Virus record (IMG/VR): IMGVR_UViG_3300023223_000669
Coordinates: 62,001-126,000 of that record
Strand: one strand, 5' to 3'
Source: a virus
DNA: 64,000 nucleotides
Every line of letters starts with the position of its first letter. Within the stretch, counting starts at the first letter, position 1. The notes beneath the pieces are model-generated. The model was not told the origin of the DNA, searched no databases, and saw nothing but the letters and a program-made list of their open reading frames with translations. Positions 1-64,000 of the stretch are shown piece by piece. Made by a program: the position numbers and the translations under genes.

Positions 1-145
1 AGCATACATATCGTGTACTACGTATAATATGTCGGCCCTCTGTGGGCCATAGAGCTACGTGGCACCGTGTTGCTTCGCCTCTGTTTGTCTCGTCCTGTAT
101 GGGACTATTATGACATGATTTCACGACTTCGTATAGCACTTTCCC
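1..145 (+). promoter_or_regulatory. Leader region before the first gene; possible -10 and hairpin
   Basis: No gene was found here. It contains a perfect TATAAT at 23-28, whose -35 partner would fall at or before the left edge, and a short hairpin GGCCC/GGGCC at 34-38 and 44-48 with a 5-nt loop. No run of T follows the hairpin, so it is not a convincing terminator. It probably belongs to the leader of the operon starting at 146. The late-type box seen elsewhere in the window is absent. Confidence 0.3.
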
Positions 146-409
146 ATGAAAACATCAGTACACAACGAAGCTGACTTAGAGGGCTATCCCAAGCCCCTGC
201 CGGAAGGCATGATAGCGATCCATTTCAAGATGGTCGCAGTAGGCCCTAACACGATGGCCGCAGCCGAACACCGCGGGCCGAGGCTTTGCCAAATTGTTCG
301 CGAACAGCCCGGGTATTTTTTGTTGAGCCAGGATGGCTCAGGTTTAGGTCTACGAGAAGCCATGCATGGGCTTGTAGACAATTTTTGCGATGCTCAAGAA
401 GGTAAATAA
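146..409 (+). CDS. Hypothetical protein, 87 aa
   Basis: I do not recognise this protein. It is 87 residues, soluble, with no signal peptide, membrane segment or metal motif. The start is ATG at 146, with no clear Shine-Dalgarno sequence, which is common for the non-structural genes here. It ends at 409 and the next gene begins 2 nt later, so the two are almost certainly co-transcribed. It is the first gene of a run leading through a sigma-like protein to TerL. Its function is unknown. Confidence 0.6.
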   Translation: MKTSVHNEADLEGYPKPLPEGMIAIHFKMVAVGPNTMAAAEHRGPRLCQIVREQPGYFLLSQDGSGLGLREAMHGLVDNFCDAQEGK

Positions 410-410
410 T

Positions 411-773
411 ATGAGTCAGAGAAGTAAAAGGTCCAAAAAGGGCAAAGGTGTTCACCAAGATATTAGTGGTTCGACCCTCAATATGGGTGGTCTCATTGCT
501 CGACATGATAGAGGTAAAGACCCGGAAGTCCGCGTCCCTTTGAAAGCGACGGGTGACATTCCCGCTGAAAAGGCTAAGGGTCTTGCCCAAGCATCTCCTC
601 TTTTCCAGCCTATCAAAGACGCTGTTAAGCCTGAGTCCAAACAGGAAGAAGCCAAGGCCGTTGCTGAAGCCACGGTCAAGGAAGAGAAGAAGGAAGAGAA
701 GGCCAAGCATCCTGCTCCTAAGCAGCGTGTTCTTCGTAAGAAAGAAGAGAAGACAGAAGACAACGCGGAGTAA
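411..773 (+). CDS. Hypothetical charged protein, 120 aa, Lys/Glu/Ala-rich tail
   Basis: This is an unrecognised protein of 120 residues. The N-terminus is strongly basic (SQRSKRSKKGKG). The second half, from about residue 75, is low-complexity Lys/Glu/Ala sequence typical of a disordered or single-helix segment. I chose ATG 411 over the upstream in-frame ATG at 390 because 411 lies just past the previous stop while 390 is buried in that gene. The composition suggests nucleic-acid or protein interaction, but no function can be assigned. Confidence 0.6.
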   Translation: MSQRSKRSKKGKGVHQDISGSTLNMGGLIARHDRGKDPEVRVPLKATGDIPAEKAKGLAQASPLFQPIKDAVKPESKQEEAKAVAEATVKEEKKEEKAKHPAPKQRVLRKKEEKTEDNAE

Positions 774-774
774 C

Positions 775-1368
775 ATGACAGCAAGCGGTGTAGCGGCGAG
801 CAGCACCCCCTCCTATGCCGACGTTTCTGACATTGTTGAAGCGTTAGTCAACATAGAGGGGCGACGAACCCCGATCCCTGGGATGGATTTTGAAGATACC
901 GCTCAGGAGATCAGGATGGAGTGCGTTCGCGTGCTTCAGTTCTACGATGCCTCCCGCATCGGCCCCTCGCCTTTCAAATATCTCCAAACGTGTGTACGAA
1001 ACTTTTTGTACAATCAGCGTAGAGGTATTTGGGTACCGAATAATCCCCCTTGCGTTCGGTGCCCGCTTTGGGATAAGATGAGAAAGCTTTGTACTATTGA
1101 AGAGGTAGGTTGCGATAAAATCGTATTGTATCGCGAGAACATGGCCACGAAGGCTGCCCTCAAGCAACCAGCCACGCTGGAAATTGATGTCATGGATTAT
1201 CGCCATGAGCAGGAACTTGAGGCAAAACTTCTAGACCGAAGCATTCGTGACGCATTGCCCGAGCATTTGATTGAATACTATGACAAAATGCTCTTGGGCG
1301 AAAAGGTGCCGCCTCGGTACAAAAAACAAGTTCGAGAGATTGCTACGGGGGTGATTAATAATGCCTAG
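775..1368 (+). CDS. Divergent sigma-70-like factor with Cys-rich insert
   Basis: The 197-residue protein resembles a minimal RNA polymerase sigma factor. A region-2-like stretch at about residues 37-82 has the pattern D-x-x-QE-x-R, then a hydrophobic FYD segment, a YLQ-x-x-VRN motif and an N-x-RRG end. A Cys-rich insert near residues 92-112 (C-x2-C-x8-C-x7-C) looks able to bind zinc. The C-terminal 60 residues, with Arg/Lys-rich helices, could serve as region 4. ATG 775 is used, just after the previous stop. It overlaps the HTH gene by 8 nt. A late-transcription role is inference, supported by a second canonical sigma gene at 58781 and by a recurrent promoter-like box in the structural genes. 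Confidence 0.55.
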   Translation: MTASGVAASSTPSYADVSDIVEALVNIEGRRTPIPGMDFEDTAQEIRMECVRVLQFYDASRIGPSPFKYLQTCVRNFLYNQRRGIWVPNNPPCVRCPLWDKMRKLCTIEEVGCDKIVLYRENMATKAALKQPATLEIDVMDYRHEQELEAKLLDRSIRDALPEHLIEYYDKMLLGEKVPPRYKKQVREIATGVINNA

Positions 1369-2143
1369 GACAACACCGCTCGTACAGAGAGATCGTGTAA
1401 TCGCCCTTGTCAAACAAGGCATGAGCAATACCGAAACCGCTCGTCAGATGAAGAAAGAATTTCCTGATGAATGGAGTTCGCAGTATGCACACCGGACGGT
1501 TGCACGTATTCTTAAGGATGCCGCAGAGGAAGCTATTATCGAGCCCTCGGTTGATCCGGAAAAAACACTTGATGAGATGAGTCGTGAAGAACGTTATCGA
1601 TTCATTGAAACCAGACTCCAGCAAACACCACGTTTCCGTATGGCATTTCGTAACTTCAAAAAAGAAGAAAAAGAGGTGTTCGTTGATGAGTATTTGAAGA
1701 TTGTTAAATCTACAGACACATTAACTGAGGCTGAGGAACAAGCTTTGTTTGCGGCCATCCTTGAGCTTGTTCTTGGATTACAGGCATTAGGTAGAAAAGA
1801 ACAACTAGAGCAACTGCGAGAACGAACGTTAGCTGGTGAGATTCCAGATGGCGACCCAAAGCATACTCGTAATGTTGATCCTAGATATCAAAAAGAACAT
1901 AATGACCACATGAAGCTTTATCATGCCGGTATCAGCGAACTGAAGATGTCGCGTTCACAACGACTCAAAGAGGTCCGTTCTCAGAAGCAGACGCTTGTAG
2001 ATTTAGCAGAGGAGCTTTCGCAGAAAAATGCACAAGCGGAAGTTGCAGACGAGATTGAACGTCTAGCGAAACTTAAAAATGATGAACTAAAGCGTTTGTT
2101 GGACCTCGGCCATATTTATGGCGTTTTTGAGGAATATCAGTAA
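1361..2143 (+). CDS. HTH protein, candidate terminase small subunit
   Basis: The protein is 260 residues. The N-terminal 50 residues form a probable helix-turn-helix (RDRVIALVKQGMSNTETAR followed by a second recognition-like helix around YAHRTVARIL). The rest is nearly all charged helix, with a long heptad-like stretch from about residue 190 to 250. A DNA-binding head followed by helical oligomerisation segments is the usual plan of phage terminase small subunits, and TerL lies 3.7 kb downstream on the same transcript. A transcription regulator is the main alternative. It overlaps the sigma-like gene by 8 nt and ends TAATG into the glycosyltransferase. Confidence 0.5.
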   Translation: MPRTTPLVQRDRVIALVKQGMSNTETARQMKKEFPDEWSSQYAHRTVARILKDAAEEAIIEPSVDPEKTLDEMSREERYRFIETRLQQTPRFRMAFRNFKKEEKEVFVDEYLKIVKSTDTLTEAEEQALFAAILELVLGLQALGRKEQLEQLRERTLAGEIPDGDPKHTRNVDPRYQKEHNDHMKLYHAGISELKMSRSQRLKEVRSQKQTLVDLAEELSQKNAQAEVADEIERLAKLKNDELKRLLDLGHIYGVFEEYQ

Positions 2144-3087
2144 TGAAGATTGCTATGTTGTTTGCGAGTTGGGAGGACTACGGGGAACCTTGGAGTACGC
2201 CCCAAGGCGTCAGAAATGAGTTTCTTGCTCGTGGACATGATGTGCAGGAATATAATTTGTACCATGATAATGGTAAGATAAATCCCATCAACAAGATGCA
2301 CAATTATTCTAATCAAGGCATTAATCTTTTGATGAGTGATATACGTCTTGATATTTATAGACCGGATGTTATTTTTTGTATGGATTACGGACCGTGGGAT
2401 GCCGTTCAATTTGACAAAAAATATTTTCCTGGTGTGATTTTAGTCAACGAGGCTGGTGATGAACCCCAGTCTCATCGTATGCAAATGCAAAAAGCCCCGA
2501 GGGTACATATAATTTTGTCTCCAGACCGCCAATGCGTCGAACGTTATAAAGCGTATGGCTTTAATGCGGTTTACTGGACACACTTTGCGGACACCCGCAT
2601 TTTTTATCCTCGTCCCGACGTAAACGTTGAATTCGATTGCGTGACCACATGCGGTTCGCGTGGCGGAGGTTTGACGGAGGAAATCAAAACTGCCCTCGGG
2701 GAATCATTCAATAACGAACGTTACTTTCATGGCAACGAACACGCCCAACGTCTATGTATGGGCAAGATGGTGTTTCAGTGTTCTCAATTTAAAGAGGTCA
2801 CTCGCCGTATCTTTGAGGGTATGGCCTGTGGCAAAATGGTGATTACTGATTGTCTTCCAGAGGAGACAGGTCTGTCAGAGGTGCTCATTGATGGCCAAGA
2901 TGTCGTGTACTACAATGATGCTCAGGACGCCATCGAGAAGATTCGTTACTATGCTAGTCATGACGAGGAACGAGAAGCCATTGCCCTTAGTGGTTTGGAA
3001 AAAGTCTTAACTGAGCATTCGGTTGTTAAGAGAGTTGATGATTTTGAAGCGGCCATTGCTGCCGCAAAGGAAGCCTTATTAGTATGA
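2143..3087 (+). CDS. GT-B glycosyltransferase, CgeB/YkvP-like
   Basis: The 314-residue protein has a two-domain GT-B plan. The N-terminal half has a Rossmann-type start (KIAMLFASW) and a PDVIFCMDYG segment. The C-terminal half has the acceptor/donor signature of CgeB-like transferases: a TRRIFEGMACGKMVITD stretch, then the LSEVLIDGQDVVYY nucleotide-sugar region and a closing helix with a Tyr-Tyr pair. No membrane segment is seen, so it should act in the cytoplasm. The start codon overlaps the previous stop (TAATG), and the gene overlaps the GroES-like gene by 4 nt. Substrate and acceptor (DNA, virion protein or host glycan) are not visible. It is one of five glycosyltransferases in the window. 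Confidence 0.75.
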   Translation: MKIAMLFASWEDYGEPWSTPQGVRNEFLARGHDVQEYNLYHDNGKINPINKMHNYSNQGINLLMSDIRLDIYRPDVIFCMDYGPWDAVQFDKKYFPGVILVNEAGDEPQSHRMQMQKAPRVHIILSPDRQCVERYKAYGFNAVYWTHFADTRIFYPRPDVNVEFDCVTTCGSRGGGLTEEIKTALGESFNNERYFHGNEHAQRLCMGKMVFQCSQFKEVTRRIFEGMACGKMVITDCLPEETGLSEVLIDGQDVVYYNDAQDAIEKIRYYASHDEEREAIALSGLEKVLTEHSVVKRVDDFEAAIAAAKEALLV

Positions 3088-3377
3088 AGTTTACCCCCAG
3101 ACATAATTATATCGTTTTACAGATGGACAAACCTGCCGAAGTATCAAAGCATGGTATTTTGCTACCTGAGTCTGTACGAGAAGATCGTTTGCCTGCGACC
3201 GTTTTGGCTGTTGGTCCTGGTGTACCTGCTGGCGACAAAAATGAGCTTGTTAAGATTGATGATCTCGATGTTGGTGATCGCGTTGTCTTCAATAAGTTTT
3301 CTGCGTTGGAGCTGGACGATACGGAACGTATTTATCTGATTCGTGATACGGATCTAGGATGTACTATCGATGACTAG
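3084..3377 (+). CDS. GroES-like co-chaperonin
   Basis: The 97-residue length matches the Cpn10/GroES family. The mobile loop that docks onto GroEL is recognisable at about residues 17-32, with the G-I-L-L core at 24-27. It is followed by the family's A-T-V-L-A-V-G-P-G strand (residues 38-46) and the L-x-V-G-D-R-V-V-F segment, and it ends with a YLIRDTDL strand. By analogy with T4 gp31, a phage copy can lend the host GroEL specificity for folding the phage capsid protein. No GroEL gene is seen here, so it presumably works with the host chaperonin. It sits between two glycosyltransferases with ATGA and 8-nt overlaps. Confidence 0.85.
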   Translation: MKFTPRHNYIVLQMDKPAEVSKHGILLPESVREDRLPATVLAVGPGVPAGDKNELVKIDDLDVGDRVVFNKFSALELDDTERIYLIRDTDLGCTIDD

Positions 3378-4173
3378 TAGCGAACGACAACTTGAAGGGC
3401 AGCGATGGGATTTTAGTCGTGCTCAATATAAGGATACTGACGATGTATTCCTAGAGCCTGGATTGTTTTCTATCATTGTATTGGCCCATGGTCGCCCTAC
3501 CACTACTCGTCAGTCTATTCTGTCCACCCTTGATTCTCTTCGTATGTACGATGAAGAAATCGAATGGATCTTCATTGAAAATGGTGGGTCGGAAGCCAAT
3601 TACGTTTTCTTTCAAGGACTTAATCTTGAACGTAAGGTTATTGTGCGGCAAAAGAATTTTGGAATAAACGAGGCACTCAATCAGGGCTGGGCCCTCTCGC
3701 GTGGTGAGTATTGTTTCATTCATGAGAATGACTGGGTAGCAACGCGAGAAGCGAACTTCCTGCAATACGCCAAGGAGATTTTCGAGGAGAAACAGAACGT
3801 GGGTATCATTCAGTTGAGAGATCCTTTGGATCCCCACGAGAATCATGGTAGCGGAAAGCCTTTTTTCAATCCTTGGAGTTGTCGTTCTGAAGTATTAGAA
3901 CGTGCCAAAGTCAAAATCTGGAAGGAGACAACTAAGAGTGGTCATACTTATATGATCTCTGAGTTTCCTAATGGTTTCTGTAACAATCCGATGATCATGA
4001 GAAAGAGTGTATATCGTGAGTGCGGTCCTTATCCTGAAGCTGAATTAGGTTGCGATCCCCGGCACGGGGAGAGCCTTTATCAAGAACGTGTTGCAAAACT
4101 GGGGTGTGCCATTGCCCATATTGGCATGCCGCTGTATTGGCATATGGGCAGAGTACAAACACAAGTGGTCTAA
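3370..4173 (+). CDS. Family 2 (GT-A) glycosyltransferase
   Basis: The 267-residue protein has a GT-A fold. After a 30-residue lead it has the SIIVLAHGRP nucleotide-binding strand, an E-N-G-G-S motif at about 70-74, an N-x-G-x-N-x-A-x-N-x-G pattern near residues 96-106, and a H-E-N-D acidic motif at 118-121 in the position of the metal-binding DxD. The C-terminal half keeps a long acceptor region with a PNGFCNNP segment. No membrane helix is seen. It overlaps the GroES-like gene by 8 nt, and a good ribosome-binding site for the next gene follows its stop. The acceptor is unknown. Confidence 0.8.
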   Translation: MTSSERQLEGQRWDFSRAQYKDTDDVFLEPGLFSIIVLAHGRPTTTRQSILSTLDSLRMYDEEIEWIFIENGGSEANYVFFQGLNLERKVIVRQKNFGINEALNQGWALSRGEYCFIHENDWVATREANFLQYAKEIFEEKQNVGIIQLRDPLDPHENHGSGKPFFNPWSCRSEVLERAKVKIWKETTKSGHTYMISEFPNGFCNNPMIMRKSVYRECGPYPEAELGCDPRHGESLYQERVAKLGCAIAHIGMPLYWHMGRVQTQVV

Positions 4174-4183
4174 GGAGAATAAA

Positions 4184-4456
4184 ATGAATTATGTAGAAAC
4201 GATTGGTAATATACAACTGTTTGGTAACGAAGTTAACGGCAATTATTACGTGGGTGATCCTTTACCGGAGCAGCCTGCTAATAATTTTACTATTACGACT
4301 ACCCCCTGGACATATGGTTGTTGGCATGTAACAAAGTCTGCCCGCGAACAAGTCCAAGAAGAAATTCTCACCAAGATGGCAGAAGCTATCGAAGGTGATG
4401 ATTTGAAGAAAGCTCGCAAGCTGGTTAAGCTCGCGAAAGCCCTGAAGGAACTATAA
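4184..4456 (+). CDS. Hypothetical protein, 90 aa
   Basis: This is an unrecognised protein of 90 residues. The first half is rich in Asn, Gly and aromatic residues. The second half is a Lys/Glu/Ala helix ending in KLVKLAKALKEL. The start at 4184 is fixed by a strong TAAGGAG ribosome-binding site 7 nt upstream, which overlaps the previous stop. A longer in-frame start at 4088 would lie inside the glycosyltransferase and is rejected. The strong site suggests higher expression than its neighbours. Only 1 nt separates it from the next gene. Confidence 0.6.
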   Translation: MNYVETIGNIQLFGNEVNGNYYVGDPLPEQPANNFTITTTPWTYGCWHVTKSAREQVQEEILTKMAEAIEGDDLKKARKLVKLAKALKEL

Positions 4457-4457
4457 A

Positions 4458-4718
4458 ATGGTATTACAATCTGGTATTAGAGTAAGAGTGGATGGTCAAG
4501 AAGCCACTGTTGAACTGTCATGGGCCTCTGGTAAGCATACGCAAACTACGCTTAGTGACGGTCGTACAATTGTTGATCTCGAAAAGGCTATTGCTGATGG
4601 TGACGCACAAGTACTTGATGCTGCACCCGCACCCGAACCAAGTATTTGGCATCGTAGTCGTGTGACTGAGAAAGAGATCGAGCGTCTTCCTACGGAAGAC
4701 GAAGACCTGGAGGAATAG
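4458..4718 (+). CDS. Hypothetical acidic protein, 86 aa
   Basis: This is an unrecognised 86-residue protein. The first 50 residues alternate hydrophobic and polar residues as in a small beta-sheet domain. An Ala/Pro linker (DAAPAPEPS) then leads to a strongly acidic end, where the last ten residues are mostly Asp and Glu. It starts 2 nt after the previous stop and is followed by another short gene, so it belongs to a cluster of small proteins between the glycosyltransferases and the nucleases. No function is assigned. Confidence 0.55.
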   Translation: MVLQSGIRVRVDGQEATVELSWASGKHTQTTLSDGRTIVDLEKAIADGDAQVLDAAPAPEPSIWHRSRVTEKEIERLPTEDEDLEE

Positions 4719-4720
4719 AT

Positions 4721-4888
4721 ATGGATTTTACTAAAGAAGAATTAAAGATTATTAGTGCCGCATTGCATTCTGTCATGGCCTCTTCTTGGGCATATGTCCC
4801 AGATAGAGATTTTATTGCACGAGTAGATCGTGTTCGTGTCAAAGCATATCAAATGGCCAATGAGGAACTTGTAGTATCTGAGGGCTAA
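4721..4888 (+). CDS. Hypothetical small protein, 55 aa
   Basis: A short open frame of 55 codons starts at ATG 4721, with a GGAGG ribosome-binding site (CTGGAGGAATAGAT) just upstream, and ends TAA at 4886-4888. The product begins MDFTKEELKII and is mostly helical, with one aromatic cluster (SSWAYVPDRDF). The good ribosome-binding site, the tight 2-nt junctions on both sides and otherwise empty sequence argue that it is real. I do not recognise it. Confidence 0.5.
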   Translation: MDFTKEELKIISAALHSVMASSWAYVPDRDFIARVDRVRVKAYQMANEELVVSEG

Positions 4889-4890
4889 TT

Positions 4891-5409
4891 TTGGACACTA
4901 AACAATGTACTCGTTGTCGTGAGACAAAGACGCTATCTCATTTTAGCCATGACAATAGACGCAACAGGGCCGGCCTTAAAAGCTGGTGCAAACAGTGTTG
5001 TGCAGGTTATATAGCACAAAATAAAATGAGACATGCTGATTATACAAAGATAAGTAGGATGAAGTACAGGAGTGAATGGCTTGCGTTCTTTGAGTCTGTT
5101 TATGGAGAGGACCCTATATGTCAGGTATGTGGCACAGACTTAGCATGGTATTCTGATCACAGAGCAGATGGTAGATATGTAGTAAATTTTGACCATAGAC
5201 ATGGCGGTGAAGCATCTATCAAGGGACCTCCTGCTTCTTGGTGGGGCAGTCATGCATGTACGTTAGAAAATCAGAAGACTTGGTTAGAATGTGATTTTGG
5301 TATTCTATGTGGTAGATGTAATAGTTGTTTGCCTACCATGGGTCGTGGTGAGTGGCTACAAAAGGCATTGAGATATTATGGTTATTCCGAAACCAGTTCT
5401 TATAATTGA
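4891..5409 (+). CDS. Free-standing HNH homing endonuclease (TTG start)
   Basis: The 172-residue protein has an N-terminal zinc knuckle (C-x2-C near residues 6-9 and C-x2-C near 33-36). The nuclease core then starts at CQVCG, followed by a NFDHRHGG motif with the catalytic His and a GILCGRCN motif that closes the second zinc site. This is the endonuclease-VII-like form of the HNH/His-Me fold. The only usable start at the right place is TTG 4891. Its 3' end overlaps the next nuclease gene by 32 nt. It is one of about ten homing-type endonucleases in the window and is most likely a selfish element inserted at a gene junction. Confidence 0.8.
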   Translation: MDTKQCTRCRETKTLSHFSHDNRRNRAGLKSWCKQCCAGYIAQNKMRHADYTKISRMKYRSEWLAFFESVYGEDPICQVCGTDLAWYSDHRADGRYVVNFDHRHGGEASIKGPPASWWGSHACTLENQKTWLECDFGILCGRCNSCLPTMGRGEWLQKALRYYGYSETSSYN

Positions 5410-5866
5410 CACGAGGGAAAAGTATCCGTGGGATTTCGAAGGAGATCAAGCCTTCGAAGATGTCCGTTATGAGAAACTTGACGCGGGGGACTATAGTATA
5501 GAGGGTCTTGAGGATATTATCGTGATCGAGCGTAAGGCCACGGTAGATGAGTTGTTCGCGAATTTCACCAAAGACAAGAAGAGGATTATCGCTGAATTCG
5601 AACGCCTCAAGAATCATCGTTTCAAGATTATTGTCGTGGAGGAAACCTGTGACGATATCATGAATCCTAATAAGTACTACGTGAACAAGAAGAAAATCAA
5701 TCGCAAAAGTCCCAAGATGCCAGTAGCGGTTGTCACTTCTAACTTAACGAAGCTAATGCTAGAGCATGATGTTCACATCATCTATGGTGGCATGAGAGCC
5801 CAGGCGATGGCTAAAGGTATTCTGTTGCACGCATACGATTTACACCGGAAAGGGAAACTACTATGA
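5378..5866 (+). CDS. ERCC4-fold nuclease
   Basis: The 162-residue protein is a stand-alone ERCC4 (XPF/Mus81-type) nuclease domain. Asp11 lies in IIDTRE, a GD pair at 37-38 in DAGDYS, and the family signature ERK at 51-53 is followed by Asp57. The C-terminal half carries the usual helix and a LMLEHDVHIIYGG segment. No helicase or HhH domain is attached, so partner proteins or DNA structure must give specificity. It may cut branched or Y-shaped DNA during recombination or packaging, which is inference from its place directly before TerL (ATGA overlap). The start lies within the HNH gene, suggesting the HNH gene was inserted or drifted into this junction. Confidence 0.85.
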   Translation: MVIPKPVLIIDTREKYPWDFEGDQAFEDVRYEKLDAGDYSIEGLEDIIVIERKATVDELFANFTKDKKRIIAEFERLKNHRFKIIVVEETCDDIMNPNKYYVNKKKINRKSPKMPVAVVTSNLTKLMLEHDVHIIYGGMRAQAMAKGILLHAYDLHRKGKLL

Positions 5867-7911
5867 GAGCAACAGAAGTAAAGAAGCTCCGTGGGTCTCC
5901 CTGGAAAACAGAGTGGGAAGTTGAAGACATTAAGCAAATCTTCCATGAGGCAGGACCGTTTGAAGGTCTCTATCACATGGCGTCTTTCAACATGGCGTGG
6001 TTTGTTGAAAAGGTCTTTAATAACCAACAAGGAAAGCCCTTGCGGTTGGAGTCTTTCCAACAAGTCATGTTCGATCTTCTATGGTACAAGAAATTCCCCA
6101 TGCTTCTGGCTGCCCGTGGTGCTGGCAAGACGTTCATCTTAGCCTTATATGCACTGGTGGTAGCTATACTAAAGCCTGGTTCCAAGATCGTGATTGTTGG
6201 CTCTGGTTTCCGTCAGGCTAAGCTTGTATTCAAGTATATCGAACAGCTATACGAGGCCAGTCCATTGGTCAAGGAAGCCATATCACACTGGGGCGGTCCC
6301 AAGTTTGGATCGGATGCAGCCACGTTACGTGTTGGCCTATCTATGATTCAAGCTATCCCTATTGGTGATGGTCAGAAGATTAGAGGTATGCGAGCAACCG
6401 TATTGATTGCTGACGAATTTGCGTCTATCCCCGAAGACATCTTCGATATCGTTATCGAACCTTTCACCGCCGTTCACATGAATCCTGCCGAGCGTGCAGC
6501 TCAAAAGAGATTTGTGAAACGACTGGAAGCACTTGGAGCGGACCCGGGGCTCATCAATATTATTGAGAGCACACAGGGATTTGGTAACCAAGTTATCCTC
6601 TCGGGGACTCCTAGCTATAAACATAACCATTTCTACAAGAGGTGGACTATTTACTTGGCGTTCATTAGGTCGAAAGGCGATCCACAAAAGCTCAAGCACG
6701 CTCTCGAAGAGAGACAACTGGCATCTACTGGTAAACTAGTAGACATCAGTGATGATGATGTAGCACACGCAGAGGTGTCGTGGCATCACTATGCTATCTA
6801 TCAACTTCCATACACGGCTTTGCCAGAAGGCTTTATGGAAGAAGATATCATTCGCAAGGCGAAAGCTACATATCCTGCTCACAGGTTCGACATGGAATAC
6901 ATGTCGTTGTTCCCAGATGACACCGATGGTTTCATCAGGCGTTCTTGGATCGATGAAGCGACACCTAAGGGGCCAGACCATATTCCTGTTGCGGTAGAGC
7001 TATACGGCAATCCTCGTGACACATACGTTATGGGTGTTGACCCGGCTCGTTTCAATGACAACTTGGGCGTGGTAGTTTTCAAGCTGACAGATCGTGGACG
7101 AGAGCTTGTCTATTGTCAAGCATGGGATCGTACAGAGTTCAGTGTTTCTGCTCGACGTATTAGAGAGATCGTGAATAGGTTTCATATCGAGTACATCGTC
7201 ATGGACAAAGGTGGCGGCGGAGAAGACATACGTGAGTGGCTATGTAAGAAGGTAGACGATATAGAACCTAAAGATTTCATCTGGGTCATCCCGGAGCAAA
7301 TGGAGAAGTTTACTGGATCCAAGGCTAACATGTCGGCTCCTGGTCGCAAGATTCTTGAAATGGTTGATTTCACGCCCGCCTGGATTTCGCAAGCAGCCCA
7401 CGGTGTTGAGTCTAACATCCAGCAATGCCACATCCTATTCCCTGATCGTGCAGACGACAATAGGATCTATGACCAATACGTGCGTCATTTTGGCTTAGAT
7501 ACTATCAAAGAAGGCGAGAAGGAAATGTTACAGCGAGACCTCTGGGGTTTGGACGAATGGGAGGCTGAGCAGATTGCTGACCAGACGGGCGAGAAGACTC
7601 AGCGTGCATTCGGTGTCATGCAAAACATCTTTGAATGCATGAACGAAACCTGTGCAATCATGAGAAACGTAAGTCCTAAGGGCACAGAGAGCTTTGAATT
7701 ACCCAAATTGGCAGAACAGCCCGAAGGACTTGACATGCGTCGTCGTGACCGTTGGTCAGCCCTGATGCTGGCTAATTTTGCGGCTAAAGTGCGTTTGGGC
7801 ACGGGTCACCAGCCTAAGCACAATCCTGGCGTGGTGCCCAACATGGGTGGTCGTCGCGGCGGCAGCTACACAAGTCGTGGTGCTCATCGCAAGGGATCTG
7901 TCGCGTACTAG
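5863..7911 (+). CDS. terL: Terminase large subunit
   Basis: The 682-residue packaging motor has both domains. In the ATPase the Walker A is ARGAGKT at about residues 84-90, Walker B is VLIADE at 180-185, and the coupling motif is ILSGTP near 245-250. In the RNase-H-like nuclease the first acidic residue is in MGVDPAR (Asp393) and the second in IVMDKGGGG (Asp448). The protein docks on the portal and cuts and pumps DNA. The start at 5863 overlaps the ERCC4 nuclease stop (ATGA). The C-terminal 40 residues are Gly/Arg-rich and probably flexible. A late-type box follows 5 nt after the stop. Confidence 0.95.
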   Translation: MRATEVKKLRGSPWKTEWEVEDIKQIFHEAGPFEGLYHMASFNMAWFVEKVFNNQQGKPLRLESFQQVMFDLLWYKKFPMLLAARGAGKTFILALYALVVAILKPGSKIVIVGSGFRQAKLVFKYIEQLYEASPLVKEAISHWGGPKFGSDAATLRVGLSMIQAIPIGDGQKIRGMRATVLIADEFASIPEDIFDIVIEPFTAVHMNPAERAAQKRFVKRLEALGADPGLINIIESTQGFGNQVILSGTPSYKHNHFYKRWTIYLAFIRSKGDPQKLKHALEERQLASTGKLVDISDDDVAHAEVSWHHYAIYQLPYTALPEGFMEEDIIRKAKATYPAHRFDMEYMSLFPDDTDGFIRRSWIDEATPKGPDHIPVAVELYGNPRDTYVMGVDPARFNDNLGVVVFKLTDRGRELVYCQAWDRTEFSVSARRIREIVNRFHIEYIVMDKGGGGEDIREWLCKKVDDIEPKDFIWVIPEQMEKFTGSKANMSAPGRKILEMVDFTPAWISQAAHGVESNIQQCHILFPDRADDNRIYDQYVRHFGLDTIKEGEKEMLQRDLWGLDEWEAEQIADQTGEKTQRAFGVMQNIFECMNETCAIMRNVSPKGTESFELPKLAEQPEGLDMRRRDRWSALMLANFAAKVRLGTGHQPKHNPGVVPNMGGRRGGSYTSRGAHRKGSVAY

Positions 7912-7916
7912 GAATC

Positions 7917-7926
7917 TTAGTGTATT
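7917..7926 (+). promoter_or_regulatory. Late-type promoter-like box TTAGTGTATT
   Basis: An exact copy of the recurrent 10-bp box lies in the 59-nt gap between terL and the HNH gene, 44 nt before its start codon. No consistent -35 element accompanies the copies. If it works as a promoter it would drive the HNH and portal genes. Confidence 0.45.
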
Positions 7927-7970
7927 AGATACCTGGAGCAATCAAGCCGCAATATAATCGCCCTGACGTT

Positions 7971-8372
7971 ATGAAAACCTGCATTCTCTGTCATACTAAG
8001 TTTAAACGATACGTCATGGTCGATGGCAAAAAGCTGGATTTAAGTAGTAGACGAAGATGTTTGATATGTAGTCCGTTTGATGGCAAGACAGGACCACGTA
8101 AATTGACTCCTGACGAAAAGAAGCTATCTATACGCAAATCAGATTTGAAGCGTCTTTATGGCATTACACTTGAAGATTTTGAGAACATGCAGGCTCGACA
8201 GAATAACAAGTGTGCCATCTGCGGAGTGGATCCTCCTGAGAGCAATAAGCGTCGTCTATCCATTGATCATTGCCATATCACTGGCGATATTCGTGGCCTT
8301 CTCTGTACTCGCTGTAATACCATGTTGGGATGGTTTGAGACTAATCGTGAAGCCGTAGAGAGTTATCTATAA
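7971..8372 (+). CDS. Endonuclease-VII-type HNH endonuclease
   Basis: The 133-residue protein resembles the recombination endonuclease VII family. It has an N-terminal zinc knuckle (C-x2-C ... C-x2-C near residues 3-33), a basic helical linker, then the core: C-A-I-C-G, the LSIDHCH catalytic motif and the RGLLCTRCN motif with the second Cys pair. It shares the core with the gene at 47237. Its stop codon overlaps the portal start (TAATG), so portal translation may depend on it. A selfish homing role is likely, and Holliday-junction resolution of DNA for packaging is the alternative given the family and its place between terL and portal. Confidence 0.8.
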   Translation: MKTCILCHTKFKRYVMVDGKKLDLSSRRRCLICSPFDGKTGPRKLTPDEKKLSIRKSDLKRLYGITLEDFENMQARQNNKCAICGVDPPESNKRRLSIDHCHITGDIRGLLCTRCNTMLGWFETNREAVESYL

Positions 8373-10807
8373 TGACACGAAATAAAGCGAACGCTGATAG
8401 ACAAGTACGTGAGGACGCTATTTCACGTACTGCCGGTGCTGATTCCATGCTGACAGCCACGTCTCGTGCGAATGATACAGCCCGCAGTAAAGCTTATTTT
8501 TACGGCAACCTTGGCGATAGTGTCGAACGCCGAATGGGTGGCGGCGATCATCTATTAGGCGGAGGCAACGATAGTTTCGATGGGGCGTTTGGTCCTAATT
8601 CCTCATGGCAAGCCCAGGGATTTGGTAACTATTTTGGTACCGGCCTAATTAACGGCTATGGCCGGATGAACTCTGGCATTCACAGCGGCGGCGGTGGTGG
8701 CTTTACCTACCTTCGCCGTTTTTCTTCTAACTCTGTTTTCAATCACCAGCTTATCTCTCAGTGTATGCTGGCGTATCTAGGTTATGGTGTAGTTAGAAAC
8801 ATCATCGACCTGTACTCGGACTTTGCCACCGAGGGCATCTCAATCGATCACCCCGACGAGAGTGTTCGGAATTTCTACAAGACGTGGGCCACAAAGGTTG
8901 ATCTGCGTGATCGTGTCCATAGTCTGTTCCTTAATTTGTTCGTGTCGGGCAATGTGTTTGTTCACCGTCGCTGGGCAACCCTCTCTACTCAAGAGAAGAG
9001 AGCGATGAAGTCCGCTCAGGGGGCTGAGAATATCAATGACATGCTCATCATTCGTGGCAACTCAAAAGACACAACTATCGAGGGCCGCGAGGGTGGTTTT
9101 ATTGATTGGTTTTTAGAGCAGAAAGAAATCCATCTAAGCGACGATGATAAGAATGGTAAGGCAATAGGCAAAGCCCCTGAGTCTCCTCAGGATGAGCAGA
9201 TGCCCAAGAACCCCAAGAAGAGAATCCCCTGGGGGTACACTTTCTTGAATCCGCTCCAGATGGAACTACGTGGCCGTAAGCTGCGTGGCGACCATTACTG
9301 GATTATGGCCATCGACAAGCGAGACACGCTTGATTTTGCTCGTGGCATCGGGTTCTACAGTAGCTACAATCAAGACCTAGGTACGACAGAGATGAACTTG
9401 CCTAAAGAGTTCCTTAATCGTATCCAGCGTTACTCGGGGCCGGGTGCAGGGTATTCCGCCGAAGTTAAGTTGAGTCGCGAGGAGCTGTCTGTATTACAAG
9501 CTCCCGGTAAGTGGGATTGGTTCGATTGGGCCGTCCCGTTCTGCTACCCGGCCCTGCGTGCGTTGTCCTTCAAGGACTGCATTCGCAATATGGAGATGAA
9601 GGCATGCCAGTCTGTTATCAACTCTATTTTCCTTTTCAAGCTAGGTAACATCGAGAAAGGTATGCCAGCCGAGGACGAGCATTTTGAACGTCTTGCGGAT
9701 ATGCTGCAAATGCCGGGCCAGGCCCTCAATATCCTTTGGAACGAAGCTATTGAAGCCGATGTGATTCAGGCTGACGTTAAAGGTATCTTTGACGATGGTA
9801 AGCATCAGTCTGCCGACAAGGACATCTTGACCGCCCTTGGTATCCCCGAAGTGCTTATCGGCGGCAAGGGTGGCAATTTCTCCAATTCGTTTATTGCGGT
9901 TTCAACCGTGCTTGAGCGTTTGGAGTCGTATCGTAATAAAGTTCATGCTTGGTTGATGAATGAGTTGAAGATCATCGCTGATTCGATGGGCTTCAAAAAG
10001 CTACCGACAGTTCGTTTCGGTCGTACGAGTTTGAAGGATGAGAAATCTCACCAAGCATTCATGACTGGACTGTATGACCGTGGTATCCTCTCTGCTGATA
10101 GTCTTCTGACCGAAGGTGGTACAACCGCCGAGATTGAAGCTTCCAAAATGAAGGAAGAGAAGAAGAAGTACAAGGAGAAGGATATCTTTGAGCCGAAAGG
10201 TCCGTTTGTCAAAGATCCTAAGCCAGTACCCGGCACGCCGGGTGCTAAGCCGCCGGGTGGTGCAACCAAACCGAAGCCCAAGACGCCAAATGGTCGTCCT
10301 ACCAATACGAGTACTGGGCCCACTGGTAAGCAAAGCAACCCGCGTGGTCCCAAGGGACAGAATGTTGCATTCATTCTTGAAACGCAAGAAATTCTGTTGC
10401 GTCGTGGGCGAGCCATGCTCGATCAATTAGAAACATTCATTAGTGACCGTGTGCTGTCTTCAAAGGCTCGCGAGAATCCAAATTTGAGACATGTCAAGAA
10501 TTTGCGTGCTCAAGAACGTGAGCGACTGGAATGGTTGATCTACAACGTGTTCAGTCATATGCCACCACCGCCGGATGAGGAAGTCAAACTCAAGGATGAC
10601 TTCATTGTGAATATGCTCCGCTCTGATGCCTGTGAAGATGTCAAAGTAGATGTGTTTAGCACCTACACGGACAAGGTGGTTGAGTACAGTAAGACATATG
10701 GGAAGTCGCCCACACGCGAGATGCGTAGACAGTTTATGGTATCCGCCTGGACTCAACAGGCGATCATGCAGCATGTTGCTGAAAAACCTGATATTCTTAG
10801 TCTATGA
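8372..10807 (+). CDS. Portal protein
   Basis: The 811-residue protein lies directly after terL. The core at about residues 125-560 has the portal pattern: a VVRNIIDLYSDFATEG helix region, the LFLNLFVSGNVFVHRRW strand pair, and the wing and stem followed by IPEVLIGGKGGNFSNS. It is long for the family because of a Gly-rich N-terminal extension (about 55-110, with runs of Gly) and a Pro/Lys/Gly-rich linker at about 610-660 before a helical C-terminus of 150 residues. Twelve copies would form the capsid vertex channel that docks TerL. The start overlaps the HNH stop and the end overlaps the next HNH gene by 4 nt. Confidence 0.85.
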   Translation: MTRNKANADRQVREDAISRTAGADSMLTATSRANDTARSKAYFYGNLGDSVERRMGGGDHLLGGGNDSFDGAFGPNSSWQAQGFGNYFGTGLINGYGRMNSGIHSGGGGGFTYLRRFSSNSVFNHQLISQCMLAYLGYGVVRNIIDLYSDFATEGISIDHPDESVRNFYKTWATKVDLRDRVHSLFLNLFVSGNVFVHRRWATLSTQEKRAMKSAQGAENINDMLIIRGNSKDTTIEGREGGFIDWFLEQKEIHLSDDDKNGKAIGKAPESPQDEQMPKNPKKRIPWGYTFLNPLQMELRGRKLRGDHYWIMAIDKRDTLDFARGIGFYSSYNQDLGTTEMNLPKEFLNRIQRYSGPGAGYSAEVKLSREELSVLQAPGKWDWFDWAVPFCYPALRALSFKDCIRNMEMKACQSVINSIFLFKLGNIEKGMPAEDEHFERLADMLQMPGQALNILWNEAIEADVIQADVKGIFDDGKHQSADKDILTALGIPEVLIGGKGGNFSNSFIAVSTVLERLESYRNKVHAWLMNELKIIADSMGFKKLPTVRFGRTSLKDEKSHQAFMTGLYDRGILSADSLLTEGGTTAEIEASKMKEEKKKYKEKDIFEPKGPFVKDPKPVPGTPGAKPPGGATKPKPKTPNGRPTNTSTGPTGKQSNPRGPKGQNVAFILETQEILLRRGRAMLDQLETFISDRVLSSKARENPNLRHVKNLRAQERERLEWLIYNVFSHMPPPPDEEVKLKDDFIVNMLRSDACEDVKVDVFSTYTDKVVEYSKTYGKSPTREMRRQFMVSAWTQQAIMQHVAEKPDILSL

Positions 10808-11316
10808 ACAAACTCTGTAATGGATGTGACACCATTAAACCGGCAGATGAGTTTCGAAAAGACAGAAGAAACAAATCTGGTTTGGGTTCTCGGTGTTTAG
10901 AATGTTGTCGATCCTATGATCGCAGCGAAAAGGCAAAGGCAGCATTACGAACTTATCGTAAGACTCCTGAAGGCAAGTTAGCATCTAAGCGTTTTCGACA
11001 GTCGGATAACGGCCGTTTAGCACGTTTGCGGTGTCACTATCGTCGTAGAGATCGTCAATGCAATCTTAATACATATCTTTCAAGTGAAGATATAAAATAT
11101 ATTCGACTGCGTTTTGATAATCAATGCTTTAAATGTGGCGACAAAGATGATCTTACCATTGATCATCATCGTCCTCTGGGCCGTGGATATGGCCTGTCGG
11201 TGAATAATGCTGTTTTACTTTGTCGTTCGTGTAATAGCAGCAAAGGTATTCGCATGCCATGGGACTTCTACGCTCCTGAGGAACTAGAGTACCTAAGTAG
11301 CCTATCGTTAGTGTAA
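10804..11316 (+). CDS. HNH homing endonuclease
   Basis: The 170-residue protein has an N-terminal Cys4 zinc knuckle (C-x2-C and C-x2-C around residues 5-35), a long basic linker, then the HNH core: C-F-K-C-G, a TIDHHRPL catalytic motif and NAVLLCRSCNSSKG. The C-terminal W-D-F-Y-A-P-E-E segment matches the gene at 35061 (D-F-Y-A-Q-E-Q), and the two proteins align along most of their length, so one probably arose by transposition of the other. It sits between portal and the next head gene. A late-type box overlaps its last codons. Confidence 0.85.
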   Translation: MNKLCNGCDTIKPADEFRKDRRNKSGLGSRCLECCRSYDRSEKAKAALRTYRKTPEGKLASKRFRQSDNGRLARLRCHYRRRDRQCNLNTYLSSEDIKYIRLRFDNQCFKCGDKDDLTIDHHRPLGRGYGLSVNNAVLLCRSCNSSKGIRMPWDFYAPEELEYLSSLSLV

Positions 11317-11317
11317 T
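11308..11317 (+). promoter_or_regulatory. Late-type promoter-like box, variant TTAGTGTAAT
   Basis: This is a one-base variant of the recurrent box. It overlaps the end of the HNH gene and stands only 7 nt before the ATG at 11325. A transcript begun just downstream would be nearly leaderless for that gene, or could use the inner start at 11481. Confidence 0.35.
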
Positions 11318-11324
11318 ATGAGTT

Positions 11325-12254
11325 ATGGAGCGTACCCACGCCAAAATTGTCAAACGTGGTAACCAGTGGTGTGTTGTCTCTGAAGACGGTACTAAGAACC
11401 TGGGCTGTTCGAACACTCGTGAGGGTGCCGAAAAACGGCTCAAGCAGGTTGAGTTTTTTAAGCACAAAGGGTCAGCAGATATGGATTATAAAGACGCATT
11501 CGGCAATCTTGGTAAGGCATTGAGCCAGGGGTTCACCCCCGATCATCTCGGCGGACCTGGTAGTCAACCTCCCAAGGTAGAGGTAGAATCCGAGACGCTG
11601 AGCGTGGCAGATAGTCTAAAGGAAGGAACTATTGCCGGCTTTGTTTGTGAGCGTCTTCTAGACACCAAGGATCACTTCCCTGTCATTACGCAGACCCAGG
11701 CTCAGTCGAGCATGGCACGCGTTATGCAACTGACCGAAATCCCTGGTTGGTATGCTGGTGACCTGTCGGAACTCCGCCAGGACGTATACGCTGGTATCAC
11801 AAAGCTACACCCGGACATTGAACTCAATGTGCGGGTGTCTGCCGAACAGGCGGTTGGTCTTGGTCTTTCTGATGGCGAGACGCCTGCTGCGACTTCGAAG
11901 ACCTCTGTGAAGGACCCCGAAGATGATCGTAAGCGAGATATGGTTCCTCAAGTTGCTCGTCCGACCCTGACGAGTGCCCAAGTGGAAGCAGCTCTTAATG
12001 ATGAAGAAACACGCAAGGCGGTTGCTGGCCGTCTTATGGAATTGCTTGATAAGCAAATCGAGCATATGAAGAGTGCTAAGAAAGTTGGTCAACGACTTTT
12101 GAAGGGCGGCATGAAGGCTGAGGAGTTTGATCAGCTCAGCACATATGTTCAAGAAGATATTCTTCGCGAGCTTATGTCGCGTGGCGTTAACGCTGCCCAG
12201 GCTACTGAAGATCGTCGCCGCGAATTGCTAAACCGCATGCAGAACAATGGCTAG
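11325..12254 (+). CDS. Hypothetical head-region protein, 309 aa
   Basis: The first 45 residues form a small basic domain (KIVKRGNQWCVVS, then LGCSNTREGAEKRLKQV) of a kind seen at the start of phage head-region proteins. After a Gly/Pro linker the rest is helical and charged, ending with an Arg-rich helix. It lies between portal and protease-scaffold, so an internal core or head-associated role is possible but unproven. The start at 11325 keeps the N-terminal domain intact. An inner ATG at 11481 with an AAAGGG element upstream could give a 257-residue form. It overlaps the next gene by 8 nt. Confidence 0.55.
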   Translation: MERTHAKIVKRGNQWCVVSEDGTKNLGCSNTREGAEKRLKQVEFFKHKGSADMDYKDAFGNLGKALSQGFTPDHLGGPGSQPPKVEVESETLSVADSLKEGTIAGFVCERLLDTKDHFPVITQTQAQSSMARVMQLTEIPGWYAGDLSELRQDVYAGITKLHPDIELNVRVSAEQAVGLGLSDGETPAATSKTSVKDPEDDRKRDMVPQVARPTLTSAQVEAALNDEETRKAVAGRLMELLDKQIEHMKSAKKVGQRLLKGGMKAEEFDQLSTYVQEDILRELMSRGVNAAQATEDRRRELLNRMQNNG

Positions 12255-12435
12255 TCGTCAGTTTAGACCTGAAGCGTTTTGGCTTATTGCTCGTCAACGC
12301 CAATTTGATAGAGATGGTCAGCCGTTTGAGTTATTGATTGGCGAGATCAATCCTTTTAACCAACCTCAGAAACCAACTGATGGTGGTAAAAAGAAGAAGA
12401 AGAAAAAGAAAAAGACAACGGTACGGCCGTATTAA
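12247..12435 (+). CDS. Small basic protein with poly-lysine tail, 62 aa
   Basis: This is a 62-residue unrecognised protein. The N-terminal 35 residues are mixed helix and strand with several aromatic residues. It ends in nine consecutive lysines followed by TTVRPY. Such a tail would bind DNA or an acidic protein surface, and the location in the head module fits an internal DNA-contacting role, but this is inference. It overlaps the previous gene by 8 nt. The lysine codons make an A/G-rich tract at about 12388-12416, but no XXXYYYZ slippery heptamer with six A was found. Confidence 0.55.
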   Translation: MASRQFRPEAFWLIARQRQFDRDGQPFELLIGEINPFNQPQKPTDGGKKKKKKKKKTTVRPY

Positions 12436-12447
12436 GGGGGACTCATT

Positions 12448-12759
12448 ATGGCTACTGCATTAAATTCTGGTTTCACCAACAACATCAATACGATTCAACT
12501 TCGTGTGAATGGTGCTCATTCGCATCGTGTGACGGATCGTCCTATTGATGTGACTGGTGATGGTATCGAAGAACAAGTGACTGTCGCCCATGTTTCCGGT
12601 CATGCGGTTGGCGTTCCCAGTGCTCCGGGTGGTGTAACACGCAGTACGGTAACCATTCCTGCTGGTTCTGCACGCACCATTATTGCTCAAGTTACTGAGA
12701 CTGATGGTGGCGTTCACACGGATAATGATGTACTTGAAAACACCGAAGGAGTTAGCTAA
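12448..12759 (+). CDS. Hypothetical virion-region protein, 103 aa
   Basis: This 103-residue unrecognised protein consists mainly of beta-strand-like sequence rich in Val, Thr and Gly, with an A-H-S-H pair near residue 24 and further His at about 49 and 53. A strong ribosome-binding site (AAGGGGGACTCATT) precedes ATG 12448, a feature shared with other abundant structural genes here. The stop overlaps the start of the His-rich gene (TAATG), so the two are probably made together. A small capsid-associated or adaptor protein is plausible. Confidence 0.55.
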   Translation: MATALNSGFTNNINTIQLRVNGAHSHRVTDRPIDVTGDGIEEQVTVAHVSGHAVGVPSAPGGVTRSTVTIPAGSARTIIAQVTETDGGVHTDNDVLENTEGVS

Positions 12760-13256
12760 TGGCTCGTGAAGACTATATCGACGAATGCCTTGATCCCCGC
12801 AAGCGACCCATAGACCGCAATCGTGGCCTACAGGCCGATGGGTTTGCAGAGGCATTACAGAGGGCAGCCGGTAAACCTTATGATGAGGTTCCCGACGAGT
12901 TGGGAGAAGGCGGCGTTCGCTCCACGCCCGGCACCGATATTGCTGACCCATATGGCTCACAAATCCAGCCGAAGGGGGTTCCGGTGTGGGACCATCCCCC
13001 TTTGACTCCTAAGGAAGAAGCGGTATATTATGGTGTCCATATCCATAGCGAGTCAAATCCATTGGGTTTGCATTCGCACGTCCCCGGTGGGACATCTGGT
13101 GGAGGCCACAGCCACGGCCCCCAAAACCGCTTTGGCTCACATCATCACAAGACGGAGAAGCCGTTATACGGTATTACCCTTGATGGTGTTCACGTTCACG
13201 ACGGAAACAACTATCCCGATGGGTCACATAACCATTGCCCAGAGAATTTTGGGTAG
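12759..13256 (+). CDS. His-rich metal-binding-like protein, 165 aa
   Basis: The 165-residue protein has a charged helical N-terminal 60 residues and a C-terminal half holding three similar units, each with two G-x-H-x-H motifs separated by 5-8 residues. They lie at about residues 92-107, 115-130 and 143-159 (for example GVHIH then GLHSH). That makes six H-x-H pairs, one continued as HHH. H-x-H pairs coordinate metal ions in trimeric phage fibres and spikes, so this product probably binds several metal ions, perhaps as a trimer. It lies in the head module between a small virion-like protein and the protease-scaffold. The function is not known. Confidence 0.6.
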   Translation: MAREDYIDECLDPRKRPIDRNRGLQADGFAEALQRAAGKPYDEVPDELGEGGVRSTPGTDIADPYGSQIQPKGVPVWDHPPLTPKEEAVYYGVHIHSESNPLGLHSHVPGGTSGGGHSHGPQNRFGSHHHKTEKPLYGITLDGVHVHDGNNYPDGSHNHCPENFG

Positions 13257-13268
13257 TAGTTTTGCCGT

Positions 13269-13278
13269 TTAGTTTATT
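13269..13278 (+). promoter_or_regulatory. Late-type promoter-like box, variant TTAGTTTATT
   Basis: This one-base variant of the recurrent box lies in the 27-nt gap before the protease-scaffold gene, 5 nt ahead of its ATG. The same variant occurs at 35008. Confidence 0.35.
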
Positions 13279-13283
13279 AGTCG

Positions 13284-15176
13284 ATGGGCATGAAATATCG
13301 TACAACAGTAATTGCTAGAGCAGACGTGGTAAAGCCTAACTCTGATGAGTTTAAGGCTATGGCCGCATCTCTCAAGGATCGCTATGGTTTCGATCTGAAA
13401 CCACAGATGGACTTGATGTATGTACGTTCGTGTCTAGTTTCTGCTGGAGCCGGTGTTGGTGTAAATGATAATGACGACATCTTCACTCGTGATGAAGCCT
13501 GGGCGGCTCGCCATACGCCCGTCTTGAAGCCATTTAACTGGCAGCATGAAGACAAAGATATCATTGGCGTAATGTATACGGTGCAGGCTCGTGCTGTTGA
13601 TAATGGTGACATTCTTGACATCAATGATGACACCACGCCTGACCGAGATTTTGACCTGTATGTAGAAGCAGCCATTTTTAGCTTAGTACACGAAGATCGT
13701 GCCGCCGAGATCGCAACTAGATCAAAGGGCGGTAATCTTTATGTGTCTATGGAAGCATGGTTTGATGATTACAACTACGGGCTATATGATAGCGAGACTG
13801 GTACTTTAGACCGTACCGTAGCTCGCAATGAGAAAACCAGTTTCCTTGACAAGCATTTGCGTGCGAACAGTGGGACTGGTATTTATCGTGATCCTGAATC
13901 CGATCAGGATATGCGGATCGGTCGCGTCCTAAGGTCCATTACCTTCGGAGGCTGTGGTTTTGTTGATCATCCCGCCAACAAGCGTTCTGTTATTGAGGCT
14001 GTTGAGCCTATGACTTCGTTTGGGGAGCGAGATACCGAATTGCAAATTGAAAGACTACTTGAAAGAGTAAAGGTTTTGGAATCTCAAGGAGAAGTTATCG
14101 AGGAGGTAACTCTAATGAATACTCAAGCTAGTAACCCGGGGACAAAGCCCGAGGAACTTACTGCGGCGGTCGATACTGCTCTCGATAAGAGAGACAAGGT
14201 TGCTGCGGAAAGACAGGCAAAGGCTTCTCTTGAAGCTCGTGCCTCTGAAGCTGAAGAGAAGGCTGGAAAGCTAGAAACTCAGGTTCAAGAACTGACAGAA
14301 GCTAAGGAAGCTAAGGAAGCCGAAGTACAGGCACTCCAAACTCAGATGGAAGAATACGGTCAAGCCGTTGATAGTCTGGTTCAGGAGCATACTGCTGCTG
14401 GTGCAACTAGCGATACTCCTGCTGAAATCGCTGCTATCGATGCAACGACTGATGGCGATGGTGCCTGGAAGGCCAAGCTTGCTTGGCTTGAAAAGTCAAC
14501 TGCTAAGCTAGCCACTCGTGCCGCTCGTGCTGATGAGCTGGAAACCCAGCTTGCTGAAGCCGAAGCAGTAGTTCGTGAGCAGGAAATTCGTAGTTTGCTC
14601 GGTGAGACCTTCTCCGAAGAAACTGTTGAAGTCATGATTACTCGTGCCGCTGATCTTGATGAGGAAGCTTATCAAGCATGGCGTGACGAAAAAGAACTCA
14701 TGGTTATCGAAATGGTTGCTGCTGCGAAGCATGCTAACGATAAGAAGCTTCCGCCGTTTATGCAGAAGAAGAAGAACGGCGAGGACAAGAATGGTAAGGA
14801 AGCTAAGGCGGAGAACCCGTTTAAAGCTCTCCTAGAGCAACGTCGTGTGGAAAGTGGATCGGCTTCGCCCGATACGCCGCCGATGTTGTCGGACAGAATT
14901 AATCCTCCTGGAGACGATGGCGTCAAGAGTGGCGTTACTCCCGCTTCTCCAGGTTTAAGTACACCGCGTCACAAGATTGCTGGCTCTGCCGGGGACGACC
15001 TTGCTGGACAGCTTGACAATGTTCAAGCTGATGGCGACGTTTCACTTGCCGGATCTCAAGCTGGTGATGATGGTGAAGGAGTTAATGCGTTTCGCGTTCT
15101 CGCGAGCGTCGTAGCTCCCGTAGAAGAAGAAGATGAAGGCTCGGACTCACGTCCGGACTTCGATCCCACTAAGTAA
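13284..15176 (+). CDS. Prohead protease fused to capsid scaffold
   Basis: The 630-residue protein has two parts. Residues 1 to about 255 form a globular alpha/beta domain with the layout of prohead maturation proteases (an N-terminal strand, the FNWQHEDKDIIG segment, a GGNLYVSMEAW strand and a closing GGCGFVDHPANKRSV region). I cannot fix the catalytic residues with confidence. From about residue 258 to the end it is coiled-coil, Glu/Ala/Lys-rich, then disordered, as expected of a scaffold. The gene sits immediately before the decoration-like and MCP genes. An internal start at 14115 with its own ribosome-binding site would give the scaffold alone. ATG 13290 is an alternative start. Confidence 0.7.
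   Translation: MGMKYRTTVIARADVVKPNSDEFKAMAASLKDRYGFDLKPQMDLMYVRSCLVSAGAGVGVNDNDDIFTRDEAWAARHTPVLKPFNWQHEDKDIIGVMYTVQARAVDNGDILDINDDTTPDRDFDLYVEAAIFSLVHEDRAAEIATRSKGGNLYVSMEAWFDDYNYGLYDSETGTLDRTVARNEKTSFLDKHLRANSGTGIYRDPESDQDMRIGRVLRSITFGGCGFVDHPANKRSVIEAVEPMTSFGERDTELQIERLLERVKVLESQGEVIEEVTLMNTQASNPGTKPEELTAAVDTALDKRDKVAAERQAKASLEARASEAEEKAGKLETQVQELTEAKEAKEAEVQALQTQMEEYGQAVDSLVQEHTAAGATSDTPAEIAAIDATTDGDGAWKAKLAWLEKSTAKLATRAARADELETQLAEAEAVVREQEIRSLLGETFSEETVEVMITRAADLDEEAYQAWRDEKELMVIEMVAAAKHANDKKLPPFMQKKKNGEDKNGKEAKAENPFKALLEQRRVESGSASPDTPPMLSDRINPPGDDGVKSGVTPASPGLSTPRHKIAGSAGDDLAGQLDNVQADGDVSLAGSQAGDDGEGVNAFRVLASVVAPVEEEDEGSDSRPDFDPTK
14115..15176 (+). CDS. Nested in-frame capsid scaffold, 353 aa
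   Basis: Inside the protease-scaffold frame, ATG 14115 (residue 278, same reading frame) is preceded by a near-perfect AGGAGGT at 14101-14107, 7 nt away. This is one of the best ribosome-binding sites in the window. It would produce the coiled-coil scaffold without the protease, the arrangement known for lambda C/Nu3. The product has a long Glu/Ala/Lys/Gln heptad region, a LPPFMQKKK basic patch and a disordered acidic end. Such a protein would be made in excess, assemble the procapsid with MCP, and be removed by the protease. Confidence 0.65.
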   Translation: MNTQASNPGTKPEELTAAVDTALDKRDKVAAERQAKASLEARASEAEEKAGKLETQVQELTEAKEAKEAEVQALQTQMEEYGQAVDSLVQEHTAAGATSDTPAEIAAIDATTDGDGAWKAKLAWLEKSTAKLATRAARADELETQLAEAEAVVREQEIRSLLGETFSEETVEVMITRAADLDEEAYQAWRDEKELMVIEMVAAAKHANDKKLPPFMQKKKNGEDKNGKEAKAENPFKALLEQRRVESGSASPDTPPMLSDRINPPGDDGVKSGVTPASPGLSTPRHKIAGSAGDDLAGQLDNVQADGDVSLAGSQAGDDGEGVNAFRVLASVVAPVEEEDEGSDSRPDFDPTK

Positions 15177-15188
15177 AGGAGGCTAGAA

Positions 15189-15656
15189 ATGGCTTTATTG
15201 CAATCTCGACAGACGCAGCATACTAATATTGACTGCTCTGTTTCTGGTGTTGCTGAACGTGGTGGTATTCTATCTTTCGTTCCCGGTGTTGCTGGTCTCT
15301 GTGAATATGCGGATGCTACCGCTGTTTCGGGGGCATTATCCAACCCTGCTGGTCTATTGCTTGATGATGTAGAAGCTCTTAACTACTACAACCATCCTGA
15401 GTACCGTCAGCGTAACGTTGTTCCGCAAGGAAGCGTGGTTGGTATTGCTACCGAAGGTGAGTTCCTCACTGACATGGTTGAGACAGCAACGGCCGATGGA
15501 GCGTCTGTAGGTACCTATGTTCCTGGCGACGACTTGTTTTTGGCGGATGATGGCAACGTAAGTCGCCAGCAGATCGCTGCCTTGCGTCCTTCCGTTGGTA
15601 AAGCCCTTGCGGCCATTACTGCTGACGGCTTCCTCAAGATCCGCGTGGAACTATAA
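15189..15656 (+). CDS. Capsid decoration-like protein, 155 aa (copy A)
   Basis: The 155-residue protein lies between scaffold and MCP with a very strong ribosome-binding site (AAAGGAGGCTAGAA), so it should be abundant. Its sequence is co-linear with the protein at 18597: RQT at 7-9, NID at 13-15, ERGG at 23-26, LSFV at 28-31, EYA, a G-E-F-L-T-D motif, P-G-D and a C-terminal FLKIRVEL strand. Small beta-rich proteins encoded next to MCP are often capsid decoration or cementing proteins, which is the inferred role. No paralogue of known function is recognised. Confidence 0.6.
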   Translation: MALLQSRQTQHTNIDCSVSGVAERGGILSFVPGVAGLCEYADATAVSGALSNPAGLLLDDVEALNYYNHPEYRQRNVVPQGSVVGIATEGEFLTDMVETATADGASVGTYVPGDDLFLADDGNVSRQQIAALRPSVGKALAAITADGFLKIRVEL

Positions 15657-15667
15657 GGAGACCTCAA

Positions 15668-16693
15668 ATGAATTATCAACGTTATCCGCAAGAAGCAATT
15701 GACGCCCTGCGTGCAACTGCTGCACCGGACTCTGATGTCCGTGCTCGTGCTCAAAAGGCTTTTGCCGCTGAGCTAAATTCGCCCCTTCGTCAAGGGGTTT
15801 TTGATCGTGACAACCTAGGTGGCATTTACGAGAAGCAAGTCCTTGCTCCTGGTGCTCAAGCCAACTACCCGCTCGACTTCGTAAAGCCGGGTGAAGAAGA
15901 TGAATTCATCGCCTTCACTTTGCCGAAGCAGGGTCGTGTGCCGGAACGTCACGTCGAAGGCGACGAGTTGTGGGTGCCGACATTCCAGATCGGCAACGCA
16001 ATCGACTGGTCGCTTAAGTATGCTAAGGAAGCTCGTTTCGACGTTATTATGCGTGCGATTCGTGTTTACGAGGCTGGTTTTGTTCGTAAGATTAACTCTG
16101 ATGGTTGGCGTACCCTGCTTGGTGCTGCTGATGGTCGTGGCCTCACGGTTTCGGCTACCGGTGCTGCTCCGTTCACGGGTTCCACGCTCGCCCCGACTCC
16201 TGCTGCTGGTCAGTTCACCAAAGAACTTATTAGCCGTATGAAGACCGCGATGACTCGTGGTGCGGGCGGTAATGGTAACGCTGGGCGTCTGACTGATGTT
16301 TACCTTAGCCTTGAGGCGATGGAAGACATTCGTGCGTGGGATGTAGACGAAATTGACGAGTTCACTCGTCGTGAAATCTTCGTTTCGCGTGAGTATGGTC
16401 TTGCCCAAATTTACGGCGTTGTTCTTCATGAGATGACCGAGCTTGGCGAAGGTCAGGAGTACGAGGAATTCCTCGAAGTTACTCTTGCCCGTGCCCACAC
16501 TGGTTCGCTCTTGGAGTACTGCATCGGTCTTGACCTGTCCACAATGGACAGCATGGTCATGCCGATCCGTGAAGAACTCCAGACTTTCGAAGACCCGGCT
16601 CTCTACAGAGAGCAACGTGCGGGCATCTTCGGCTGGATGGAGCACGGTTTCGCCGTACTTGATCCGCGTCGTATCCTGATTGGCGAATTCTAA
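15668..16693 (+). CDS. Major capsid protein (HK97-type)
   Basis: The 341-residue protein starts with a strong ribosome-binding site (ATAAGGAGACCTCAA), follows the scaffold and decoration genes and is closed by a strong terminator, the classical setting of MCP. The sequence fits an HK97 fold: an N-terminal arm, an E-loop region rich in charged residues near 85-110, a long spine helix around ARFDVIMRAIRVYEAGFVRK, and a P-domain/A-domain with DVYLSLEAMEDIRAW and a YGVVLHEMTELG strand. The maturation cleavage site is not evident. GC-rich preferred codons are used more strictly than in neighbours, as expected for the most abundant product. Confidence 0.85.
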   Translation: MNYQRYPQEAIDALRATAAPDSDVRARAQKAFAAELNSPLRQGVFDRDNLGGIYEKQVLAPGAQANYPLDFVKPGEEDEFIAFTLPKQGRVPERHVEGDELWVPTFQIGNAIDWSLKYAKEARFDVIMRAIRVYEAGFVRKINSDGWRTLLGAADGRGLTVSATGAAPFTGSTLAPTPAAGQFTKELISRMKTAMTRGAGGNGNAGRLTDVYLSLEAMEDIRAWDVDEIDEFTRREIFVSREYGLAQIYGVVLHEMTELGEGQEYEEFLEVTLARAHTGSLLEYCIGLDLSTMDSMVMPIREELQTFEDPALYREQRAGIFGWMEHGFAVLDPRRILIGEF

Positions 16694-16717
16694 GCCGAAC
16701 AGCGACAGCTAGATCCT

Positions 16718-16753
16718 AAGGGGGCGGTAGGGTGTGAATCCTACTGCCCCCTT
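16718..16753 (+). terminator. Rho-independent terminator after MCP
   Basis: A 12-bp stem (GGGGGCGGTAGG with CCTACTGCCCCC, one G-T pair) at 16720-16731 and 16740-16751 has an 8-nt loop. It is extended by flanking A-T pairs and ends in TTTGCTT. A late-type box follows 4 nt later. Confidence 0.85.
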
Positions 16754-16756
16754 TGC

Positions 16757-16766
16757 TTAGTGTATT
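16757..16766 (+). promoter_or_regulatory. Late-type promoter-like box TTAGTGTATT
   Basis: This exact copy lies just after the MCP terminator and 44 nt before the connector gene at 16811, the same leader length as at 7917. A terminator immediately followed by this box is strong context for a promoter. Confidence 0.5.
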
Positions 16767-16810
16767 CTTTAGTAGGTCTCACGCACAGGCACTTTAAACA
16801 GTAAATCATC

Positions 16811-17683
16811 ATGGCTGGCGAAACAAAAGTATTAACAGTGGGTCAGGCAGCTTCGGCACTTGATATCTTTTTGTCTGCTAACGGAACGGCCGTGAGTGGA
16901 CAAAATGTTGGCTTCGAGTTGTTTGATGCAGCGAACGTATCTGCCGCCAGTGGTGTTGCATTGAATCCAGCCTTGGGAACATACCAAGCTGCGGGATCTA
17001 TTCCCGCCGGATTCCAGATTGGCACATGGCGTGTGGAGTGGAATATCATTACAGCGGCCTTGGAGCTTGTGACAGCTACCGAGCCCTTCTGTGTGCAAGC
17101 CATTCAAGTTACTATTGGCTTTGTGCCAACAACCGATAAGACTAGTACGATCTATGAGGCCGTACGTTTAGATATTGGCGACCCTGACGGACAGGTATTC
17201 AATGATGATTTCCTCAAAAGGAATCTCACGAAAGCCGTGCGTAGACTTAACCACCGTCTCGGATTGTCACCCACCGCACGACCTAAAGGTATTCCTGGTG
17301 GTTTCGGTGGGCCTCGTTTGAAAGTTTCCCCCATTGTTGCCGATGTAGAAGCTGGCACAATCACGCCTTGTAATGATGAAATACAAGATTTGATGATTTT
17401 ACAGATGGAATATATCATTATTTCAAGTGAACTCACTGCACTTAAACGTTTGGCTGCTACCTCTAGCTCTGGTCCTTATGCTGGTTTAGTTGGTTCTGCT
17501 AGTCAGGATGGTATCTCGGTAACCAACGCGGACGGCATAAAAGTTTCGATTTCTCCCGGTCGTTTAAATGTCAGGGCTGACTTGCATAAATTTGATGTCA
17601 AGCGTCGTGGCGAAGAACTAGAAGCAGCCATAAGAGCATTTTTGAATAGAATGACTGCTAATTTTGGCAAGCTAATCTATTAA
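16811..17683 (+). CDS. Head-tail connector-like protein with N-terminal beta domain
   Basis: The protein is 290 residues. Residues 1-95 are a beta-sandwich-like domain rich in Val, Ala and Gly. From about 105 a helical domain begins with IYEAVRLDIGDPDGQVFNDD and KRNLTKAVRRLNHRLG, the pattern of the small helical adaptor (HK97 gp6-like) that binds below the portal, including the helix that starts with the N-D-D-F/L turn. The first gene after MCP is commonly this adaptor. The extra beta domain is unusual and could project from the neck. The stop overlaps the HNH start (TAATG). Confidence 0.6.
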   Translation: MAGETKVLTVGQAASALDIFLSANGTAVSGQNVGFELFDAANVSAASGVALNPALGTYQAAGSIPAGFQIGTWRVEWNIITAALELVTATEPFCVQAIQVTIGFVPTTDKTSTIYEAVRLDIGDPDGQVFNDDFLKRNLTKAVRRLNHRLGLSPTARPKGIPGGFGGPRLKVSPIVADVEAGTITPCNDEIQDLMILQMEYIIISSELTALKRLAATSSSGPYAGLVGSASQDGISVTNADGIKVSISPGRLNVRADLHKFDVKRRGEELEAAIRAFLNRMTANFGKLIY

Positions 17684-18288
17684 TGTTTAATAAAACTTGT
17701 AAACATTGTGACGGGGATTTTGTTGCACAGAACGTGCGATTATTGTATTGTTCTGTCAAGTGCAAAAACAAACTCAAGTCTGAGAAGATCATGGCTAAAC
17801 GTTGTAGTAATAAAGATGCCTACAATGCTTATCAAAGACAATGGCGTTCAAAAAATTCAAATCATTGTAGCCAATGGGAGAAAGATAGATATGCCACTAA
17901 CGAGCGTGTACGTGAACAAAAAATAAAAGCTGCTAAAAAATGGCACAGGAACAATCTTGAACGCAGCCGTGAAAACAACAGGCGGTATTATTTGGCCAAC
18001 TACGAAAGATTCGCTGCTGCCAATCTGGCCCGCCATTCACGTCAACCCATGGACAAAGAACTTGTCTTGCAGATTTTTGAAGAAGACAACTATACATGTG
18101 TTTATTGTAGTGTTCGTGGAGGCAAGCTGACCATTGATCACAAGATCCCCGTATCGTGCGGCGGTACTAATGATCGTAACAATCTGTGTACGGCATGTCA
18201 CCGATGCAACTGTTCCAAGGGTGCAAAGACTGTTCAAGAATTTGAACAATATATGTTAGAGGTATTGTATAGTGCTTGTGTTTTGTAA
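17683..18288 (+). CDS. HNH homing endonuclease
   Basis: The 201-residue protein has an N-terminal zinc finger (C-x2-C and C-x3-C around residues 6-26), a long, very basic Arg/Asn/Lys linker of about 90 residues, then a classical HNH core: YTCVYC, a LTIDHKIPVSCGG catalytic motif with the first H, N-D-R-N-N-L and CHRCNCSKG. It sits at the connector junction with the upstream stop overlapping its start, and its own end overlaps the next gene by 17 nt. A selfish homing element is the likely nature. Confidence 0.85.
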   Translation: MFNKTCKHCDGDFVAQNVRLLYCSVKCKNKLKSEKIMAKRCSNKDAYNAYQRQWRSKNSNHCSQWEKDRYATNERVREQKIKAAKKWHRNNLERSRENNRRYYLANYERFAAANLARHSRQPMDKELVLQIFEEDNYTCVYCSVRGGKLTIDHKIPVSCGGTNDRNNLCTACHRCNCSKGAKTVQEFEQYMLEVLYSACVL

Positions 18289-18616
18289 AAACCCCCGTGG
18301 TATTCTGCATCTACATAGTTTTAGAATCCATGGACGCGAGACCAAGTACAAACCCTGTGACATTCCATTCGATCTTTACAACGCAAACAAAGACGCATTG
18401 GTCGATGGCACCTATCGAGAGATCACTCTTCGTGGTCTATTCGGTGTTACATTTCCTGAAATTGCTTTCACATATAACGAAATTCGTTGGCTTCCAGAAA
18501 GAACATTAGATACAATAGGCCCTCTCATGGTCGATCAGTATGATTCAACATGGTCTCATAAGAAAAAAACTGATCAAATCAAGGTAGCACTTCGCAATGT
18601 CTCTCCGTCCTCTTAG
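18272..18616 (+). CDS. Hypothetical neck-region protein, 114 aa (GTG start)
   Basis: This is an unrecognised 114-residue protein. The frame opens with GTG 18272 or GTG 18278, and no ATG fits. It reads into the decoration-like gene with a 20-nt overlap. It is mixed alpha/beta, with a RLLP-like PERTLDTIGPLMVDQYDS helix near the end. Position between connector and other neck proteins suggests a small virion or assembly protein. The upstream HNH gene overlaps its start, so its initiation may rely on translation through that gene. Confidence 0.5.
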   Translation: MLVFCKNPRGILHLHSFRIHGRETKYKPCDIPFDLYNANKDALVDGTYREITLRGLFGVTFPEIAFTYNEIRWLPERTLDTIGPLMVDQYDSTWSHKKKTDQIKVALRNVSPSS

Positions 18617-19172
18617 ACAGACCGAACAGGTCAACATCGATTTCATCACTCCTCATACACAGGAAAGGGGTGGATGTCTAAGCTTTGTACTATCTTCTGG
18701 TCTGTTTATTGTAGAGTATGCGGCAAATCCCAGCGGACTAAAGACACTAGGTATTCAGCTCAATGATATTGAGAACATGAACCTATCCCGACAATACCAT
18801 CGGACATATTCTCATCCGGCCGCTACAACCGACGTGCCTTGCGGTATTGTCGGGGTAGCAATCCAAGGAGATTTCATTACTGATTGGTTGGAATTAGTGG
18901 GCACCGTATTTCCGGGCGATGCCGCCTTTGCTGGTCCTAGCGGTACCTTCACCAATGTTGCTACGGGCGGTGGGCAGAGAATTGGTAAATTCATTGGTGT
19001 GCTAGATCCTGATCCACACACGGTAACGTGGCGTGGTCTTGGGTTTAGCCGACTGTTTGTAGACCCTTGTGATAAAAAGCAGAAATGGGAAAACAATCCT
19101 GCTGATGCTATACATATTGTTTCGCCGGGGTATATTAAGATTCGTGTAGATTTTGGTGCGAGTAATAGATAA
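18597..19172 (+). CDS. Second decoration-like protein, 191 aa (copy B)
   Basis: The 191-residue protein is paralogous to the one at 15189. RQT (7-9), NID (13-15), ERGG (23-26) and LSFV stand at identical positions, and E-Y-A, a G-D-F-I-T-D motif, P-G-D and the C-terminal YIKIRVDF strand also match. It is longer because of insertions around 115-165, including a CDKKQKWENN segment. A duplicated decoration/cement or head-vertex protein is the likeliest role. It is embedded in the neck gene block, so copy B may have specialised for the neck or tail. It overlaps the preceding gene by 20 nt and the next by 1 nt. Confidence 0.6.
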   Translation: MSLRPLRQTEQVNIDFITPHTQERGGCLSFVLSSGLFIVEYAANPSGLKTLGIQLNDIENMNLSRQYHRTYSHPAATTDVPCGIVGVAIQGDFITDWLELVGTVFPGDAAFAGPSGTFTNVATGGGQRIGKFIGVLDPDPHTVTWRGLGFSRLFVDPCDKKQKWENNPADAIHIVSPGYIKIRVDFGASNR

Positions 19173-19711
19173 TGGTTCTTTTACCCAACAATGAGAATTT
19201 TGCTGCTGCGAGTGGCATTATCGATTCTGATTTCTTGGAGTCTATTTATCATTCCTTGATGGACGAGACGTACGTTGATTTGGGCCGTACTGTGATATTG
19301 CATCTTGATCCGGCGGTTGAGCAGGATGTAGTGACGCAAGCTCAGGCAGCCCCCCAGATGTACAATCCGTTTTTTGGGCGTACGCCTGTGCCACAGATAA
19401 ATACACGTAATCCTGGTGTCAAAATCACGCACCGTGATGTGCAGTACGAAGCACAAATTCGCATTGGTCCTATCAAGGCAGATGAGGACACTCAGGGCAT
19501 TGGCGACCTTGCCGAAAATGAAGCCATGATCACGCTGGTTATCGAATCACTACCCCATCTGAAACAGACACAGACCATTAGTATTGAAGGACGACGTTAC
19601 AAGCTTGACAATACTCGTCCTATTGGGTTCATTCAGAGACGCTATATCATGGTGAAACTGACCGAGACCCAAGAGAGGGAACCTCCCACACCCACTAACA
19701 CGATTGGTTAA
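19172..19711 (+). CDS. Neck/head-closure candidate, 179 aa
   Basis: This 179-residue unrecognised protein has a beta-rich middle with THRDVQYEAQIRIGPIK and a SIEGRRYKLDNTRPIGFIQRRYIMVKL segment near the end. The latter resembles strands that close a small barrel, as in head-closure and tail-completion proteins. The position, after connector and before the 341-residue neck protein and the tube, supports a neck role. The start overlaps the previous stop (TAATG). The assignment is from context, not from a diagnostic motif. Confidence 0.5.
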   Translation: MVLLPNNENFAAASGIIDSDFLESIYHSLMDETYVDLGRTVILHLDPAVEQDVVTQAQAAPQMYNPFFGRTPVPQINTRNPGVKITHRDVQYEAQIRIGPIKADEDTQGIGDLAENEAMITLVIESLPHLKQTQTISIEGRRYKLDNTRPIGFIQRRYIMVKLTETQEREPPTPTNTIG

Positions 19712-19713
19712 CC

Positions 19714-20739
19714 ATGGGCCTGGAATATAAATTACGCAGCTTGCTCAAGCTCAACTATAAACTCTTCGCGGACATGCACATGCTTCGTGAGGGGGCGTTT
19801 ACTAGTATTGCAAGTGGTGACACGTTCTATGATGGTCGTCCATTGAGTTTGTTGTTACCAGATACAACGTCAGACGATTTATTTGTCGCCATAGGCGACG
19901 GCCAAGTCTGGCAGTCTCCTTATCGTCAGTGGGTGTATGAATCTGGTGTACCTCTTGATGGTACCAATGTTCCAGCTCCTCCTGTTGTTGCTTCTGGTGT
20001 CTTCATTGAAGGTGCTTTCCGTGGAGTAGAAGATCCGACGTTCGGGCATACCATTGATTATACCAATGGCCGTATCATCTTTAATACGCCGCAGTCTTTG
20101 GACTTAGAGGTTCATGCGGATTTCTCTGCACGAGATGTGCGTATTACTTTCGAGCACCAATTCAATCAACAGTTTATCAATGGTGTACTAGAGACACAAT
20201 ACTTTACCAACCCACTCACGTCGATGCAGTTGGTGTATCCGTCTGGTAGAATTCAGAATTTTCCAGCGGTCTTTATAGAAGTAGACAGACGAACACTTGA
20301 AGGATATGAGCTTGGCAATCGTAGTGCGATCATTACGGACGAAGTGAAGTTTCATATCTGGGCTTTGGATGACATGCAGCGTGATAACATCGTAGACATC
20401 TTGACTGGTCAGTGGCGTAAGTCTCTGCCCATGATTGATTTTAACATTGCACCTCTGCCACTGTCTGGGATTTTCAACACCCTATCTCCTGAATATGTAC
20501 CATATCAAGAAATGCTACGCAATAGGGAATTGATTACGACGATTGGGTCTGGTGTACCTATCAAATATATGTCTTATATCGATGAAGTGGACAGTATGAA
20601 TCTACCACCAGCCGAAGAGTACGAAAGAGCCCTCGTGACGTATCATGTTAAGGTTTTCCTGAATGCTCCGACAACGCCGCTGGGACATCTGTTTGGGCCT
20701 ATCACAACCCTCCCCACCATACAGGATCCAGGCATCTAG
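19714..20739 (+). CDS. Neck or tail-completion candidate, 341 aa
   Basis: This 341-residue unrecognised protein lies directly before the tube-gene block. The first 30 residues are basic helix (KLRSLLKLNYKLFADMHML). A beta-rich region to about residue 150 follows, and the second half has strands and a helix around FHIWALDDMQRDNIVDILTG, a pattern seen in tail-completion or tail-terminator proteins that measure and cap the tube. No membrane segment is present. A late-type box lies 11 nt after its stop, so it ends a transcription unit in part. Confidence 0.5.
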   Translation: MGLEYKLRSLLKLNYKLFADMHMLREGAFTSIASGDTFYDGRPLSLLLPDTTSDDLFVAIGDGQVWQSPYRQWVYESGVPLDGTNVPAPPVVASGVFIEGAFRGVEDPTFGHTIDYTNGRIIFNTPQSLDLEVHADFSARDVRITFEHQFNQQFINGVLETQYFTNPLTSMQLVYPSGRIQNFPAVFIEVDRRTLEGYELGNRSAIITDEVKFHIWALDDMQRDNIVDILTGQWRKSLPMIDFNIAPLPLSGIFNTLSPEYVPYQEMLRNRELITTIGSGVPIKYMSYIDEVDSMNLPPAEEYERALVTYHVKVFLNAPTTPLGHLFGPITTLPTIQDPGI

Positions 20740-20750
20740 ACGCCTTATAT

Positions 20751-20760
20751 TTAGTGTATT
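20751..20760 (+). promoter_or_regulatory. Late-type promoter-like box TTAGTGTATT
   Basis: This exact copy abuts the ATG of the HNH gene at 20761 with no gap. A transcript starting a few bases downstream would miss that ATG and serve the major tail protein gene at 21217 instead. Confidence 0.45.
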
Positions 20761-21210
20761 ATGAAAGTGATGGGAACTCACATTTGCGAATGGGGTCTTT
20801 GTGGCCGACTCGTGCAGGAGACCAACAAACGCACAGGGAAATCTTACATTTACTGTAAGCCCCATAGGGATGGTCGTAAGGGTACTAAGCACGCTTATTA
20901 TTTAAAGAACAAGAAGAAGTGTAACGAGAGATCTAGAGCCGACTGGCGAGATGCTCGCCGTCGCTTCTTCGAAATGTATGGAAACCATTGTATGTGTTGT
21001 GGCGTTGAGGGCGAAATTTTTCTAGCACTTGACCACATCAATGGTAATGGAAAAGAACACAGAGCAAAGAGAAGTAAAATTGGGGTTTATAAGGACGCCT
21101 TAGCTAAGCATCAACCTGACGAATACCAAGTGCTCTGTCATAATTGCAATTTTGCCAAATATCAAATGGGGAAGTGCCCCCACAGTGAGTATGCTTGCCT
21201 AGGGAGGTAA
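20761..21210 (+). CDS. HNH homing endonuclease before the tube gene
   Basis: The 149-residue protein has a Cys-His-rich N-terminus, then the HNH core: CMCCG, a LALDHINGNG catalytic motif with the following HR, a YQVLCHNCNFAKYQMG segment with the second Cys pair, and a C-P-H-S end. The family is common between phage genes. Its final codons contain the ribosome-binding site (GGGAGG at 21202-21207) of the major tail protein gene, so the element is neatly spliced into this junction. ATG 20770 is an alternative start. Confidence 0.85.
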   Translation: MKVMGTHICEWGLCGRLVQETNKRTGKSYIYCKPHRDGRKGTKHAYYLKNKKKCNERSRADWRDARRRFFEMYGNHCMCCGVEGEIFLALDHINGNGKEHRAKRSKIGVYKDALAKHQPDEYQVLCHNCNFAKYQMGKCPHSEYACLGR

Positions 21211-21216
21211 CTGACC

Positions 21217-22632
21217 ATGGCCATTAATAATAGAGTTTTCTGGGCGATCGAGCAAGTCGCCATTAAAGATAACGCTGCTCCGCCGACTGGGGCCGTCGCT
21301 CCTGTTAACTCTCGCGAGTATATTACAGGACCGCTTGCTTCTGGTGTCGATGAGGTAGCTGGACTATGGGAAGTTCCCCGTGGTCTTCAAAGTATTGGTA
21401 TTAGCACGACTTTCAACCTAGAACAAGTTTTCCAGCTTGGTCAGGTTGAGTTGTACGAGTACTCGGAACGTCAACCGGACATTGAGGTTACGCTGTCGAA
21501 AGCTATCGACGGTACGAAGCCTTTGTACTTCATGGTGACGGACCCGGCCTCGGCCAACGACATTGTTGCTCGTACCGCAAACTATCGTACAGACATCGCC
21601 CTACAAATTTATCCTGATACTCAGTTCCGTGCTACGGGTCAACCGCAAGCCATCGTAACTGCATCGGGTTGTTATGTTTCCAACCTGTCTTACACTTTCC
21701 CGATTGATGGGTTTGTGTCAGAAGACGTAACGCTGGTTGGTAACGACAAGATTTGGGGTGCGATGGTTGCTGTCTCTGGTCAGACGGCTGGGCATGACGG
21801 TGGACAAGGTGCTGGAGAGCCTCTTGTTCTCTTCCCGTCTGAAGACGATGGTGAAAACCCCAATGCTCCTGAGGGTACGCCCTCTGGTGTCTTCGGTCAT
21901 GATGGTAACACTTCTGCTCTGCTAGAGGGTGGTGCTGCTGAATTGGCCGGTGGTGCTGACCGCTTTGGCGTGATCATCGTTGGTTCTGGTGTTCAGCGTC
22001 GTGAAGAGGTTGATATTGCTCGCTCGATCCTGCCGATGGATGTTCCGGGTATTCTTACTCCGGTACAGTCGGGTATTGATGGTGCGTTCGTCAATGGTGG
22101 TTTTGGTGCTCAAGGGCCGGGAACGGCACTTAATACTGACCAGCTTGTTGCCGACGCTAATACGGACTTTGTTGCCGAGCACATCCAGACCATTACGGTT
22201 TCGTTCTCGGTGGCCCGTGAGGACATTTTCGAGCTTGGCTCGAAGCGTCCATTCGTCAAGACGCCTGACTTCCCGCTGGAAGCTACGTGCTCTATCGAAG
22301 TAATCACGGCTCAAGGTGACCTTGTTGATGCGACATCGGATCAAGATTGTGGACCGGACAATACGTCTGAATCCAATACAATCATCCTCCGTACTTGCGA
22401 CGGTCTACAAGTTGACCTTGGTGATGCTAACCGTCTGACGGGTGTTGAAATGGGTGGTGGTGAAGCTGGTGGCGACAATATGACTGTCACCTACAACTAC
22501 AGCTCCTTCAACGTCTTCAATGTTTCGCACGACTTCTACCAGCCGAACCACCGTATCCTGGTGTTCCAGACTGGTCTGAGTCGTTTCAACGTGGGTTCTG
22601 TAAGCTTCCTGCGTACTGATCTGGGTATCTAA
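21217..22632 (+). CDS. Major tail (tube) protein
   Basis: The 471-residue protein has a strong ribosome-binding site, biased codons and a strong terminator behind it, marks of an abundant structural gene. It is beta-rich. The N-terminal third has an ISTTFNLEQVFQLGQVELYE segment, typical of tube proteins where two beta-hairpins build the ring. The middle (about 190-290) is Gly/Asp-rich with Ser/Thr and may be an inserted surface domain. The last third repeats a FNVGSVSF type strand. No sheath gene is found nearby, so this is probably the only tail polymer. Confidence 0.7.
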   Translation: MAINNRVFWAIEQVAIKDNAAPPTGAVAPVNSREYITGPLASGVDEVAGLWEVPRGLQSIGISTTFNLEQVFQLGQVELYEYSERQPDIEVTLSKAIDGTKPLYFMVTDPASANDIVARTANYRTDIALQIYPDTQFRATGQPQAIVTASGCYVSNLSYTFPIDGFVSEDVTLVGNDKIWGAMVAVSGQTAGHDGGQGAGEPLVLFPSEDDGENPNAPEGTPSGVFGHDGNTSALLEGGAAELAGGADRFGVIIVGSGVQRREEVDIARSILPMDVPGILTPVQSGIDGAFVNGGFGAQGPGTALNTDQLVADANTDFVAEHIQTITVSFSVAREDIFELGSKRPFVKTPDFPLEATCSIEVITAQGDLVDATSDQDCGPDNTSESNTIILRTCDGLQVDLGDANRLTGVEMGGGEAGGDNMTVTYNYSSFNVFNVSHDFYQPNHRILVFQTGLSRFNVGSVSFLRTDLGI

Positions 22633-22648
22633 TCTAAGATATCCTTTG

Positions 22649-22687
22649 GGCGGCGGAGTGCCGGGGGGTCACTCCGCCGCCGTCTTT
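22649..22687 (+). terminator. Rho-independent terminator after the tube gene
   Basis: A perfect 12-bp GC-rich stem (GGCGGCGGAGTG with CACTCCGCCGCC) at 22649-22660 and 22670-22681 has a 9-nt loop and is followed by GTCTTTTCT. It is the strongest hairpin in the window. Confidence 0.9.
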
Positions 22688-22695
22688 TCTACCCC

Positions 22696-22791
22696 CGGTG
22701 CTAGGTACAATACGACTCCGCGTGATTATGCACGCTTGGGCAACCTATATGGTTGTCTGTCCTAGCACCGCTAACGCGGTGCTTTTTTATT
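22696..22791 (+). ncRNA. Structured leader RNA with alternative terminator (attenuator-like)
   Basis: A 10-bp closing stem pairs CGGTGCTAGG (22696-22705) with CCTAGCACCG (22761-22770). It encloses hairpin GCGTG/CACGC (22720-22724 with 22731-22735, 6-nt loop) and hairpin GGGCAACC/GGTTGTCT (22738-22745 with 22751-22758, 5-nt loop, two G-T pairs). The right arm of the closing stem overlaps the left arm of a second hairpin, AGCACCGC/GCGGTGCT (22764-22771 with 22776-22783), which ends in TTTTTT and abuts the next start codon. The two states exclude each other, as in attenuators or riboswitches. It does not match a tRNA. The ligand or trigger is unknown. Confidence 0.5.
22764..22788 (+). terminator. 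Intrinsic terminator ending the structured leader
   Basis: An 8-bp stem with a TAAC loop is followed by six T and then ATTATG, so the T-run touches the start codon at 22792. It can form only if the 22696-22770 closing stem is open. Confidence 0.7.
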
Positions 22792-23979
22792 ATGTCTGTC
22801 CAAGAGAACATCAATAGGTTATTGTGGGATAGGAGACTCGTGCTATTTCCACAAGAACTGGAAGTACCCGATGGTCTAGAGTATGTCGTGCTCAAAGACC
22901 TCTCTCTGGACGACCGTAACTACTATCTCTTCATTCGCGATCTAGAAGAAGCCAAGGCCCGCAAGGAGGGCGTCCCTACAGAGGGCGAACTCATGGAGAA
23001 AGCTCGTGCGGCGGGCTATTGGACTAAGGACGATGATGACATTCAGGAGAGGGCAGACGAGCATATCGCGTTCCTGGAGGCCGAGTTTGTTGCGAGAGCC
23101 AAATTCAAGTCGCGGCAAAATATCATTAAGCTCCAGTTAGAGGACGCTCATGCGAAGAAGGAATATGTTATTCGCAAGCGGAATGAGCTACGTCAGCGGA
23201 GTGCCGAGTACCTCGCCCACGAAATCGCGAGCTTCATGATGCTGAGGCGAGTCGCCCTCAGACCAAACAGCGAATTGCTTCTACCGGATGATTATACATA
23301 TCTGCATTTCAAGGAAGAATACATAGTATTTATGTTTTTCTTGATTCAAGAGATGATGTCAGAGGGGGCACTAGATATCGTTGATATCAGAGAGATGGCT
23401 CGTTCTACAGAGTGGCGTTTAACGTGGTCTCTCAGTCGGGAGAATCTTCCCGCCTTGTTTAATAGAACTATCGGTGATCTTAATATCAATCATAAGATGC
23501 TGATCTATTGGAGCAGAGTATATGACTCTGCTTTTGAAAGCACAGAAACCCCGGATGATGAAGTGATCAATGATGATATGAGATTTGATGAATGGTTAGC
23601 CAATCGTGACCTCGGAAGACGAGAAGACCATTCTGATTCCAAAACAGCACAGTGTCAGGAACATGGCCAGGTGCTTGACGGTGAGTATGTTGAGAAATGT
23701 GTTTGTGGTGCTAAGGCGTATAACCATGGGAAGGGACTTGGCGAACGTCGGATACATGCTGATCATTGTTTGTATGGCACGTTCCAGAGATACACACAAC
23801 AAGAGAAGGAAGCTACGGCCCGTAGAGTCTATGGTCGTAACTCAAAGAATATCCGCAAACTGATTGATACTGAGCAGCAACGCGTGTTACAGAAAGGCGA
23901 GATTGAAGAACAACATCTTCGCGGCAAGAAAACACGAGCCATGCTTGGTATGCCAACTAAGGTAATTAAAATCAAATGA
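22792..23979 (+). CDS. Tail-assembly protein, 395 aa, chaperone-like
   Basis: The 395-residue protein is mainly helical and charged. It shares a G-Y-W-T-K-D-D-D signature and a following long helix with the protein at 24990 (G-M-W-T-E-D-D-D). Both lie between the tube gene and the tape measure, where tail-assembly chaperones are expected. Residues around 290-330 carry a Cys/His cluster (C-x2-H, C-x-C, H-x3-H-C) that may bind zinc. ATG 22792 is chosen over TTG 22753, which lies inside the leader hairpin. No ribosome-binding site precedes it, as the T-run of the terminator takes that place. No slippery frameshift sequence was found. Confidence 0.6.
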   Translation: MSVQENINRLLWDRRLVLFPQELEVPDGLEYVVLKDLSLDDRNYYLFIRDLEEAKARKEGVPTEGELMEKARAAGYWTKDDDDIQERADEHIAFLEAEFVARAKFKSRQNIIKLQLEDAHAKKEYVIRKRNELRQRSAEYLAHEIASFMMLRRVALRPNSELLLPDDYTYLHFKEEYIVFMFFLIQEMMSEGALDIVDIREMARSTEWRLTWSLSRENLPALFNRTIGDLNINHKMLIYWSRVYDSAFESTETPDDEVINDDMRFDEWLANRDLGRREDHSDSKTAQCQEHGQVLDGEYVEKCVCGAKAYNHGKGLGERRIHADHCLYGTFQRYTQQEKEATARRVYGRNSKNIRKLIDTEQQRVLQKGEIEEQHLRGKKTRAMLGMPTKVIKIK

Positions 23980-24527
23980 AGCACCCCTCAAGAGACCAGC
24001 TTATCAAGAGCATGGATCGTAGAGTGAAACATCTCATGATCCGTGTGCTGGAAAAATTCGAAGACAGATTCCCGGATCTAGATGAAACCCGGGAAGGACA
24101 GATTTTCAAGGGCGACCTCCGTAATGCATTCAACGATGTCATTCGTGCTCAACGTGATGAGATCCGAGACTACGAGGTTGACTATAGACCATTGAAACTG
24201 ACAGACGACAATATTCTCGCCATGACACAGACGTTCATGAGTGCTGTACAGAAGGTAGAATTTAGTTTTACTGATAATGGTCAACCATATATCATGTTTT
24301 ATGCTGATGAAAGTAACATTAAGGTTCTGGACGCCTTACGTGCTGAGCTTGAAGCTGGTGTGGTAACGCGTAGCGATAACGATGCCGTTTTCTCTATTGT
24401 TGGAGTCAAAGCTTGTATCGATAGTGTACTACCCTGTATGGACAAATACAGACTCCACGCTAAAGTTCATGCGGAGTATGTAGTTTGGCGTCAGGAAGTA
24501 GTACGTATGTATTTTCATGAACAATAA
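23976..24527 (+). CDS. Hypothetical tail-assembly-region protein, 183 aa
   Basis: This 183-residue unrecognised protein has a basic helical N-terminus (KHPSRDQLIKSMDRRVKHLM) and then a compact alpha/beta region with a KVEFSFTDNGQPYIMFYADES strand pair. It overlaps the preceding gene by 4 nt (ATGA) and the following HNH gene by 11 nt. Its position between the two chaperone-like proteins suggests a part in tail assembly, but no family is visible. Confidence 0.5.
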   Translation: MKHPSRDQLIKSMDRRVKHLMIRVLEKFEDRFPDLDETREGQIFKGDLRNAFNDVIRAQRDEIRDYEVDYRPLKLTDDNILAMTQTFMSAVQKVEFSFTDNGQPYIMFYADESNIKVLDALRAELEAGVVTRSDNDAVFSIVGVKACIDSVLPCMDKYRLHAKVHAEYVVWRQEVVRMYFHEQ

Positions 24528-24987
24528 AATTAAACAGCGATTTTGGGCGAAAGTTGATAAGGCGTCCAGCACCGATGGCTGTTGGTGTTGGATTGGTTCT
24601 AAGACCGTTCAGGGATATGGTCAGATGAGGATTTGTGGTAAGCAGATTTATGCTCATCGTCTCATTTTTGATATACTTGGTCTGTCCTTAGATCCTGAAC
24701 TTTGTGTACTACATAAGTGTGACAATCGTTCTTGTGTGAATCCTGAGCATCTCTTTCAGGGTACACGTTCTGATAATGCACGCGATATGAAACTTAAAGG
24801 CCGGGCTCGTGGAGCTGATGGTTCTAAAAACTATAACGCGAAGCTATCAGAAGCGAACGTCATTACCATTAGAGTTTTATTGGAGCAAGGAATGACACAT
24901 CAAGCGATTGCTGATCGCTTCGATGTTAGTCGTACGACAGTGACAAATATCAGTAATAACCGCATTTGGCGGTGTGTGAGGAGCTAG
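24517..24987 (+). CDS. HNH_3-type homing endonuclease with HTH
   Basis: The 156-residue protein starts with the FWAKVDK and CWCWIGSK pattern. It then has YAHRLIFDILG, the VLHKCDNRSCVNPEHLFQGT core where LHKCDN and CVNPEHL hold the catalytic His and the N-x-x-H, and a T-R-S-D-N link. The C-terminus is a Mga/NUMOD-like HTH (IRVLLEQGMTHQAIADRFDVSR). This is the typical build of phage HNH_3 homing endonucleases. It is located in the tail-assembly gene block, with its start inside the previous gene. Confidence 0.9.
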   Translation: MNNKIKQRFWAKVDKASSTDGCWCWIGSKTVQGYGQMRICGKQIYAHRLIFDILGLSLDPELCVLHKCDNRSCVNPEHLFQGTRSDNARDMKLKGRARGADGSKNYNAKLSEANVITIRVLLEQGMTHQAIADRFDVSRTTVTNISNNRIWRCVRS

Positions 24988-24989
24988 GT

Positions 24990-25769
24990 ATGGTAGAACG
25001 AGAATTCAAGGCAATCGATCGACACGGAAATCCGGTCGATTTCGAGCTAAAACGGCCCGAAGTGAACGAGGAGCATGAAGGCGAACGTCAGTATCGGATC
25101 GCTTACAGTAAGGCCCTTGTGGAAGGTGTTTTCCCTAGGGAAAAACTCAGGGAAATCATGCGAGAACACGGGATGTGGACTGAGGACGATGACTCTGAAC
25201 TTAAGAAAACTGTAGGGAAAATCGCACTATCTCAGATCGATCTCAAGAACGCAGAGGCCGCAGGGGACGACAAGGGATGCATGAAGGCCGCCACGACTAT
25301 TTCTGAGGCACGTCTTCGCATGTGGGAGCTGTTCTTAGTGCAGCAGAGTGTCTATATGAACTCTGCCGAGGGTGTAGCTGAGATGGTCAAGACAGAAGCC
25401 ATCATGGCTTCTTGCACCCTTTTAAAAGTTACTGGTCAACGCTATTGGGAGAACTATAGTGACTATGTGCGTGAGCGTGACTTAAATACTAAGTCTACAG
25501 TGTACGCTCATGTTATTGAAAAACAAGCGAAGATCCTAGATGACGCCCGCAAGGGTTTGATGTCTGATTATCCAGAGTATCAGTATCTCAAGACTACTGA
25601 GGATCGTATGTTAGATCGTGAACTACAGGAGGAGGTTGCGAAGGAACTATATGGTCGTGCCGAAGCGGCGATTGAAGCTGATAAGGCAAAGAAGCCCGTG
25701 AGAAAGAAGCGTAAGAAGGTGGGGAAGAAACGTGGTAATAGGGTGGAAACTAATACTAAAAAGTCCTAG
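24990..25769 (+). CDS. Tail-assembly chaperone-like protein, 259 aa
   Basis: The 259-residue protein starts at ATG 24990, with GAGGAG 8 nt upstream. The first part (about 1-120) has a small beta lead and then helices containing the G-M-W-T-E-D-D-D signature shared with the protein at 22792, which suggests the two are related tail-assembly factors. The C-terminal 40 residues are very basic (a Lys/Arg run), perhaps a binding tail. Position two genes before the tape measure fits a tape-measure chaperone. No -1 frameshift product was apparent. Confidence 0.55.
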   Translation: MVEREFKAIDRHGNPVDFELKRPEVNEEHEGERQYRIAYSKALVEGVFPREKLREIMREHGMWTEDDDSELKKTVGKIALSQIDLKNAEAAGDDKGCMKAATTISEARLRMWELFLVQQSVYMNSAEGVAEMVKTEAIMASCTLLKVTGQRYWENYSDYVRERDLNTKSTVYAHVIEKQAKILDDARKGLMSDYPEYQYLKTTEDRMLDRELQEEVAKELYGRAEAAIEADKAKKPVRKKRKKVGKKRGNRVETNTKKS

Positions 25770-26382
25770 AAAGGGCATTACAGGTAGACTGAATCGAGCG
25801 GTTAACTTTGTTTTAGTCGATCTTGATAAATGGATTAAGACAACATTCGTCAAGGCTCTTGTACATGGGGGCCTTGGTATTGAGGGTATCAGGGAGACTC
25901 CTTTCTACAAGTTTATCTCCAGTCCGGAGGGCCTAAGCCAGCTTGGCATTGAGCCTACGGAGCCGCCCAAGCTTTTGAAGGCGTACGAGCGTACTATTAA
26001 AGTATCTCGTAAAGGTCGTCAACTTATATTAAGATTCGGTGACGTAGCTTTGTTGAAGTTGGCAACTCCGCATCCGGCAAGGGGTACGGGCAACCTACAG
26101 GTTCAATCGTGGTTAGAGTGGATTGTTGACGACGTGAACGTTGGACGCGGTTTTGTTCCGCGTGAGCGTATACCTTCGGGGGCGGATAAAGCTATACGTC
26201 TTGGCCAACCTCTTGGTGGTTTGATGCTTCCTCGGGGAGCGTTGGGTAGTTCTGGCCTATGGCGATTTCCAGTCCAATTACAAGATTATGAACGTGCATG
26301 GTTGAAAGGCAATGTAAAGAGTATTGAACAAGCACTTCTAGCGAAGATGGTCGAATTACTAGTGAAGAGAGCCAATGGCTAA
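25732..26382 (+). CDS. Hypothetical tail-region protein, 216 aa (GTG start)
   Basis: This 216-residue unrecognised protein lies directly before the tape measure. The frame opens at GTG 25732, overlapping the previous gene by 38 nt and the tape measure by 8 nt. The N-terminus is basic and aromatic (GWKLILKSPRKG), followed by an alpha/beta region with RKGRQLILRFGDVALLKL and a WLEWIVDDVNVGRGFVP segment. A minor tail or tail-completion protein is possible from position only. Confidence 0.5.
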   Translation: MVIGWKLILKSPRKGITGRLNRAVNFVLVDLDKWIKTTFVKALVHGGLGIEGIRETPFYKFISSPEGLSQLGIEPTEPPKLLKAYERTIKVSRKGRQLILRFGDVALLKLATPHPARGTGNLQVQSWLEWIVDDVNVGRGFVPRERIPSGADKAIRLGQPLGGLMLPRGALGSSGLWRFPVQLQDYERAWLKGNVKSIEQALLAKMVELLVKRANG

Positions 26383-29300
26383 GATCCAACTAGAAGCTAT
26401 TCTAAAGCTGGTTGACGTACAGATCAATCCTGCTGTGTTCCGCAAAATCAGCCAGGCTGTTGCGGGCATGCCTGCTTCATTGGGTAAGACCAACGTGCAG
26501 CTTAGGAAAGCTAGCACGAGTACTAAGGCTCTAAATCGTAACCTTCAGAAAACAAAGCAAACACTTTCGAATAACGAACGTGCGGCCCGTCTGTTCTTGC
26601 AGCGTATGGCCCAGTTTGCAATTCTGCTTCCAACGTTCGCCACTCTTAACCGTGCCATTCAGGGTAGTGTTAAATTCCTGTTTGAGTTCGATAGTGCTCT
26701 GCGAGATATTATCCGAATTGATATCTCTGGTTTGTCAGACCGCATGGAAGAGGTTGGTGATGCAGCCCTACGAACTGCGGTTAATTTTGGAGTAACCGCT
26801 ACTGAAGTTCTAGGCGTTACTCGTATTTTCAAGCAAGCTGGCTTTACGATTGAAGAATCTCAGGCCAAGGCTGAAGCGGCTATTTTAGCGACTCAAATTT
26901 CGACGCTTTCGTCTGCCCAAGCGGTTGAGGTTTTCATTGCGGCCGCCAAGCAGTTCGGTGCTGAAGGCGAGAATGCGGTTGAAGTGCTGGATCGTCTAGC
27001 GAGGGTTGAAGACCTTGCTGCCGTCAATGCCTCTGATGTGGCCGACGCCTTTAGAACCGGTGGTAACGCTCTTGCTGAATTCTCTGGTAGTATTGATGAT
27101 TCGATTGGTCTGATCGCCGCCTTGAGAGAGCAAAGTCGTAAGTCTGGTAGAGAAATTGGTACGTTCTTCAAGACTATTCAAACGCGTGTGTTTGCCGTTG
27201 GTGAAGCTCGTTCTGCTGTTGAAGCTCTTGGTATTCAAATTGAAAATCTTAATGGTACATTGCGTCCAACCTTGGATGTCTTCAATGATTTGAAGAAACG
27301 ATTTGATGGTTTGACTCAAGCACAGCGGACTAACGCCGCTAAAGGGATTGCTGGTATCCGTCAGTTTGAATCTCTCTTGGCCGTTTTGAATTCGCTTGAT
27401 AGGGCAAATGAACTGGCTGCGGCATCGTCTAAGGCCGCTGGTACCGCCGAAGAGAAGCGTTTGATTACGGACGCTAAACTTGAGCGTCAGCTTGGTAAGT
27501 TGATTGCCCAAGGTCAGGCTCTTGCGGAAGCCCTTGGTGATGCTGGTTTGGAAGATAGTCTTGCTGGCGTTTTGAAAATTGCTACGGGTCTCCTCTTTAT
27601 ATTCACGAGGCTGGTAGATGTTATTGGTGATATTGGCGGTAGCCTTGTTCCCCTATTGGCTCTTGGCGGTATCACGCTTGGTCGTAGTGTCTTTGGTTTG
27701 GCTGCGGCCGGTGCGGGCAAATTGGGAGGTAAAGTTGGTGGAACCGCTGGTACTACGCCGGTAGGTGGCGGTGCTCAACCTGGCCGGGTGGATCCGTTCA
27801 CCGGGGTACTCGCACGATCAATCACTAAAACTGCAAGCAAGGTAGAGAGTTTTGGCAAAACGATGACCCGTGTCAAGGATATTACAATAGCGGGTGCGAA
27901 AGCGACACAAGCACAAGTTACGAAGACGATTGCGGCCGGTCGAATTCAAGGCACGGGGTTTGTTGCTGCTATCGCTGCACGACGACAAAATACTAATGCG
28001 GTCAGAGAGAACATTGCTGCGTTAAAGGCTTCTAATGCGGCTCGCCTTGCAGAGAGGAAAGGCAAAGGTTTATTTGGCGGCGGTGTTGGTGGTACTGTTG
28101 CTTTGACCCTGCTTGGTACCGCCCTCCCGGCAGCCCTTACTGGTGTTGTCGCACAATTGCGTAAGGTTGATGGCCTTCTTGCTCAGACCAGTGCTAGTAT
28201 TCTTGATGTCAGTAAGAATGGTCTTGGACTTGCTGCTCAATTTGCCATTCTTGGCGGTAAAGCTTCTGCTGTTGCTGGAGCGTTTGGTATTGTACAATCG
28301 GCTGCGATAATTCTTATTGATTCTTTCAAGGATGAGGCGGCGGCCCGCGATGAACTGCGTGAGGGTATTAAAAATCAAAATAAAGAGATAGAGGCTCGTG
28401 CTAAGTTAGCTTCTAAAACTGATGTAGGCGAAGATTTTACAGCAAATCTTTTTGATGTTATTGCCCGTGGTGTTCGTGGTCGTGAAACTGGAGCTGAGAT
28501 GGTTGCTGGCCAGCAACAAATTTTTGCAGAACTTGGTAGGCAGATTGGAGCGACGGGAGAGCAAGCTGCTAAGATTTTCTTGGAGAAAGCAACTGCCGAA
28601 ATTAGTAAAGCAGATTTGAGTCCTGAGAAGTTGGGATTTGGTGGTCTTGTTAAACTTGCTGTTGAACTTCAAAGCGGCAATTTCTCTGGTCTTGCTGACC
28701 AGACTGTATCATCTACTCGTGGTCTTAGCAAACTTGTTGGTGAACTTAAAAAAGGCGAAGCTGGTTTTGTTGCCAATGTCAGGGCTCAGAAAGATCTACT
28801 GAGGGCTCGTGCTGAAGAAAATGGCACGTTAATAGAAGCGGAACAACTTATTGCTCGGGTTGAGGCAGGTACTATTTCTGGTCTTGGAGCTTTCTCCGCT
28901 CTTAAATCGATTTTAGATGATACGACTCGTGCTACGAATGCCGCCACTGGGGCTTTTGAGATCGTTGAAATATCCTTTAAACAATTTGAAAAGGTACAAA
29001 AAATTCGTGGTTTTGCAGATAGTATTCGTACATTAGGATTCGAATTGGAGTTGGCTAAACTTGGTCCTGATGCATTGTCTGATTCTCTTGTTCGTCTGAC
29101 ACAAAAGTTCTTGTTGACTGAACGTGAATCTACAAACGCTATCGATCGTCTGACAGACGAGATGAATGTTCTATTCCAGAATTTAGGAAGTGAGTTTACA
29201 GTGGGCCTCAATCCCGCTGGCGTATCTGCGGCTGAATTCTTTCAAGTTATCAAGGATGGTGTTGCAGGTATTGACGTTGACAAAGTGAAGAAATTTGAAG

Positions 29301-31813
29301 ATCTTATTTTTAATCCGGATCCAACAGCATTTTCAAAACTTGAAAAAGCACAACAGGCAGGTGCTCTTAAGATTCTGAGAAATCTTAAAGCACGAATGCA
29401 GGAAGAACTTAAGATCACGGATGCAGGAAACGCACTTCAGAAAGAGCAGAGTTCTCAACGTAAAACTTTGCTGGAATCAGAAGCTAGGTCTGCTCAGGAT
29501 GCTTTTGCTGCTACTGCAATGTTCAATGCGGAATTGGTCAAGTTTGGTAATACTGTCAATACTCAGGTTTTGGCTGCCTTCCAAAATATTGGTTTGGCTG
29601 ACGTAGAGACCGTATTGGCTGGTGGTGAGTCTGAGCTTAGTGAGGCGGTGCAGAATTTGATCCGTAATGCGTTTGCTGATCCTGTGGCGAAAGCTCAGGT
29701 GGAACTACAAGCCGTGACAGCTAGTACCGAAGCTGAGTTACGTATTTTGGCTAGAGAGCTAGCTATGGTGGAAGAGAGCTTGGCAAGTGAAGCCGTTGCT
29801 GCCCAGAGAACTACTTTAGCGTCTCAGAAGCGTGCTATTGAATTGAAAATCGAAACGACTAAACAGGAAGGTGCGATTAGTGCCACCGATGCTAAGATTA
29901 AAGTTTTGGAGTCTGAACAAGAAGCAGCGGAAGACGCTATTGAAGCAGAAAAGAAACATGCTGATCTGCTAGAGAAATTAGCTGATGCCTCTCGTGCTTT
30001 TGCTCAAGAGCTTAAAGATGTCGAGCGTGCTTTCCAGGAGTTCTCTGAGGAAAAGATTGCTGATCTATTAGGCGACGAAACCGATGCTCGTAATGATCTC
30101 AAAGAAGCTCAACAAGGGGTTTTGGAATCAACGGCCGCCGTTGCTGATGCATATGACAATCTCATTAGAGCCCAACTAGAATTCAATGGTGCCATGGCTG
30201 AGGCTCAAATCAAGAGCAATCAGTTAGCACGCGATATTGCTATTCTGACAGGGGAAATCTTCACGTTTGATGGCCGACTTGCGTCTCTTGGTAATGCGTT
30301 TAGAGATGTGCTCAGTAAGTCGAACATCACGCTAGAGAAACGTATTGATCTGGAGCGTCAGCTTGCAGAGGAAACGCTATCCTTCTTGCAGCAGGCCAAG
30401 GAAGAGATCATTGGTGCTGGCTTGGGTATCTTTGGCCAGACAGGTGCAGAGAATCAAGCTCTTGGTCAGGGTATCGCTGGCCTACAGCTAGTAGCAGACA
30501 CATTGGGCGGATCGTTTGAAGCATTCTTGAACCTAACCCAAGGTGAACTATCTAGTGTCACAGAGAATCTACTAGCCCTTCCTGCTGAGTTCAGACAGCA
30601 GATTCTTGCTGCTCTGTCATTCTTGCCTAGTACAGTCAGTGTCGGTGGCTTCAGTCCTGAGCAATTGCGAGAGGCTATTGGCCAAGTTGGTGCTGGTGTG
30701 GCTCCTGAAGAGGGTCTACCGTCTATCGAAGAACTCAATAGTCAACAGGTTGAGCAACTGACTAAACTACAAGAGCTTGCGATTCAGGATGCTCAATTAC
30801 AGTTTGCTCAGGTACTTGCTGCCCAAGCACAACTGGCTGCGGCAGAAGAAGCAGCCGAAGCCGCAAAGCTACTAGAAGAACGTGCGACAGAAAATCTGGT
30901 GGCTGTGCGTGATGCTGTTCTTGAAGAGAAAGTCATTCTGGATCTTGCTAATCAACAGCGTGTTGAATTATTGAATGCGGTCATTGCGGCAGACGATAAG
31001 AACACGTTGCTTCAAATCGAAAGAGAGGCTCAATTGTTCGCAGAACAAAATGCTACATTCAGGGATATTGGTGATAACATTGTGCGTGGTATCGCTTCTG
31101 CCATCTCTGGGCGTCTTGCCGTTATCGAAGCTGCGGCCAATGTGAACAATGCATTTGCAGGACATATTCCTAATTTGTCTGGTGGCAGTTTGACGCCCAG
31201 AGAAGCCGCGTCTCTACTACGTGCTGGTGCTCGTGAAAAGCGAGCTATGCCTGGTGGAGCCGGTTTGGCCGTGGCCAACACCAGCGAAGCCATCATCCCG
31301 ATGCGGGCTGGGGGTTTCATGCCTAATTTCCAGGAGGGCACCAGTGAAATCTCTGCTGGCATCTCTGCTGTTAAGAATATCAATGAAACAGTGGTTGCTG
31401 CCATTGCTCGCTCTGTGACTGCGGCTTTGGCTGATCTACAAACCGGTGGTGCTGACACGGCAGAACTTTTGACAGAAGTTATAGCACAGCTCAGCTCTTT
31501 GAACAATACTAATGAGGACATCAAAGCCAGCAATGATACTGTAGCATCTAATACACAATCTGTGGATGCTGGTGGTACCGGTGGTGCAACAGGCGGTGCC
31601 CAAAGAGTGGAGATCACATTGCAGACCAACCAGAACAACCGTGTCAGTGTAACGGGCCTAGAGAACCTGAGAGCAGAACTAGAGGCGGCCGTGATGGAAA
31701 CAACAGCTCGCCAGGTGGATGATCAAGTATCTGCACTTTTCCAGCAGCTCGAAGACGTGGTACTCTCGCTTCAAGAGCGTGGCATGCTAACATCATTCGG
31801 TCAAACGAGGTAA
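26375..31813 (+). CDS. Tail tape measure protein
   Basis: The 1812-residue protein has the TP901-type tape-measure core at about residues 100-400, including FGVTATEVLGVTRIFKQAG and the LEALGI-like VEALGIQIENLNGTLRP segment with the I-x-I-R-Q-F-E-S turn. Hydrophobic patches at about 390-440 and 560-640 may be membrane-active. Long Ala/Glu-rich coiled coil follows to about 1560. Near the C-terminus two motifs, GHIPN (1596-1600) and GFMPNF (1647-1652), flank a TSEAIIPM segment. At about 0.15 nm per residue the length predicts a tail near 270 nm. It is by far the longest tail gene and follows the chaperone-like genes. Confidence 0.9.
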   Translation: MAKIQLEAILKLVDVQINPAVFRKISQAVAGMPASLGKTNVQLRKASTSTKALNRNLQKTKQTLSNNERAARLFLQRMAQFAILLPTFATLNRAIQGSVKFLFEFDSALRDIIRIDISGLSDRMEEVGDAALRTAVNFGVTATEVLGVTRIFKQAGFTIEESQAKAEAAILATQISTLSSAQAVEVFIAAAKQFGAEGENAVEVLDRLARVEDLAAVNASDVADAFRTGGNALAEFSGSIDDSIGLIAALREQSRKSGREIGTFFKTIQTRVFAVGEARSAVEALGIQIENLNGTLRPTLDVFNDLKKRFDGLTQAQRTNAAKGIAGIRQFESLLAVLNSLDRANELAAASSKAAGTAEEKRLITDAKLERQLGKLIAQGQALAEALGDAGLEDSLAGVLKIATGLLFIFTRLVDVIGDIGGSLVPLLALGGITLGRSVFGLAAAGAGKLGGKVGGTAGTTPVGGGAQPGRVDPFTGVLARSITKTASKVESFGKTMTRVKDITIAGAKATQAQVTKTIAAGRIQGTGFVAAIAARRQNTNAVRENIAALKASNAARLAERKGKGLFGGGVGGTVALTLLGTALPAALTGVVAQLRKVDGLLAQTSASILDVSKNGLGLAAQFAILGGKASAVAGAFGIVQSAAIILIDSFKDEAAARDELREGIKNQNKEIEARAKLASKTDVGEDFTANLFDVIARGVRGRETGAEMVAGQQQIFAELGRQIGATGEQAAKIFLEKATAEISKADLSPEKLGFGGLVKLAVELQSGNFSGLADQTVSSTRGLSKLVGELKKGEAGFVANVRAQKDLLRARAEENGTLIEAEQLIARVEAGTISGLGAFSALKSILDDTTRATNAATGAFEIVEISFKQFEKVQKIRGFADSIRTLGFELELAKLGPDALSDSLVRLTQKFLLTERESTNAIDRLTDEMNVLFQNLGSEFTVGLNPAGVSAAEFFQVIKDGVAGIDVDKVKKFEDLIFNPDPTAFSKLEKAQQAGALKILRNLKARMQEELKITDAGNALQKEQSSQRKTLLESEARSAQDAFAATAMFNAELVKFGNTVNTQVLAAFQNIGLADVETVLAGGESELSEAVQNLIRNAFADPVAKAQVELQAVTASTEAELRILARELAMVEESLASEAVAAQRTTLASQKRAIELKIETTKQEGAISATDAKIKVLESEQEAAEDAIEAEKKHADLLEKLADASRAFAQELKDVERAFQEFSEEKIADLLGDETDARNDLKEAQQGVLESTAAVADAYDNLIRAQLEFNGAMAEAQIKSNQLARDIAILTGEIFTFDGRLASLGNAFRDVLSKSNITLEKRIDLERQLAEETLSFLQQAKEEIIGAGLGIFGQTGAENQALGQGIAGLQLVADTLGGSFEAFLNLTQGELSSVTENLLALPAEFRQQILAALSFLPSTVSVGGFSPEQLREAIGQVGAGVAPEEGLPSIEELNSQQVEQLTKLQELAIQDAQLQFAQVLAAQAQLAAAEEAAEAAKLLEERATENLVAVRDAVLEEKVILDLANQQRVELLNAVIAADDKNTLLQIEREAQLFAEQNATFRDIGDNIVRGIASAISGRLAVIEAAANVNNAFAGHIPNLSGGSLTPREAASLLRAGAREKRAMPGGAGLAVANTSEAIIPMRAGGFMPNFQEGTSEISAGISAVKNINETVVAAIARSVTAALADLQTGGADTAELLTEVIAQLSSLNNTNEDIKASNDTVASNTQSVDAGGTGGATGGAQRVEITLQTNQNNRVSVTGLENLRAELEAAVMETTARQVDDQVSALFQQLEDVVLSLQERGMLTSFGQTR

Positions 31814-31816
31814 GCC

Positions 31817-33319
31817 ATGAACGTACTATCTGAAGTCCCGAGACCGCCCTTGGCAGCAGTTGTTGTTCAATACAACGGCTGTGTGCTAACGCCCGCACCG
31901 CTGATTGATTGGACAGTAGAGCCCCAGTTTAGTGGTAGTGGTACGCGTCTTGCGGATCTCAACCGTCTGACGCTGACGGGTACGATTCTTGTATCACCCT
32001 CGGGTAGTTATGAGCAGATGTATGTTAAGCAGGAAGAACTGCGTACCGCATTCTCTGTTGACGAAAAAGACTTTGTTATTCTGGCTGGTCCTGCCAATAA
32101 GAGCCTAGCCGAAGGGACTGTTATCTGTTCTGGTTTGAAACCAAAGGTCACCAGTCTCAATATTCCGGCAGACACTCAGTTCATTCGTATTGACTACACG
32201 ATTGAGCTGGAAGACCTAGTTGCTGCCTCTGGTGTCACGAACGTTACATCTAGCCTAACTGATCAATGGTCGTTCACGGAAGATCCTGATTCCTGCACAG
32301 TCAATGTTTCCCACCAAGTTAGTGCTGAAGGTGTCGATGGAGAAACGGATAAGTTTGAACAGGCCCGACGTGCCGTTAAATCCCGTCTTGGCATTGACAA
32401 GCTTCCACTCAGTATCCCATGCTTTGTGGAGCCGAACGCATCGGGCCTATTCGGATTTACTCATCCAGCAGTAGCCGGTGGCGGGCCCATTTTCGAAGTA
32501 TCGGTTCAACGTGAAGAAGTAGCTGATGTTGTCAATGGTACCTATTCTGCTACTGAAATATTCACTATTGTTAGTGGTGTACCATTCTTCTTCACACAAC
32601 GCACGGAAGCATTTGAAGAAGGTGAGGATGGTGTAGCTAACGTTACGATTGCCGGGACGGTACAGGGGCTTGGTCGTACGGTACCCGATTTTCCACTTGG
32701 GGGAGTTGGTTTTGAACGTGCTTGTTCTGGGTTCGTCAATACTGTGCGTCCACAGTTACAGTGGGACGCCTCTGGTGTATATGAAAAATACAAACAGGGT
32801 GTTTCTATTAGTGGTTTGGCCCTGTCGAAACCTACGGCATTCTCTACTACACAAAACGTATGTCGTGGCACAATAGATTTTTCTATTACATTTACTGATG
32901 ACCTAACAGCTCATTTACCCAGTGGTATTGTAAACAGATCATGTAGTGTTGCAACCATAGAGGGTATCCGACTGTTTGCAAGCCACGCAATTCCATTCAG
33001 ACGACTTGGTAATATTGTTCAAGATATTAAGACATCAACAGAGGGCTCTATTTCCATTGTGTGTCAGGCACAGGCTAGAAGTACTGGCGACAACGCAGCA
33101 GACACCAATCGTGCTATCCAGTTTGTTCAAGATGAAATCAATAGGCTCAAGAATCAACATGCTAATCCCGCTGATTTTGTGACTTTGCGTATTGCCAATC
33201 TGAACCAACAGTTTAGTGATACTGATCTTACTAGTGCGGTTACACTTGATTTTGCCTTTACAGTCGATCTGGCAGCCGTGCCGAACGAGACTTCTGATAT
33301 TTCCCTGAGGACACTATAA
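31817..33319 (+). CDS. Distal tail / tail-tip protein candidate, 500 aa
   Basis: The 500-residue protein is beta-rich. The first 150 residues resemble a distal-tail ring domain: a lead strand, VVQYNGCVLTPAPLIDW, a long LNRLTLTGTILV strand pair and a DYTIELEDL segment. Repeated beta-strand stretches with Ser-Gly turns follow. It is the first gene after the tape measure, the usual place of the distal tail protein that caps the tube and starts the tip. No diagnostic motif of a specific family was found. It ends TAATG into the next gene. Confidence 0.55.
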   Translation: MNVLSEVPRPPLAAVVVQYNGCVLTPAPLIDWTVEPQFSGSGTRLADLNRLTLTGTILVSPSGSYEQMYVKQEELRTAFSVDEKDFVILAGPANKSLAEGTVICSGLKPKVTSLNIPADTQFIRIDYTIELEDLVAASGVTNVTSSLTDQWSFTEDPDSCTVNVSHQVSAEGVDGETDKFEQARRAVKSRLGIDKLPLSIPCFVEPNASGLFGFTHPAVAGGGPIFEVSVQREEVADVVNGTYSATEIFTIVSGVPFFFTQRTEAFEEGEDGVANVTIAGTVQGLGRTVPDFPLGGVGFERACSGFVNTVRPQLQWDASGVYEKYKQGVSISGLALSKPTAFSTTQNVCRGTIDFSITFTDDLTAHLPSGIVNRSCSVATIEGIRLFASHAIPFRRLGNIVQDIKTSTEGSISIVCQAQARSTGDNAADTNRAIQFVQDEINRLKNQHANPADFVTLRIANLNQQFSDTDLTSAVTLDFAFTVDLAAVPNETSDISLRTL

Positions 33320-33873
33320 TGGTTGACTTTCCCGATGTCGAATGGATACAACAGGATCCTGCTGTGGACCCTTCTGGATTCCGTGATGCCAAAACCGTAG
33401 GGTTCCTCAAGAATATTGATACATCTGCCGGTGGTGTATTAGATTATGGCCAGTTGAATACTACGGGCTCTGGTGCTATCACAGAAACAAATCTGGCCTA
33501 TGCCCGAGTGAATACTTTTGGTGATGCCAGTGGCGTATTCAACATGCGTGTATTTTTGACGAATGTTACTTCATGGGGAGCAGGTACATTCCGATTTTTG
33601 GAGCGTAAAGAATTACATTTCGTGCCTAGTCTAGTATTAGATTCATCTGCTGAAAACACACCAACGGTCGTACCAACAGCCGCGAATTTTCTTGGTACAA
33701 TCACGGAGCCTGAATTCCCATTGGGCAAAACATTGATGAGTGGTGTTTTAGATAATGATGCGAGTCAATATTTGCATGTGGCCGTTGAGGTAGGAGTTGA
33801 TGTTCCTATTGGTACGTATGGTGGTGCTGGTGCTGGTACATTCCGCTATAGACTTCTTTATGACTTCTCATAA
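33319..33873 (+). CDS. Tail-tip protein, 184 aa, paralogue of 34046 product
   Basis: This 184-residue beta-rich protein is of unrecognised family. Its C-terminal 40 residues, with the YLHVAVEVGVDVPIGTYG pattern and a G-x-G-x-F/L-R-Y-R-L-L-Y-D-F end, align with the end of the product at 34046 (V-Y-L-N-I-V-I-P-L-G ... G-T-F-G). The two probably arose by duplication and may occupy similar places in the tip or fibre. The start overlaps the preceding stop and the next gene begins on its own stop (TAATG). Confidence 0.55.
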   Translation: MVDFPDVEWIQQDPAVDPSGFRDAKTVGFLKNIDTSAGGVLDYGQLNTTGSGAITETNLAYARVNTFGDASGVFNMRVFLTNVTSWGAGTFRFLERKELHFVPSLVLDSSAENTPTVVPTAANFLGTITEPEFPLGKTLMSGVLDNDASQYLHVAVEVGVDVPIGTYGGAGAGTFRYRLLYDFS

Positions 33874-34049
33874 TGTCTGATGATATCGAATTACGTAAGG
33901 TTGGCGAAGTAGACATAGACTCTCTGCCTCGCGGCGTGAAAGCTATCATCTTTGCAGACAAGATAGTTTTTGCCCGTCGTACGGCTGGTCGCTTTGTACC
34001 GTTGTCAGACGAAGAACAAGAACGCCTTAGAAAGAAACATGTGAAATGA
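33873..34049 (+). CDS. Hypothetical small protein between two tail paralogues, 58 aa
   Basis: A 58-codon frame starts at ATG 33873 (overlapping the previous stop, TAATG) and ends TGA at 34047-34049, overlapping the next ATG (ATGA). The product begins MSDDIELRKVGEV and contains a compact beta-hairpin-like middle (KAIIFADKIVFARR), ending in a charged helix (EEQERLRKKHVK). The coupled starts and stops on both sides argue that it is real. I do not recognise it. Confidence 0.6.
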   Translation: MSDDIELRKVGEVDIDSLPRGVKAIIFADKIVFARRTAGRFVPLSDEEQERLRKKHVK

Positions 34050-34708
34050 GTGCTGGAGACTTCCCCGTAATTCGTGTCTTTGAATGGGACACGGCTGAAG
34101 TGGCAAGCCCCGTGGGGACACGGAACTTGCCAGGGGGGAGCTTTGCATTCAAACAGATCGTGTCTTCCGGTTGTGCTACCGTAGATCCCAGTAATCCGGG
34201 CACAACCTCTGGTACTCTCGTGTTTCAAGATACCAAGTTTGATCTTAGCAATCTACCCCTGCCGTCACATCTAGCATCGAAGGTCACGGCCATTACGTTT
34301 AACCTCGCCGCCAGTGGTACGGCCATTTCAGACCTTAAACTTTTTGTGGTAGATGATAGTGCTTTTCAAGGAAGTGCCGACGAAGGATTAGACAGAGCTT
34401 TTATACAGGCTTCTCCTAGTGGCGGTAATTGGCTACCACTCGTAGAGATGCCTTCGGGGTCCGTGAGCCGTCTTCCATTGATAGTTCCTACAGTCCCAAA
34501 CGTACTCCGTCAGGATGGCGGCAATGCCCTTGTAGGCGAGGATGACCAGAATTCATCTGAATTTGTGTACTTAAATATTGTGATCCCGCTCGGTACACCC
34601 CTGGGCACTTTTGGCGTCTGTGGCTCTGGTATTCTGAGGCTAGCATTAGTTTTTAACTACTGGTCCAATGACTTCATTCTGGAGTTTGGCGATCCTACAG
34701 TGGGTTAG
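34046..34708 (+). CDS. Tail-tip protein, 220 aa, paralogue of 33319 product
   Basis: The 220-residue protein is beta-rich, with Gly, Ser and Thr turns and a DLKLFVVDDSAF strand in the middle. The final 45 residues (VYLNIVIPLGTPLGTFG, then G-S-G-I-L-R-L-A-L-V-F-N-Y) match the end of the 33319 product. The family is unknown. The start overlaps the preceding 58-codon gene. The stop codon TAG lies inside a late-type box, so the unit downstream may have its own promoter. Confidence 0.55.
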   Translation: MSAGDFPVIRVFEWDTAEVASPVGTRNLPGGSFAFKQIVSSGCATVDPSNPGTTSGTLVFQDTKFDLSNLPLPSHLASKVTAITFNLAASGTAISDLKLFVVDDSAFQGSADEGLDRAFIQASPSGGNWLPLVEMPSGSVSRLPLIVPTVPNVLRQDGGNALVGEDDQNSSEFVYLNIVIPLGTPLGTFGVCGSGILRLALVFNYWSNDFILEFGDPTVG

Positions 34709-34714
34709 TGTATT
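34705..34714 (+). promoter_or_regulatory. Late-type promoter-like box TTAGTGTATT
   Basis: This exact copy includes the stop codon of the preceding gene and lies 53 nt before ATG 34768. A small hairpin AGGTC/GACCT (34723-34737) and the palindrome CGAACGTTCG (34740-34749) stand between box and gene. Confidence 0.45.
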
Positions 34715-34767
34715 ATACAGTGAGGTCATATCGACCTATCGAACGTTCGTTTTAATGGAGGTAAGCT

Positions 34768-34953
34768 ATGGCTACTTTTAACGCAACTAGTAGCACCAAT
34801 AACGCTAACCAAGTCCTCTGGGGCTGGAGCACGAAGCTCGTGCTGCACACTGACCGTGCGGTCACTGGCACCGCTCGCGGTGACCAAGTGCAGGCTGTAG
34901 AGAATCTGGGCGTGGGTGTTGCGGCGGGAGATCCATTCACATTACTGACGTAA
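34768..34953 (+). CDS. Small virion-like protein, 61 aa
   Basis: The 61-residue protein has a strong ribosome-binding site (AATGGAGGTAAGCT) and lies alone between a late-type box and a hairpin, a monocistronic layout suggesting high expression. It is Ser/Thr/Asn-rich at the N-terminus (NATSSTNNANQ) and then has strand-like sequence with a tryptophan pair (LWGW). A small tail or capsid surface protein is plausible. I do not recognise it. Confidence 0.6.
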   Translation: MATFNATSSTNNANQVLWGWSTKLVLHTDRAVTGTARGDQVQAVENLGVGVAAGDPFTLLT

Positions 34954-34979
34954 TCTGACGGATTTTTGCTAAAAACAGG

Positions 34980-35005
34980 GCCGCTGTTCGTTCGCGAACA
35001 GCGGC
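34980..35005 (+). terminator. Hairpin terminator with TTCG loop
   Basis: A perfect 11-bp stem (GCCGCTGTTCG with CGAACAGCGGC) has a 4-nt TTCG loop. The following TCTTAGTTTATT is only moderately T-rich, and the box variant begins there, so the hairpin may mark both the end of one unit and the start of the next. Confidence 0.65.
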
Positions 35006-35007
35006 TC

Positions 35008-35017
35008 TTAGTTTATT
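35008..35017 (+). promoter_or_regulatory. Late-type promoter-like box, variant TTAGTTTATT
   Basis: The same variant occurs at 13269. It lies 3 nt after the hairpin at 34980-35005 and 43 nt before the HNH start at 35061, nearly the same leader length as at 7917 and 16757. Confidence 0.4.
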
Positions 35018-35060
35018 ATCATATGGACGTAGCTCGAAGCTTAGTTCACGGAGAAAGGAA

Positions 35061-35609
35061 ATGGTTAAAACATGTAGCAGATGTGGCCTTGAAAAAGACC
35101 TGACGGACTTTTATAGGGATCGTCGTCACAGGGATGGTTATCGCTCTGATTGTAAGGCGTGTCACACGCCAGTAGTCCGTAAATACCAAGCTACCAAAAA
35201 CGGCAAGGCCGTTGCCAGGCTTTCTGATAAGCGACGAATTGGCACCGTAAAGCGTAAAGCGTCTCACAATCGAGCTACTGCTCGTTATAAGAAAACACCA
35301 CATGGCCGTCTTGTAGAGAACGCCTGTAGCCATCGTCGCCGAGAGCGTCAAATAGGTTTAGATTCCACATGGAGCAAAGAAGACATTCTAGAGGTCTATG
35401 CTCGTTTCGGGGATAAGTGTTTTGTGTGTGATACGTCCCATGATCTTTCGATTGATCATCACCGCCCCCTATCTGAAGGGCATAGTCTTTGTCTTGAAAA
35501 CGCTGTACTCCTTTGTGTTTCATGCAACGCATCTAAGAGCACAAAAGATCCACAAGACTTCTATGCTCAAGAGCAAATGGAGGTTCTCAATGGTCTCGGC
35601 ATCATTTGA
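35061..35609 (+). CDS. HNH homing endonuclease
   Basis: The 182-residue protein has the GGAGAAAGGAA ribosome-binding site upstream. It has an N-terminal Cys4 knuckle (C-x2-C, then C-x2-C near residues 5-33), a basic linker, then the core: C-F-V-C, a SIDHHRPL catalytic motif and NAVLLCVSCNASKS, with a C-terminal D-F-Y-A-Q-E-Q. It aligns along most of its length with the endonuclease at 10804, so the two are paralogues within one genome. It sits between the small virion gene and the adhesin cluster, and its end overlaps the next gene by 20 nt. Confidence 0.85.
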   Translation: MVKTCSRCGLEKDLTDFYRDRRHRDGYRSDCKACHTPVVRKYQATKNGKAVARLSDKRRIGTVKRKASHNRATARYKKTPHGRLVENACSHRRRERQIGLDSTWSKEDILEVYARFGDKCFVCDTSHDLSIDHHRPLSEGHSLCLENAVLLCVSCNASKSTKDPQDFYAQEQMEVLNGLGII

Positions 35610-36060
35610 GCACGAGGGTAATAGTGGCCTCCTGAAGTTGACAACTCACTTCGGTTGCGAAGTGGAGATCGTATGCGATAAGCTGAACGACGAGACGTTC
35701 AAGCTAGGCGGGACCGCAGTAAACGCGGTGGTCGTATACGAGGGGCTCGTTCTACAGCTTCCTGCTTGCCCATCCTTTGTTCGTTTTAGAGCCTTTCGTT
35801 CGGAAGAGGTTTACTTTGAGGACGAAGGCGTGATGTCCCACGAGGAGTGGGACGTGGCCGATCGCCATTGTTATGTGACTGAGTATTACAGTCTAGACAT
35901 GGAAGGTAAACCACCGGGCTGGTTTATCAGCAAAAGGCCAATCCAAGACGCCAACCACCTGTTCGTTAATCTTGATGTCTTAGATGGTGGTGGTAACGTT
36001 GTGAAGAGATACAGGGTCTCTCCATTTACAGGTGAACATGTTATTCGAGAGGGACTCTAA
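35590..36060 (+). CDS. Hypothetical protein before the adhesin, 156 aa
   Basis: This 156-residue unrecognised protein starts at ATG 35590, chosen because a GGAGG element lies 7 nt upstream; the longer frame from 35398 would lie inside the HNH gene. It is beta-rich (LKLTTHFGCEVEIVCDKL) with a YYSLDMEGKPPGWFISKRP middle and no membrane helix. It is immediately followed by the adhesin start with no gap, so it may be an assembly or attachment partner of the adhesin. Confidence 0.5.
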   Translation: MVSASFEHEGNSGLLKLTTHFGCEVEIVCDKLNDETFKLGGTAVNAVVVYEGLVLQLPACPSFVRFRAFRSEEVYFEDEGVMSHEEWDVADRHCYVTEYYSLDMEGKPPGWFISKRPIQDANHLFVNLDVLDGGGNVVKRYRVSPFTGEHVIREGL

Positions 36061-39000
36061 ATGGTCGATCTTGTCACTGACAATCACTTGATTGGTTTCT
36101 GGCCAATGGATGAACCCAGCGGGACTCCAACGTTCAAGAACTATTCTCCTTCGTATGCCGGTAAGCCCAGTGGCATTTCGTTTGATTTACATCAACAACA
36201 AGCTACTGTTGGTGCCGTTGGTGCTATCAGTGAATGGCTTGGCAATACTGAAGTGACGGAATCTGGTGCGTTCACATATCGTGGCGTACAATTACATGGC
36301 AACTATCAATCTGTACAGACTGTTGCTAGTAGACATGTTAAATATCTGACTATTGGTCATGGTGGTTTTGGTCCTAGACACAAAACATTGACAGCACCTA
36401 CTGCCCAGAGTGGTTTCACATTTGGTCTTTGGGTGTTACCGCAGTCTGATGGCTATGATGGATTTGTTGATGGTGCAGATAATAGTCAGAAACAACACGG
36501 CCTAGGCAATGCTTTGTTTTTCCGTGGTGATGATGATCATGGTATCATGATTGGTGTGTCTGGGCAACTTATCGGAGGTTCCCAGTTTAGTGCTTTAGAA
36601 TTTGGTGGCCCACATCGTCTAACAGGATATGTATATGTTACTGGTGGTGATACTGCTAATCCGAGTACAGATGCTCGTGCCGAGATTCTAGAGACGCCTC
36701 TTGAGTCTGGCCAATTTGTGCATTTGACATGTTCATATCGCTATATTGATGGCACAGTCAATGAAGTTGTCCTTTATAAAAACGGAAGAGTGACAGCTAG
36801 TGGCACGACGGACGCTGGTTTACATGCTGCTGCTACACCTGCAGCGAATAACTTTGATGATGTGAAGTGGGCCATTGGTGCATCTGTTGACGATGGAGAC
36901 GGTAATCCAGCAGGAGTATATGACTTGACAACAGGATGGAACCATCTTGTTTCTGGTGCGTATTATTTTGCTCGTGTTTTGCACGAGGGCGAAGTTCAAG
37001 AAATGCATGAGAGAGGTGGTTTACAGAGAACCACTGGTAATATTGGTCCTGCGACAGCGGCGGTTAGCATTGATGATACTAGGCTACTGGCTTACTATTC
37101 ATTTGCTGCTGTTGGATATGCTGATGCATCTCGTCATCACCGTCCCTTGATTGCTGGCGTTGATGAGGGTGACCGTAGTACTCTTGCCGCATTTGCTGGC
37201 CCCTTTGGTCGTGGTGGTCTTTACAAAACGTCTCCAGCCGATACTTTGATAGCTTCTAGTGGTCTTACGTTTGCTTTTGCTGAATCTACTGCTGGATTCA
37301 CTATTGGTATTCGTTACGCACAGCAACTCAGTCCTACGTTTCCTAATAACGTTTTATTCAGTTTTGGTACTTGTGGCACGACATTCAATCCTACGGTTGT
37401 TAATTCCACTATGGGGCTCAGAGTATCCCGCGACACGACTCTCGACAGGGTATTTGCTCAAGTATTTCCAATTGGAGATGAAAATACTGTAGTGACTCTT
37501 ACCAGTAGTGATTTTGATCAAGCTGACCGGGTTATGGCCCATATGGCTTTTGCGTATTCTGTTGCCGATGATGGTTTTGCCCTGTATATTGATGGTGAAT
37601 TACATGCTAGTGGTACAGCACAAAACCCATTGATGCCTCACATGTTAAACTTGGCTGCTAGTGGTTTCCCTCTAGCATTTATTGGCGGCATTGCAGCGGA
37701 CAATCCCTTTGTTCTAGCTTCGGTTTCTGATGAAACCACGATTTGTGATATCTCAATTTTCGATTCTCCGTTAGGACAGGATGAAATTAGAGCCATCGCT
37801 CAGAGTGGTATCGATATTGTGCCATTGATGCGTACTCCGCACGATCCTCGTCTAGCTGGTTACTGGCCATGCACAGATTTTGATGGTGATGATGTTTTAA
37901 TTGAGGACCGTGCTAAGGTATGGCAGAACGAAGCGTCAGCACCGCTACGTTACTCTTTGAGTGATGAAGTCTGGGATGAGCTTGAGCTTTTAGACAATGA
38001 GGGTCCATGGATTCGTAGAGATGAATTTGTAGCCAAGACTCTTCCTCCAGAGCTTGCGAGCTTCGGTAACCTGGGTATTACTAGTGGTGCTTTCACGGTT
38101 AACACACAGGGCTCTAGACCGCTTGGCGAGAACGTCGATTCTAAATCTTCGGTTGCGAACTTCCCAACTAGATGGCGTGCCAATCCAGAAGATAACGATT
38201 TAGTAGCTACTCATCCATTTGGTGAATACATCATTATGTTTGATGTGACGCCTAGTGGCACCGTGCCGCCCGCACTAGAGTTTGCCACTAATATGGATTT
38301 TAATTCCGTTGTTTTTACGCTGACCGATAACAACGACGAGTTCATGGCATACCTGACCTCTGTAAATGCCGCCCAAGGTTCTGGTATTAGTCTTTGTTTC
38401 ATGGGGCGTGAAGTTAGTGCTGGTCAATCTCATGTTTCTGGTGAGGTACCCTATGGAGTTCCTACTCATGTCATGTATCACATGAAGTGGGACGATCCAA
38501 ATAATACTTCTTCGACTGCCCTGATTAGTTATTTAACTGCTCGTCTATATATTGCTGGTGTACCTATCATGCATCGTCGTATGTTAGGTCCAGATTCTAG
38601 ATTATGGCCAGATCAACAGGGTGGTGCTAGCCTTGACGAATGGATGTTAAACATTGGTGGTGAAGCTATTGATGAAGCCGAGACAGGACATGCTACTATC
38701 GCGGAAGTTGGTCTTGGTGGTAATTATGTACGCAACTTCACAATTATGCGTGGCACTTTCTCGCCTGATGATATCAGAAACTTTGCTGTATCTGGTATTG
38801 AAGATAAAGCACCTTTGACGGGGTTCAATGATGGTGCTTTACCCACAACCCAAGTGACTACTGCTGATGCTGCTCTTGAGGGCTATTGGCGTTTCAGTGG
38901 TCAGCCATCTGGAGAAACCGATCTCGGTCCTGCTGGTAATGATCTAGTTTCCCTGGCGAAACAAGCGATTGAAGACGGCGTTTTTACTCCTGGTGCGAAC

Positions 39001-40929
39001 GTAGAGTCAGCATATAATATTCGCTTTTTGCCTGGACCATTGCTTAATTCTGATCTCGGTGTGAAATCTAGTGGCATTAGCTATCTTGGTGATAATCCAT
39101 CTCTCAATCCCATTTCCCCATATGTAGCGTCTGGAGTTGCTTTCCAAGATCCTGGTGCTGGTTTTTCTATTGGGTTGTGGCTCGTCAAACGATCTCCCGT
39201 AGTTAGTAGTGATGCCGATGTTTTGATTGCGTATGGTGTTATTGATACAGGCATTGGTCAAACAGCCGTACAAGATAATGCTGGTTGGGCCATCTTTGTA
39301 GATGAAGATGATAGTGTACGTATGGTATTGTCAAGTGCTGGTAACATGCACCTTGATGACGTTCCCAACGCGGCAAACTCTGGCCTTGTGACCGCTGGTA
39401 CGAGTGCTGTTCTCGTACAATCTAATATCTCAGCTTTTGAAGCATATAAAAAGAGTGCTTACCATGTAGGCTCACTTGATAGTTGGCAACACTACATGTG
39501 GACATATGATGCTACGACCGAAGTTCTGAAATGTTATCAATCTGCTGTTTTGGTAGATGAGCGTGTAGCACCAACTCGTGCTAACCTACATGGTCCTGTA
39601 CATAACCCAATTGATCCATCAGCTCGTCTGATAACTTTCTTGCAACACCAAGAGGACGCTTCGGCGGAAAGCGTGCCATGGGTGTTTGGCAATACACGTT
39701 CTGCTGACGATCAATACATTACAGACGTGTGTTACTTTAGTCGTGCCTTAGACGCACAAGAAGTTGCTTACATTGCCTATAATGGCATCGATCAAGCGGA
39801 AGGTGTTGTTAGTAGCGGTATCGTTGGTGGCTTTATTCACGGTCAAGAGACTGCTTCTGGTATTATTGCTGGTTATTTTCAAGGCCTTGATACCGGGTCT
39901 GGTTTAATTGGTGGCTTTATACCAGGTGGTAATATTGGTAGTGGCCTTCTTGGTGGTTTTGTTTCTGGTGTTGTTTTTGGTGATGGCACCATTGGTGGTT
40001 TCGTTCAGGGTCTTGATATTGTATCCGGCATCATAGCTGGTTATATCCAAGGTGTTGATATTGGCTCTGGCATGATTGCTGGTTTCATTCACGGTCAAGA
40101 TATTGGTTCTGGTATCCTTGGTGGTTTGATTCTTGCCGGTGATCTTGCTAGCGGTATTCTTGGTGGTTATATCCAAGCCGCTGGTGTTGCTAGTGGCATT
40201 CTTGGCGGGTTTATGCTTGGTGGTCTTCAGGGGAACTTTGAATTCGATGCTGGATTTACGGTTGAAGTATTGGCCGCAGAAGACTTTGATGCCCAGCTTG
40301 AAATTGCCAAGACGGTTGCTTCTGACTTTGATGCTAAGCTTATTATTTTCCAGGACGAACTACCACCGTTGGTTGAAGTACTTATCCCAGGCCAAACCGT
40401 TACTGGCCAAGCACCACCATTCAATCAGTATTTCATTGGTAAGGCGTCTGGTCAACAAGGAAAGACCATCACACAGACCAAATGGACATTTGGAGACTTA
40501 ACCCCAACGCAAAGCGTTGCAGAGAGTGGTGCAGGCTGCTATCCAATCCAGCATTTCTATGCAACCAGTGGTTTCTATGTTGCTAAGTTTGAGGCTATTG
40601 ATTCTGACGGCATGCACAATTCTGCAACACGTATTATCAATGCAGCATCCGGTATTGATCCTGTTCTTATTACTCTATCTGGTGTACCGCGTTCTGGCGA
40701 TGCAGTATTACTAGTTGATTTTACAACAACAATTGATATCCTACCGCCGGGCGTTAGCGTTTCAACGCAGCTATTGAATTTTGATGACGGACAGACTACC
40801 ATCTCTTTCGATCCAACACATGCATATTCGGAGCCAGGCACTTATAAGCCAGTTTGGTGTATACGAGATTCGCGTGGATTCTTCTGGTGTGATAGCCTTG
40901 AGGCAGGAAGTGACATCGAAGAGGCGTAA
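36061..40929 (+). CDS. Giant tail-fibre/adhesin with LamG-like modules, 14-residue repeats and PKD domains
   Basis: The 1622-residue protein is modular. Residues 1-1245 contain four concanavalin/LamG-like modules, marked by repeated openings (LIGFWPMDEPSG, LLAYYSFAAVG, LAGYWPCTDFDG, LEGYWRFSGQPSG) and strands such as GFTFGLWV and GFSIGLWLV. Residues 1252-1391 are ten perfect tandem 14-residue repeats of the type S-G-I-I-G-G-F-x-x-G-x-D-x-G. After a linker (about 1400-1420) come two PKD-like domains to the end, with TKWTFGDL and FDDGQTT strands. It probably binds host glycan or protein. Receptor specificity cannot be read. Confidence 0.75.
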   Translation: MVDLVTDNHLIGFWPMDEPSGTPTFKNYSPSYAGKPSGISFDLHQQQATVGAVGAISEWLGNTEVTESGAFTYRGVQLHGNYQSVQTVASRHVKYLTIGHGGFGPRHKTLTAPTAQSGFTFGLWVLPQSDGYDGFVDGADNSQKQHGLGNALFFRGDDDHGIMIGVSGQLIGGSQFSALEFGGPHRLTGYVYVTGGDTANPSTDARAEILETPLESGQFVHLTCSYRYIDGTVNEVVLYKNGRVTASGTTDAGLHAAATPAANNFDDVKWAIGASVDDGDGNPAGVYDLTTGWNHLVSGAYYFARVLHEGEVQEMHERGGLQRTTGNIGPATAAVSIDDTRLLAYYSFAAVGYADASRHHRPLIAGVDEGDRSTLAAFAGPFGRGGLYKTSPADTLIASSGLTFAFAESTAGFTIGIRYAQQLSPTFPNNVLFSFGTCGTTFNPTVVNSTMGLRVSRDTTLDRVFAQVFPIGDENTVVTLTSSDFDQADRVMAHMAFAYSVADDGFALYIDGELHASGTAQNPLMPHMLNLAASGFPLAFIGGIAADNPFVLASVSDETTICDISIFDSPLGQDEIRAIAQSGIDIVPLMRTPHDPRLAGYWPCTDFDGDDVLIEDRAKVWQNEASAPLRYSLSDEVWDELELLDNEGPWIRRDEFVAKTLPPELASFGNLGITSGAFTVNTQGSRPLGENVDSKSSVANFPTRWRANPEDNDLVATHPFGEYIIMFDVTPSGTVPPALEFATNMDFNSVVFTLTDNNDEFMAYLTSVNAAQGSGISLCFMGREVSAGQSHVSGEVPYGVPTHVMYHMKWDDPNNTSSTALISYLTARLYIAGVPIMHRRMLGPDSRLWPDQQGGASLDEWMLNIGGEAIDEAETGHATIAEVGLGGNYVRNFTIMRGTFSPDDIRNFAVSGIEDKAPLTGFNDGALPTTQVTTADAALEGYWRFSGQPSGETDLGPAGNDLVSLAKQAIEDGVFTPGANVESAYNIRFLPGPLLNSDLGVKSSGISYLGDNPSLNPISPYVASGVAFQDPGAGFSIGLWLVKRSPVVSSDADVLIAYGVIDTGIGQTAVQDNAGWAIFVDEDDSVRMVLSSAGNMHLDDVPNAANSGLVTAGTSAVLVQSNISAFEAYKKSAYHVGSLDSWQHYMWTYDATTEVLKCYQSAVLVDERVAPTRANLHGPVHNPIDPSARLITFLQHQEDASAESVPWVFGNTRSADDQYITDVCYFSRALDAQEVAYIAYNGIDQAEGVVSSGIVGGFIHGQETASGIIAGYFQGLDTGSGLIGGFIPGGNIGSGLLGGFVSGVVFGDGTIGGFVQGLDIVSGIIAGYIQGVDIGSGMIAGFIHGQDIGSGILGGLILAGDLASGILGGYIQAAGVASGILGGFMLGGLQGNFEFDAGFTVEVLAAEDFDAQLEIAKTVASDFDAKLIIFQDELPPLVEVLIPGQTVTGQAPPFNQYFIGKASGQQGKTITQTKWTFGDLTPTQSVAESGAGCYPIQHFYATSGFYVAKFEAIDSDGMHNSATRIINAASGIDPVLITLSGVPRSGDAVLLVDFTTTIDILPPGVSVSTQLLNFDDGQTTISFDPTHAYSEPGTYKPVWCIRDSRGFFWCDSLEAGSDIEEA
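39814..40233 (+). repeat. Ten tandem 42-bp units encoding 14-residue repeats
   Basis: Ten consecutive 42-bp units without insertion or deletion encode the pattern [SD]-G-[IMLT]-[ILMV]-[GA]-G-[FYL]-x-x-[GA]-x-x-x-[AGV] at residues 1252-1391 of the adhesin. Nucleotide identity between units is imperfect, so the protein pattern has been maintained while DNA drifted. Confidence 0.9.
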
Positions 40930-40932
40930 GAT

Positions 40933-43900
40933 ATGAATATTATTATTTCAAATGCTATTGTTGTTAGCGGTGTTGGCGTACCGCTTAATGGCATTGAGTG
41001 GCCATCTGGTCAATTTGGTGCTGGAGAACCGGGTTCTCAGTTGTGTGCATTCTTATCTTCTATCAACGCCTCTTTTGGTTTCAATCTCACCCCACACTCA
41101 TTCCAAACTGAATGGATACCTTGTGGTGATCCATGTGCATTCCACGGGGCATCAGGACAGCTAGCTGATATTGGTCATTCACTAGAACTGTTTGTGGGTG
41201 ATTTCTTTTTCCGTGGCAAGGTGACTCACTCTGATTTTACATCTACCGCCGGGGGCACGATTGTAAGTGTCACAATTGAAGACGATAGACGCAACCTACG
41301 TAGTGTCAAACTCCATACGGAAGACTTAGGCGAAGACGCACCAAGCGGCGTTGTGTCTATTGCTCGTGGTTTCCGTGTCCTCAATGGACTGGAGGATGTT
41401 AATGGTAATCCAAACGATCCAAACATTAGAGAGTATAGACGGATCTTGCAGTTTGGAGGTACCTATAGTCAAATCATTCAAGCGATTGATCTACACTTTA
41501 ATGAAGGTACGTGTTCCGTTCCTATCTCTGATCTACCCACTGTAGAGCAACTTGAAAAGAACACTGGTGGTACGATTGAGGCTATCCGATTCCAGTTTAA
41601 CTTGGCACATCTTGATGAGGTGTTGTCGCGTGTCCTACTTGATACCGGATACGATTGGTACTGGAATATGGATGCTCAACGTGTCAACCTCATCAACAAG
41701 AAGGCCGTCTTTGATATCAGCGAGAATGACATTCTCGATTTGGTTTCTGAGTTCGGTAGTACCAGCGGCCTCAATGAGACTAAGCAGCTTGGCTTTGGTA
41801 AAGACGTTGTACCTGATCCCACTCGTTTCCGCGTGATTGGTGGTCATCAAGAAGGATTCATCAACTCCCATTTGTTGAGCCCGCTTGATGGTATTGACAC
41901 CTTCGGTATAGATGGTCATGTGAGTAGCACCGTTAAGGACCCTAACGTCAACCTCGTCTTCGAACCAGCATGGACAAGACTCACGATTGGTTTCTATGAT
42001 AATGATGGCTTCTACCGTACATATATGCCACTAGAGAAAGAACTACAACTTGCTCTGGCTGGCATTGAACAGTGGACATATTTCAAGATTTATCAAAACA
42101 CGTCGCCATCTAGTGATCCTGCTGGATATGGTTTACCGTCTGATGCTGGTTCTATTGCCGCTCAAAATCCAACATTCCAAAGTAGAATGGATCCAGTGAT
42201 GCCACTTGCTGCTGTTGGAACCGGCAACTCGGCGTCTGGTCTTCGACTGATTAGTAACCGTCGTGACGCGACACAGAACTGGGTATTGGATTTTTATGCC
42301 CGTGTCCGTGATCACGCCGCCAGACACTACGGGCGTTCGTATGTTGTAGAGGGACTGTTGTTTAATGAAGCATCTGGTCTATTCCGATTAATAGGTTCTG
42401 CGTGGGGTAACGTTGATAACCAAGTTGAAGGTTTCGCTTTATCGTCGTCCGGTGTTGTCACCCTGGGTGGCGGTAGCGGTGTTTTTGTGGAAGACTATGA
42501 GATCAACCGTGACCTCGGGCCAGTAAGTCCATTTATAGCAGACGACTTCCGAGTGCGAGCACACTGTCGTCTGCCCGCAGATACCATCTACGGCCCACAA
42601 GGCGATGCTAATCCAGCCAGCTTTGGCAACTGGACCGAAGATGCTCCACCATTCAACCCAACGGGCGATGGTAGTCATTACATTCCAGTCGAGTTGTCCC
42701 TGGTGGGGAATCGGGTGATCGACCCACGCAGTAGTGAACTTTACTCTTTTGAAGATTATCCTGAGGGTACTTTATGGTGTCAGCTACCGATCAATGCTGG
42801 GCCGTCTGGTGGACTCGTTGAGGATAATACTATTTCTACGCTTGCCACGTTGCTTACAATCAATACTAAGCTCACTGGCTCTGGTCTGCGTGACCTCATT
42901 AATCCAGCTATTATCCTGAATGTTTATGATTCTCTCTCGGGTGTTGTTATACCTGTAGAATCTCGCAGTCGCTATGGTCAGACATATCCTAGTCAGTGGG
43001 TTCTTGGAGAATTTCATTACGAGAGGGATGAAGATGTCCAGCTTGATGATCAGTTTGTACCATGGGCTTTCTCGCCAGCGGGTAACGAGACTTCTCTACA
43101 GATTATGACGGATAGAGCCGTGCGTCGTGCTGAGGGCAAGATCGTTCCTAGAAGTTCGTCTCGCTATGCCGATTTCCAACAGATTGGTCTGCCGCTGCTA
43201 TCGTTTGACGCTTTTGCTGAGCAGAGTATTGGACCATCGGGCTTGTTTGGTGAGATCAGCCACGGTGTCAGTGAGGTCAACATCACATTTGGTCTGGATG
43301 GTTTCCTTACACGCTACAAGATTCAATCATACTTCCCGAAATTTGGTCGCGAGGCCCCCTTGGGTGAACGTGTGCGTGCTCAGTTGAATGGTATCCTCAA
43401 TCCTATTGATTTTACCGACCTCAGCTTGTTGGATCCTGGACCGCCTGCACCCATCGATCCTCTATTGCCAGATGACCCTTTTGTACCTCCGGTATTTTTT
43501 GAACGCGAAGAACGGGCTGTACGTGTTACTATTATTGAGGTTAACAATATCTTCACGCTGTCTAGTAGTGCTGGCACAGAAAGAGATGAGCGTTATCGTG
43601 GCCGAGATCAAAATCAATACACAAAGCCGCCTAGAGGCAATAGTTCTTCTAATCTTGATCTCAAAGAAGGAGCTATTTGTATCGATGGTTTCTTGAACAT
43701 TAGTGACGAAGCCTTGTATCATACGGACGAGTTTGAGCTTCCTGGTGGCAATACTGTATTGCGTTACTTCACCCAAGGGCGTCCGTTTGGTAACGGTACT
43801 ATTGTTACGGTAGCACGGGTTAATCCTGTTGAAGCAACTAAGTTTGATGTTACTATTGTTGATCCTACAACACTAGCAACTCTTGGTGAGGAACGTGCTA

Positions 43901-44313
43901 TTTTTGCTGTGGAAGTTCTCAATGGCAGCGTAACTCTTGATGACAAGACAACTCTGGCGGTACAAGGCGATGGTCCAGTTTCTCCCGGTGCTAGCAACGG
44001 TACTATTTTCATTAATGGCACAGCACAAGATGTTACTGGAATAACTCCTGTAGAAATCGTGTCTGTGACTCAACAAGGATCCGAGTTTGCCTTAACCGTC
44101 TGTAAAGAGTTGGGTTTGGATGCTAATGGAGAATACTCTATTGCTTCGGGAGAGATGTTTACTAATGTAGTGCCTATTCCTTTCAGACAAATGGCGTCCT
44201 CTGGTGATCGTGGTTTTTTGATTACGCCTTTGGCTTCGCCTAGTGGTGGATTTGGTCGGACTAGTGCCGTTAGCTACATTGAGATCGTGAAGCCTGCGTT
44301 CTTCAAAATCTAG
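40933..44313 (+). CDS. Tail hub / tip attachment protein, 1126 aa
   Basis: The 1126-residue beta-rich protein carries a hub-like segment at about residues 175-290: the FGGTYSQIIQAIDLHFNEG helix, LDEVLSRVLLDTGYDWYWN and the NLINKKAVFDIS strands. This resembles the barrel region of tip hub proteins (gp27/gpD-type). The rest is a series of strand-rich domains with aromatic and Gly turns and a late Pro-rich linker (about 825-855, DPGPPAPIDP). It lies directly after the adhesin and is probably the tip scaffold on which fibres sit. The start lies 3 nt after the adhesin stop. Confidence 0.6.
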   Translation: MNIIISNAIVVSGVGVPLNGIEWPSGQFGAGEPGSQLCAFLSSINASFGFNLTPHSFQTEWIPCGDPCAFHGASGQLADIGHSLELFVGDFFFRGKVTHSDFTSTAGGTIVSVTIEDDRRNLRSVKLHTEDLGEDAPSGVVSIARGFRVLNGLEDVNGNPNDPNIREYRRILQFGGTYSQIIQAIDLHFNEGTCSVPISDLPTVEQLEKNTGGTIEAIRFQFNLAHLDEVLSRVLLDTGYDWYWNMDAQRVNLINKKAVFDISENDILDLVSEFGSTSGLNETKQLGFGKDVVPDPTRFRVIGGHQEGFINSHLLSPLDGIDTFGIDGHVSSTVKDPNVNLVFEPAWTRLTIGFYDNDGFYRTYMPLEKELQLALAGIEQWTYFKIYQNTSPSSDPAGYGLPSDAGSIAAQNPTFQSRMDPVMPLAAVGTGNSASGLRLISNRRDATQNWVLDFYARVRDHAARHYGRSYVVEGLLFNEASGLFRLIGSAWGNVDNQVEGFALSSSGVVTLGGGSGVFVEDYEINRDLGPVSPFIADDFRVRAHCRLPADTIYGPQGDANPASFGNWTEDAPPFNPTGDGSHYIPVELSLVGNRVIDPRSSELYSFEDYPEGTLWCQLPINAGPSGGLVEDNTISTLATLLTINTKLTGSGLRDLINPAIILNVYDSLSGVVIPVESRSRYGQTYPSQWVLGEFHYERDEDVQLDDQFVPWAFSPAGNETSLQIMTDRAVRRAEGKIVPRSSSRYADFQQIGLPLLSFDAFAEQSIGPSGLFGEISHGVSEVNITFGLDGFLTRYKIQSYFPKFGREAPLGERVRAQLNGILNPIDFTDLSLLDPGPPAPIDPLLPDDPFVPPVFFEREERAVRVTIIEVNNIFTLSSSAGTERDERYRGRDQNQYTKPPRGNSSSNLDLKEGAICIDGFLNISDEALYHTDEFELPGGNTVLRYFTQGRPFGNGTIVTVARVNPVEATKFDVTIVDPTTLATLGEERAIFAVEVLNGSVTLDDKTTLAVQGDGPVSPGASNGTIFINGTAQDVTGITPVEIVSVTQQGSEFALTVCKELGLDANGEYSIASGEMFTNVVPIPFRQMASSGDRGFLITPLASPSGGFGRTSAVSYIEIVKPAFFKI

Positions 44314-44315
44314 TC

Positions 44316-46424
44316 ATGGTTTTTGAATCTGGCGATCCTCCGTATGATTATGATGGTCCTCGGGGACCATTGCGGGGTAATGCACGTCCATCTTTGGAGC
44401 GGGGTTTACAGGGTCCTAGCGGCATTAATTTGGAACAAGGTCAATTCGTTATTACGGCAGAAAGACGTAAGTTCAATGTAAACGCCGTTGGTGGATCCCA
44501 TATTTTGCCAACGTTCATGGTATATGTACATGAAGATATCCCTCCAACAACTCAGTACGAACCCAAAGGAGATGGCTCTACTTTAGCTAATATTGCTAGT
44601 GTGTGGATCATCAATCATATTCTTGAAAGTCGTATAGCATTAGATGATTTATTTGATGACTACTCTCTCGATGGTGAGTTTTCAGCACTTGACATGAAAC
44701 GAGACTGGTTGCACCAACTTGATCCAATGGGGCCGCCGCCATCTGGTTATCGTAGACCTGATCCTAACCAGTTGGGTGTTGCTGATGGTTTGTTGGACAC
44801 CACGAACGTAAGTGTTTTGGGCGGTTCTGGTATCTTGTTTGGATTGGACTTTGGCGAAGTCATGTTCAATCCATATCCATATTTCTCTAACAACAATTTT
44901 GGTGATCTACATAATTTTGGTAATTTTAGGTCTGTACTATTATCTCCCGTTTGGCCAGCGTTCCAAAGAACAAACGGATCACTGATCACTTTGAATGGTC
45001 GTGAACCTGATGATCTGCTAAATGCTGATGAGTATGATGTTACGGAGATTGCTAATGGCAGGGTTCGTTTAGACGGTTATTGTTTTTTGTCACAATCACA
45101 ATATTTGATTGGCGAAGGCAATGGCTACGCTTTCAACGGTGAGGTAGGCTTCACTTTTGTTTCAGCCTCTACTCGGCCAACCATTTTCCCAGACGCATCG
45201 AATCTTGCAACGACGCGGGTGATTGTAGATCCAACACCGCAGCCATGCGGCATCTATAAAATTGTCGTACGTAATCTGTTAGGAGAAGACGCCGTTCCAC
45301 AGTCAACTATTCCATCTGGTCTTGTTAGTCAGTGGCCTGTATCGGGTCAAACACATCCAGAGAGAGATGGTCACATTTTTGATATCAATATTCCATATAA
45401 CCTTCATGGTAAATGGTATAACAACACTGAGTTTGAAATGGGATATCAAGTATATGATGATGCCATGTGGATTACTGATGTGGGCTCTGCTGGAGAGGAC
45501 CCATCTGGCCTAGTTGTTACATCTCCATTCACCGGTCATGCTCAATGGTTGCGTTATGCCGAGCAAACCCCCAGTACTGGCTCTGGAGCACTTGGAGGTT
45601 CTAGTATGAGTGCTGAACCATGGGGAGATCATGTTGGACTCGATAGAGTTGGTAGTATTATTCACCGTGTTCAAACAGCAGTAGCCAACGGTAGTACATC
45701 TGCTGCTGGTACATTACTCATTCAACAGTATAATGATGCTCTAGATTATTTGGGACAAATTGAAACGGATGAAAACCCAGGACAGGGTGCCAGTCCATTC
45801 GCTAGAGATTTGGCTTTTGTTCCAGCCTCTAGTTCAGAATGGTGGGCCGTTATCGGCACGACTCCAGGTAATTTCATTTGGCGTTTTGATGGAACATTTA
45901 CTTTTATTGCGGCTGCTGGTATTGTCAATATTGGTACGGGAGAGCTTGCCACCGGGGGTGCGTCACCGCGAGTTGCTGATTTGGGTGGTACTGTTAGATT
46001 TGGTAATGTTCATGTGAGTCCTGGAAATGCCACATTTTCTCATAGAGGTAGTGGTATTTGGGATGCCGACATCAGTAACCTGAGTACAAGTGGTGTTGTT
46101 ACTGAAAATTGTCGCTTAATTGATCTTGCCCCCGTCCTAGAAGACGGCGGCGACGAACAAGCTTTCTGTACCGTTTATGACATGCAAGACGTTAGCGGTT
46201 CCGCACATCTTATTGATGGATTCTACTTTTTGGCTTCTTGGCAAGAATCTACATCGCCGTTCCCGAATCGCCTGTTTTTGATTCGTGCGGTACCACGAGA
46301 TGATTCGAGTGCCCCAGCCTTTTGTGTTGGTTTCTGGGACATCTTAGGCATCTATGATTTAGGCACCATCCCAAGCTCGGCCACAAGGTTGGATTTTGCT
46401 ATGATACTGAAGAACATTGATTAG
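44316..46424 (+). CDS. Tail-tip protein, 702 aa
   Basis: This 702-residue unrecognised protein has a Gly/Pro-rich N-terminal 40 residues and a strand-rich body with Asn, Asp and Gly turns typical of phage tip and fibre proteins. No catalytic triad, LamG opening or chaperone tail was recognised, and no transmembrane helix is visible. It ends the adhesin block. Its stop codon lies inside a late-type box, so a new unit begins immediately after it. Confidence 0.55.
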   Translation: MVFESGDPPYDYDGPRGPLRGNARPSLERGLQGPSGINLEQGQFVITAERRKFNVNAVGGSHILPTFMVYVHEDIPPTTQYEPKGDGSTLANIASVWIINHILESRIALDDLFDDYSLDGEFSALDMKRDWLHQLDPMGPPPSGYRRPDPNQLGVADGLLDTTNVSVLGGSGILFGLDFGEVMFNPYPYFSNNNFGDLHNFGNFRSVLLSPVWPAFQRTNGSLITLNGREPDDLLNADEYDVTEIANGRVRLDGYCFLSQSQYLIGEGNGYAFNGEVGFTFVSASTRPTIFPDASNLATTRVIVDPTPQPCGIYKIVVRNLLGEDAVPQSTIPSGLVSQWPVSGQTHPERDGHIFDINIPYNLHGKWYNNTEFEMGYQVYDDAMWITDVGSAGEDPSGLVVTSPFTGHAQWLRYAEQTPSTGSGALGGSSMSAEPWGDHVGLDRVGSIIHRVQTAVANGSTSAAGTLLIQQYNDALDYLGQIETDENPGQGASPFARDLAFVPASSSEWWAVIGTTPGNFIWRFDGTFTFIAAAGIVNIGTGELATGGASPRVADLGGTVRFGNVHVSPGNATFSHRGSGIWDADISNLSTSGVVTENCRLIDLAPVLEDGGDEQAFCTVYDMQDVSGSAHLIDGFYFLASWQESTSPFPNRLFLIRAVPRDDSSAPAFCVGFWDILGIYDLGTIPSSATRLDFAMILKNID

Positions 46425-46430
46425 TGTATT
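46421..46430 (+). promoter_or_regulatory. Late-type promoter-like box TTAGTGTATT
   Basis: This exact copy overlaps the stop codon of the preceding gene and lies 88 nt before ATG 46519. The 94-nt gap otherwise holds no gene. Confidence 0.45.
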
Positions 46431-46518
46431 TTCTAGATAGGCATTGGTGTGACCATAGCTAGTCTCGATGGTGGTGTTCCTGTAAAGGATAACAACCTTC
46501 TCGACCGAGGAAAGAACA

Positions 46519-47235
46519 ATGGTATCAGGTATTAGATTTTTTGCGTGCTCTGGAGCTATGGGCATGTTTGGGAACAAGGGCGAGAAGTCCATTGCCCAAG
46601 TTTACACCGAGACCGGCAGGGCCGATCCTCTGCTGGAGGTCTTTAATTTAGAGGCGGGAGCCGATGGTAGTCCCAACCGTATGGGCTTCTTCGGCCTATT
46701 GGGTGCTCCAAATAGTGCGGTTATTGTTGGTCAATATCCAGACACAACTTTCCGTACGGACGCCCTTGGTGCTCAGCTTGGCGAGATGATTAATGCGAAG
46801 TTCCTTGGAGCTTCTACTGTAGAGCTGTCTGGTACACTTGGTACTGGCCCCATGTTTGGTGCTTCTTTCGCCGTTGGTTCTGTTCCGAACCTATCAGGCA
46901 CGCTCCTGTGTCGTTTCACGGAACCTAATGGTACGAATGTTATTACTCAGCAGGCCACATTCCGTGCAGTAGACTTAACGGCTGCTTCTGGTCTACCTGA
47001 TATCAGTGACCTAGCAACGGGCATCACCGTGCAAGCGGCCCAGCTTCAAGATACTGCTGGCAATGCTGCTGATTCTTCATGGTCTGATGTTTCTGATAGT
47101 GGTGCTGCTTTAAGTTTGGCTGATCAATCAACCGAACAAGTCACCCATGACTTCCATCTACTTGTGAGTGGCTCGCCTGACGTGGCTGGTCGCAAGATAG
47201 ACTTTGGTTATTACATTCAGTTAGAGTTCCTGTAA
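46519..47235 (+). CDS. Hypothetical virion-like protein, 238 aa
   Basis: This 238-residue unrecognised protein has a GAGGAAAGAACA ribosome-binding site. It contains a hydrophobic N-terminal 20 residues (SGIRFFACSGAMGMFG) too short and Gly-rich to be sure of a membrane role. Its body is Ala/Thr/Ser-rich with alternating strands, including TVELSGTLGTGPMFG and TITV-like TGITVQAAQL segments. The last 20 residues form strands (KIDFGYYIQLEFL). It has its own box and is followed by an HNH gene and a terminator, so it is an independently expressed structural-type gene. Confidence 0.55.
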   Translation: MVSGIRFFACSGAMGMFGNKGEKSIAQVYTETGRADPLLEVFNLEAGADGSPNRMGFFGLLGAPNSAVIVGQYPDTTFRTDALGAQLGEMINAKFLGASTVELSGTLGTGPMFGASFAVGSVPNLSGTLLCRFTEPNGTNVITQQATFRAVDLTAASGLPDISDLATGITVQAAQLQDTAGNAADSSWSDVSDSGAALSLADQSTEQVTHDFHLLVSGSPDVAGRKIDFGYYIQLEFL

Positions 47236-47236
47236 G

Positions 47237-47587
47237 ATGGAACGTAAGTGCTATGCCTGTCAAGACAGAAAGCCGCTTGAGGCTTTCGAAAAAGACAGTG
47301 CCAAGAAAGACGGTAGACGCTATCTCTGTAAAGAGTGTGGGAAAATTCGTGCTAGAGAACGACATCTTCGTATAAGTTACAATCTCTCTGAAGAAGATGT
47401 GCAAGAAATAAAACACACTCAGGGCGGCCGTTGTAAATTATGTAATCGGAAACGGAAATTGTGCATCGATCACGACCATGAGTCTGGTCGGGTGCGTGGA
47501 CTTTTGTGTTATCGGTGTAATCGTTCTTTAGGATGTTTGGGGATACCGAAAAGAGCTACAGCGTGTAGTATTCTATTTACAAGGTAG
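47237..47587 (+). CDS. Endonuclease-VII-type HNH endonuclease, short
   Basis: The 116-residue protein has an N-terminal zinc knuckle (C-x2-C and C-x2-C near residues 5-34), a basic helix, then C-K-L-C, a LCIDHDHESG catalytic motif and RGLLCYRCNRSLG, sharing its core with the 133-residue gene at 7971. It is shorter at the C-terminus (RATACSILFTR) and may have lost the last helix. It starts 2 nt after the previous gene and is followed by the terminator at 47614. A homing role is likely. Confidence 0.8.
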   Translation: MERKCYACQDRKPLEAFEKDSAKKDGRRYLCKECGKIRARERHLRISYNLSEEDVQEIKHTQGGRCKLCNRKRKLCIDHDHESGRVRGLLCYRCNRSLGCLGIPKRATACSILFTR

Positions 47588-47613
47588 CCTTTAGATTAAA
47601 CTTGTCCATATTG

Positions 47614-47648
47614 GGGCGGGAAGTTGAATTTAACTTCCCGCCCTTTTT
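47614..47648 (+). terminator. Rho-independent terminator closing the structural half
   Basis: A perfect 12-bp stem (GGGCGGGAAGTT with AACTTCCCGCCC) at 47614-47625 and 47632-47643 has a 6-nt loop and is followed by TTTTTCG. It separates the late genes from the replication operon. Confidence 0.9.
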
Positions 47649-47650
47649 CG

Positions 47651-47684
47651 TAGACACTTATCTCTTCCTCTGTCATAATGACAG
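47651..47684 (+). promoter_or_regulatory. Extended -10 sigma-70 promoter overlapped by a palindromic operator
   Basis: TAGACA (47651-47656, five of six to TTGACA) stands exactly 17 nt from CATAAT (47674-47679, five of six to TATAAT), and a TG at 47671-47672 makes an extended -10. The palindrome CTGTCAT-A-ATGACAG (47670-47684) covers the -10 hexamer, so a dimeric regulator bound there would block transcription. It lies directly after a terminator and 47 nt before the first gene of the replication operon. Confidence 0.65.
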
Positions 47685-47730
47685 TACCATCCGTCGTGTT
47701 GATCATCATGCGAGGTTTTGGAAGAGACAC

Positions 47731-48189
47731 ATGAATCTAGCTTTTAGTTCGAAACACCCCTTCGTCCCAAATCCCAAGAAAGACCAGCAGGCTAGTCGCT
47801 GGATTGCTTCTCTTTCTGATGGCACGACCGTTTTTGAGGACGTGACGCCCGGGGAAAAATCTTCCTGGTCGCGTCTACACGATTACGTGGAGTTTCACAA
47901 GCTTACGATCACGAATCTACGCTTGGAGGCTTATGGTCGTACCATCCACCTTGTCCCGTATCGAGACGACGAGGGTAGGGCACAGCTTAATGGCTATTGG
48001 CACAGCAAGCAGATGAATGCCCTCCTCAGTAGTGCGGGGGTGTTGGAGGTTCAATGTCGAGGCATCGGCATTTTGAAGGCTAAACAGATTTGGATTACGT
48101 GGGTAGACCAACACGGTATTCTCCGCCAAGAGATTAGAGCGTACAAGCCCGGTGACAAGGCCGTCATCGTAAACGATCCACCGGCATGA
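47731..48189 (+). CDS. Hypothetical early-type protein, 152 aa
   Basis: This is the first gene of the replication operon. The 152-residue product is alpha/beta, Lys/Arg-rich and has no recognised domain; segments such as KLTITNLRLEAYGR and YWHSKQMNALLSS are visible. ATG 47731 (with GGAAGAG upstream) is preferred to 47602, because the longer frame would run through the terminator and promoter. The stop overlaps the next start by ATGA. Its operon partners suggest a role in DNA metabolism. Confidence 0.55.
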   Translation: MNLAFSSKHPFVPNPKKDQQASRWIASLSDGTTVFEDVTPGEKSSWSRLHDYVEFHKLTITNLRLEAYGRTIHLVPYRDDEGRAQLNGYWHSKQMNALLSSAGVLEVQCRGIGILKAKQIWITWVDQHGILRQEIRAYKPGDKAVIVNDPPA

Positions 48190-48620
48190 AGCACCCTTCT
48201 ATCACAACGCCGGATATCGAGCACGATCCAGCCAACATGCTCGCGGAGTTCATGTGGCTAAATAAGGACATTCGCTCAGACAGTTACCCGTGGCGAGGTC
48301 ATAATGGTAAGGAGTGGGGCAAGTTGGTTGCCTCACTTAAGAAACTAATGGGCGACTCATATGGCCTATCACCAGGACAGCTTGCATTCTACATTTGGAA
48401 GTGCAAGCCCACATTCATTGATCCGAAACAATTCGCCACGATGGCGGTGGTTGCTCGGCGTCTCTTTGAGAACTATGATCTCGAACAGGTGTCACGTTTC
48501 TATGAACGCTGGCGACAGGAACTTGCATCGTCTGGATTGGAAAAGGCAAAGTATAAAACTGAGAAGCCGAAGACTCTTCTCACGTTCCTAAGGGAGTTGG
48601 AAAGTGGCAAAACGACGTAA
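48186..48620 (+). CDS. Hypothetical helical protein before recA, 144 aa
   Basis: This 144-residue unrecognised protein is largely helical and charged, with an aromatic middle (LAFYIWKCKPTFIDPKQF) and a basic end (KYKTEKPKTLLTF). It sits between the first operon gene and the recombinase with ATGA and 17-nt overlaps. Helical accessory factors of recombination or helicase loading often have this plan, but nothing diagnostic was found. Confidence 0.5.
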   Translation: MKHPSITTPDIEHDPANMLAEFMWLNKDIRSDSYPWRGHNGKEWGKLVASLKKLMGDSYGLSPGQLAFYIWKCKPTFIDPKQFATMAVVARRLFENYDLEQVSRFYERWRQELASSGLEKAKYKTEKPKTLLTFLRELESGKTT

Positions 48621-49776
48621 AATAACCAGAGAGGAGTTTGTGGAGAAGGCAGCAGAGATTACCTTTGGTTTTTTCAAGCAAGAGGTAGAGCAAGAGGGCG
48701 TTCGTGCGATGACCGCCGAAGAGGTTGGTGATCCGGAGCCTAATCGTAGTGGATCTTACAATCTAGACTATGATCTAGCCGTCCCCTTCCCGGAGGGACG
48801 TATCATCGAAGTCTTTGGAGAAGAGGGTACCTGTAAGACGACGCTGACTCTTGAGGTTGCAGGCAGAGCTATCCAGGAGGGCAAGACTGTGTTATATGTC
48901 AACATGGAAAAGAACCTAAATCTCTCCCTGCTGAGAACAGTACGTACGCTGCGTCCTCACATCGATGCGGCGGTTGCTCAGATGAAGAGTGGTAAGAATA
49001 GCAATTGTCCGCTTTGGATTGTTAACGCATCGAATGGCGAACAAGCTATGGAGTCCATGCGTAAGTTTGCTTCGATGGTTCCTGGTGGTGTAGCCATTCT
49101 GGATTCTATTGATGCCGCACAACCCTCGGCTGTTTTGTCAGGTGAGATTGGTGAACTCAAGGTTGGTAACTTGGCGAAACTTATGTCTGATGCTATGCGT
49201 AAGCTTATCGGTGTCTCTGAGGAGAACAGGGTAGCATTGATTTTCGTGAATCAGATCAGGGATAAGATTACGCTGTATGGAGATCCTACTGCTACGCCGG
49301 GTGGCAGGGCTCTCAAGTTTTATGCATCGCAGCGTATTCGTTTGTTTAGACCACGCAAGATTGATTGGATTTTGGATGGTGATAAGGAACGTATTGGTAG
49401 CGTGATTCGCTATCAGGTAATCAAGAACAAGGTGGCTCCTGATGGAAACGAAGGGGCCTTTCCGATCCTTTTCAAGAACGGTATATTCCGTGAACAAGAA
49501 CTAATCACTCAATGTTGTAACTTTGGTATCCTACGCATGGGTGGCAAAGGCGGCAAGCAGGTATTCTTACCCAAGCTTGATCGCGACACTGGTGAGTTTG
49601 TCGAACAAGATGGAGAACGTGTGGAAAGCTGTATGAGTCAATTCAACGCTGCCCGGCGTCTCCTGATGGATAGTGCCCTCGTAGATAAGCTTGATACAGA
49701 AGTACAAGCAGTCTTTACGCCGGGCGGACATGATCCGATCGAAGACCTCGTAGATGAAATTCCGAACCCTGAGTAA
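48604..49776 (+). CDS. RecA-like recombinase (UvsX-type), unusual P-loop
   Basis: The 390-residue protein has the RecA core. The P-loop is GEEGTCKT at residues 72-79, with a Cys in place of the usual Gly before Lys. The catalytic-Glu region is VNMEKN (Glu102). Walker B is VAILDSIDA at 163-171. An L2/ATP-cap region has QIRDKI and GGRALKFYAS, which matches RecA closely. It would carry out strand exchange in replication and repair. The start is GTG 48604. The P-loop substitution has a parallel in T4 UvsX, whose loop also lacks that Gly. It overlaps the downstream endonuclease gene by 23 nt. Confidence 0.9.
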   Translation: MAKRRKITREEFVEKAAEITFGFFKQEVEQEGVRAMTAEEVGDPEPNRSGSYNLDYDLAVPFPEGRIIEVFGEEGTCKTTLTLEVAGRAIQEGKTVLYVNMEKNLNLSLLRTVRTLRPHIDAAVAQMKSGKNSNCPLWIVNASNGEQAMESMRKFASMVPGGVAILDSIDAAQPSAVLSGEIGELKVGNLAKLMSDAMRKLIGVSEENRVALIFVNQIRDKITLYGDPTATPGGRALKFYASQRIRLFRPRKIDWILDGDKERIGSVIRYQVIKNKVAPDGNEGAFPILFKNGIFREQELITQCCNFGILRMGGKGGKQVFLPKLDRDTGEFVEQDGERVESCMSQFNAARRLLMDSALVDKLDTEVQAVFTPGGHDPIEDLVDEIPNPE

Positions 49777-50170
49777 TCGCGAAGTGCGTATGGATATTCT
49801 ACCAGAACGATATCCTGTGCGGAGTCGCGAGCAATGCAAGTCGGCTGGGCAATACATGCTTGGCCGTTTATTGCGTCGTATTTATGGGTTTCATGCACTT
49901 CTCCTGGAGGAGTTTCGTCTACCTGATGAACGTTTATACTTAGATTTTTTTATGCCACATCACAAACTTGGGCTTGAATACCAAGGTAGGCAACATGACG
50001 AGTTTGTCAAGCTCTTTCATATTGACAAGAAAGGTTTTGAAAAATCCAAACGACGCGACGAACGTAAGCGTCTATGGTGCGAGATTAACGAACTAACATT
50101 GGTAGAGGTACGAGGTACTCCTACTGTCGAAGAACTACAACAACTGATCGCAGAAGCACGGGATGTATAA
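49754..50170 (+). CDS. Vsr-like PD-(D/E)XK homing endonuclease
   Basis: The 138-residue protein has the Vsr/EDxHD-type layout: LYLDFFMP with the first acidic residue, then GLEYQGRQHDEFVKLFH, where the E-x-Q-x-x-x-H pattern is diagnostic, then a basic RRDERKRLWCEIN helix and a TLVEVRG strand. Such proteins are free-standing or intron-borne homing endonucleases. It overlaps the recombinase end by 23 nt; ATG 49790 (residue 13) is an alternative start beyond that overlap. Insertion at the recA 3' end is consistent with homing into a conserved site. Confidence 0.7.
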   Translation: MKFRTLSNREVRMDILPERYPVRSREQCKSAGQYMLGRLLRRIYGFHALLLEEFRLPDERLYLDFFMPHHKLGLEYQGRQHDEFVKLFHIDKKGFEKSKRRDERKRLWCEINELTLVEVRGTPTVEELQQLIAEARDV

Positions 50171-50384
50171 TAGACATTTACCATTGTCCTATCGCGATCG
50201 TTATGGCGAAAGTTTTAAATATAATCAAGGTAATTATGCCCCTACCGCTCGACAGTTTTCTGTTGGTTTTGTTTGTCCTGTATGTAATGTTGATCGTGGC
50301 ATGATATGTACGGGCGTGAAATATCCTCATTCAGCACGCGTTAAGTTAGCTCGTGCTAAAATGACGGGAAATTTCAATGGCTAA
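50163..50384 (+). CDS. Small zinc-binding protein, 73 aa
   Basis: The 73-residue protein has the compact pattern C-P-V-C-N-x5-M-I-C-x6-H-S-A-R near residues 38-58. This is a zinc-knuckle seen in small phage replication-region proteins, with three Cys and one His as ligands. The N-terminus is Tyr/Arg-rich. It overlaps the previous and next genes by 8 nt each, in the operon between recombinase and helicase, so DNA binding is plausible. Confidence 0.55.
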   Translation: MYNRHLPLSYRDRYGESFKYNQGNYAPTARQFSVGFVCPVCNVDRGMICTGVKYPHSARVKLARAKMTGNFNG

Positions 50385-51834
50385 TATTGCCGCTGAAAAA
50401 GTGTTCTTGGCTGGGGTGGTTAAGTATCCGAGCAAACTATTTGAGTTTGTCGAATATCTTGATGCAGATGACTTTCAGCATGCAGTCACACGGATGACAT
50501 TTGAAGCGGCTCGTTCTTTGGTTGTAGATAAGGAAACAGAGAAGCTTACGAAAGCCAAACTGGTTGCTGAGGCAAAGGCTCTTGGGCATCACAATTATCT
50601 ATCTGCTACACGAAATGGGCAATGGATAGATGAGCTATTTGCCGAGGAAATGGCCGAACATGAGTTAGACGCACATTTCATGGAGGTCAAACGGCAATCA
50701 CTCAAAGATCACTATACCGAATCCTTTATCGAGCTTCGTAACTATTTGTCGTCTACTAGTGATCCTCTCTCTGTACTCATTAGTAAGGTTGAGAATGCGA
50801 TCATTAGTAAGGTTAATATGATCGACAAGGGGGAGCACGCTATCGTTGATATGCGTGATGGCTTCTGGGAGTTTATTGATAGTGTCGCTGACGATCCAGG
50901 TCACATGGGTCTCGATCTTGGATATCCTCTGTGGCAAGAGAGAATCGGTCAGGTTCGCAATGGAGCGATTACCTTTTTGGTGGCAACCACCAAGGCGGGC
51001 AAAAGTCAATTCGGCTACCGTGCAGCTATCACGGCTGCTCGCAAGGGGCTACCCGTGCTGTATCTGGATAGTGAACTTAAAAAGCATGACCAATGGATTA
51101 GACAGGCGGCAATGTTGACCAAAGTGCCGACTCAGTATATTGAGACTGGTTTCTGGGATATGTCTGACAGCGAGCTAATTGATCAAGGTGTTACTGATCC
51201 CGAACAACGAGCAGAGATCATGATGTACGGTAAACGTCTTCGTGATCCACGCGTGCGTGCAGTAGTACAACACATGCCAATTTCCTATCAGAATATCAGT
51301 GGTCTTAGTGTTTCAGATGTGATTCCTCATATGCGTAGGTGGTTACTCACACACGTCAAGCCTGATCGTGAGACCCGTACGCCTCAGTGTTTGATTATCT
51401 ACGACTACATTAAACTGACCATGACAGACGAAGTGAGACGTGGCGTCTTGCAGGAGTATCAGCAGCACGGGCTCCATGTGGCTCAGTTACATGATTTCGC
51501 CAACAAGTATAATGTGCCGATGATGGCATTTGGCCAAACCAATAACGAGATCGATGACAACCTCCGATGCGTAGCGGGAGCGAAACGCATCAGTGAGAAC
51601 GTTGATTCTATTAGTTTGATGAAACGCAAAGGAGATAGAGATTTAGCGAGTGATGGCATTGGCACGCACATGATGCGTATTTTTGCTTCACGATATGGTA
51701 AATCATTGCACGGTGGTTACATTAATTTTGATGTTGACCTTAGCTGTGGTAATTTCCAGGAGCTAGACATTGGTAACGTGAGACCGCCGCAGGAAGACAA
51801 TAATGACGACGACGATGACCAGATTGACGACTGA
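50377..51834 (+). CDS. DnaB-like replicative helicase
   Basis: The 485-residue protein has an N-terminal helical domain (about 1-150) and a RecA-like motor. Walker A is ATTKAGKS at 203-210, Walker B-type strand is LIIYDYIKL at 339-347, and the sensor-like MAFGQTN is at 383-389. A late K-R-x-S-E-N-V-D-S-I segment is the usual subunit-contact region. It would unwind DNA ahead of the phage polymerase as a hexamer. The C-terminus is acidic, mostly Asp. The N-terminal domain is not obviously the standard DnaB type. It overlaps the primase gene by 32 nt. Confidence 0.85.
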   Translation: MANIAAEKVFLAGVVKYPSKLFEFVEYLDADDFQHAVTRMTFEAARSLVVDKETEKLTKAKLVAEAKALGHHNYLSATRNGQWIDELFAEEMAEHELDAHFMEVKRQSLKDHYTESFIELRNYLSSTSDPLSVLISKVENAIISKVNMIDKGEHAIVDMRDGFWEFIDSVADDPGHMGLDLGYPLWQERIGQVRNGAITFLVATTKAGKSQFGYRAAITAARKGLPVLYLDSELKKHDQWIRQAAMLTKVPTQYIETGFWDMSDSELIDQGVTDPEQRAEIMMYGKRLRDPRVRAVVQHMPISYQNISGLSVSDVIPHMRRWLLTHVKPDRETRTPQCLIIYDYIKLTMTDEVRRGVLQEYQQHGLHVAQLHDFANKYNVPMMAFGQTNNEIDDNLRCVAGAKRISENVDSISLMKRKGDRDLASDGIGTHMMRIFASRYGKSLHGGYINFDVDLSCGNFQELDIGNVRPPQEDNNDDDDDQIDD

Positions 51835-52891
51835 TAAGAAACGCATGCTTCGCAATCATGCGAACCGCAACATCGCTTATCTTCTAGACAAGCTAGAGGT
51901 AGAGTTTGATGATCGTGGTGATGGTCTCATTCAAGCCGTGTGTCCATGTAAACAACATGGAGGAGACCGTAGTAACCACACGGCCTGGAGTTGGCGTGTT
52001 GATTTGGGTAAGTGGGTTTGTTGGTCTCACCATTGCGAGGAAACACGCGGCAATGATATCTTTGGTATCGTGAGTAGCGTTCGTGGCATCAACTTTATTG
52101 AGACGGTCAAATGGATTACCGCCACGTTAGAGGCTCGCGACATCAACCTAGAAGACGAGGTTGCTGATCCCGAGAACCTGTATCGTGGTACTAAGTTACA
52201 TCTTCATGAACCACTAGCAGAAGACAACCTCAAATTCTTGGTGCCTGATCCTCAATATCTTTTGAATAGGGAGTTTGATCTTGATACCCTGAGGGACTAT
52301 GAGGTTGGCCTGTGGCAGCGAGTGGGTACATTTATGCATGATCGCGTCGTGTTCCCCGTCCGCGATCATGATGGCCATTTGGTTGGGTACACTGGTCGCA
52401 CGGTCCATCCGGAATCCCATTTCGAAGCTCGTAATCTCAAGTATATGAAATGGGTACACGGTCGTCACTTTATCAGATGGACGAAGCGTGGTGATTTTTT
52501 TACTAGCTCTATCCTCTTCAATCTGAATAGAGCCAAGCGTTACTTGGAACTTAACAGACGTTTGATCCTAGTTGAAGGACCGCTCGATGGCATGAAGCTG
52601 GCGGAAGCTGGTATTCATAATTGGATTGCTACATTGGGCACGAACTTTTGTCATGCCCACCGCACATTACTAGTACAACATGGCGTTGCAGACCTATATG
52701 TCGCTTACGACGCAGACGATCCGTCTCAGTATAAAGACGATAAGTCGCCGGGCGAGAAAGGCTGGGAGAGAATGCAACGCATTGTCGGTGACCTCTTGAG
52801 GCTACACCGCGTAGAGCTGCCGCTTGGGAAAGATTGCGGCGATCTACAAATAGAACAACTACAAAAAATCTTTAAGGCAATTAGATGCTAA
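51803..52891 (+). CDS. DnaG-type primase (zinc + Toprim)
   Basis: The 362-residue protein has an N-terminal zinc site (Cys47, Cys49, His52 and Cys73, His76 or His77, Cys78). A catalytic region includes PDPQYLLNRE and HDRVVFPVRDHDGHLVGYTGR, the typical primase LVGR-like strand. The Toprim domain has ILVEGPLDG with Glu258 and VAYDADDP with Asp303 and Asp305. It makes RNA primers for the DnaE-type polymerase. The start at 51803 lies inside the helicase gene; ATG 51815 or 51845 are alternatives. It overlaps the nuclease gene by 7 nt. Confidence 0.85.
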   Translation: MTTTMTRLTTDKKRMLRNHANRNIAYLLDKLEVEFDDRGDGLIQAVCPCKQHGGDRSNHTAWSWRVDLGKWVCWSHHCEETRGNDIFGIVSSVRGINFIETVKWITATLEARDINLEDEVADPENLYRGTKLHLHEPLAEDNLKFLVPDPQYLLNREFDLDTLRDYEVGLWQRVGTFMHDRVVFPVRDHDGHLVGYTGRTVHPESHFEARNLKYMKWVHGRHFIRWTKRGDFFTSSILFNLNRAKRYLELNRRLILVEGPLDGMKLAEAGIHNWIATLGTNFCHAHRTLLVQHGVADLYVAYDADDPSQYKDDKSPGEKGWERMQRIVGDLLRLHRVELPLGKDCGDLQIEQLQKIFKAIRC

Positions 52892-53868
52892 AACTAAAAT
52901 CGATTTCTCCTAGCCGTATCAAGACTTTTGATATGTGCAAATATAAGTATTGGCTTACATATTGTACTGATGCAGTACTCAAGTCAAATTGGGGAGCCGC
53001 CCATGGTTCTTTGATTCATGATATCCTGGAGTTCTATTCTACTGGAGATGATCCCGATTGGACCGCCCGTCTCTATCGTGGCTATGGTGGCATTCTAGAC
53101 ACGTTGGATCGTTTCCAGAAACCAGCGATTATGGAAAGCCCGCTTGTGTGGGCTAAGCCCGAAGAGTTTGCTGAGAAAAAGCCATACTGTGATACCTGCC
53201 CGTATGCGAATAAGGAAGCCAACCAGTGTGATATTTCACTTGATAAATTGGATAATCTTTTAGGCTGTCCCAAGACGCTGTTTGATGGATCTATCTCTAT
53301 GATAGAACAAACCATCGGTAGGTATGAAGCCACTTGGGATAATTTGTTGCGTGATACTAACGGCGTACCCACTGGCGTTGAATATGGTTTTAGGATTCCT
53401 TTGGCCGCTCGTCCTGATGTTCCTATTCATGGGTACATGGATCTTGTGGTTGAAGAGGATTCTGAGACGATCCATGTTTATGATTATAAGGCCGGTAAAC
53501 ACACACAGAACTACAAAGAATGCCACGACGATATTCAATCGAGGATGTATTCGCTGGCCTGTCGCAAAGAGTTCATTGAGGATGTTAATAACAAGGGTTA
53601 CAAATATAAGCATGTCATGTTGACATTTGATTACTTTAGAAACAGGCCCATCACGTTAGCATTCACGGCAGAAGAGGATCAGGCAACAGAGCAATTTGTT
53701 ATTGATAAGATCCACGAAATTGAATCTACCAGGTGGATTGATCGTATCGTTCGTAATGATGAGGAATTGGAAACCAAGACTCGTTATGGTCAAGTAGCAT
53801 TCGTTTGCAAATATCTATGCGACAGCAAGGTATGTAAAAGTCGATGGGAAGGAAGGTTTGAAGCATGA
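52885..53868 (+). CDS. PD-(D/E)XK nuclease, Cas4/RecB-like
   Basis: The 327-residue protein starts with SPSRIKTFDMCKYKYWLTY, the usual lead of RecB/Cas4-type nucleases, then HGSLIHDILEFY with the first His, HGYMDLV with an Asp, an I-H-V-Y-D-Y-K-A-G core with the catalytic Asp and Lys, and QSRMYSLA. There are several Cys (near residues 102-130 and at the end), so an iron-sulphur cluster is possible, as in Cas4, but the spacing is not decisive. It could trim DNA ends during recombination. It lies between primase and ClpP with ATGA-type overlaps. Confidence 0.8.
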   Translation: MLKLKSISPSRIKTFDMCKYKYWLTYCTDAVLKSNWGAAHGSLIHDILEFYSTGDDPDWTARLYRGYGGILDTLDRFQKPAIMESPLVWAKPEEFAEKKPYCDTCPYANKEANQCDISLDKLDNLLGCPKTLFDGSISMIEQTIGRYEATWDNLLRDTNGVPTGVEYGFRIPLAARPDVPIHGYMDLVVEEDSETIHVYDYKAGKHTQNYKECHDDIQSRMYSLACRKEFIEDVNNKGYKYKHVMLTFDYFRNRPITLAFTAEEDQATEQFVIDKIHEIESTRWIDRIVRNDEELETKTRYGQVAFVCKYLCDSKVCKSRWEGRFEA

Positions 53869-54476
53869 GCAGAATTAGTAAAGACTGGGTAGAAGCCTAT
53901 TTTGAATATGGCGTTGATGTTAAGAACCGCAAGGTGTTTTTGTTTGATGGTGTAGATGAAGATACTATTGGTTACGTTATCAAAGGTCTATACCTCATGG
54001 AAACAGAAAACACCAAAGAACAAATTAAAAATGAGACAGTGAAACCCATTGAATTGTTCATCGGTTCTTTTGGCGGTAGTGAGTATGAAATGTGGGCTCT
54101 CTATGATGTCATTCGTACTCTCCAATCGCCCATTCATACTGTTGCTATTGGTAAATGTATGAGTGCCGCCCCTCTATTGGTTGCGTGTGGCGAACCCGGA
54201 CATCGTTATGCTACTCCTAATACTTGGTTCATGGTTCATCAATCATGGGAAGAATGGGGATCCGTGGATAAAGATGTTCTTAAGAAAGACATTAAGCATT
54301 TTGATGCTATGGAGAAACGCTGGTACGATCTCATGGCACTTCATTCCAACAAGCCTGCCACGTTCTGGAAAGCAAAGTGTACCAAACAGAAGGGCGACGA
54401 CTATTTTGATGCTTACACAGCACAAGAGTATGGTCTGATTGATCATGTTTGGGATGAAAAAGACGGAGTGCTATAA
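53865..54476 (+). CDS. ClpP-like serine protease
   Basis: The 203-residue protein has the ClpP fold. The catalytic Ser100 lies in GKCMSAAPLL and His125 in WFMVHQ. The acidic residue is in the DDYFDAYTAQEYGLID region (Asp178 or Asp179). Handle strands I-E-L-F-I-G-S-F-G-G fit the oxyanion-hole loop. No ATPase partner is seen, so it may work with host ClpX/ClpA or act alone in capsid maturation or protein turnover. Being in the replication operon rather than the head module argues for regulatory proteolysis. It overlaps the nuclease gene by 4 nt. Confidence 0.9.
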   Translation: MSRISKDWVEAYFEYGVDVKNRKVFLFDGVDEDTIGYVIKGLYLMETENTKEQIKNETVKPIELFIGSFGGSEYEMWALYDVIRTLQSPIHTVAIGKCMSAAPLLVACGEPGHRYATPNTWFMVHQSWEEWGSVDKDVLKKDIKHFDAMEKRWYDLMALHSNKPATFWKAKCTKQKGDDYFDAYTAQEYGLIDHVWDEKDGVL

Positions 54477-55168
54477 TGGCTAACGCGAGAGTGGTTATAT
54501 GCTGCTGGCTCAAAGGACACGAGACCGAGCTAGTGATGACCAAACGACAAGAGGAGAAGCTTAGTGTCAAGCTTAAAACTCTCAAGGCGGTATGTCCTAC
54601 ATGCCGTGCCGAAGAATTGGGCAATCAAGCCATCTTCATCAAGGAAGGACAGACGCTTTTCAACCCAAGCAAGGCGTTCAAGTGTCGCCACGGTCACGTC
54701 TCAACCATCGGTGCGTTCAACAGCGATATGTTACACGTTAAGCATGGCGGGGGCTACGAGTCGTTCGTCAACATCGAAGGTACGCCAGAAGAAGTGCAGG
54801 AACTTATTGACAGTAAGGAGATTTCATGTCATCATATAAAGGAGAACGGTCGTGTCTGCGGCTGTAAACTCAAAACTGTTGATGATTTTGAACTCACTAA
54901 ACCACAAGGTACGGCCTTTAGAACAAAAACACGCCTCGGAGATATATGGGATAAAGCAGGGGCCGATCCGGTTCGTGCTGGAACCTACGATAAGGGCGGT
55001 CGCTATCATGGCAGTCGGACACAAGAGGCAAACCGTGCCCGTTTGAAGCGTTCGCGTAAACGTAATACGCCCGCAAAGAGACATCCCGGTAAGAGAATCG
55101 ACAAAGCAACCAAGAGGGATTACGGCTATCGTTCAAAAGATGAAGTTAACCCAGAAAGACTTAAATGA
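54476..55168 (+). CDS. Zinc-finger-like basic protein before polymerase, 230 aa
   Basis: The 230-residue protein has a Cys-rich first half (C-x2-C at about 40-43 and C-x-H-x-H near 70-74, then C-H-H and C-G-C near 118-129). The C-terminal 60 residues are very basic, Arg/Lys-rich with an R-S-R-K-R-N run. The zinc sites and basic tail suggest nucleic-acid binding, perhaps as a replication accessory factor. It is coupled to the polymerase by a 4-nt overlap. The family is not recognised. Confidence 0.55.
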   Translation: MANARVVICCWLKGHETELVMTKRQEEKLSVKLKTLKAVCPTCRAEELGNQAIFIKEGQTLFNPSKAFKCRHGHVSTIGAFNSDMLHVKHGGGYESFVNIEGTPEEVQELIDSKEISCHHIKENGRVCGCKLKTVDDFELTKPQGTAFRTKTRLGDIWDKAGADPVRAGTYDKGGRYHGSRTQEANRARLKRSRKRNTPAKRHPGKRIDKATKRDYGYRSKDEVNPERLK

Positions 55169-58100
55169 ATTTCGCACACCTGAACGTACACTCTAAAGCG
55201 TCTATGCTGTATGGGTCGGCAGACATCAAGAAGATCGTCGCACGAGCCAAGGAGCTAGGACAGTCTGCGGTAGCCCTTACCGACTATTCGAACGTCTATA
55301 ACGCGGTCAATTTTTATCGTGAGGCGACCAAGGCTGGAGTCAAGCCCATTCTGGGTGTTGACTTGTATTTCTGTGAGGATGCAGAGCAGCTACGCATTCA
55401 GAAGGTACGTCAGGTGTCGCACATCGTCCTGCTGGCCGAGACCGAAGAGGGCTGGCAGAATATCACAAGAATCGTATCAGGGGCCAACACGCCTGAGTAC
55501 TTCTACTACAACCCTCGTGTCGATTTCAAGCTCCTCGAACAATACAGCGAGGGTGTTATCTGTCTGAGTGGTAGCAGCCTCGATGGTATAATCGCCCGCC
55601 AATTGTATGACAAAGTTGGCGATGATGGCGAAGTGGTGGAGCCCGCCGCCCTGTTCAAAGCCGAAGGTTTAGTACGCCGTTTCTTGAAGATTTACGACAC
55701 TGATCACTTCTGCCTTGAGATTCAAGACACTGGTGTAGCAGAACAAGACACGATTAACACTCGTCTGAGAGGTATTGCCACGAAGTATAGTCTCAAGATT
55801 GTGGCCACGAATAACGTACACTACGTTGAACAACATGATGCCGAGGCTCACAAGACCCTGTTAGAGATGAGCACTAATAAGTACAACCGTGCTACCTATA
55901 CTGATTTTGGTCCAGAGGAGTACTACCTCAAGAGCCGCGAGGAACTTGATGAAACCAATCTTTTGGCCGAGGAACTTAACGCGGCTCTTGAGATTGCCGA
56001 GCGTTGTAACGTAGAGCTTGATTTGAAGAAACGTCGTTTGCCCAAGTACCAGTTTGTGCCCGAGGGCAAGACTTCGATGGAGTATCTTCGGGAGTTGTGT
56101 GATAAGGGTTATGATCGTCTTATGCTTGGGCAATGGGCAACTCCCGAAGGGCGTGAGAGTTATACCGCACGTCTTGAACGTGAACTTGTTGACATCGAAG
56201 ACATGGGGTTTGCGGACTACTTCCTCATCGTCCATGATGTCATTTCTTGGGTACGAGAACAAGATATTCTGGTTGGTCGTGGACGCGGTAGTGCAGGCGG
56301 CAGTCTTGTTAGCTATACTCTTGGCATTACTGAGATTGATCCTCTTGAGTATGGTCTCATTTGGGAACGCTTCCTCAATAAAGGCCGTGGTGGCCTTCCT
56401 GATATTGATACTGACCTTCCCCGCTCAAAACGACAGAAGGTACTTGGGTATATCAGGGAGCGTTTCGGAGAAGGTAACGTCGCACAGTTAGTAACTCTTG
56501 GTGGCTTGCAAGCTAAAGCCATTGTTAAAGAGGTATTCAAGGTCTATGGTGTATCCTTTGATGAGGTTAATAAGATTACCGCACTCATTCCTGCCAAGAA
56601 CGAGGATCATGTGGCCATTTCTTTACAAGAGGCTATCGACGCTGTACCTGAATTAAAGGAATACTACGAACGCTACACGCCTTGGTTCAAGGTGGCTTTA
56701 GCTCTAGAGGGATGCTACAAGACCACAGGTATCCACGCTGCTGCCGTTGTGATTTCCGATGTGCCGTTTGATGAAAGTCCTTATCCGCTGACGCGAGCAA
56801 AGGATGGCAGCATGTTGTTTGGCTGGGACATGAACACAGTCGATTCTTTGAGTCTGCTCAAGCTCGATATTCTCGGTTTGACAACCCTAGACGACATCCA
56901 AGTGACTATGGATCTTGTCAAACATCGTCATGACATCGAGCTTTCGCGAGTGGCGATGCCGTTAGATGATTCGGCTACCTATGCCATGATTGGCCGGGGA
57001 TTCACCATTGGTGTTTTCCAAATCGAGAAACAACTTGGTCGCACCTGGAGCAAGAACCTCAAGCCGGAAAACATCGAAGAATTGAGTGACCTTGTGTCCC
57101 TTATCCGTCCTGGTCCGATGGAGTCTAATATGCATACGGCATATCGTAGCGTGAAGAACAAGGGTGAAGCTCCGGAGTATATCCACCCCAAGCTTGAGCC
57201 GATCATGGGGCCGACTTTCTCTGCCTTGTTGTATCAAGAACAGGTGATCTATATTTGTCAGCAATTAGCTGGCATGAACTCCGTGGACGCCGATATGGTT
57301 CGCAAGGCGATGGGCAAGAAGAAGCCCGAGGACATGCAGAAATGGCAAGATGTATTTGTTGACGGCTGTACTGCTAATGATATTGATCCTGTCACCGCTG
57401 AGGAAATTTGGGGTTACATCGAGAAGTTCGCTGGGTATGGTTTCAACAAGTCCCACGGTGTAGGCTACGCCCTTCTGGCGTACGAGACAGCTTATCTCAA
57501 GGCCAACTATACCGTGGAGTTCCTGTGTGCTAAATTGCGTCACTCAGATAGTCACCCCGACAAGTTTGCTCAGATGTCTGCTCTGGTTTACGATGGCAAC
57601 CTATTTAACATTGAGGTTGTGCCGCCTCGTGTGTCGCAACGCAATAAAGATTTTGCCGTGATTGACGACACGCATATTGCTTTTGGGCTTACAGCTCTTA
57701 AGGGCGTGGGCGTGACAGCAGTCAACGATTTAATCAAGATTAGCCGCAAGCATGATACCTTTGAGGGTATACTATGGCATATCATGACCACTAAGACAAA
57801 AGTCAATACGGGGGTTTTGATAGCACTCATTCGTGGTGGTGCCTTTGATGATCTTGTTGAACATCGTGTAGAAGCACAAGCACGATTTAAACTTTTGGAC
57901 ACCCTTACTGCTAAAGAGCGTGAGACTGTGCAAGAGCTTATACCACATCAGGAAGGTGACGCTGATTGGGTACGTATCATAAGTGCGATTGCCAGTGAAA
58001 AGAAAGCCCCGCTGGTTAAAGAGAAGTTTGGTGTCAAGATTCCGAATGCTCGTCGTCGTCCCAAGCTTCGTGAGGCTCTTGGTGAGTTTCATAGGCGAGA

Positions 58101-58473
58101 ATTGTTTGACAGCAAAGCACAGCGTATCGCGTGGGAACAACACTACCTAGGGATTTCCCTCAGTGGTAGCGAAGCCGACATTTACAAAGCAGAACACACC
58201 TGTATCGATTTGATCCGCAACAGCTTCCCCGATATGCGTTTTGAGATTGCTGTTTGTGTGGATGCCGTTCGTGAGATTGTGACTCGCAAGGGAGACCCAA
58301 TGGCCTTTGTGACAGCACGCGATAAAACCTATGTTATGGATAACATCGTTGTCTTCCCTAAGACATTCAGTTACTCCAAGAGACTACTGGAAGAAGGCAA
58401 CGTTTTGAAGATTAGGGGGCGGGTTGATGACCGTGGCTCCTTGATTGCTGACCGTGTAGAGAGAATACGATGA
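55165..58473 (+). CDS. dnaE: DNA polymerase III alpha subunit (DnaE-type)
   Basis: The 1102-residue protein has the full C-family polymerase. The PHP domain at about 1-270 starts with HLNVHSKASM and LTDYSN, which lacks the His of the metal-binding HxH and so is probably non-catalytic. The palm has GRGRGSAGGS and PDIDTDLP with catalytic Asp413 and Asp415, and the third Asp near 568 in LKLDILGL. Fingers and thumb have the YQEQVIYICQQLAG and KFAGYGFNKSH motifs. The C-terminal part has HhH and OB-like segments. E. coli DnaE is 1160 residues. No epsilon exonuclease gene is visible nearby, so proofreading may rely on the host or another gene. Confidence 0.95.
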   Translation: MNFAHLNVHSKASMLYGSADIKKIVARAKELGQSAVALTDYSNVYNAVNFYREATKAGVKPILGVDLYFCEDAEQLRIQKVRQVSHIVLLAETEEGWQNITRIVSGANTPEYFYYNPRVDFKLLEQYSEGVICLSGSSLDGIIARQLYDKVGDDGEVVEPAALFKAEGLVRRFLKIYDTDHFCLEIQDTGVAEQDTINTRLRGIATKYSLKIVATNNVHYVEQHDAEAHKTLLEMSTNKYNRATYTDFGPEEYYLKSREELDETNLLAEELNAALEIAERCNVELDLKKRRLPKYQFVPEGKTSMEYLRELCDKGYDRLMLGQWATPEGRESYTARLERELVDIEDMGFADYFLIVHDVISWVREQDILVGRGRGSAGGSLVSYTLGITEIDPLEYGLIWERFLNKGRGGLPDIDTDLPRSKRQKVLGYIRERFGEGNVAQLVTLGGLQAKAIVKEVFKVYGVSFDEVNKITALIPAKNEDHVAISLQEAIDAVPELKEYYERYTPWFKVALALEGCYKTTGIHAAAVVISDVPFDESPYPLTRAKDGSMLFGWDMNTVDSLSLLKLDILGLTTLDDIQVTMDLVKHRHDIELSRVAMPLDDSATYAMIGRGFTIGVFQIEKQLGRTWSKNLKPENIEELSDLVSLIRPGPMESNMHTAYRSVKNKGEAPEYIHPKLEPIMGPTFSALLYQEQVIYICQQLAGMNSVDADMVRKAMGKKKPEDMQKWQDVFVDGCTANDIDPVTAEEIWGYIEKFAGYGFNKSHGVGYALLAYETAYLKANYTVEFLCAKLRHSDSHPDKFAQMSALVYDGNLFNIEVVPPRVSQRNKDFAVIDDTHIAFGLTALKGVGVTAVNDLIKISRKHDTFEGILWHIMTTKTKVNTGVLIALIRGGAFDDLVEHRVEAQARFKLLDTLTAKERETVQELIPHQEGDADWVRIISAIASEKKAPLVKEKFGVKIPNARRRPKLREALGEFHRRELFDSKAQRIAWEQHYLGISLSGSEADIYKAEHTCIDLIRNSFPDMRFEIAVCVDAVREIVTRKGDPMAFVTARDKTYVMDNIVVFPKTFSYSKRLLEEGNVLKIRGRVDDRGSLIADRVERIR

Positions 58474-58715
58474 AATACGAATATGATGTTGTAACGTTAG
58501 AGCTTACTGAAGAACAACAACAGGTTATTCAGATGGGGCTTGGCGATATCGAACAGATCAATGCAATGATCTGCGATATCATTAATAAACGTGCTGCGGA
58601 CGGCTGGGAGCCGCTTTACCCGTTTTCTGTGCCGCAAGTGTGGTTTCGTAAAGAGATCAAAGCACGTAGACGCAAAAAAATTACAAAAAAGACACGACAG
58701 TCTGCTAAAAAATGA
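58470..58715 (+). CDS. Hypothetical protein, DUF4177-like, 81 aa
   Basis: The 81-residue protein starts MKYEYDVVTLEL, contains an N-x-x-A-A-x-G-W-E-P strand-turn and a V-W-F-R-K end, similar in layout to the small DUF4177 family of unknown function. A very basic C-terminal tail (KARRRKKITKKTRQSAKK) is unusual for that family and may bind nucleic acid. The start overlaps the polymerase stop (ATGA). A promoter-like element for the sigma gene overlaps its last codons. Confidence 0.55.
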   Translation: MKYEYDVVTLELTEEQQQVIQMGLGDIEQINAMICDIINKRAADGWEPLYPFSVPQVWFRKEIKARRRKKITKKTRQSAKK

Positions 58716-58721
58716 TATAAT
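58694..58721 (+). promoter_or_regulatory. Extended -10 promoter before the sigma gene
   Basis: A perfect TATAAT at 58716-58721 has TG at 58713-58714 (extended -10) and a partial -35 ACGACA (58694-58699, four of six) 16 nt upstream. Initiation would fall near 58728, which fixes the sigma start at or after that point. Confidence 0.5.
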
Positions 58722-58788
58722 GTATGATTACGCAGAAGATGATGAAGCACAATATCGTATGGCTAGAAGAGTCCAGCATAATGGTTGA
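58720..58788 (+). CDS. Possible 22-residue upstream peptide
   Basis: A frame of 22 codons starts at ATG 58720, ends TGA at 58786-58788 and overlaps the sigma start at 58781. The product begins MYDYAEDDEAQYRMARR. It would be translated only from the operon transcript, since the local promoter lies on its start. It could couple sigma translation to the polymerase transcript or be a chance frame. Confidence 0.25.
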   Translation: MYDYAEDDEAQYRMARRVQHNG

Positions 58789-59446
58789 TGAGATCTCTGA
58801 GGAAGAGGTTGAGTCTCTCCTGGATGAATATCGTCCTATCGTTACTCGCATTGCTCGATCGGCTTTCTATTCCTCAGCAGCTATTGATGTCAACGACCTT
58901 ATCCGCGTTGGTGAGTTTGCCGTCCTACAAGCTGTCAAAGCCTATGACCCCACCTGTGGTACAACCATTCGCTCTTTTGTGTCTAGAGTTGTACGAAACG
59001 AAATTTTCCATGAAGCCGCCCGCTTCTTGGGAGTGTTTACAGTAGACCACCGAGTCACCAGCCTAGCTGCCAAGGTTAATAAATTACACGCTAAGGGGCA
59101 GAGTGACACGGAGATTGCCGAGGTGCTCAATGCATCCGGCAGTCGCAATTTTGATGCGGACCATGTTCGCGATTTACGTATTGCCTATAGTCGCCGTCAG
59201 CATTCAGCTTTGACAGACGACGATGCTCTCGAAGAGTATTCTGCCGAGGAAAACACAATCCAAGAACTATTGCGGGGAGTTGTGCAAAACCCAATAGAGC
59301 AGACTATTTTAGACGAAAGGATCCTAGGCGATAAATCAGTAAAGGACGTGGCTTGTATCTTATGCCTATCGCAACGTCAAGTATACGATCTGGAAAACCA
59401 ACTCAAAGATCGTATCCGGAAAGCCATTGAAGATGTAACGGAATGA
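58781..59446 (+). CDS. Sigma-70-family RNA polymerase sigma factor
   Basis: The 221-residue protein has region 2 (DVNDLIRVGEFAVLQAVKAYDP with F-V-S-R-V-V-R-N-E-I following), a region-3-like HTH (QSDTEIAEVLNASGSRNFD) and region 4 (D-K-S-V-K-D-V-A-C-I-L-C-L-S-Q-R-Q-V-Y). It lacks an anti-core N-terminal domain and is short, as in phage and stress sigmas. ATG 58781 is chosen because the local promoter would start transcripts near 58728; the frame continues upstream to ATG 58724. It overlaps the glycosyltransferase by 4 nt. It may switch host polymerase to phage promoters. Confidence 0.85.
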   Translation: MVDEISEEEVESLLDEYRPIVTRIARSAFYSSAAIDVNDLIRVGEFAVLQAVKAYDPTCGTTIRSFVSRVVRNEIFHEAARFLGVFTVDHRVTSLAAKVNKLHAKGQSDTEIAEVLNASGSRNFDADHVRDLRIAYSRRQHSALTDDDALEEYSAEENTIQELLRGVVQNPIEQTILDERILGDKSVKDVACILCLSQRQVYDLENQLKDRIRKAIEDVTE

Positions 59447-61248
59447 ATGAGAAAAAGCGTGTATTGTTTATAGGTGAAGCCAGCAATTTGAGTACTGGCT
59501 TCTCGACCATTTATCGAGAACTATTACCTCGACTGGCAGCTACGGGTAAGTATGAAATCGCAGAGTTCGGATCATATGTTCGCCAAGATGATCCCAAGGT
59601 CCAAGAGTTTATTCAAGGACGCTGGAAGTTCTACGGTGTCATGCCCCTCACCCAGCAAGAAGGACAGGTTTTCAATCAGCCCAGCCCACACCCTAGGGCA
59701 AAGGGACTGAATACCAACCAGTTTGGCGAGTACAAGTTCAATCATGTTGTTGCCGATTTCAAGCCTGATATTGTCATCGATATTCGTGATTGGTGGATGT
59801 TAGAGTATCAAGAGCGAAGCGTGTTTCGTCCATTCTATAAATGGATTGTTATGCCTACTGTTGATGCTGAACCCCAGGCAGAGGAATGGATTCAAACCTA
59901 CGAAAATGCAGAAATGGTTTTGGCCTATTCTGACTATGGTGTTCATGCTCTGCGTCGTCAGAGTCAGTTGACTACCGGGGGACGCCGTAAGATGCGTGTG
60001 TTCCCGAAGGCCATGCGTCCTGGAGTTGATTTGGCTACATTTAAACCAATGGACAAGGCAGAGATTCGTGAACATTGGAATCTCTCTAAAGACAATCCGG
60101 TTATTGGCACGGTTATGCGTAATCAAAGCCGTAAGTTGTACCCTGATTTGATCGATGGTTTCGCTCGCATGCGAGAGAAGTATAAGGGCAATGAAGCGGT
60201 AGACAAGGCTGTTCTTTTGATTCATTCTTCGTGGCCAGATAATCAACATTCATTTGATTATCCGAGACACATTATGCGTCTTGAGTCTTATCCATGGATG
60301 CAGCATGCACAAAAAGGTATTCGAGGCAGCATTCTCCAGACGATCCACTGTCATACATGCAATGAGCCCTCTGTTGCGTTTGCCATGAGCCTGTGGGGTA
60401 AGCCTATCGAAGAAGGTAGAGTCAAGTTGCCATGTCCTCACTGTGGTAAGGTTGATGCTTCACCGCCGAATACTGCCATGGGTTTTTCACGCGAAGATCT
60501 TGCTAAACTGTATAACCTGATGGATCTCTATGTGCAATGTTCCATCTGTGAGGGTGACGGCATGCCCATTCAAGAGGCGAAAGCCTGTGGAGTGCCGACG
60601 CTAGCTACAGACTACACGGCCATGCGTGAGAAAGGAAGATTCCCCGACTACTCGCACTTTGAGGAGCTTGGTTATACTTCTCAGACGTACACTTGTCATA
60701 AGGGCGGCGAAGTGATTGATGTTGGTCGTTATTACTATGAGCCAGAGACCAGTTGTATGCGTGCTCACCCTGATATTGAAGACTTAGCCGACAAGATGTT
60801 TGCCATGATTAGCAATCAGGAGAAGCTGGATAGTCTTGGTGTAGAGGCCCGTACATGTGCCGAAGACAACTATGATTGGAATGTGCTTTGGAAACAATGG
60901 GAGTATGTTCTAGATAACGTTAAAATAAAGGATCGTTTGCAGACGTGGGATAGTCCCATCGCTGAGCACGAAGATATTGCTGCTGTGCCCGTGCCTGCTG
61001 CACTCAGCGATGAGCAATATGTTGAATGGCTCTATCTCAATGTTCTCAAATATCCCTCAGTTGATCCCGAGGGGGCAAAGGTTTGGGTACAGCATCTTGG
61101 ACTTGGTGTAACTCGCGAACAGATCATGCAACAGTTTGTAGCAATTGGTAATCAACAGTCCGATGGTAGCAAGATGCGTGATCAGATTCGTCAACAGGTG
61201 GCTGGTCTTACTATAAATCTACCGAAGCCCAAGCAGGAGTTCGTATAA
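59443..61248 (+). CDS. Large GT-B glycosyltransferase with zinc ribbon and DUF4214-like end
   Basis: The 601-residue protein is a GT-B enzyme. The N-terminal domain has LFIGEASNLSTGFSTIYREL and VVADFKPDIVIDI. The donor domain has IGTVMRNQSRKLYPDL, then D-G-M-P-I-Q-E-A-K-A-C-G-V-P, the usual nucleotide-sugar site. A zinc ribbon is inserted at about 303-334 (Cys303, Cys306, Cys331, Cys334). The C-terminal 50-residue segment near 522-575 follows the DUF4214 plan (Y-x-x-W-L-Y, then G-A-K-V-W-V-x-x-L-x-x-G). Ribbon and DUF4214 additions are unusual. It follows the sigma gene with a 4-nt overlap and leads a run of three glycosyltransferases. Confidence 0.8.
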   Translation: MNEKKRVLFIGEASNLSTGFSTIYRELLPRLAATGKYEIAEFGSYVRQDDPKVQEFIQGRWKFYGVMPLTQQEGQVFNQPSPHPRAKGLNTNQFGEYKFNHVVADFKPDIVIDIRDWWMLEYQERSVFRPFYKWIVMPTVDAEPQAEEWIQTYENAEMVLAYSDYGVHALRRQSQLTTGGRRKMRVFPKAMRPGVDLATFKPMDKAEIREHWNLSKDNPVIGTVMRNQSRKLYPDLIDGFARMREKYKGNEAVDKAVLLIHSSWPDNQHSFDYPRHIMRLESYPWMQHAQKGIRGSILQTIHCHTCNEPSVAFAMSLWGKPIEEGRVKLPCPHCGKVDASPPNTAMGFSREDLAKLYNLMDLYVQCSICEGDGMPIQEAKACGVPTLATDYTAMREKGRFPDYSHFEELGYTSQTYTCHKGGEVIDVGRYYYEPETSCMRAHPDIEDLADKMFAMISNQEKLDSLGVEARTCAEDNYDWNVLWKQWEYVLDNVKIKDRLQTWDSPIAEHEDIAAVPVPAALSDEQYVEWLYLNVLKYPSVDPEGAKVWVQHLGLGVTREQIMQQFVAIGNQQSDGSKMRDQIRQQVAGLTINLPKPKQEFV

Positions 61249-62498
61249 TGAAATTACTTTTTGTTGGTCCTCTTTTGGATTTTTCCGGCTTTGCTACGGC
61301 TTCACGTCGCTTCTTACAAGCACTCAACGAGAGCGACCTTGACTTGACGGCCCGTCCTCTACGGTATGATAAGTTGGATGATGGACAAGAGTTCACTCCG
61401 CCGGAATGGCTCGCCTCCCTTTTGAAGAATGATCTTCAAGGGGTTGATATGGCCCTTCAAATGACGACATCGAATACCGAGGCCGTCCCCGTGCCTGGTA
61501 TTTTGAATGGTCTGTATACCTTCTTTGAGACTGATCGTCTGCAACCTTTGTGGGCACAGAAGGCGAACGAGTTTGACTTCATCATTGTACCCTCGCGAAG
61601 CAATGGTGAGACGTTGCTCCGTTCGGGAGTGAATAAGCCTATTTTGTGTGCTGGCCCCCCTTGTGACATAGATGATTTCCAACGTGAACGTCAGCCGTTC
61701 GTCATTGAGCAGGCTGGTGACAGAACGATCTTCTATAATATTTGTCAGTTGAGTGCCAAGAAAGGGATTGATGTTTTGCTACGTGCTTACTATGCCGCAT
61801 TTGTCGGGGCACCCGATGAAGTGTTGCTTGTTCTCAAGACATATGTCAATATGGAGAACCGTCAGCAAGATGAAGAGATTGTTAAGCAGTATATCCAGAA
61901 TATCAAGCAACGTTGTCGTATTCCGGTTCCCCAACATCCTCCCGTGTTGCCATTAGTATATACCATGACGGACGATGAGATCCACGGTTTACATGTTGCT
62001 GGCCATGCGTACGTTTGCTCTAGTCGAGCAGAAGGATGGGGACTTCCCGTGTTTGATGCTTTGGCTCACGGTAAGACGGTCATCACCCACAATGCTGGTG
62101 GCTTGGCAGACTTCGTAACCCCAGAGAATTCGCTGCTCTATCAAGGCATGCCAACGTTCTTCTTTGATATGCCGCATCCTGATCCTGGTCTTTTTACTGG
62201 TGTTGAACAGTGCTTCGAGCCTTCGCCAGCACACTTAGCCCTCAATATGCGTAGGTTCCATCTACTCAGACGTGGTGCTGATGCTGGCGAGCTTGACGAA
62301 ACAATGCAGGCCGAATGGGCATCTGTACTGACGCGTCGTGAAAATGCTAAGCTTGTTGGCCAGAAGTTTGATTACCGTGCTATTGGTAAGCGTATTGTTG
62401 GTCAGCTAGAATCACTATTCGCCTCATGGAAAGAAACTGGTACAGCTATCTACACTCCGACAAATGATGAGAAACCTTCTCTGGAGGATTCGCTATGA
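61248..62498 (+). CDS. GT4-type glycosyltransferase
   Basis: The 416-residue GT-B enzyme starts KLLFVGPLLDFSGFATASRRF. The donor domain has IFYNICQLSAKKGIDVLLRAY and the CSSRAEGWGLPVFDALAHGK motif with E-x7-E-type spacing, then T-H-N-A-G-G-L-A-D-F-V. No membrane helix is seen. The start overlaps the previous stop (TAATG) and the end overlaps the next by 4 nt. With its neighbours it would build a short glycan or modify one acceptor in steps, but the acceptor is not visible. Confidence 0.85.
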   Translation: MKLLFVGPLLDFSGFATASRRFLQALNESDLDLTARPLRYDKLDDGQEFTPPEWLASLLKNDLQGVDMALQMTTSNTEAVPVPGILNGLYTFFETDRLQPLWAQKANEFDFIIVPSRSNGETLLRSGVNKPILCAGPPCDIDDFQRERQPFVIEQAGDRTIFYNICQLSAKKGIDVLLRAYYAAFVGAPDEVLLVLKTYVNMENRQQDEEIVKQYIQNIKQRCRIPVPQHPPVLPLVYTMTDDEIHGLHVAGHAYVCSSRAEGWGLPVFDALAHGKTVITHNAGGLADFVTPENSLLYQGMPTFFFDMPHPDPGLFTGVEQCFEPSPAHLALNMRRFHLLRRGADAGELDETMQAEWASVLTRRENAKLVGQKFDYRAIGKRIVGQLESLFASWKETGTAIYTPTNDEKPSLEDSL

Positions 62499-63634
62499 AC
62501 CAACAGCAAATCTATTACGAGCCGCAGATGCAATCGATTGCGGAGCGTGTCAATCAGCCGCCGCGTATTGTACAATGTATCCAAATGCACAACGAGGAGC
62601 AATTTGCCCCGTTGGTGCTGGCATCTATCTATGATGAGGTAGATCGTATTATTGTGATCGAGGGTGCCGTTGAGAACCGTCCGAACGCAACACAAGATGG
62701 ACACTCCACCGACAATACGTTGTCGGTGATTAAGAAATTCAAAGAAGAAAATGATCCAGACAATAAGATCCTGCTGGTCTCTATCCCCAAGTTTTGGAAA
62801 AACCTGGAGGAAATGAAACAGGTATTCCTTGATATGAGTATTCCGGGCGACTGGATCTTGATCAATGATGCAGACGAATTTTATAAGCCGTCTGATATCA
62901 GACGACTTAGGAAAGCTATTGAGCTTGAGCCGCACGCCTGCGAGTTTGTTCCGAACTTCCTGCACTTCTATCGTGACTGCTGGCATGTGGCCGTTCCTGG
63001 TCCCGAGTGGCAACCACAACATCAGCGGGTATTCAAATATGTACGCGGCATGATATACAATAGTCATCCGGTCGTTACTGACCCTGCGGGACATTGCACA
63101 TATTTCTCACCACATTATCAACAGCGTAGGGTAATGCTTAATGATTTCTTTATTTACCACTATGGTTATGCCCGTTCCAATATGGACGAAATCATGAGGG
63201 CGAAACAAGAATATTACAAGGGTGAGCTTGCGAAGCACGATGGGGCCGACAAGAAGTTTGATCAGAAAGTCAAGGACTGGTTTGATGGTACGGAACCACT
63301 ACTGAGGTTCGATGGAGAACATCCTCAAATCATTCAGGATCATTATCATGTGGCAAATAAGGTTGTGCCCAGAAATGTTCCTACCCTATGGCGGGACGAT
63401 CCTTTTTATAGTAAGGTGCTCAGGAATGAGCCCTATGGAAATATTTATTTGTGTATGACGCAGCAAGCAACGCCGCACATGCAACTGTATCACAACGGTA
63501 TGACTATTGAAAATGGTCTTGAAACAGAAGGCGATGTTCCTGTGGTACAGATGTCGATGGAAGAATATAAACAGGCCCTACAGTCTGGTGGCCTAGAAGG
63601 TTTTGGCTGTGGTAACCCCGCAGTCTCATGTTAG
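62495..63634 (+). CDS. GT-A type glycosyltransferase with DxD
   Basis: The 379-residue protein has a GT-A fold. It has RIVQCIQMHNEEQFAPLVLAS, a V-D-R-I-I-V-I-E-G strand, an N-L-E-E-M-K-Q helix and I-N-D-A-D-E-F-Y with Asp125 and Asp127 as the metal-binding DxD. Acceptor region residues follow, with HFYRDCWHVAVPGP and FIYHYGYARS. The C-terminal 60 residues are separate, ending in MSMEEYKQALQSGG and a Cys at each end of GFGCG. It closes the glycosyltransferase run and its stop is 10 nt before the next gene. Confidence 0.8.
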   Translation: MNQQQIYYEPQMQSIAERVNQPPRIVQCIQMHNEEQFAPLVLASIYDEVDRIIVIEGAVENRPNATQDGHSTDNTLSVIKKFKEENDPDNKILLVSIPKFWKNLEEMKQVFLDMSIPGDWILINDADEFYKPSDIRRLRKAIELEPHACEFVPNFLHFYRDCWHVAVPGPEWQPQHQRVFKYVRGMIYNSHPVVTDPAGHCTYFSPHYQQRRVMLNDFFIYHYGYARSNMDEIMRAKQEYYKGELAKHDGADKKFDQKVKDWFDGTEPLLRFDGEHPQIIQDHYHVANKVVPRNVPTLWRDDPFYSKVLRNEPYGNIYLCMTQQATPHMQLYHNGMTIENGLETEGDVPVVQMSMEEYKQALQSGGLEGFGCGNPAVSC

Positions 63635-63644
63635 GAGAAAAATT

Positions 63645-64000
63645 ATGAGTTTTGCAACAGATTATATAACAGCGTATAGATTACTACGTCATGGCGACGT
63701 TCCCGACGATATTGGCAGAGCCTTAGGCTATGAAGACAAAGATATTCTGCTTCGTCTACGTGCCCGCTTTGGTCGTGTGAGTCTTCGTGAGGCGGTTGAT
63801 AAAAGTCGAGTTCGAATTTTTGGTCGCATTAAAGCTGCTATTTATGCTGTTAAGATGGTCAAAGAAATGAGACGACAAAAAGTTCTGATTACCAATATGC
63901 TTGGTCTTGAACAAGAGCCTGATGGCATTAGAGAGATTCATAAAAAATCCATCAATTTATTCCCTATTACGGTGCATCGCACAGTAGTTCAAATGCGTGA
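63645..64000 (+). CDS. Hypothetical protein, incomplete at window edge
   Basis: A frame opens at ATG 63645, with an AGGAGAAA ribosome-binding site, and stays open to the right edge (118 codons seen). The product begins MSFATDYITAYRLLRHGDV. It is basic and helical, with D-D-I-G-R-A-L-G-Y-E and a later helix ending KMVKEMRRQK, somewhat like an HTH or DNA-binding protein. The end is beyond the window, so length and family cannot be judged. Confidence 0.6.
   Translation, partial: MSFATDYITAYRLLRHGDVPDDIGRALGYEDKDILLRLRARFGRVSLREAVDKSRVRIFGRIKAAIYAVKMVKEMRRQKVLITNMLGLEQEPDGIREIHKKSINLFPITVHRTVVQMR

Follow-up and report, generated by a model that had tools for sequence, protein, structure and literature searches.

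The window analysed here is a stretch of 64,000 nucleotides that corresponds to bases 62,001–126,000 of a virus record of 183,100 bp. Its + strand carries a recurrent 10-bp box, and the five exact copies (TTAGTGTATT) and three one-base variants listed in an earlier note on this DNA are all present on that strand (Table 1). Among the genes that lie behind boxes in the record are those of the portal and head-protein operons, a gene at record 160,771 that is head-decoration-like, and several HNH/endonuclease VII genes. The description of the boxes as lying before structural genes is right for some of them, but several precede HNH/endonuclease VII genes; for about seven boxes the next gene is of the HNH, HNH-like or endonuclease VII kind. 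The terminase operon also contains a GroES-like Cpn10 chaperonin gene (window 3084–3377). In the + strand block between 62 and 164 kb, real non-coding gaps longer than 45 nt nearly all hold a box; for this census, gaps that are ORFs missed by a simple gene caller were recognised by eye. The exception is the gap at window 22633–22752, which has no box and contains a strong hairpin followed by GGTGCTAGGTACAATAC, a sigma70-like −10.

Table 1. Boxes, hairpins and genes of sigma-like proteins (window positions, except where the record is named)
Feature	Sequence	Position	Strand	Context
sigC, sigma-like, Cys-rich (zinc-finger-like) insert		775–1368	+	orthologs in relatives
box 1	TTAGTGTATT	7917..7926	+	exact; between terminase and endonuclease VII/portal operon
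box 2	TTAGTGTAAT	11308..11317	+	conserved site; before 309-aa gene
box 3	TTAGTTTATT	13269..13278	+	variant; before 630-aa gene and major head protein operon
hairpin, terminator-like		16718..16753	+	directly 5' of box 4; −30.8 kcal/mol, z −6.4
box 4	TTAGTGTATT	16757..16766	+	before 290-aa gene, behind head-protein terminator; 0–1 change in relatives
box 5	TTAGTGTATT	20751..20760	+	exact, in gap; matched in G001, G003 by spacing
box 6	TTAGTGTATT	34705..34714	+	overlaps upstream gene's stop codon; precedes 61-aa ORF
hairpin, terminator-like		34977..35007	+	ahead of box 7; −26.4 kcal/mol, z −5.6
box 7	TTAGTTTATT	35008..35017	+	before HNH endonuclease gene 35061–35609
box 8	TTAGTGTATT	46421..46430	+	last box ahead of replication region; matched in G001, G003 by spacing
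sigA, FliA-like sigma factor		58724–59446	+	replication region; Sigma70_r2, PHROG sigma factor
sigB		record 171,967–172,512	−	resembles sigma-H/ECF factors; regions 2 and 4

TTAGTGTATT occurs 11 times on the + strand of the whole record and never in reverse, and its reversed string, taken as a control, is absent in both orientations. With 11 copies against 0.25 expected, it shares the first two ranks of over-representation among the record's 10-mers with TAGTGTATTA, the same word shifted by one base and of similar score; the 9-mer that ranks highest is TAGTGTATT (17 observed, 1.09 expected, both expectations being derived from a second-order Markov model). Each exact copy precedes a start codon on its own strand by 0–88 nt, and positions of this class make up 2.8% of the total (p about 8e-18 for 11 of 11, a few starts having been corrected by hand). 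Within the window there are 10 sites at one mismatch or less compared with 4.4 expected from shuffles, so that copies are commoner than in shuffled sequence. Two window sites at 17740 (+) and 43616 (−) match with at most one mismatch, yet they lie within genes and are read as chance matches.

The whole record was scanned with a matrix of 65 orthologous sites, 64 from relatives and one being the record's own sigB box. It returns 15 sites, 14 on the + strand and one on the − strand, which stand clear of the rest, the next-best score being much lower: the 11 exact copies, the variants at window 11308, 13269 and 35008, and a site at record 172,893 (−). The reversed-matrix control gives two matches above 15 and six above 13, so that the score alone is no proof at any single site. 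No strong match falls in the replication region (record 108,431–156,691), which agrees with the earlier remark that the replication operon holds no copy. The word GTAGTGTATT, at record 22,001 and 32,018, has a like layout before cysteine-rich genes, and window 24421–24430, which lies in the gene at 23976–24527, reads ATAGTGTACT and is followed by an ATG at 7 nt; it is either a weak box or chance. Megablast against known phages gave no match, and none of the matches listed by a literature text search with the box word looks related to phage promoters by its title.

About 17 relatives were gathered by terminase searches (56–80% identity), and in at least 14 of them boxes stand at equivalent places while the flanking DNA has diverged. 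A Hydrogenophaga bin and a Nitrospirales bin from metagenomes contain relatives, though such binning can be misleading. Four places are shared in the late regions of the relatives, one after terminase, which is occupied in every relative checked there, and three before the 309-aa, 630-aa and 290-aa genes. The place of box 6 is also occupied in relatives, the hairpin ahead of box 4 is present in most of them, and the spacing of exact copies matches at 20751, 34705, 35008 and 46421 in G001 and G003; at the place of box 7, G005 and G006 have an exact box by spacing as well. Since orthologous sites were recognised at one mismatch or less, the apparent conservation is inflated. Exact copies in nine relatives number 38 forward and 2 reverse (control string, 4 and 0). 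The variants are fixed by site: of 14 relatives, 13 have TTAGTTTATT at site 3, and most have TTAGAGTATT at site 2. The family consensus over the 65 orthologous sites is TTAGtgTAtT, of which TTAG, TA and the final T are nearly fixed. The boxes directly ahead of HNH and endonuclease genes might suggest that box and gene travel together as mobile cassettes, but this is scarcely credible, as relatives hold boxes at equivalent places before other genes and the idea is contradicted for sites 1 to 4.

The sequence around the box is otherwise plain. Upstream, no conserved element is found from −60 to −1 in 41 exact sites or from −30 to −1 in the 65 orthologous sites, and at the distance of a host sigma70 −35 hexamer (15–19 bp upstream) neither set has information above background, bearing out the earlier statement that no fixed −35 partner is visible. 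A host −10 TATAAT with its conserved last T is not matched, the box ending in TATT and being followed by two unconserved positions. In both sets purines peak 8–10 nt downstream of the box; this peak, which coincides with Shine-Dalgarno sequences at some sites, likely marks the transcription start. The ATG behind box 2 starts 7 nt after the box, as it does in L044, L045, L115 and L117, and at site 3 the ATG lies 9–13 nt behind the box in most genomes. Because these start codons are at or near the purine peak, the mRNAs from sites 2 and 3 would be leaderless or nearly so if the peak is the start. At box 5 an ATG directly adjoins the box, the next in-frame ATG being 9 nt after it. The cluster of 43–44 nt leaders reported earlier is correct in its figures at three sites, but leaders at the same sites differ in relatives; since the lengths are not conserved, the cluster is a coincidence and was dropped as a meaningful feature.

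A single short conserved element of this kind could also be a DNA–protein site, bound by an activator or by a packaging or replication factor, near otherwise host-type promoters that are hidden from view. The fixed orientation of the box and its roughly fixed distance to the downstream purine peak speak against this, as does the lack of a second conserved element anywhere from −60 to +60 in the 41 exact sites. Moreover, some start codons directly adjoin the box and leave no space for a separate downstream promoter. Such a site is therefore highly improbable.

The strand specificity of the box, and the position of many copies at stop codons or just ahead of ribosome-binding sites, would also suit an RNA element that acts in the processing or translation of late transcripts made by read-through. 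The hairpins that had been noted before 16757 and 35008 are real, however, and boxes that come after terminator-like hairpins speak against this reading, as do start codons just 7 nt after the box. The left arm of the record bears on the same question. It is mostly − strand, and the isolated + strand genes there own a box each, although their flanking genes are on the − strand and no upstream + transcript is expected. One of these genes (record 5,410–6,192) and the head-decoration-like gene at 160,771 encode proteins of 52% identity, and both genes are boxed, which is difficult to account for if the box is not a promoter. Orphan + strand genes with a box of their own favour a promoter over an RNA signal, and the RNA element is very unlikely.

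The box is thus very probably a late promoter of one −10-like element, at which the host core RNA polymerase would act with a sigma factor of the phage. The earlier note had proposed a single-box promoter of the late type that lacks a −35 partner, and this explains the counts, the conservation and the anatomy far better than any rival reading. From the sequence we infer promoter activity, late timing, the start site and the sigma assignment. In the proposed mechanism, the box would drive the late genes of a phage group that is tailed, unclassified and has genomes of about 150–185 kb. Host core RNA polymerase carrying the phage sigma would bind the one box with no −35 contact, the DNA behind the box would melt, and transcription would begin on a purine about 7–10 nt downstream. 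Where the start codon coincides with this point, as it would at a few sites, the late mRNA may be leaderless. Boxes after terminators or over stop codons would split the long + strand late block into units, and separate boxes would serve HNH/endonuclease VII genes and orphan + strand late genes in other places. The − strand box would drive the sigB operon, so that activation of the box system would also yield more sigB.

The phage record encodes three sigma-like proteins, sigA, sigB and sigC (Table 1), and neither they nor the boxes of the sigB operon and of the orphan + strand genes figure in the earlier note. sigA aligns along its length with FliA in a PDB profile match; a direct contig scan with sigA alone gave no confirmed relatives. 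sigB is convincing, by its predicted regions 2 and 4, as a sigma factor. Inspection of the sequence in 13 genomes showed a box just upstream of a small gene and sigB in every one, and G013 has no box within one mismatch upstream of sigB. In relatives, a conserved protein of about 120 aa with no assigned function lies between the − strand box and sigB (record 172,484–172,870, −), and it could be a sigma partner. Three parts are predicted in sigC: a sigma region 2, an insert rich in cysteine (NNPPCVRC...C...C) and a C-terminal domain made of helices. Given this last domain, loss of region 4 does not account for the lacking −35 contact. Among the PDB and fold matches listed for sigC nearly all are sigma factors, each of them weak and none with E <0.01, and the Pfam sigma match is below the cut-off in most genomes; its region 2.4–3.0 is near-invariant among relatives. 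Almost all relatives with records that extend over the loci of sigB and sigC have both genes. In L134, a far sigC match with 63% GC, no box is present in the sequence piece examined. A bacterial-type RNA polymerase beta subunit (RpoB, PF00562) was not found in the phage and was found in 14 of 14 control genomes, which makes the host core enzyme the likely partner. PF00940, the family of the single-subunit RNA polymerases that read promoters of the T7/N4 type, gave no match in a search run without a positive control.

Which of the three reads the box can be judged from their recognition helices. Mean pairwise identity of region 2.4 between genomes is 0.78 for sigC, 0.58 for sigA and 0.47 for sigB, the G010 sigA row being left out as a wrong ORF. 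In the T4-like phage Aeh1 an altered late box accompanies an altered gp55 (PMC1524935), and here the near-invariant region 2.4 of sigC parallels the near-invariant box, which favours sigC. Since sigC as a whole also varies least among the three proteins, its conserved helix is weak evidence, and the chance that it reads the box is put at about even. A reader other than sigC, with sigB (autoregulated) or sigA acting on the same promoter, is only a little less likely than that. The boxed sigB operon in 13 genomes and the convincing sigma regions of sigB point one way, but its region 2.4 is strongly variable while the box is nearly invariant, so that sigB by itself is a rather doubtful candidate. 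sigA, a FliA-like sigma within the replication block, was not detected in G012 (a record of 164.5 kb) although the boxes of G012 are intact, and it is an unlikely reader; some other factor is less likely still. The fuller proposal, in which sigC represents a new sigma family with a zinc-finger-like insert that directs one-box promoters and some leaderless mRNAs, and in which late activation feeds forward into sigB, is tentative and would more probably fail than hold.

The closest known system is that of phiEco32, whose sigma factor gp36 uses the middle/late promoter tAATGTAtA without a −35 element and starts transcription 6–8 bp downstream (PMC8948821, PMC4331800). Both systems have one conserved element of 9–10 bp and no −35, and both would join a phage sigma with the host core enzyme. 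Between TAGTGTATT and tAATGTAtA, seven of nine letters agree (TA-g/a-TGTAT-t/a) and two differ. The corresponding start here would lie at the purine peak 8–10 nt downstream, with the site 2 ATG at 7 nt. The leading T of the box and its site-specific variants are new, and this phage has three sigma-like proteins. Profile comparison with gp36 gave probabilities of 0.7% for sigA, 0.2% for sigC and 27% for sigB; only the C-terminal helix-turn-helix of sigB matches, weakly, and none of this is convincing homology. The term 'unknown class' used earlier was thus too strong, as the one-element architecture and most letters resemble the gp36 promoter. With the architecture and most letters shared and the proteins not detectably related, the box system appears to be a new version of a known type of switch.

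The T4 late promoter, TATAAATA, depends on gp55, gp33 and the clamp gp45 (PMC1524935). The likeness to it that had been suggested holds for the architecture, a single-element promoter before virion genes with a phage sigma factor, but not for the sequence, TTAGtgTAtT differing from TATAAATA; nor was a bacterial-type clamp found in the phage by a search that covered the bacterial beta clamp family. The system would work like the phiEco32 and T4 late systems, a likeness of working rather than of demonstrated membership. The late promoters of phage 7-11 gp47 (GTAAtg-(16)-aCTA) are bipartite with a −35-like part (PMC8948821). They are likewise sigma-dependent and use the host core enzyme, whereas the box here lacks a −35-like part. 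Promoters of the phiKZ/AR9 type are read by a multisubunit RNA polymerase of the phage, whereas no RpoB domain was found here with PF00562. In sigma cascades of the SPO1 type (gp28, gp33/gp34), middle and late promoters have two elements. SPO1 is similar in having several phage transcription factors per genome and differs from the one-element promoter here. For a group of large phages that is uncultured, the boxes yield a regulatory map open to testing, together with an orthologous promoter set with fixed, site-specific variants. They also offer a natural test of sigma-driven initiation from one element, for which there are few phage examples today (phiEco32, T4).

Several minor features accompany the boxes. 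The leader behind box 1 (window 7927–7965) contains a ATTGCAATCTAAT-like element that recurs in relatives and is a possible candidate for a packaging site or regulatory element. Behind box 6 (window 34715–34767) a small hairpin (fold z only −1.45) and a CGAACGTTCG-like element are similar in relatives. The left arm carries 16 tRNA genes (record 8,453–21,031 and 38,088–38,164), and the window none. Small − strand genes at record 35–37 kb have TTGACT-(16)-TATAAT host-type promoters instead of the box. At record 35,600–37,200 (−) they form a tandem array, several of them behind a repeated GCTTGAAAAGGACTTGACTTA...TATAAT sigma70-like promoter, and GCTTGAAAA is strongly over-represented.
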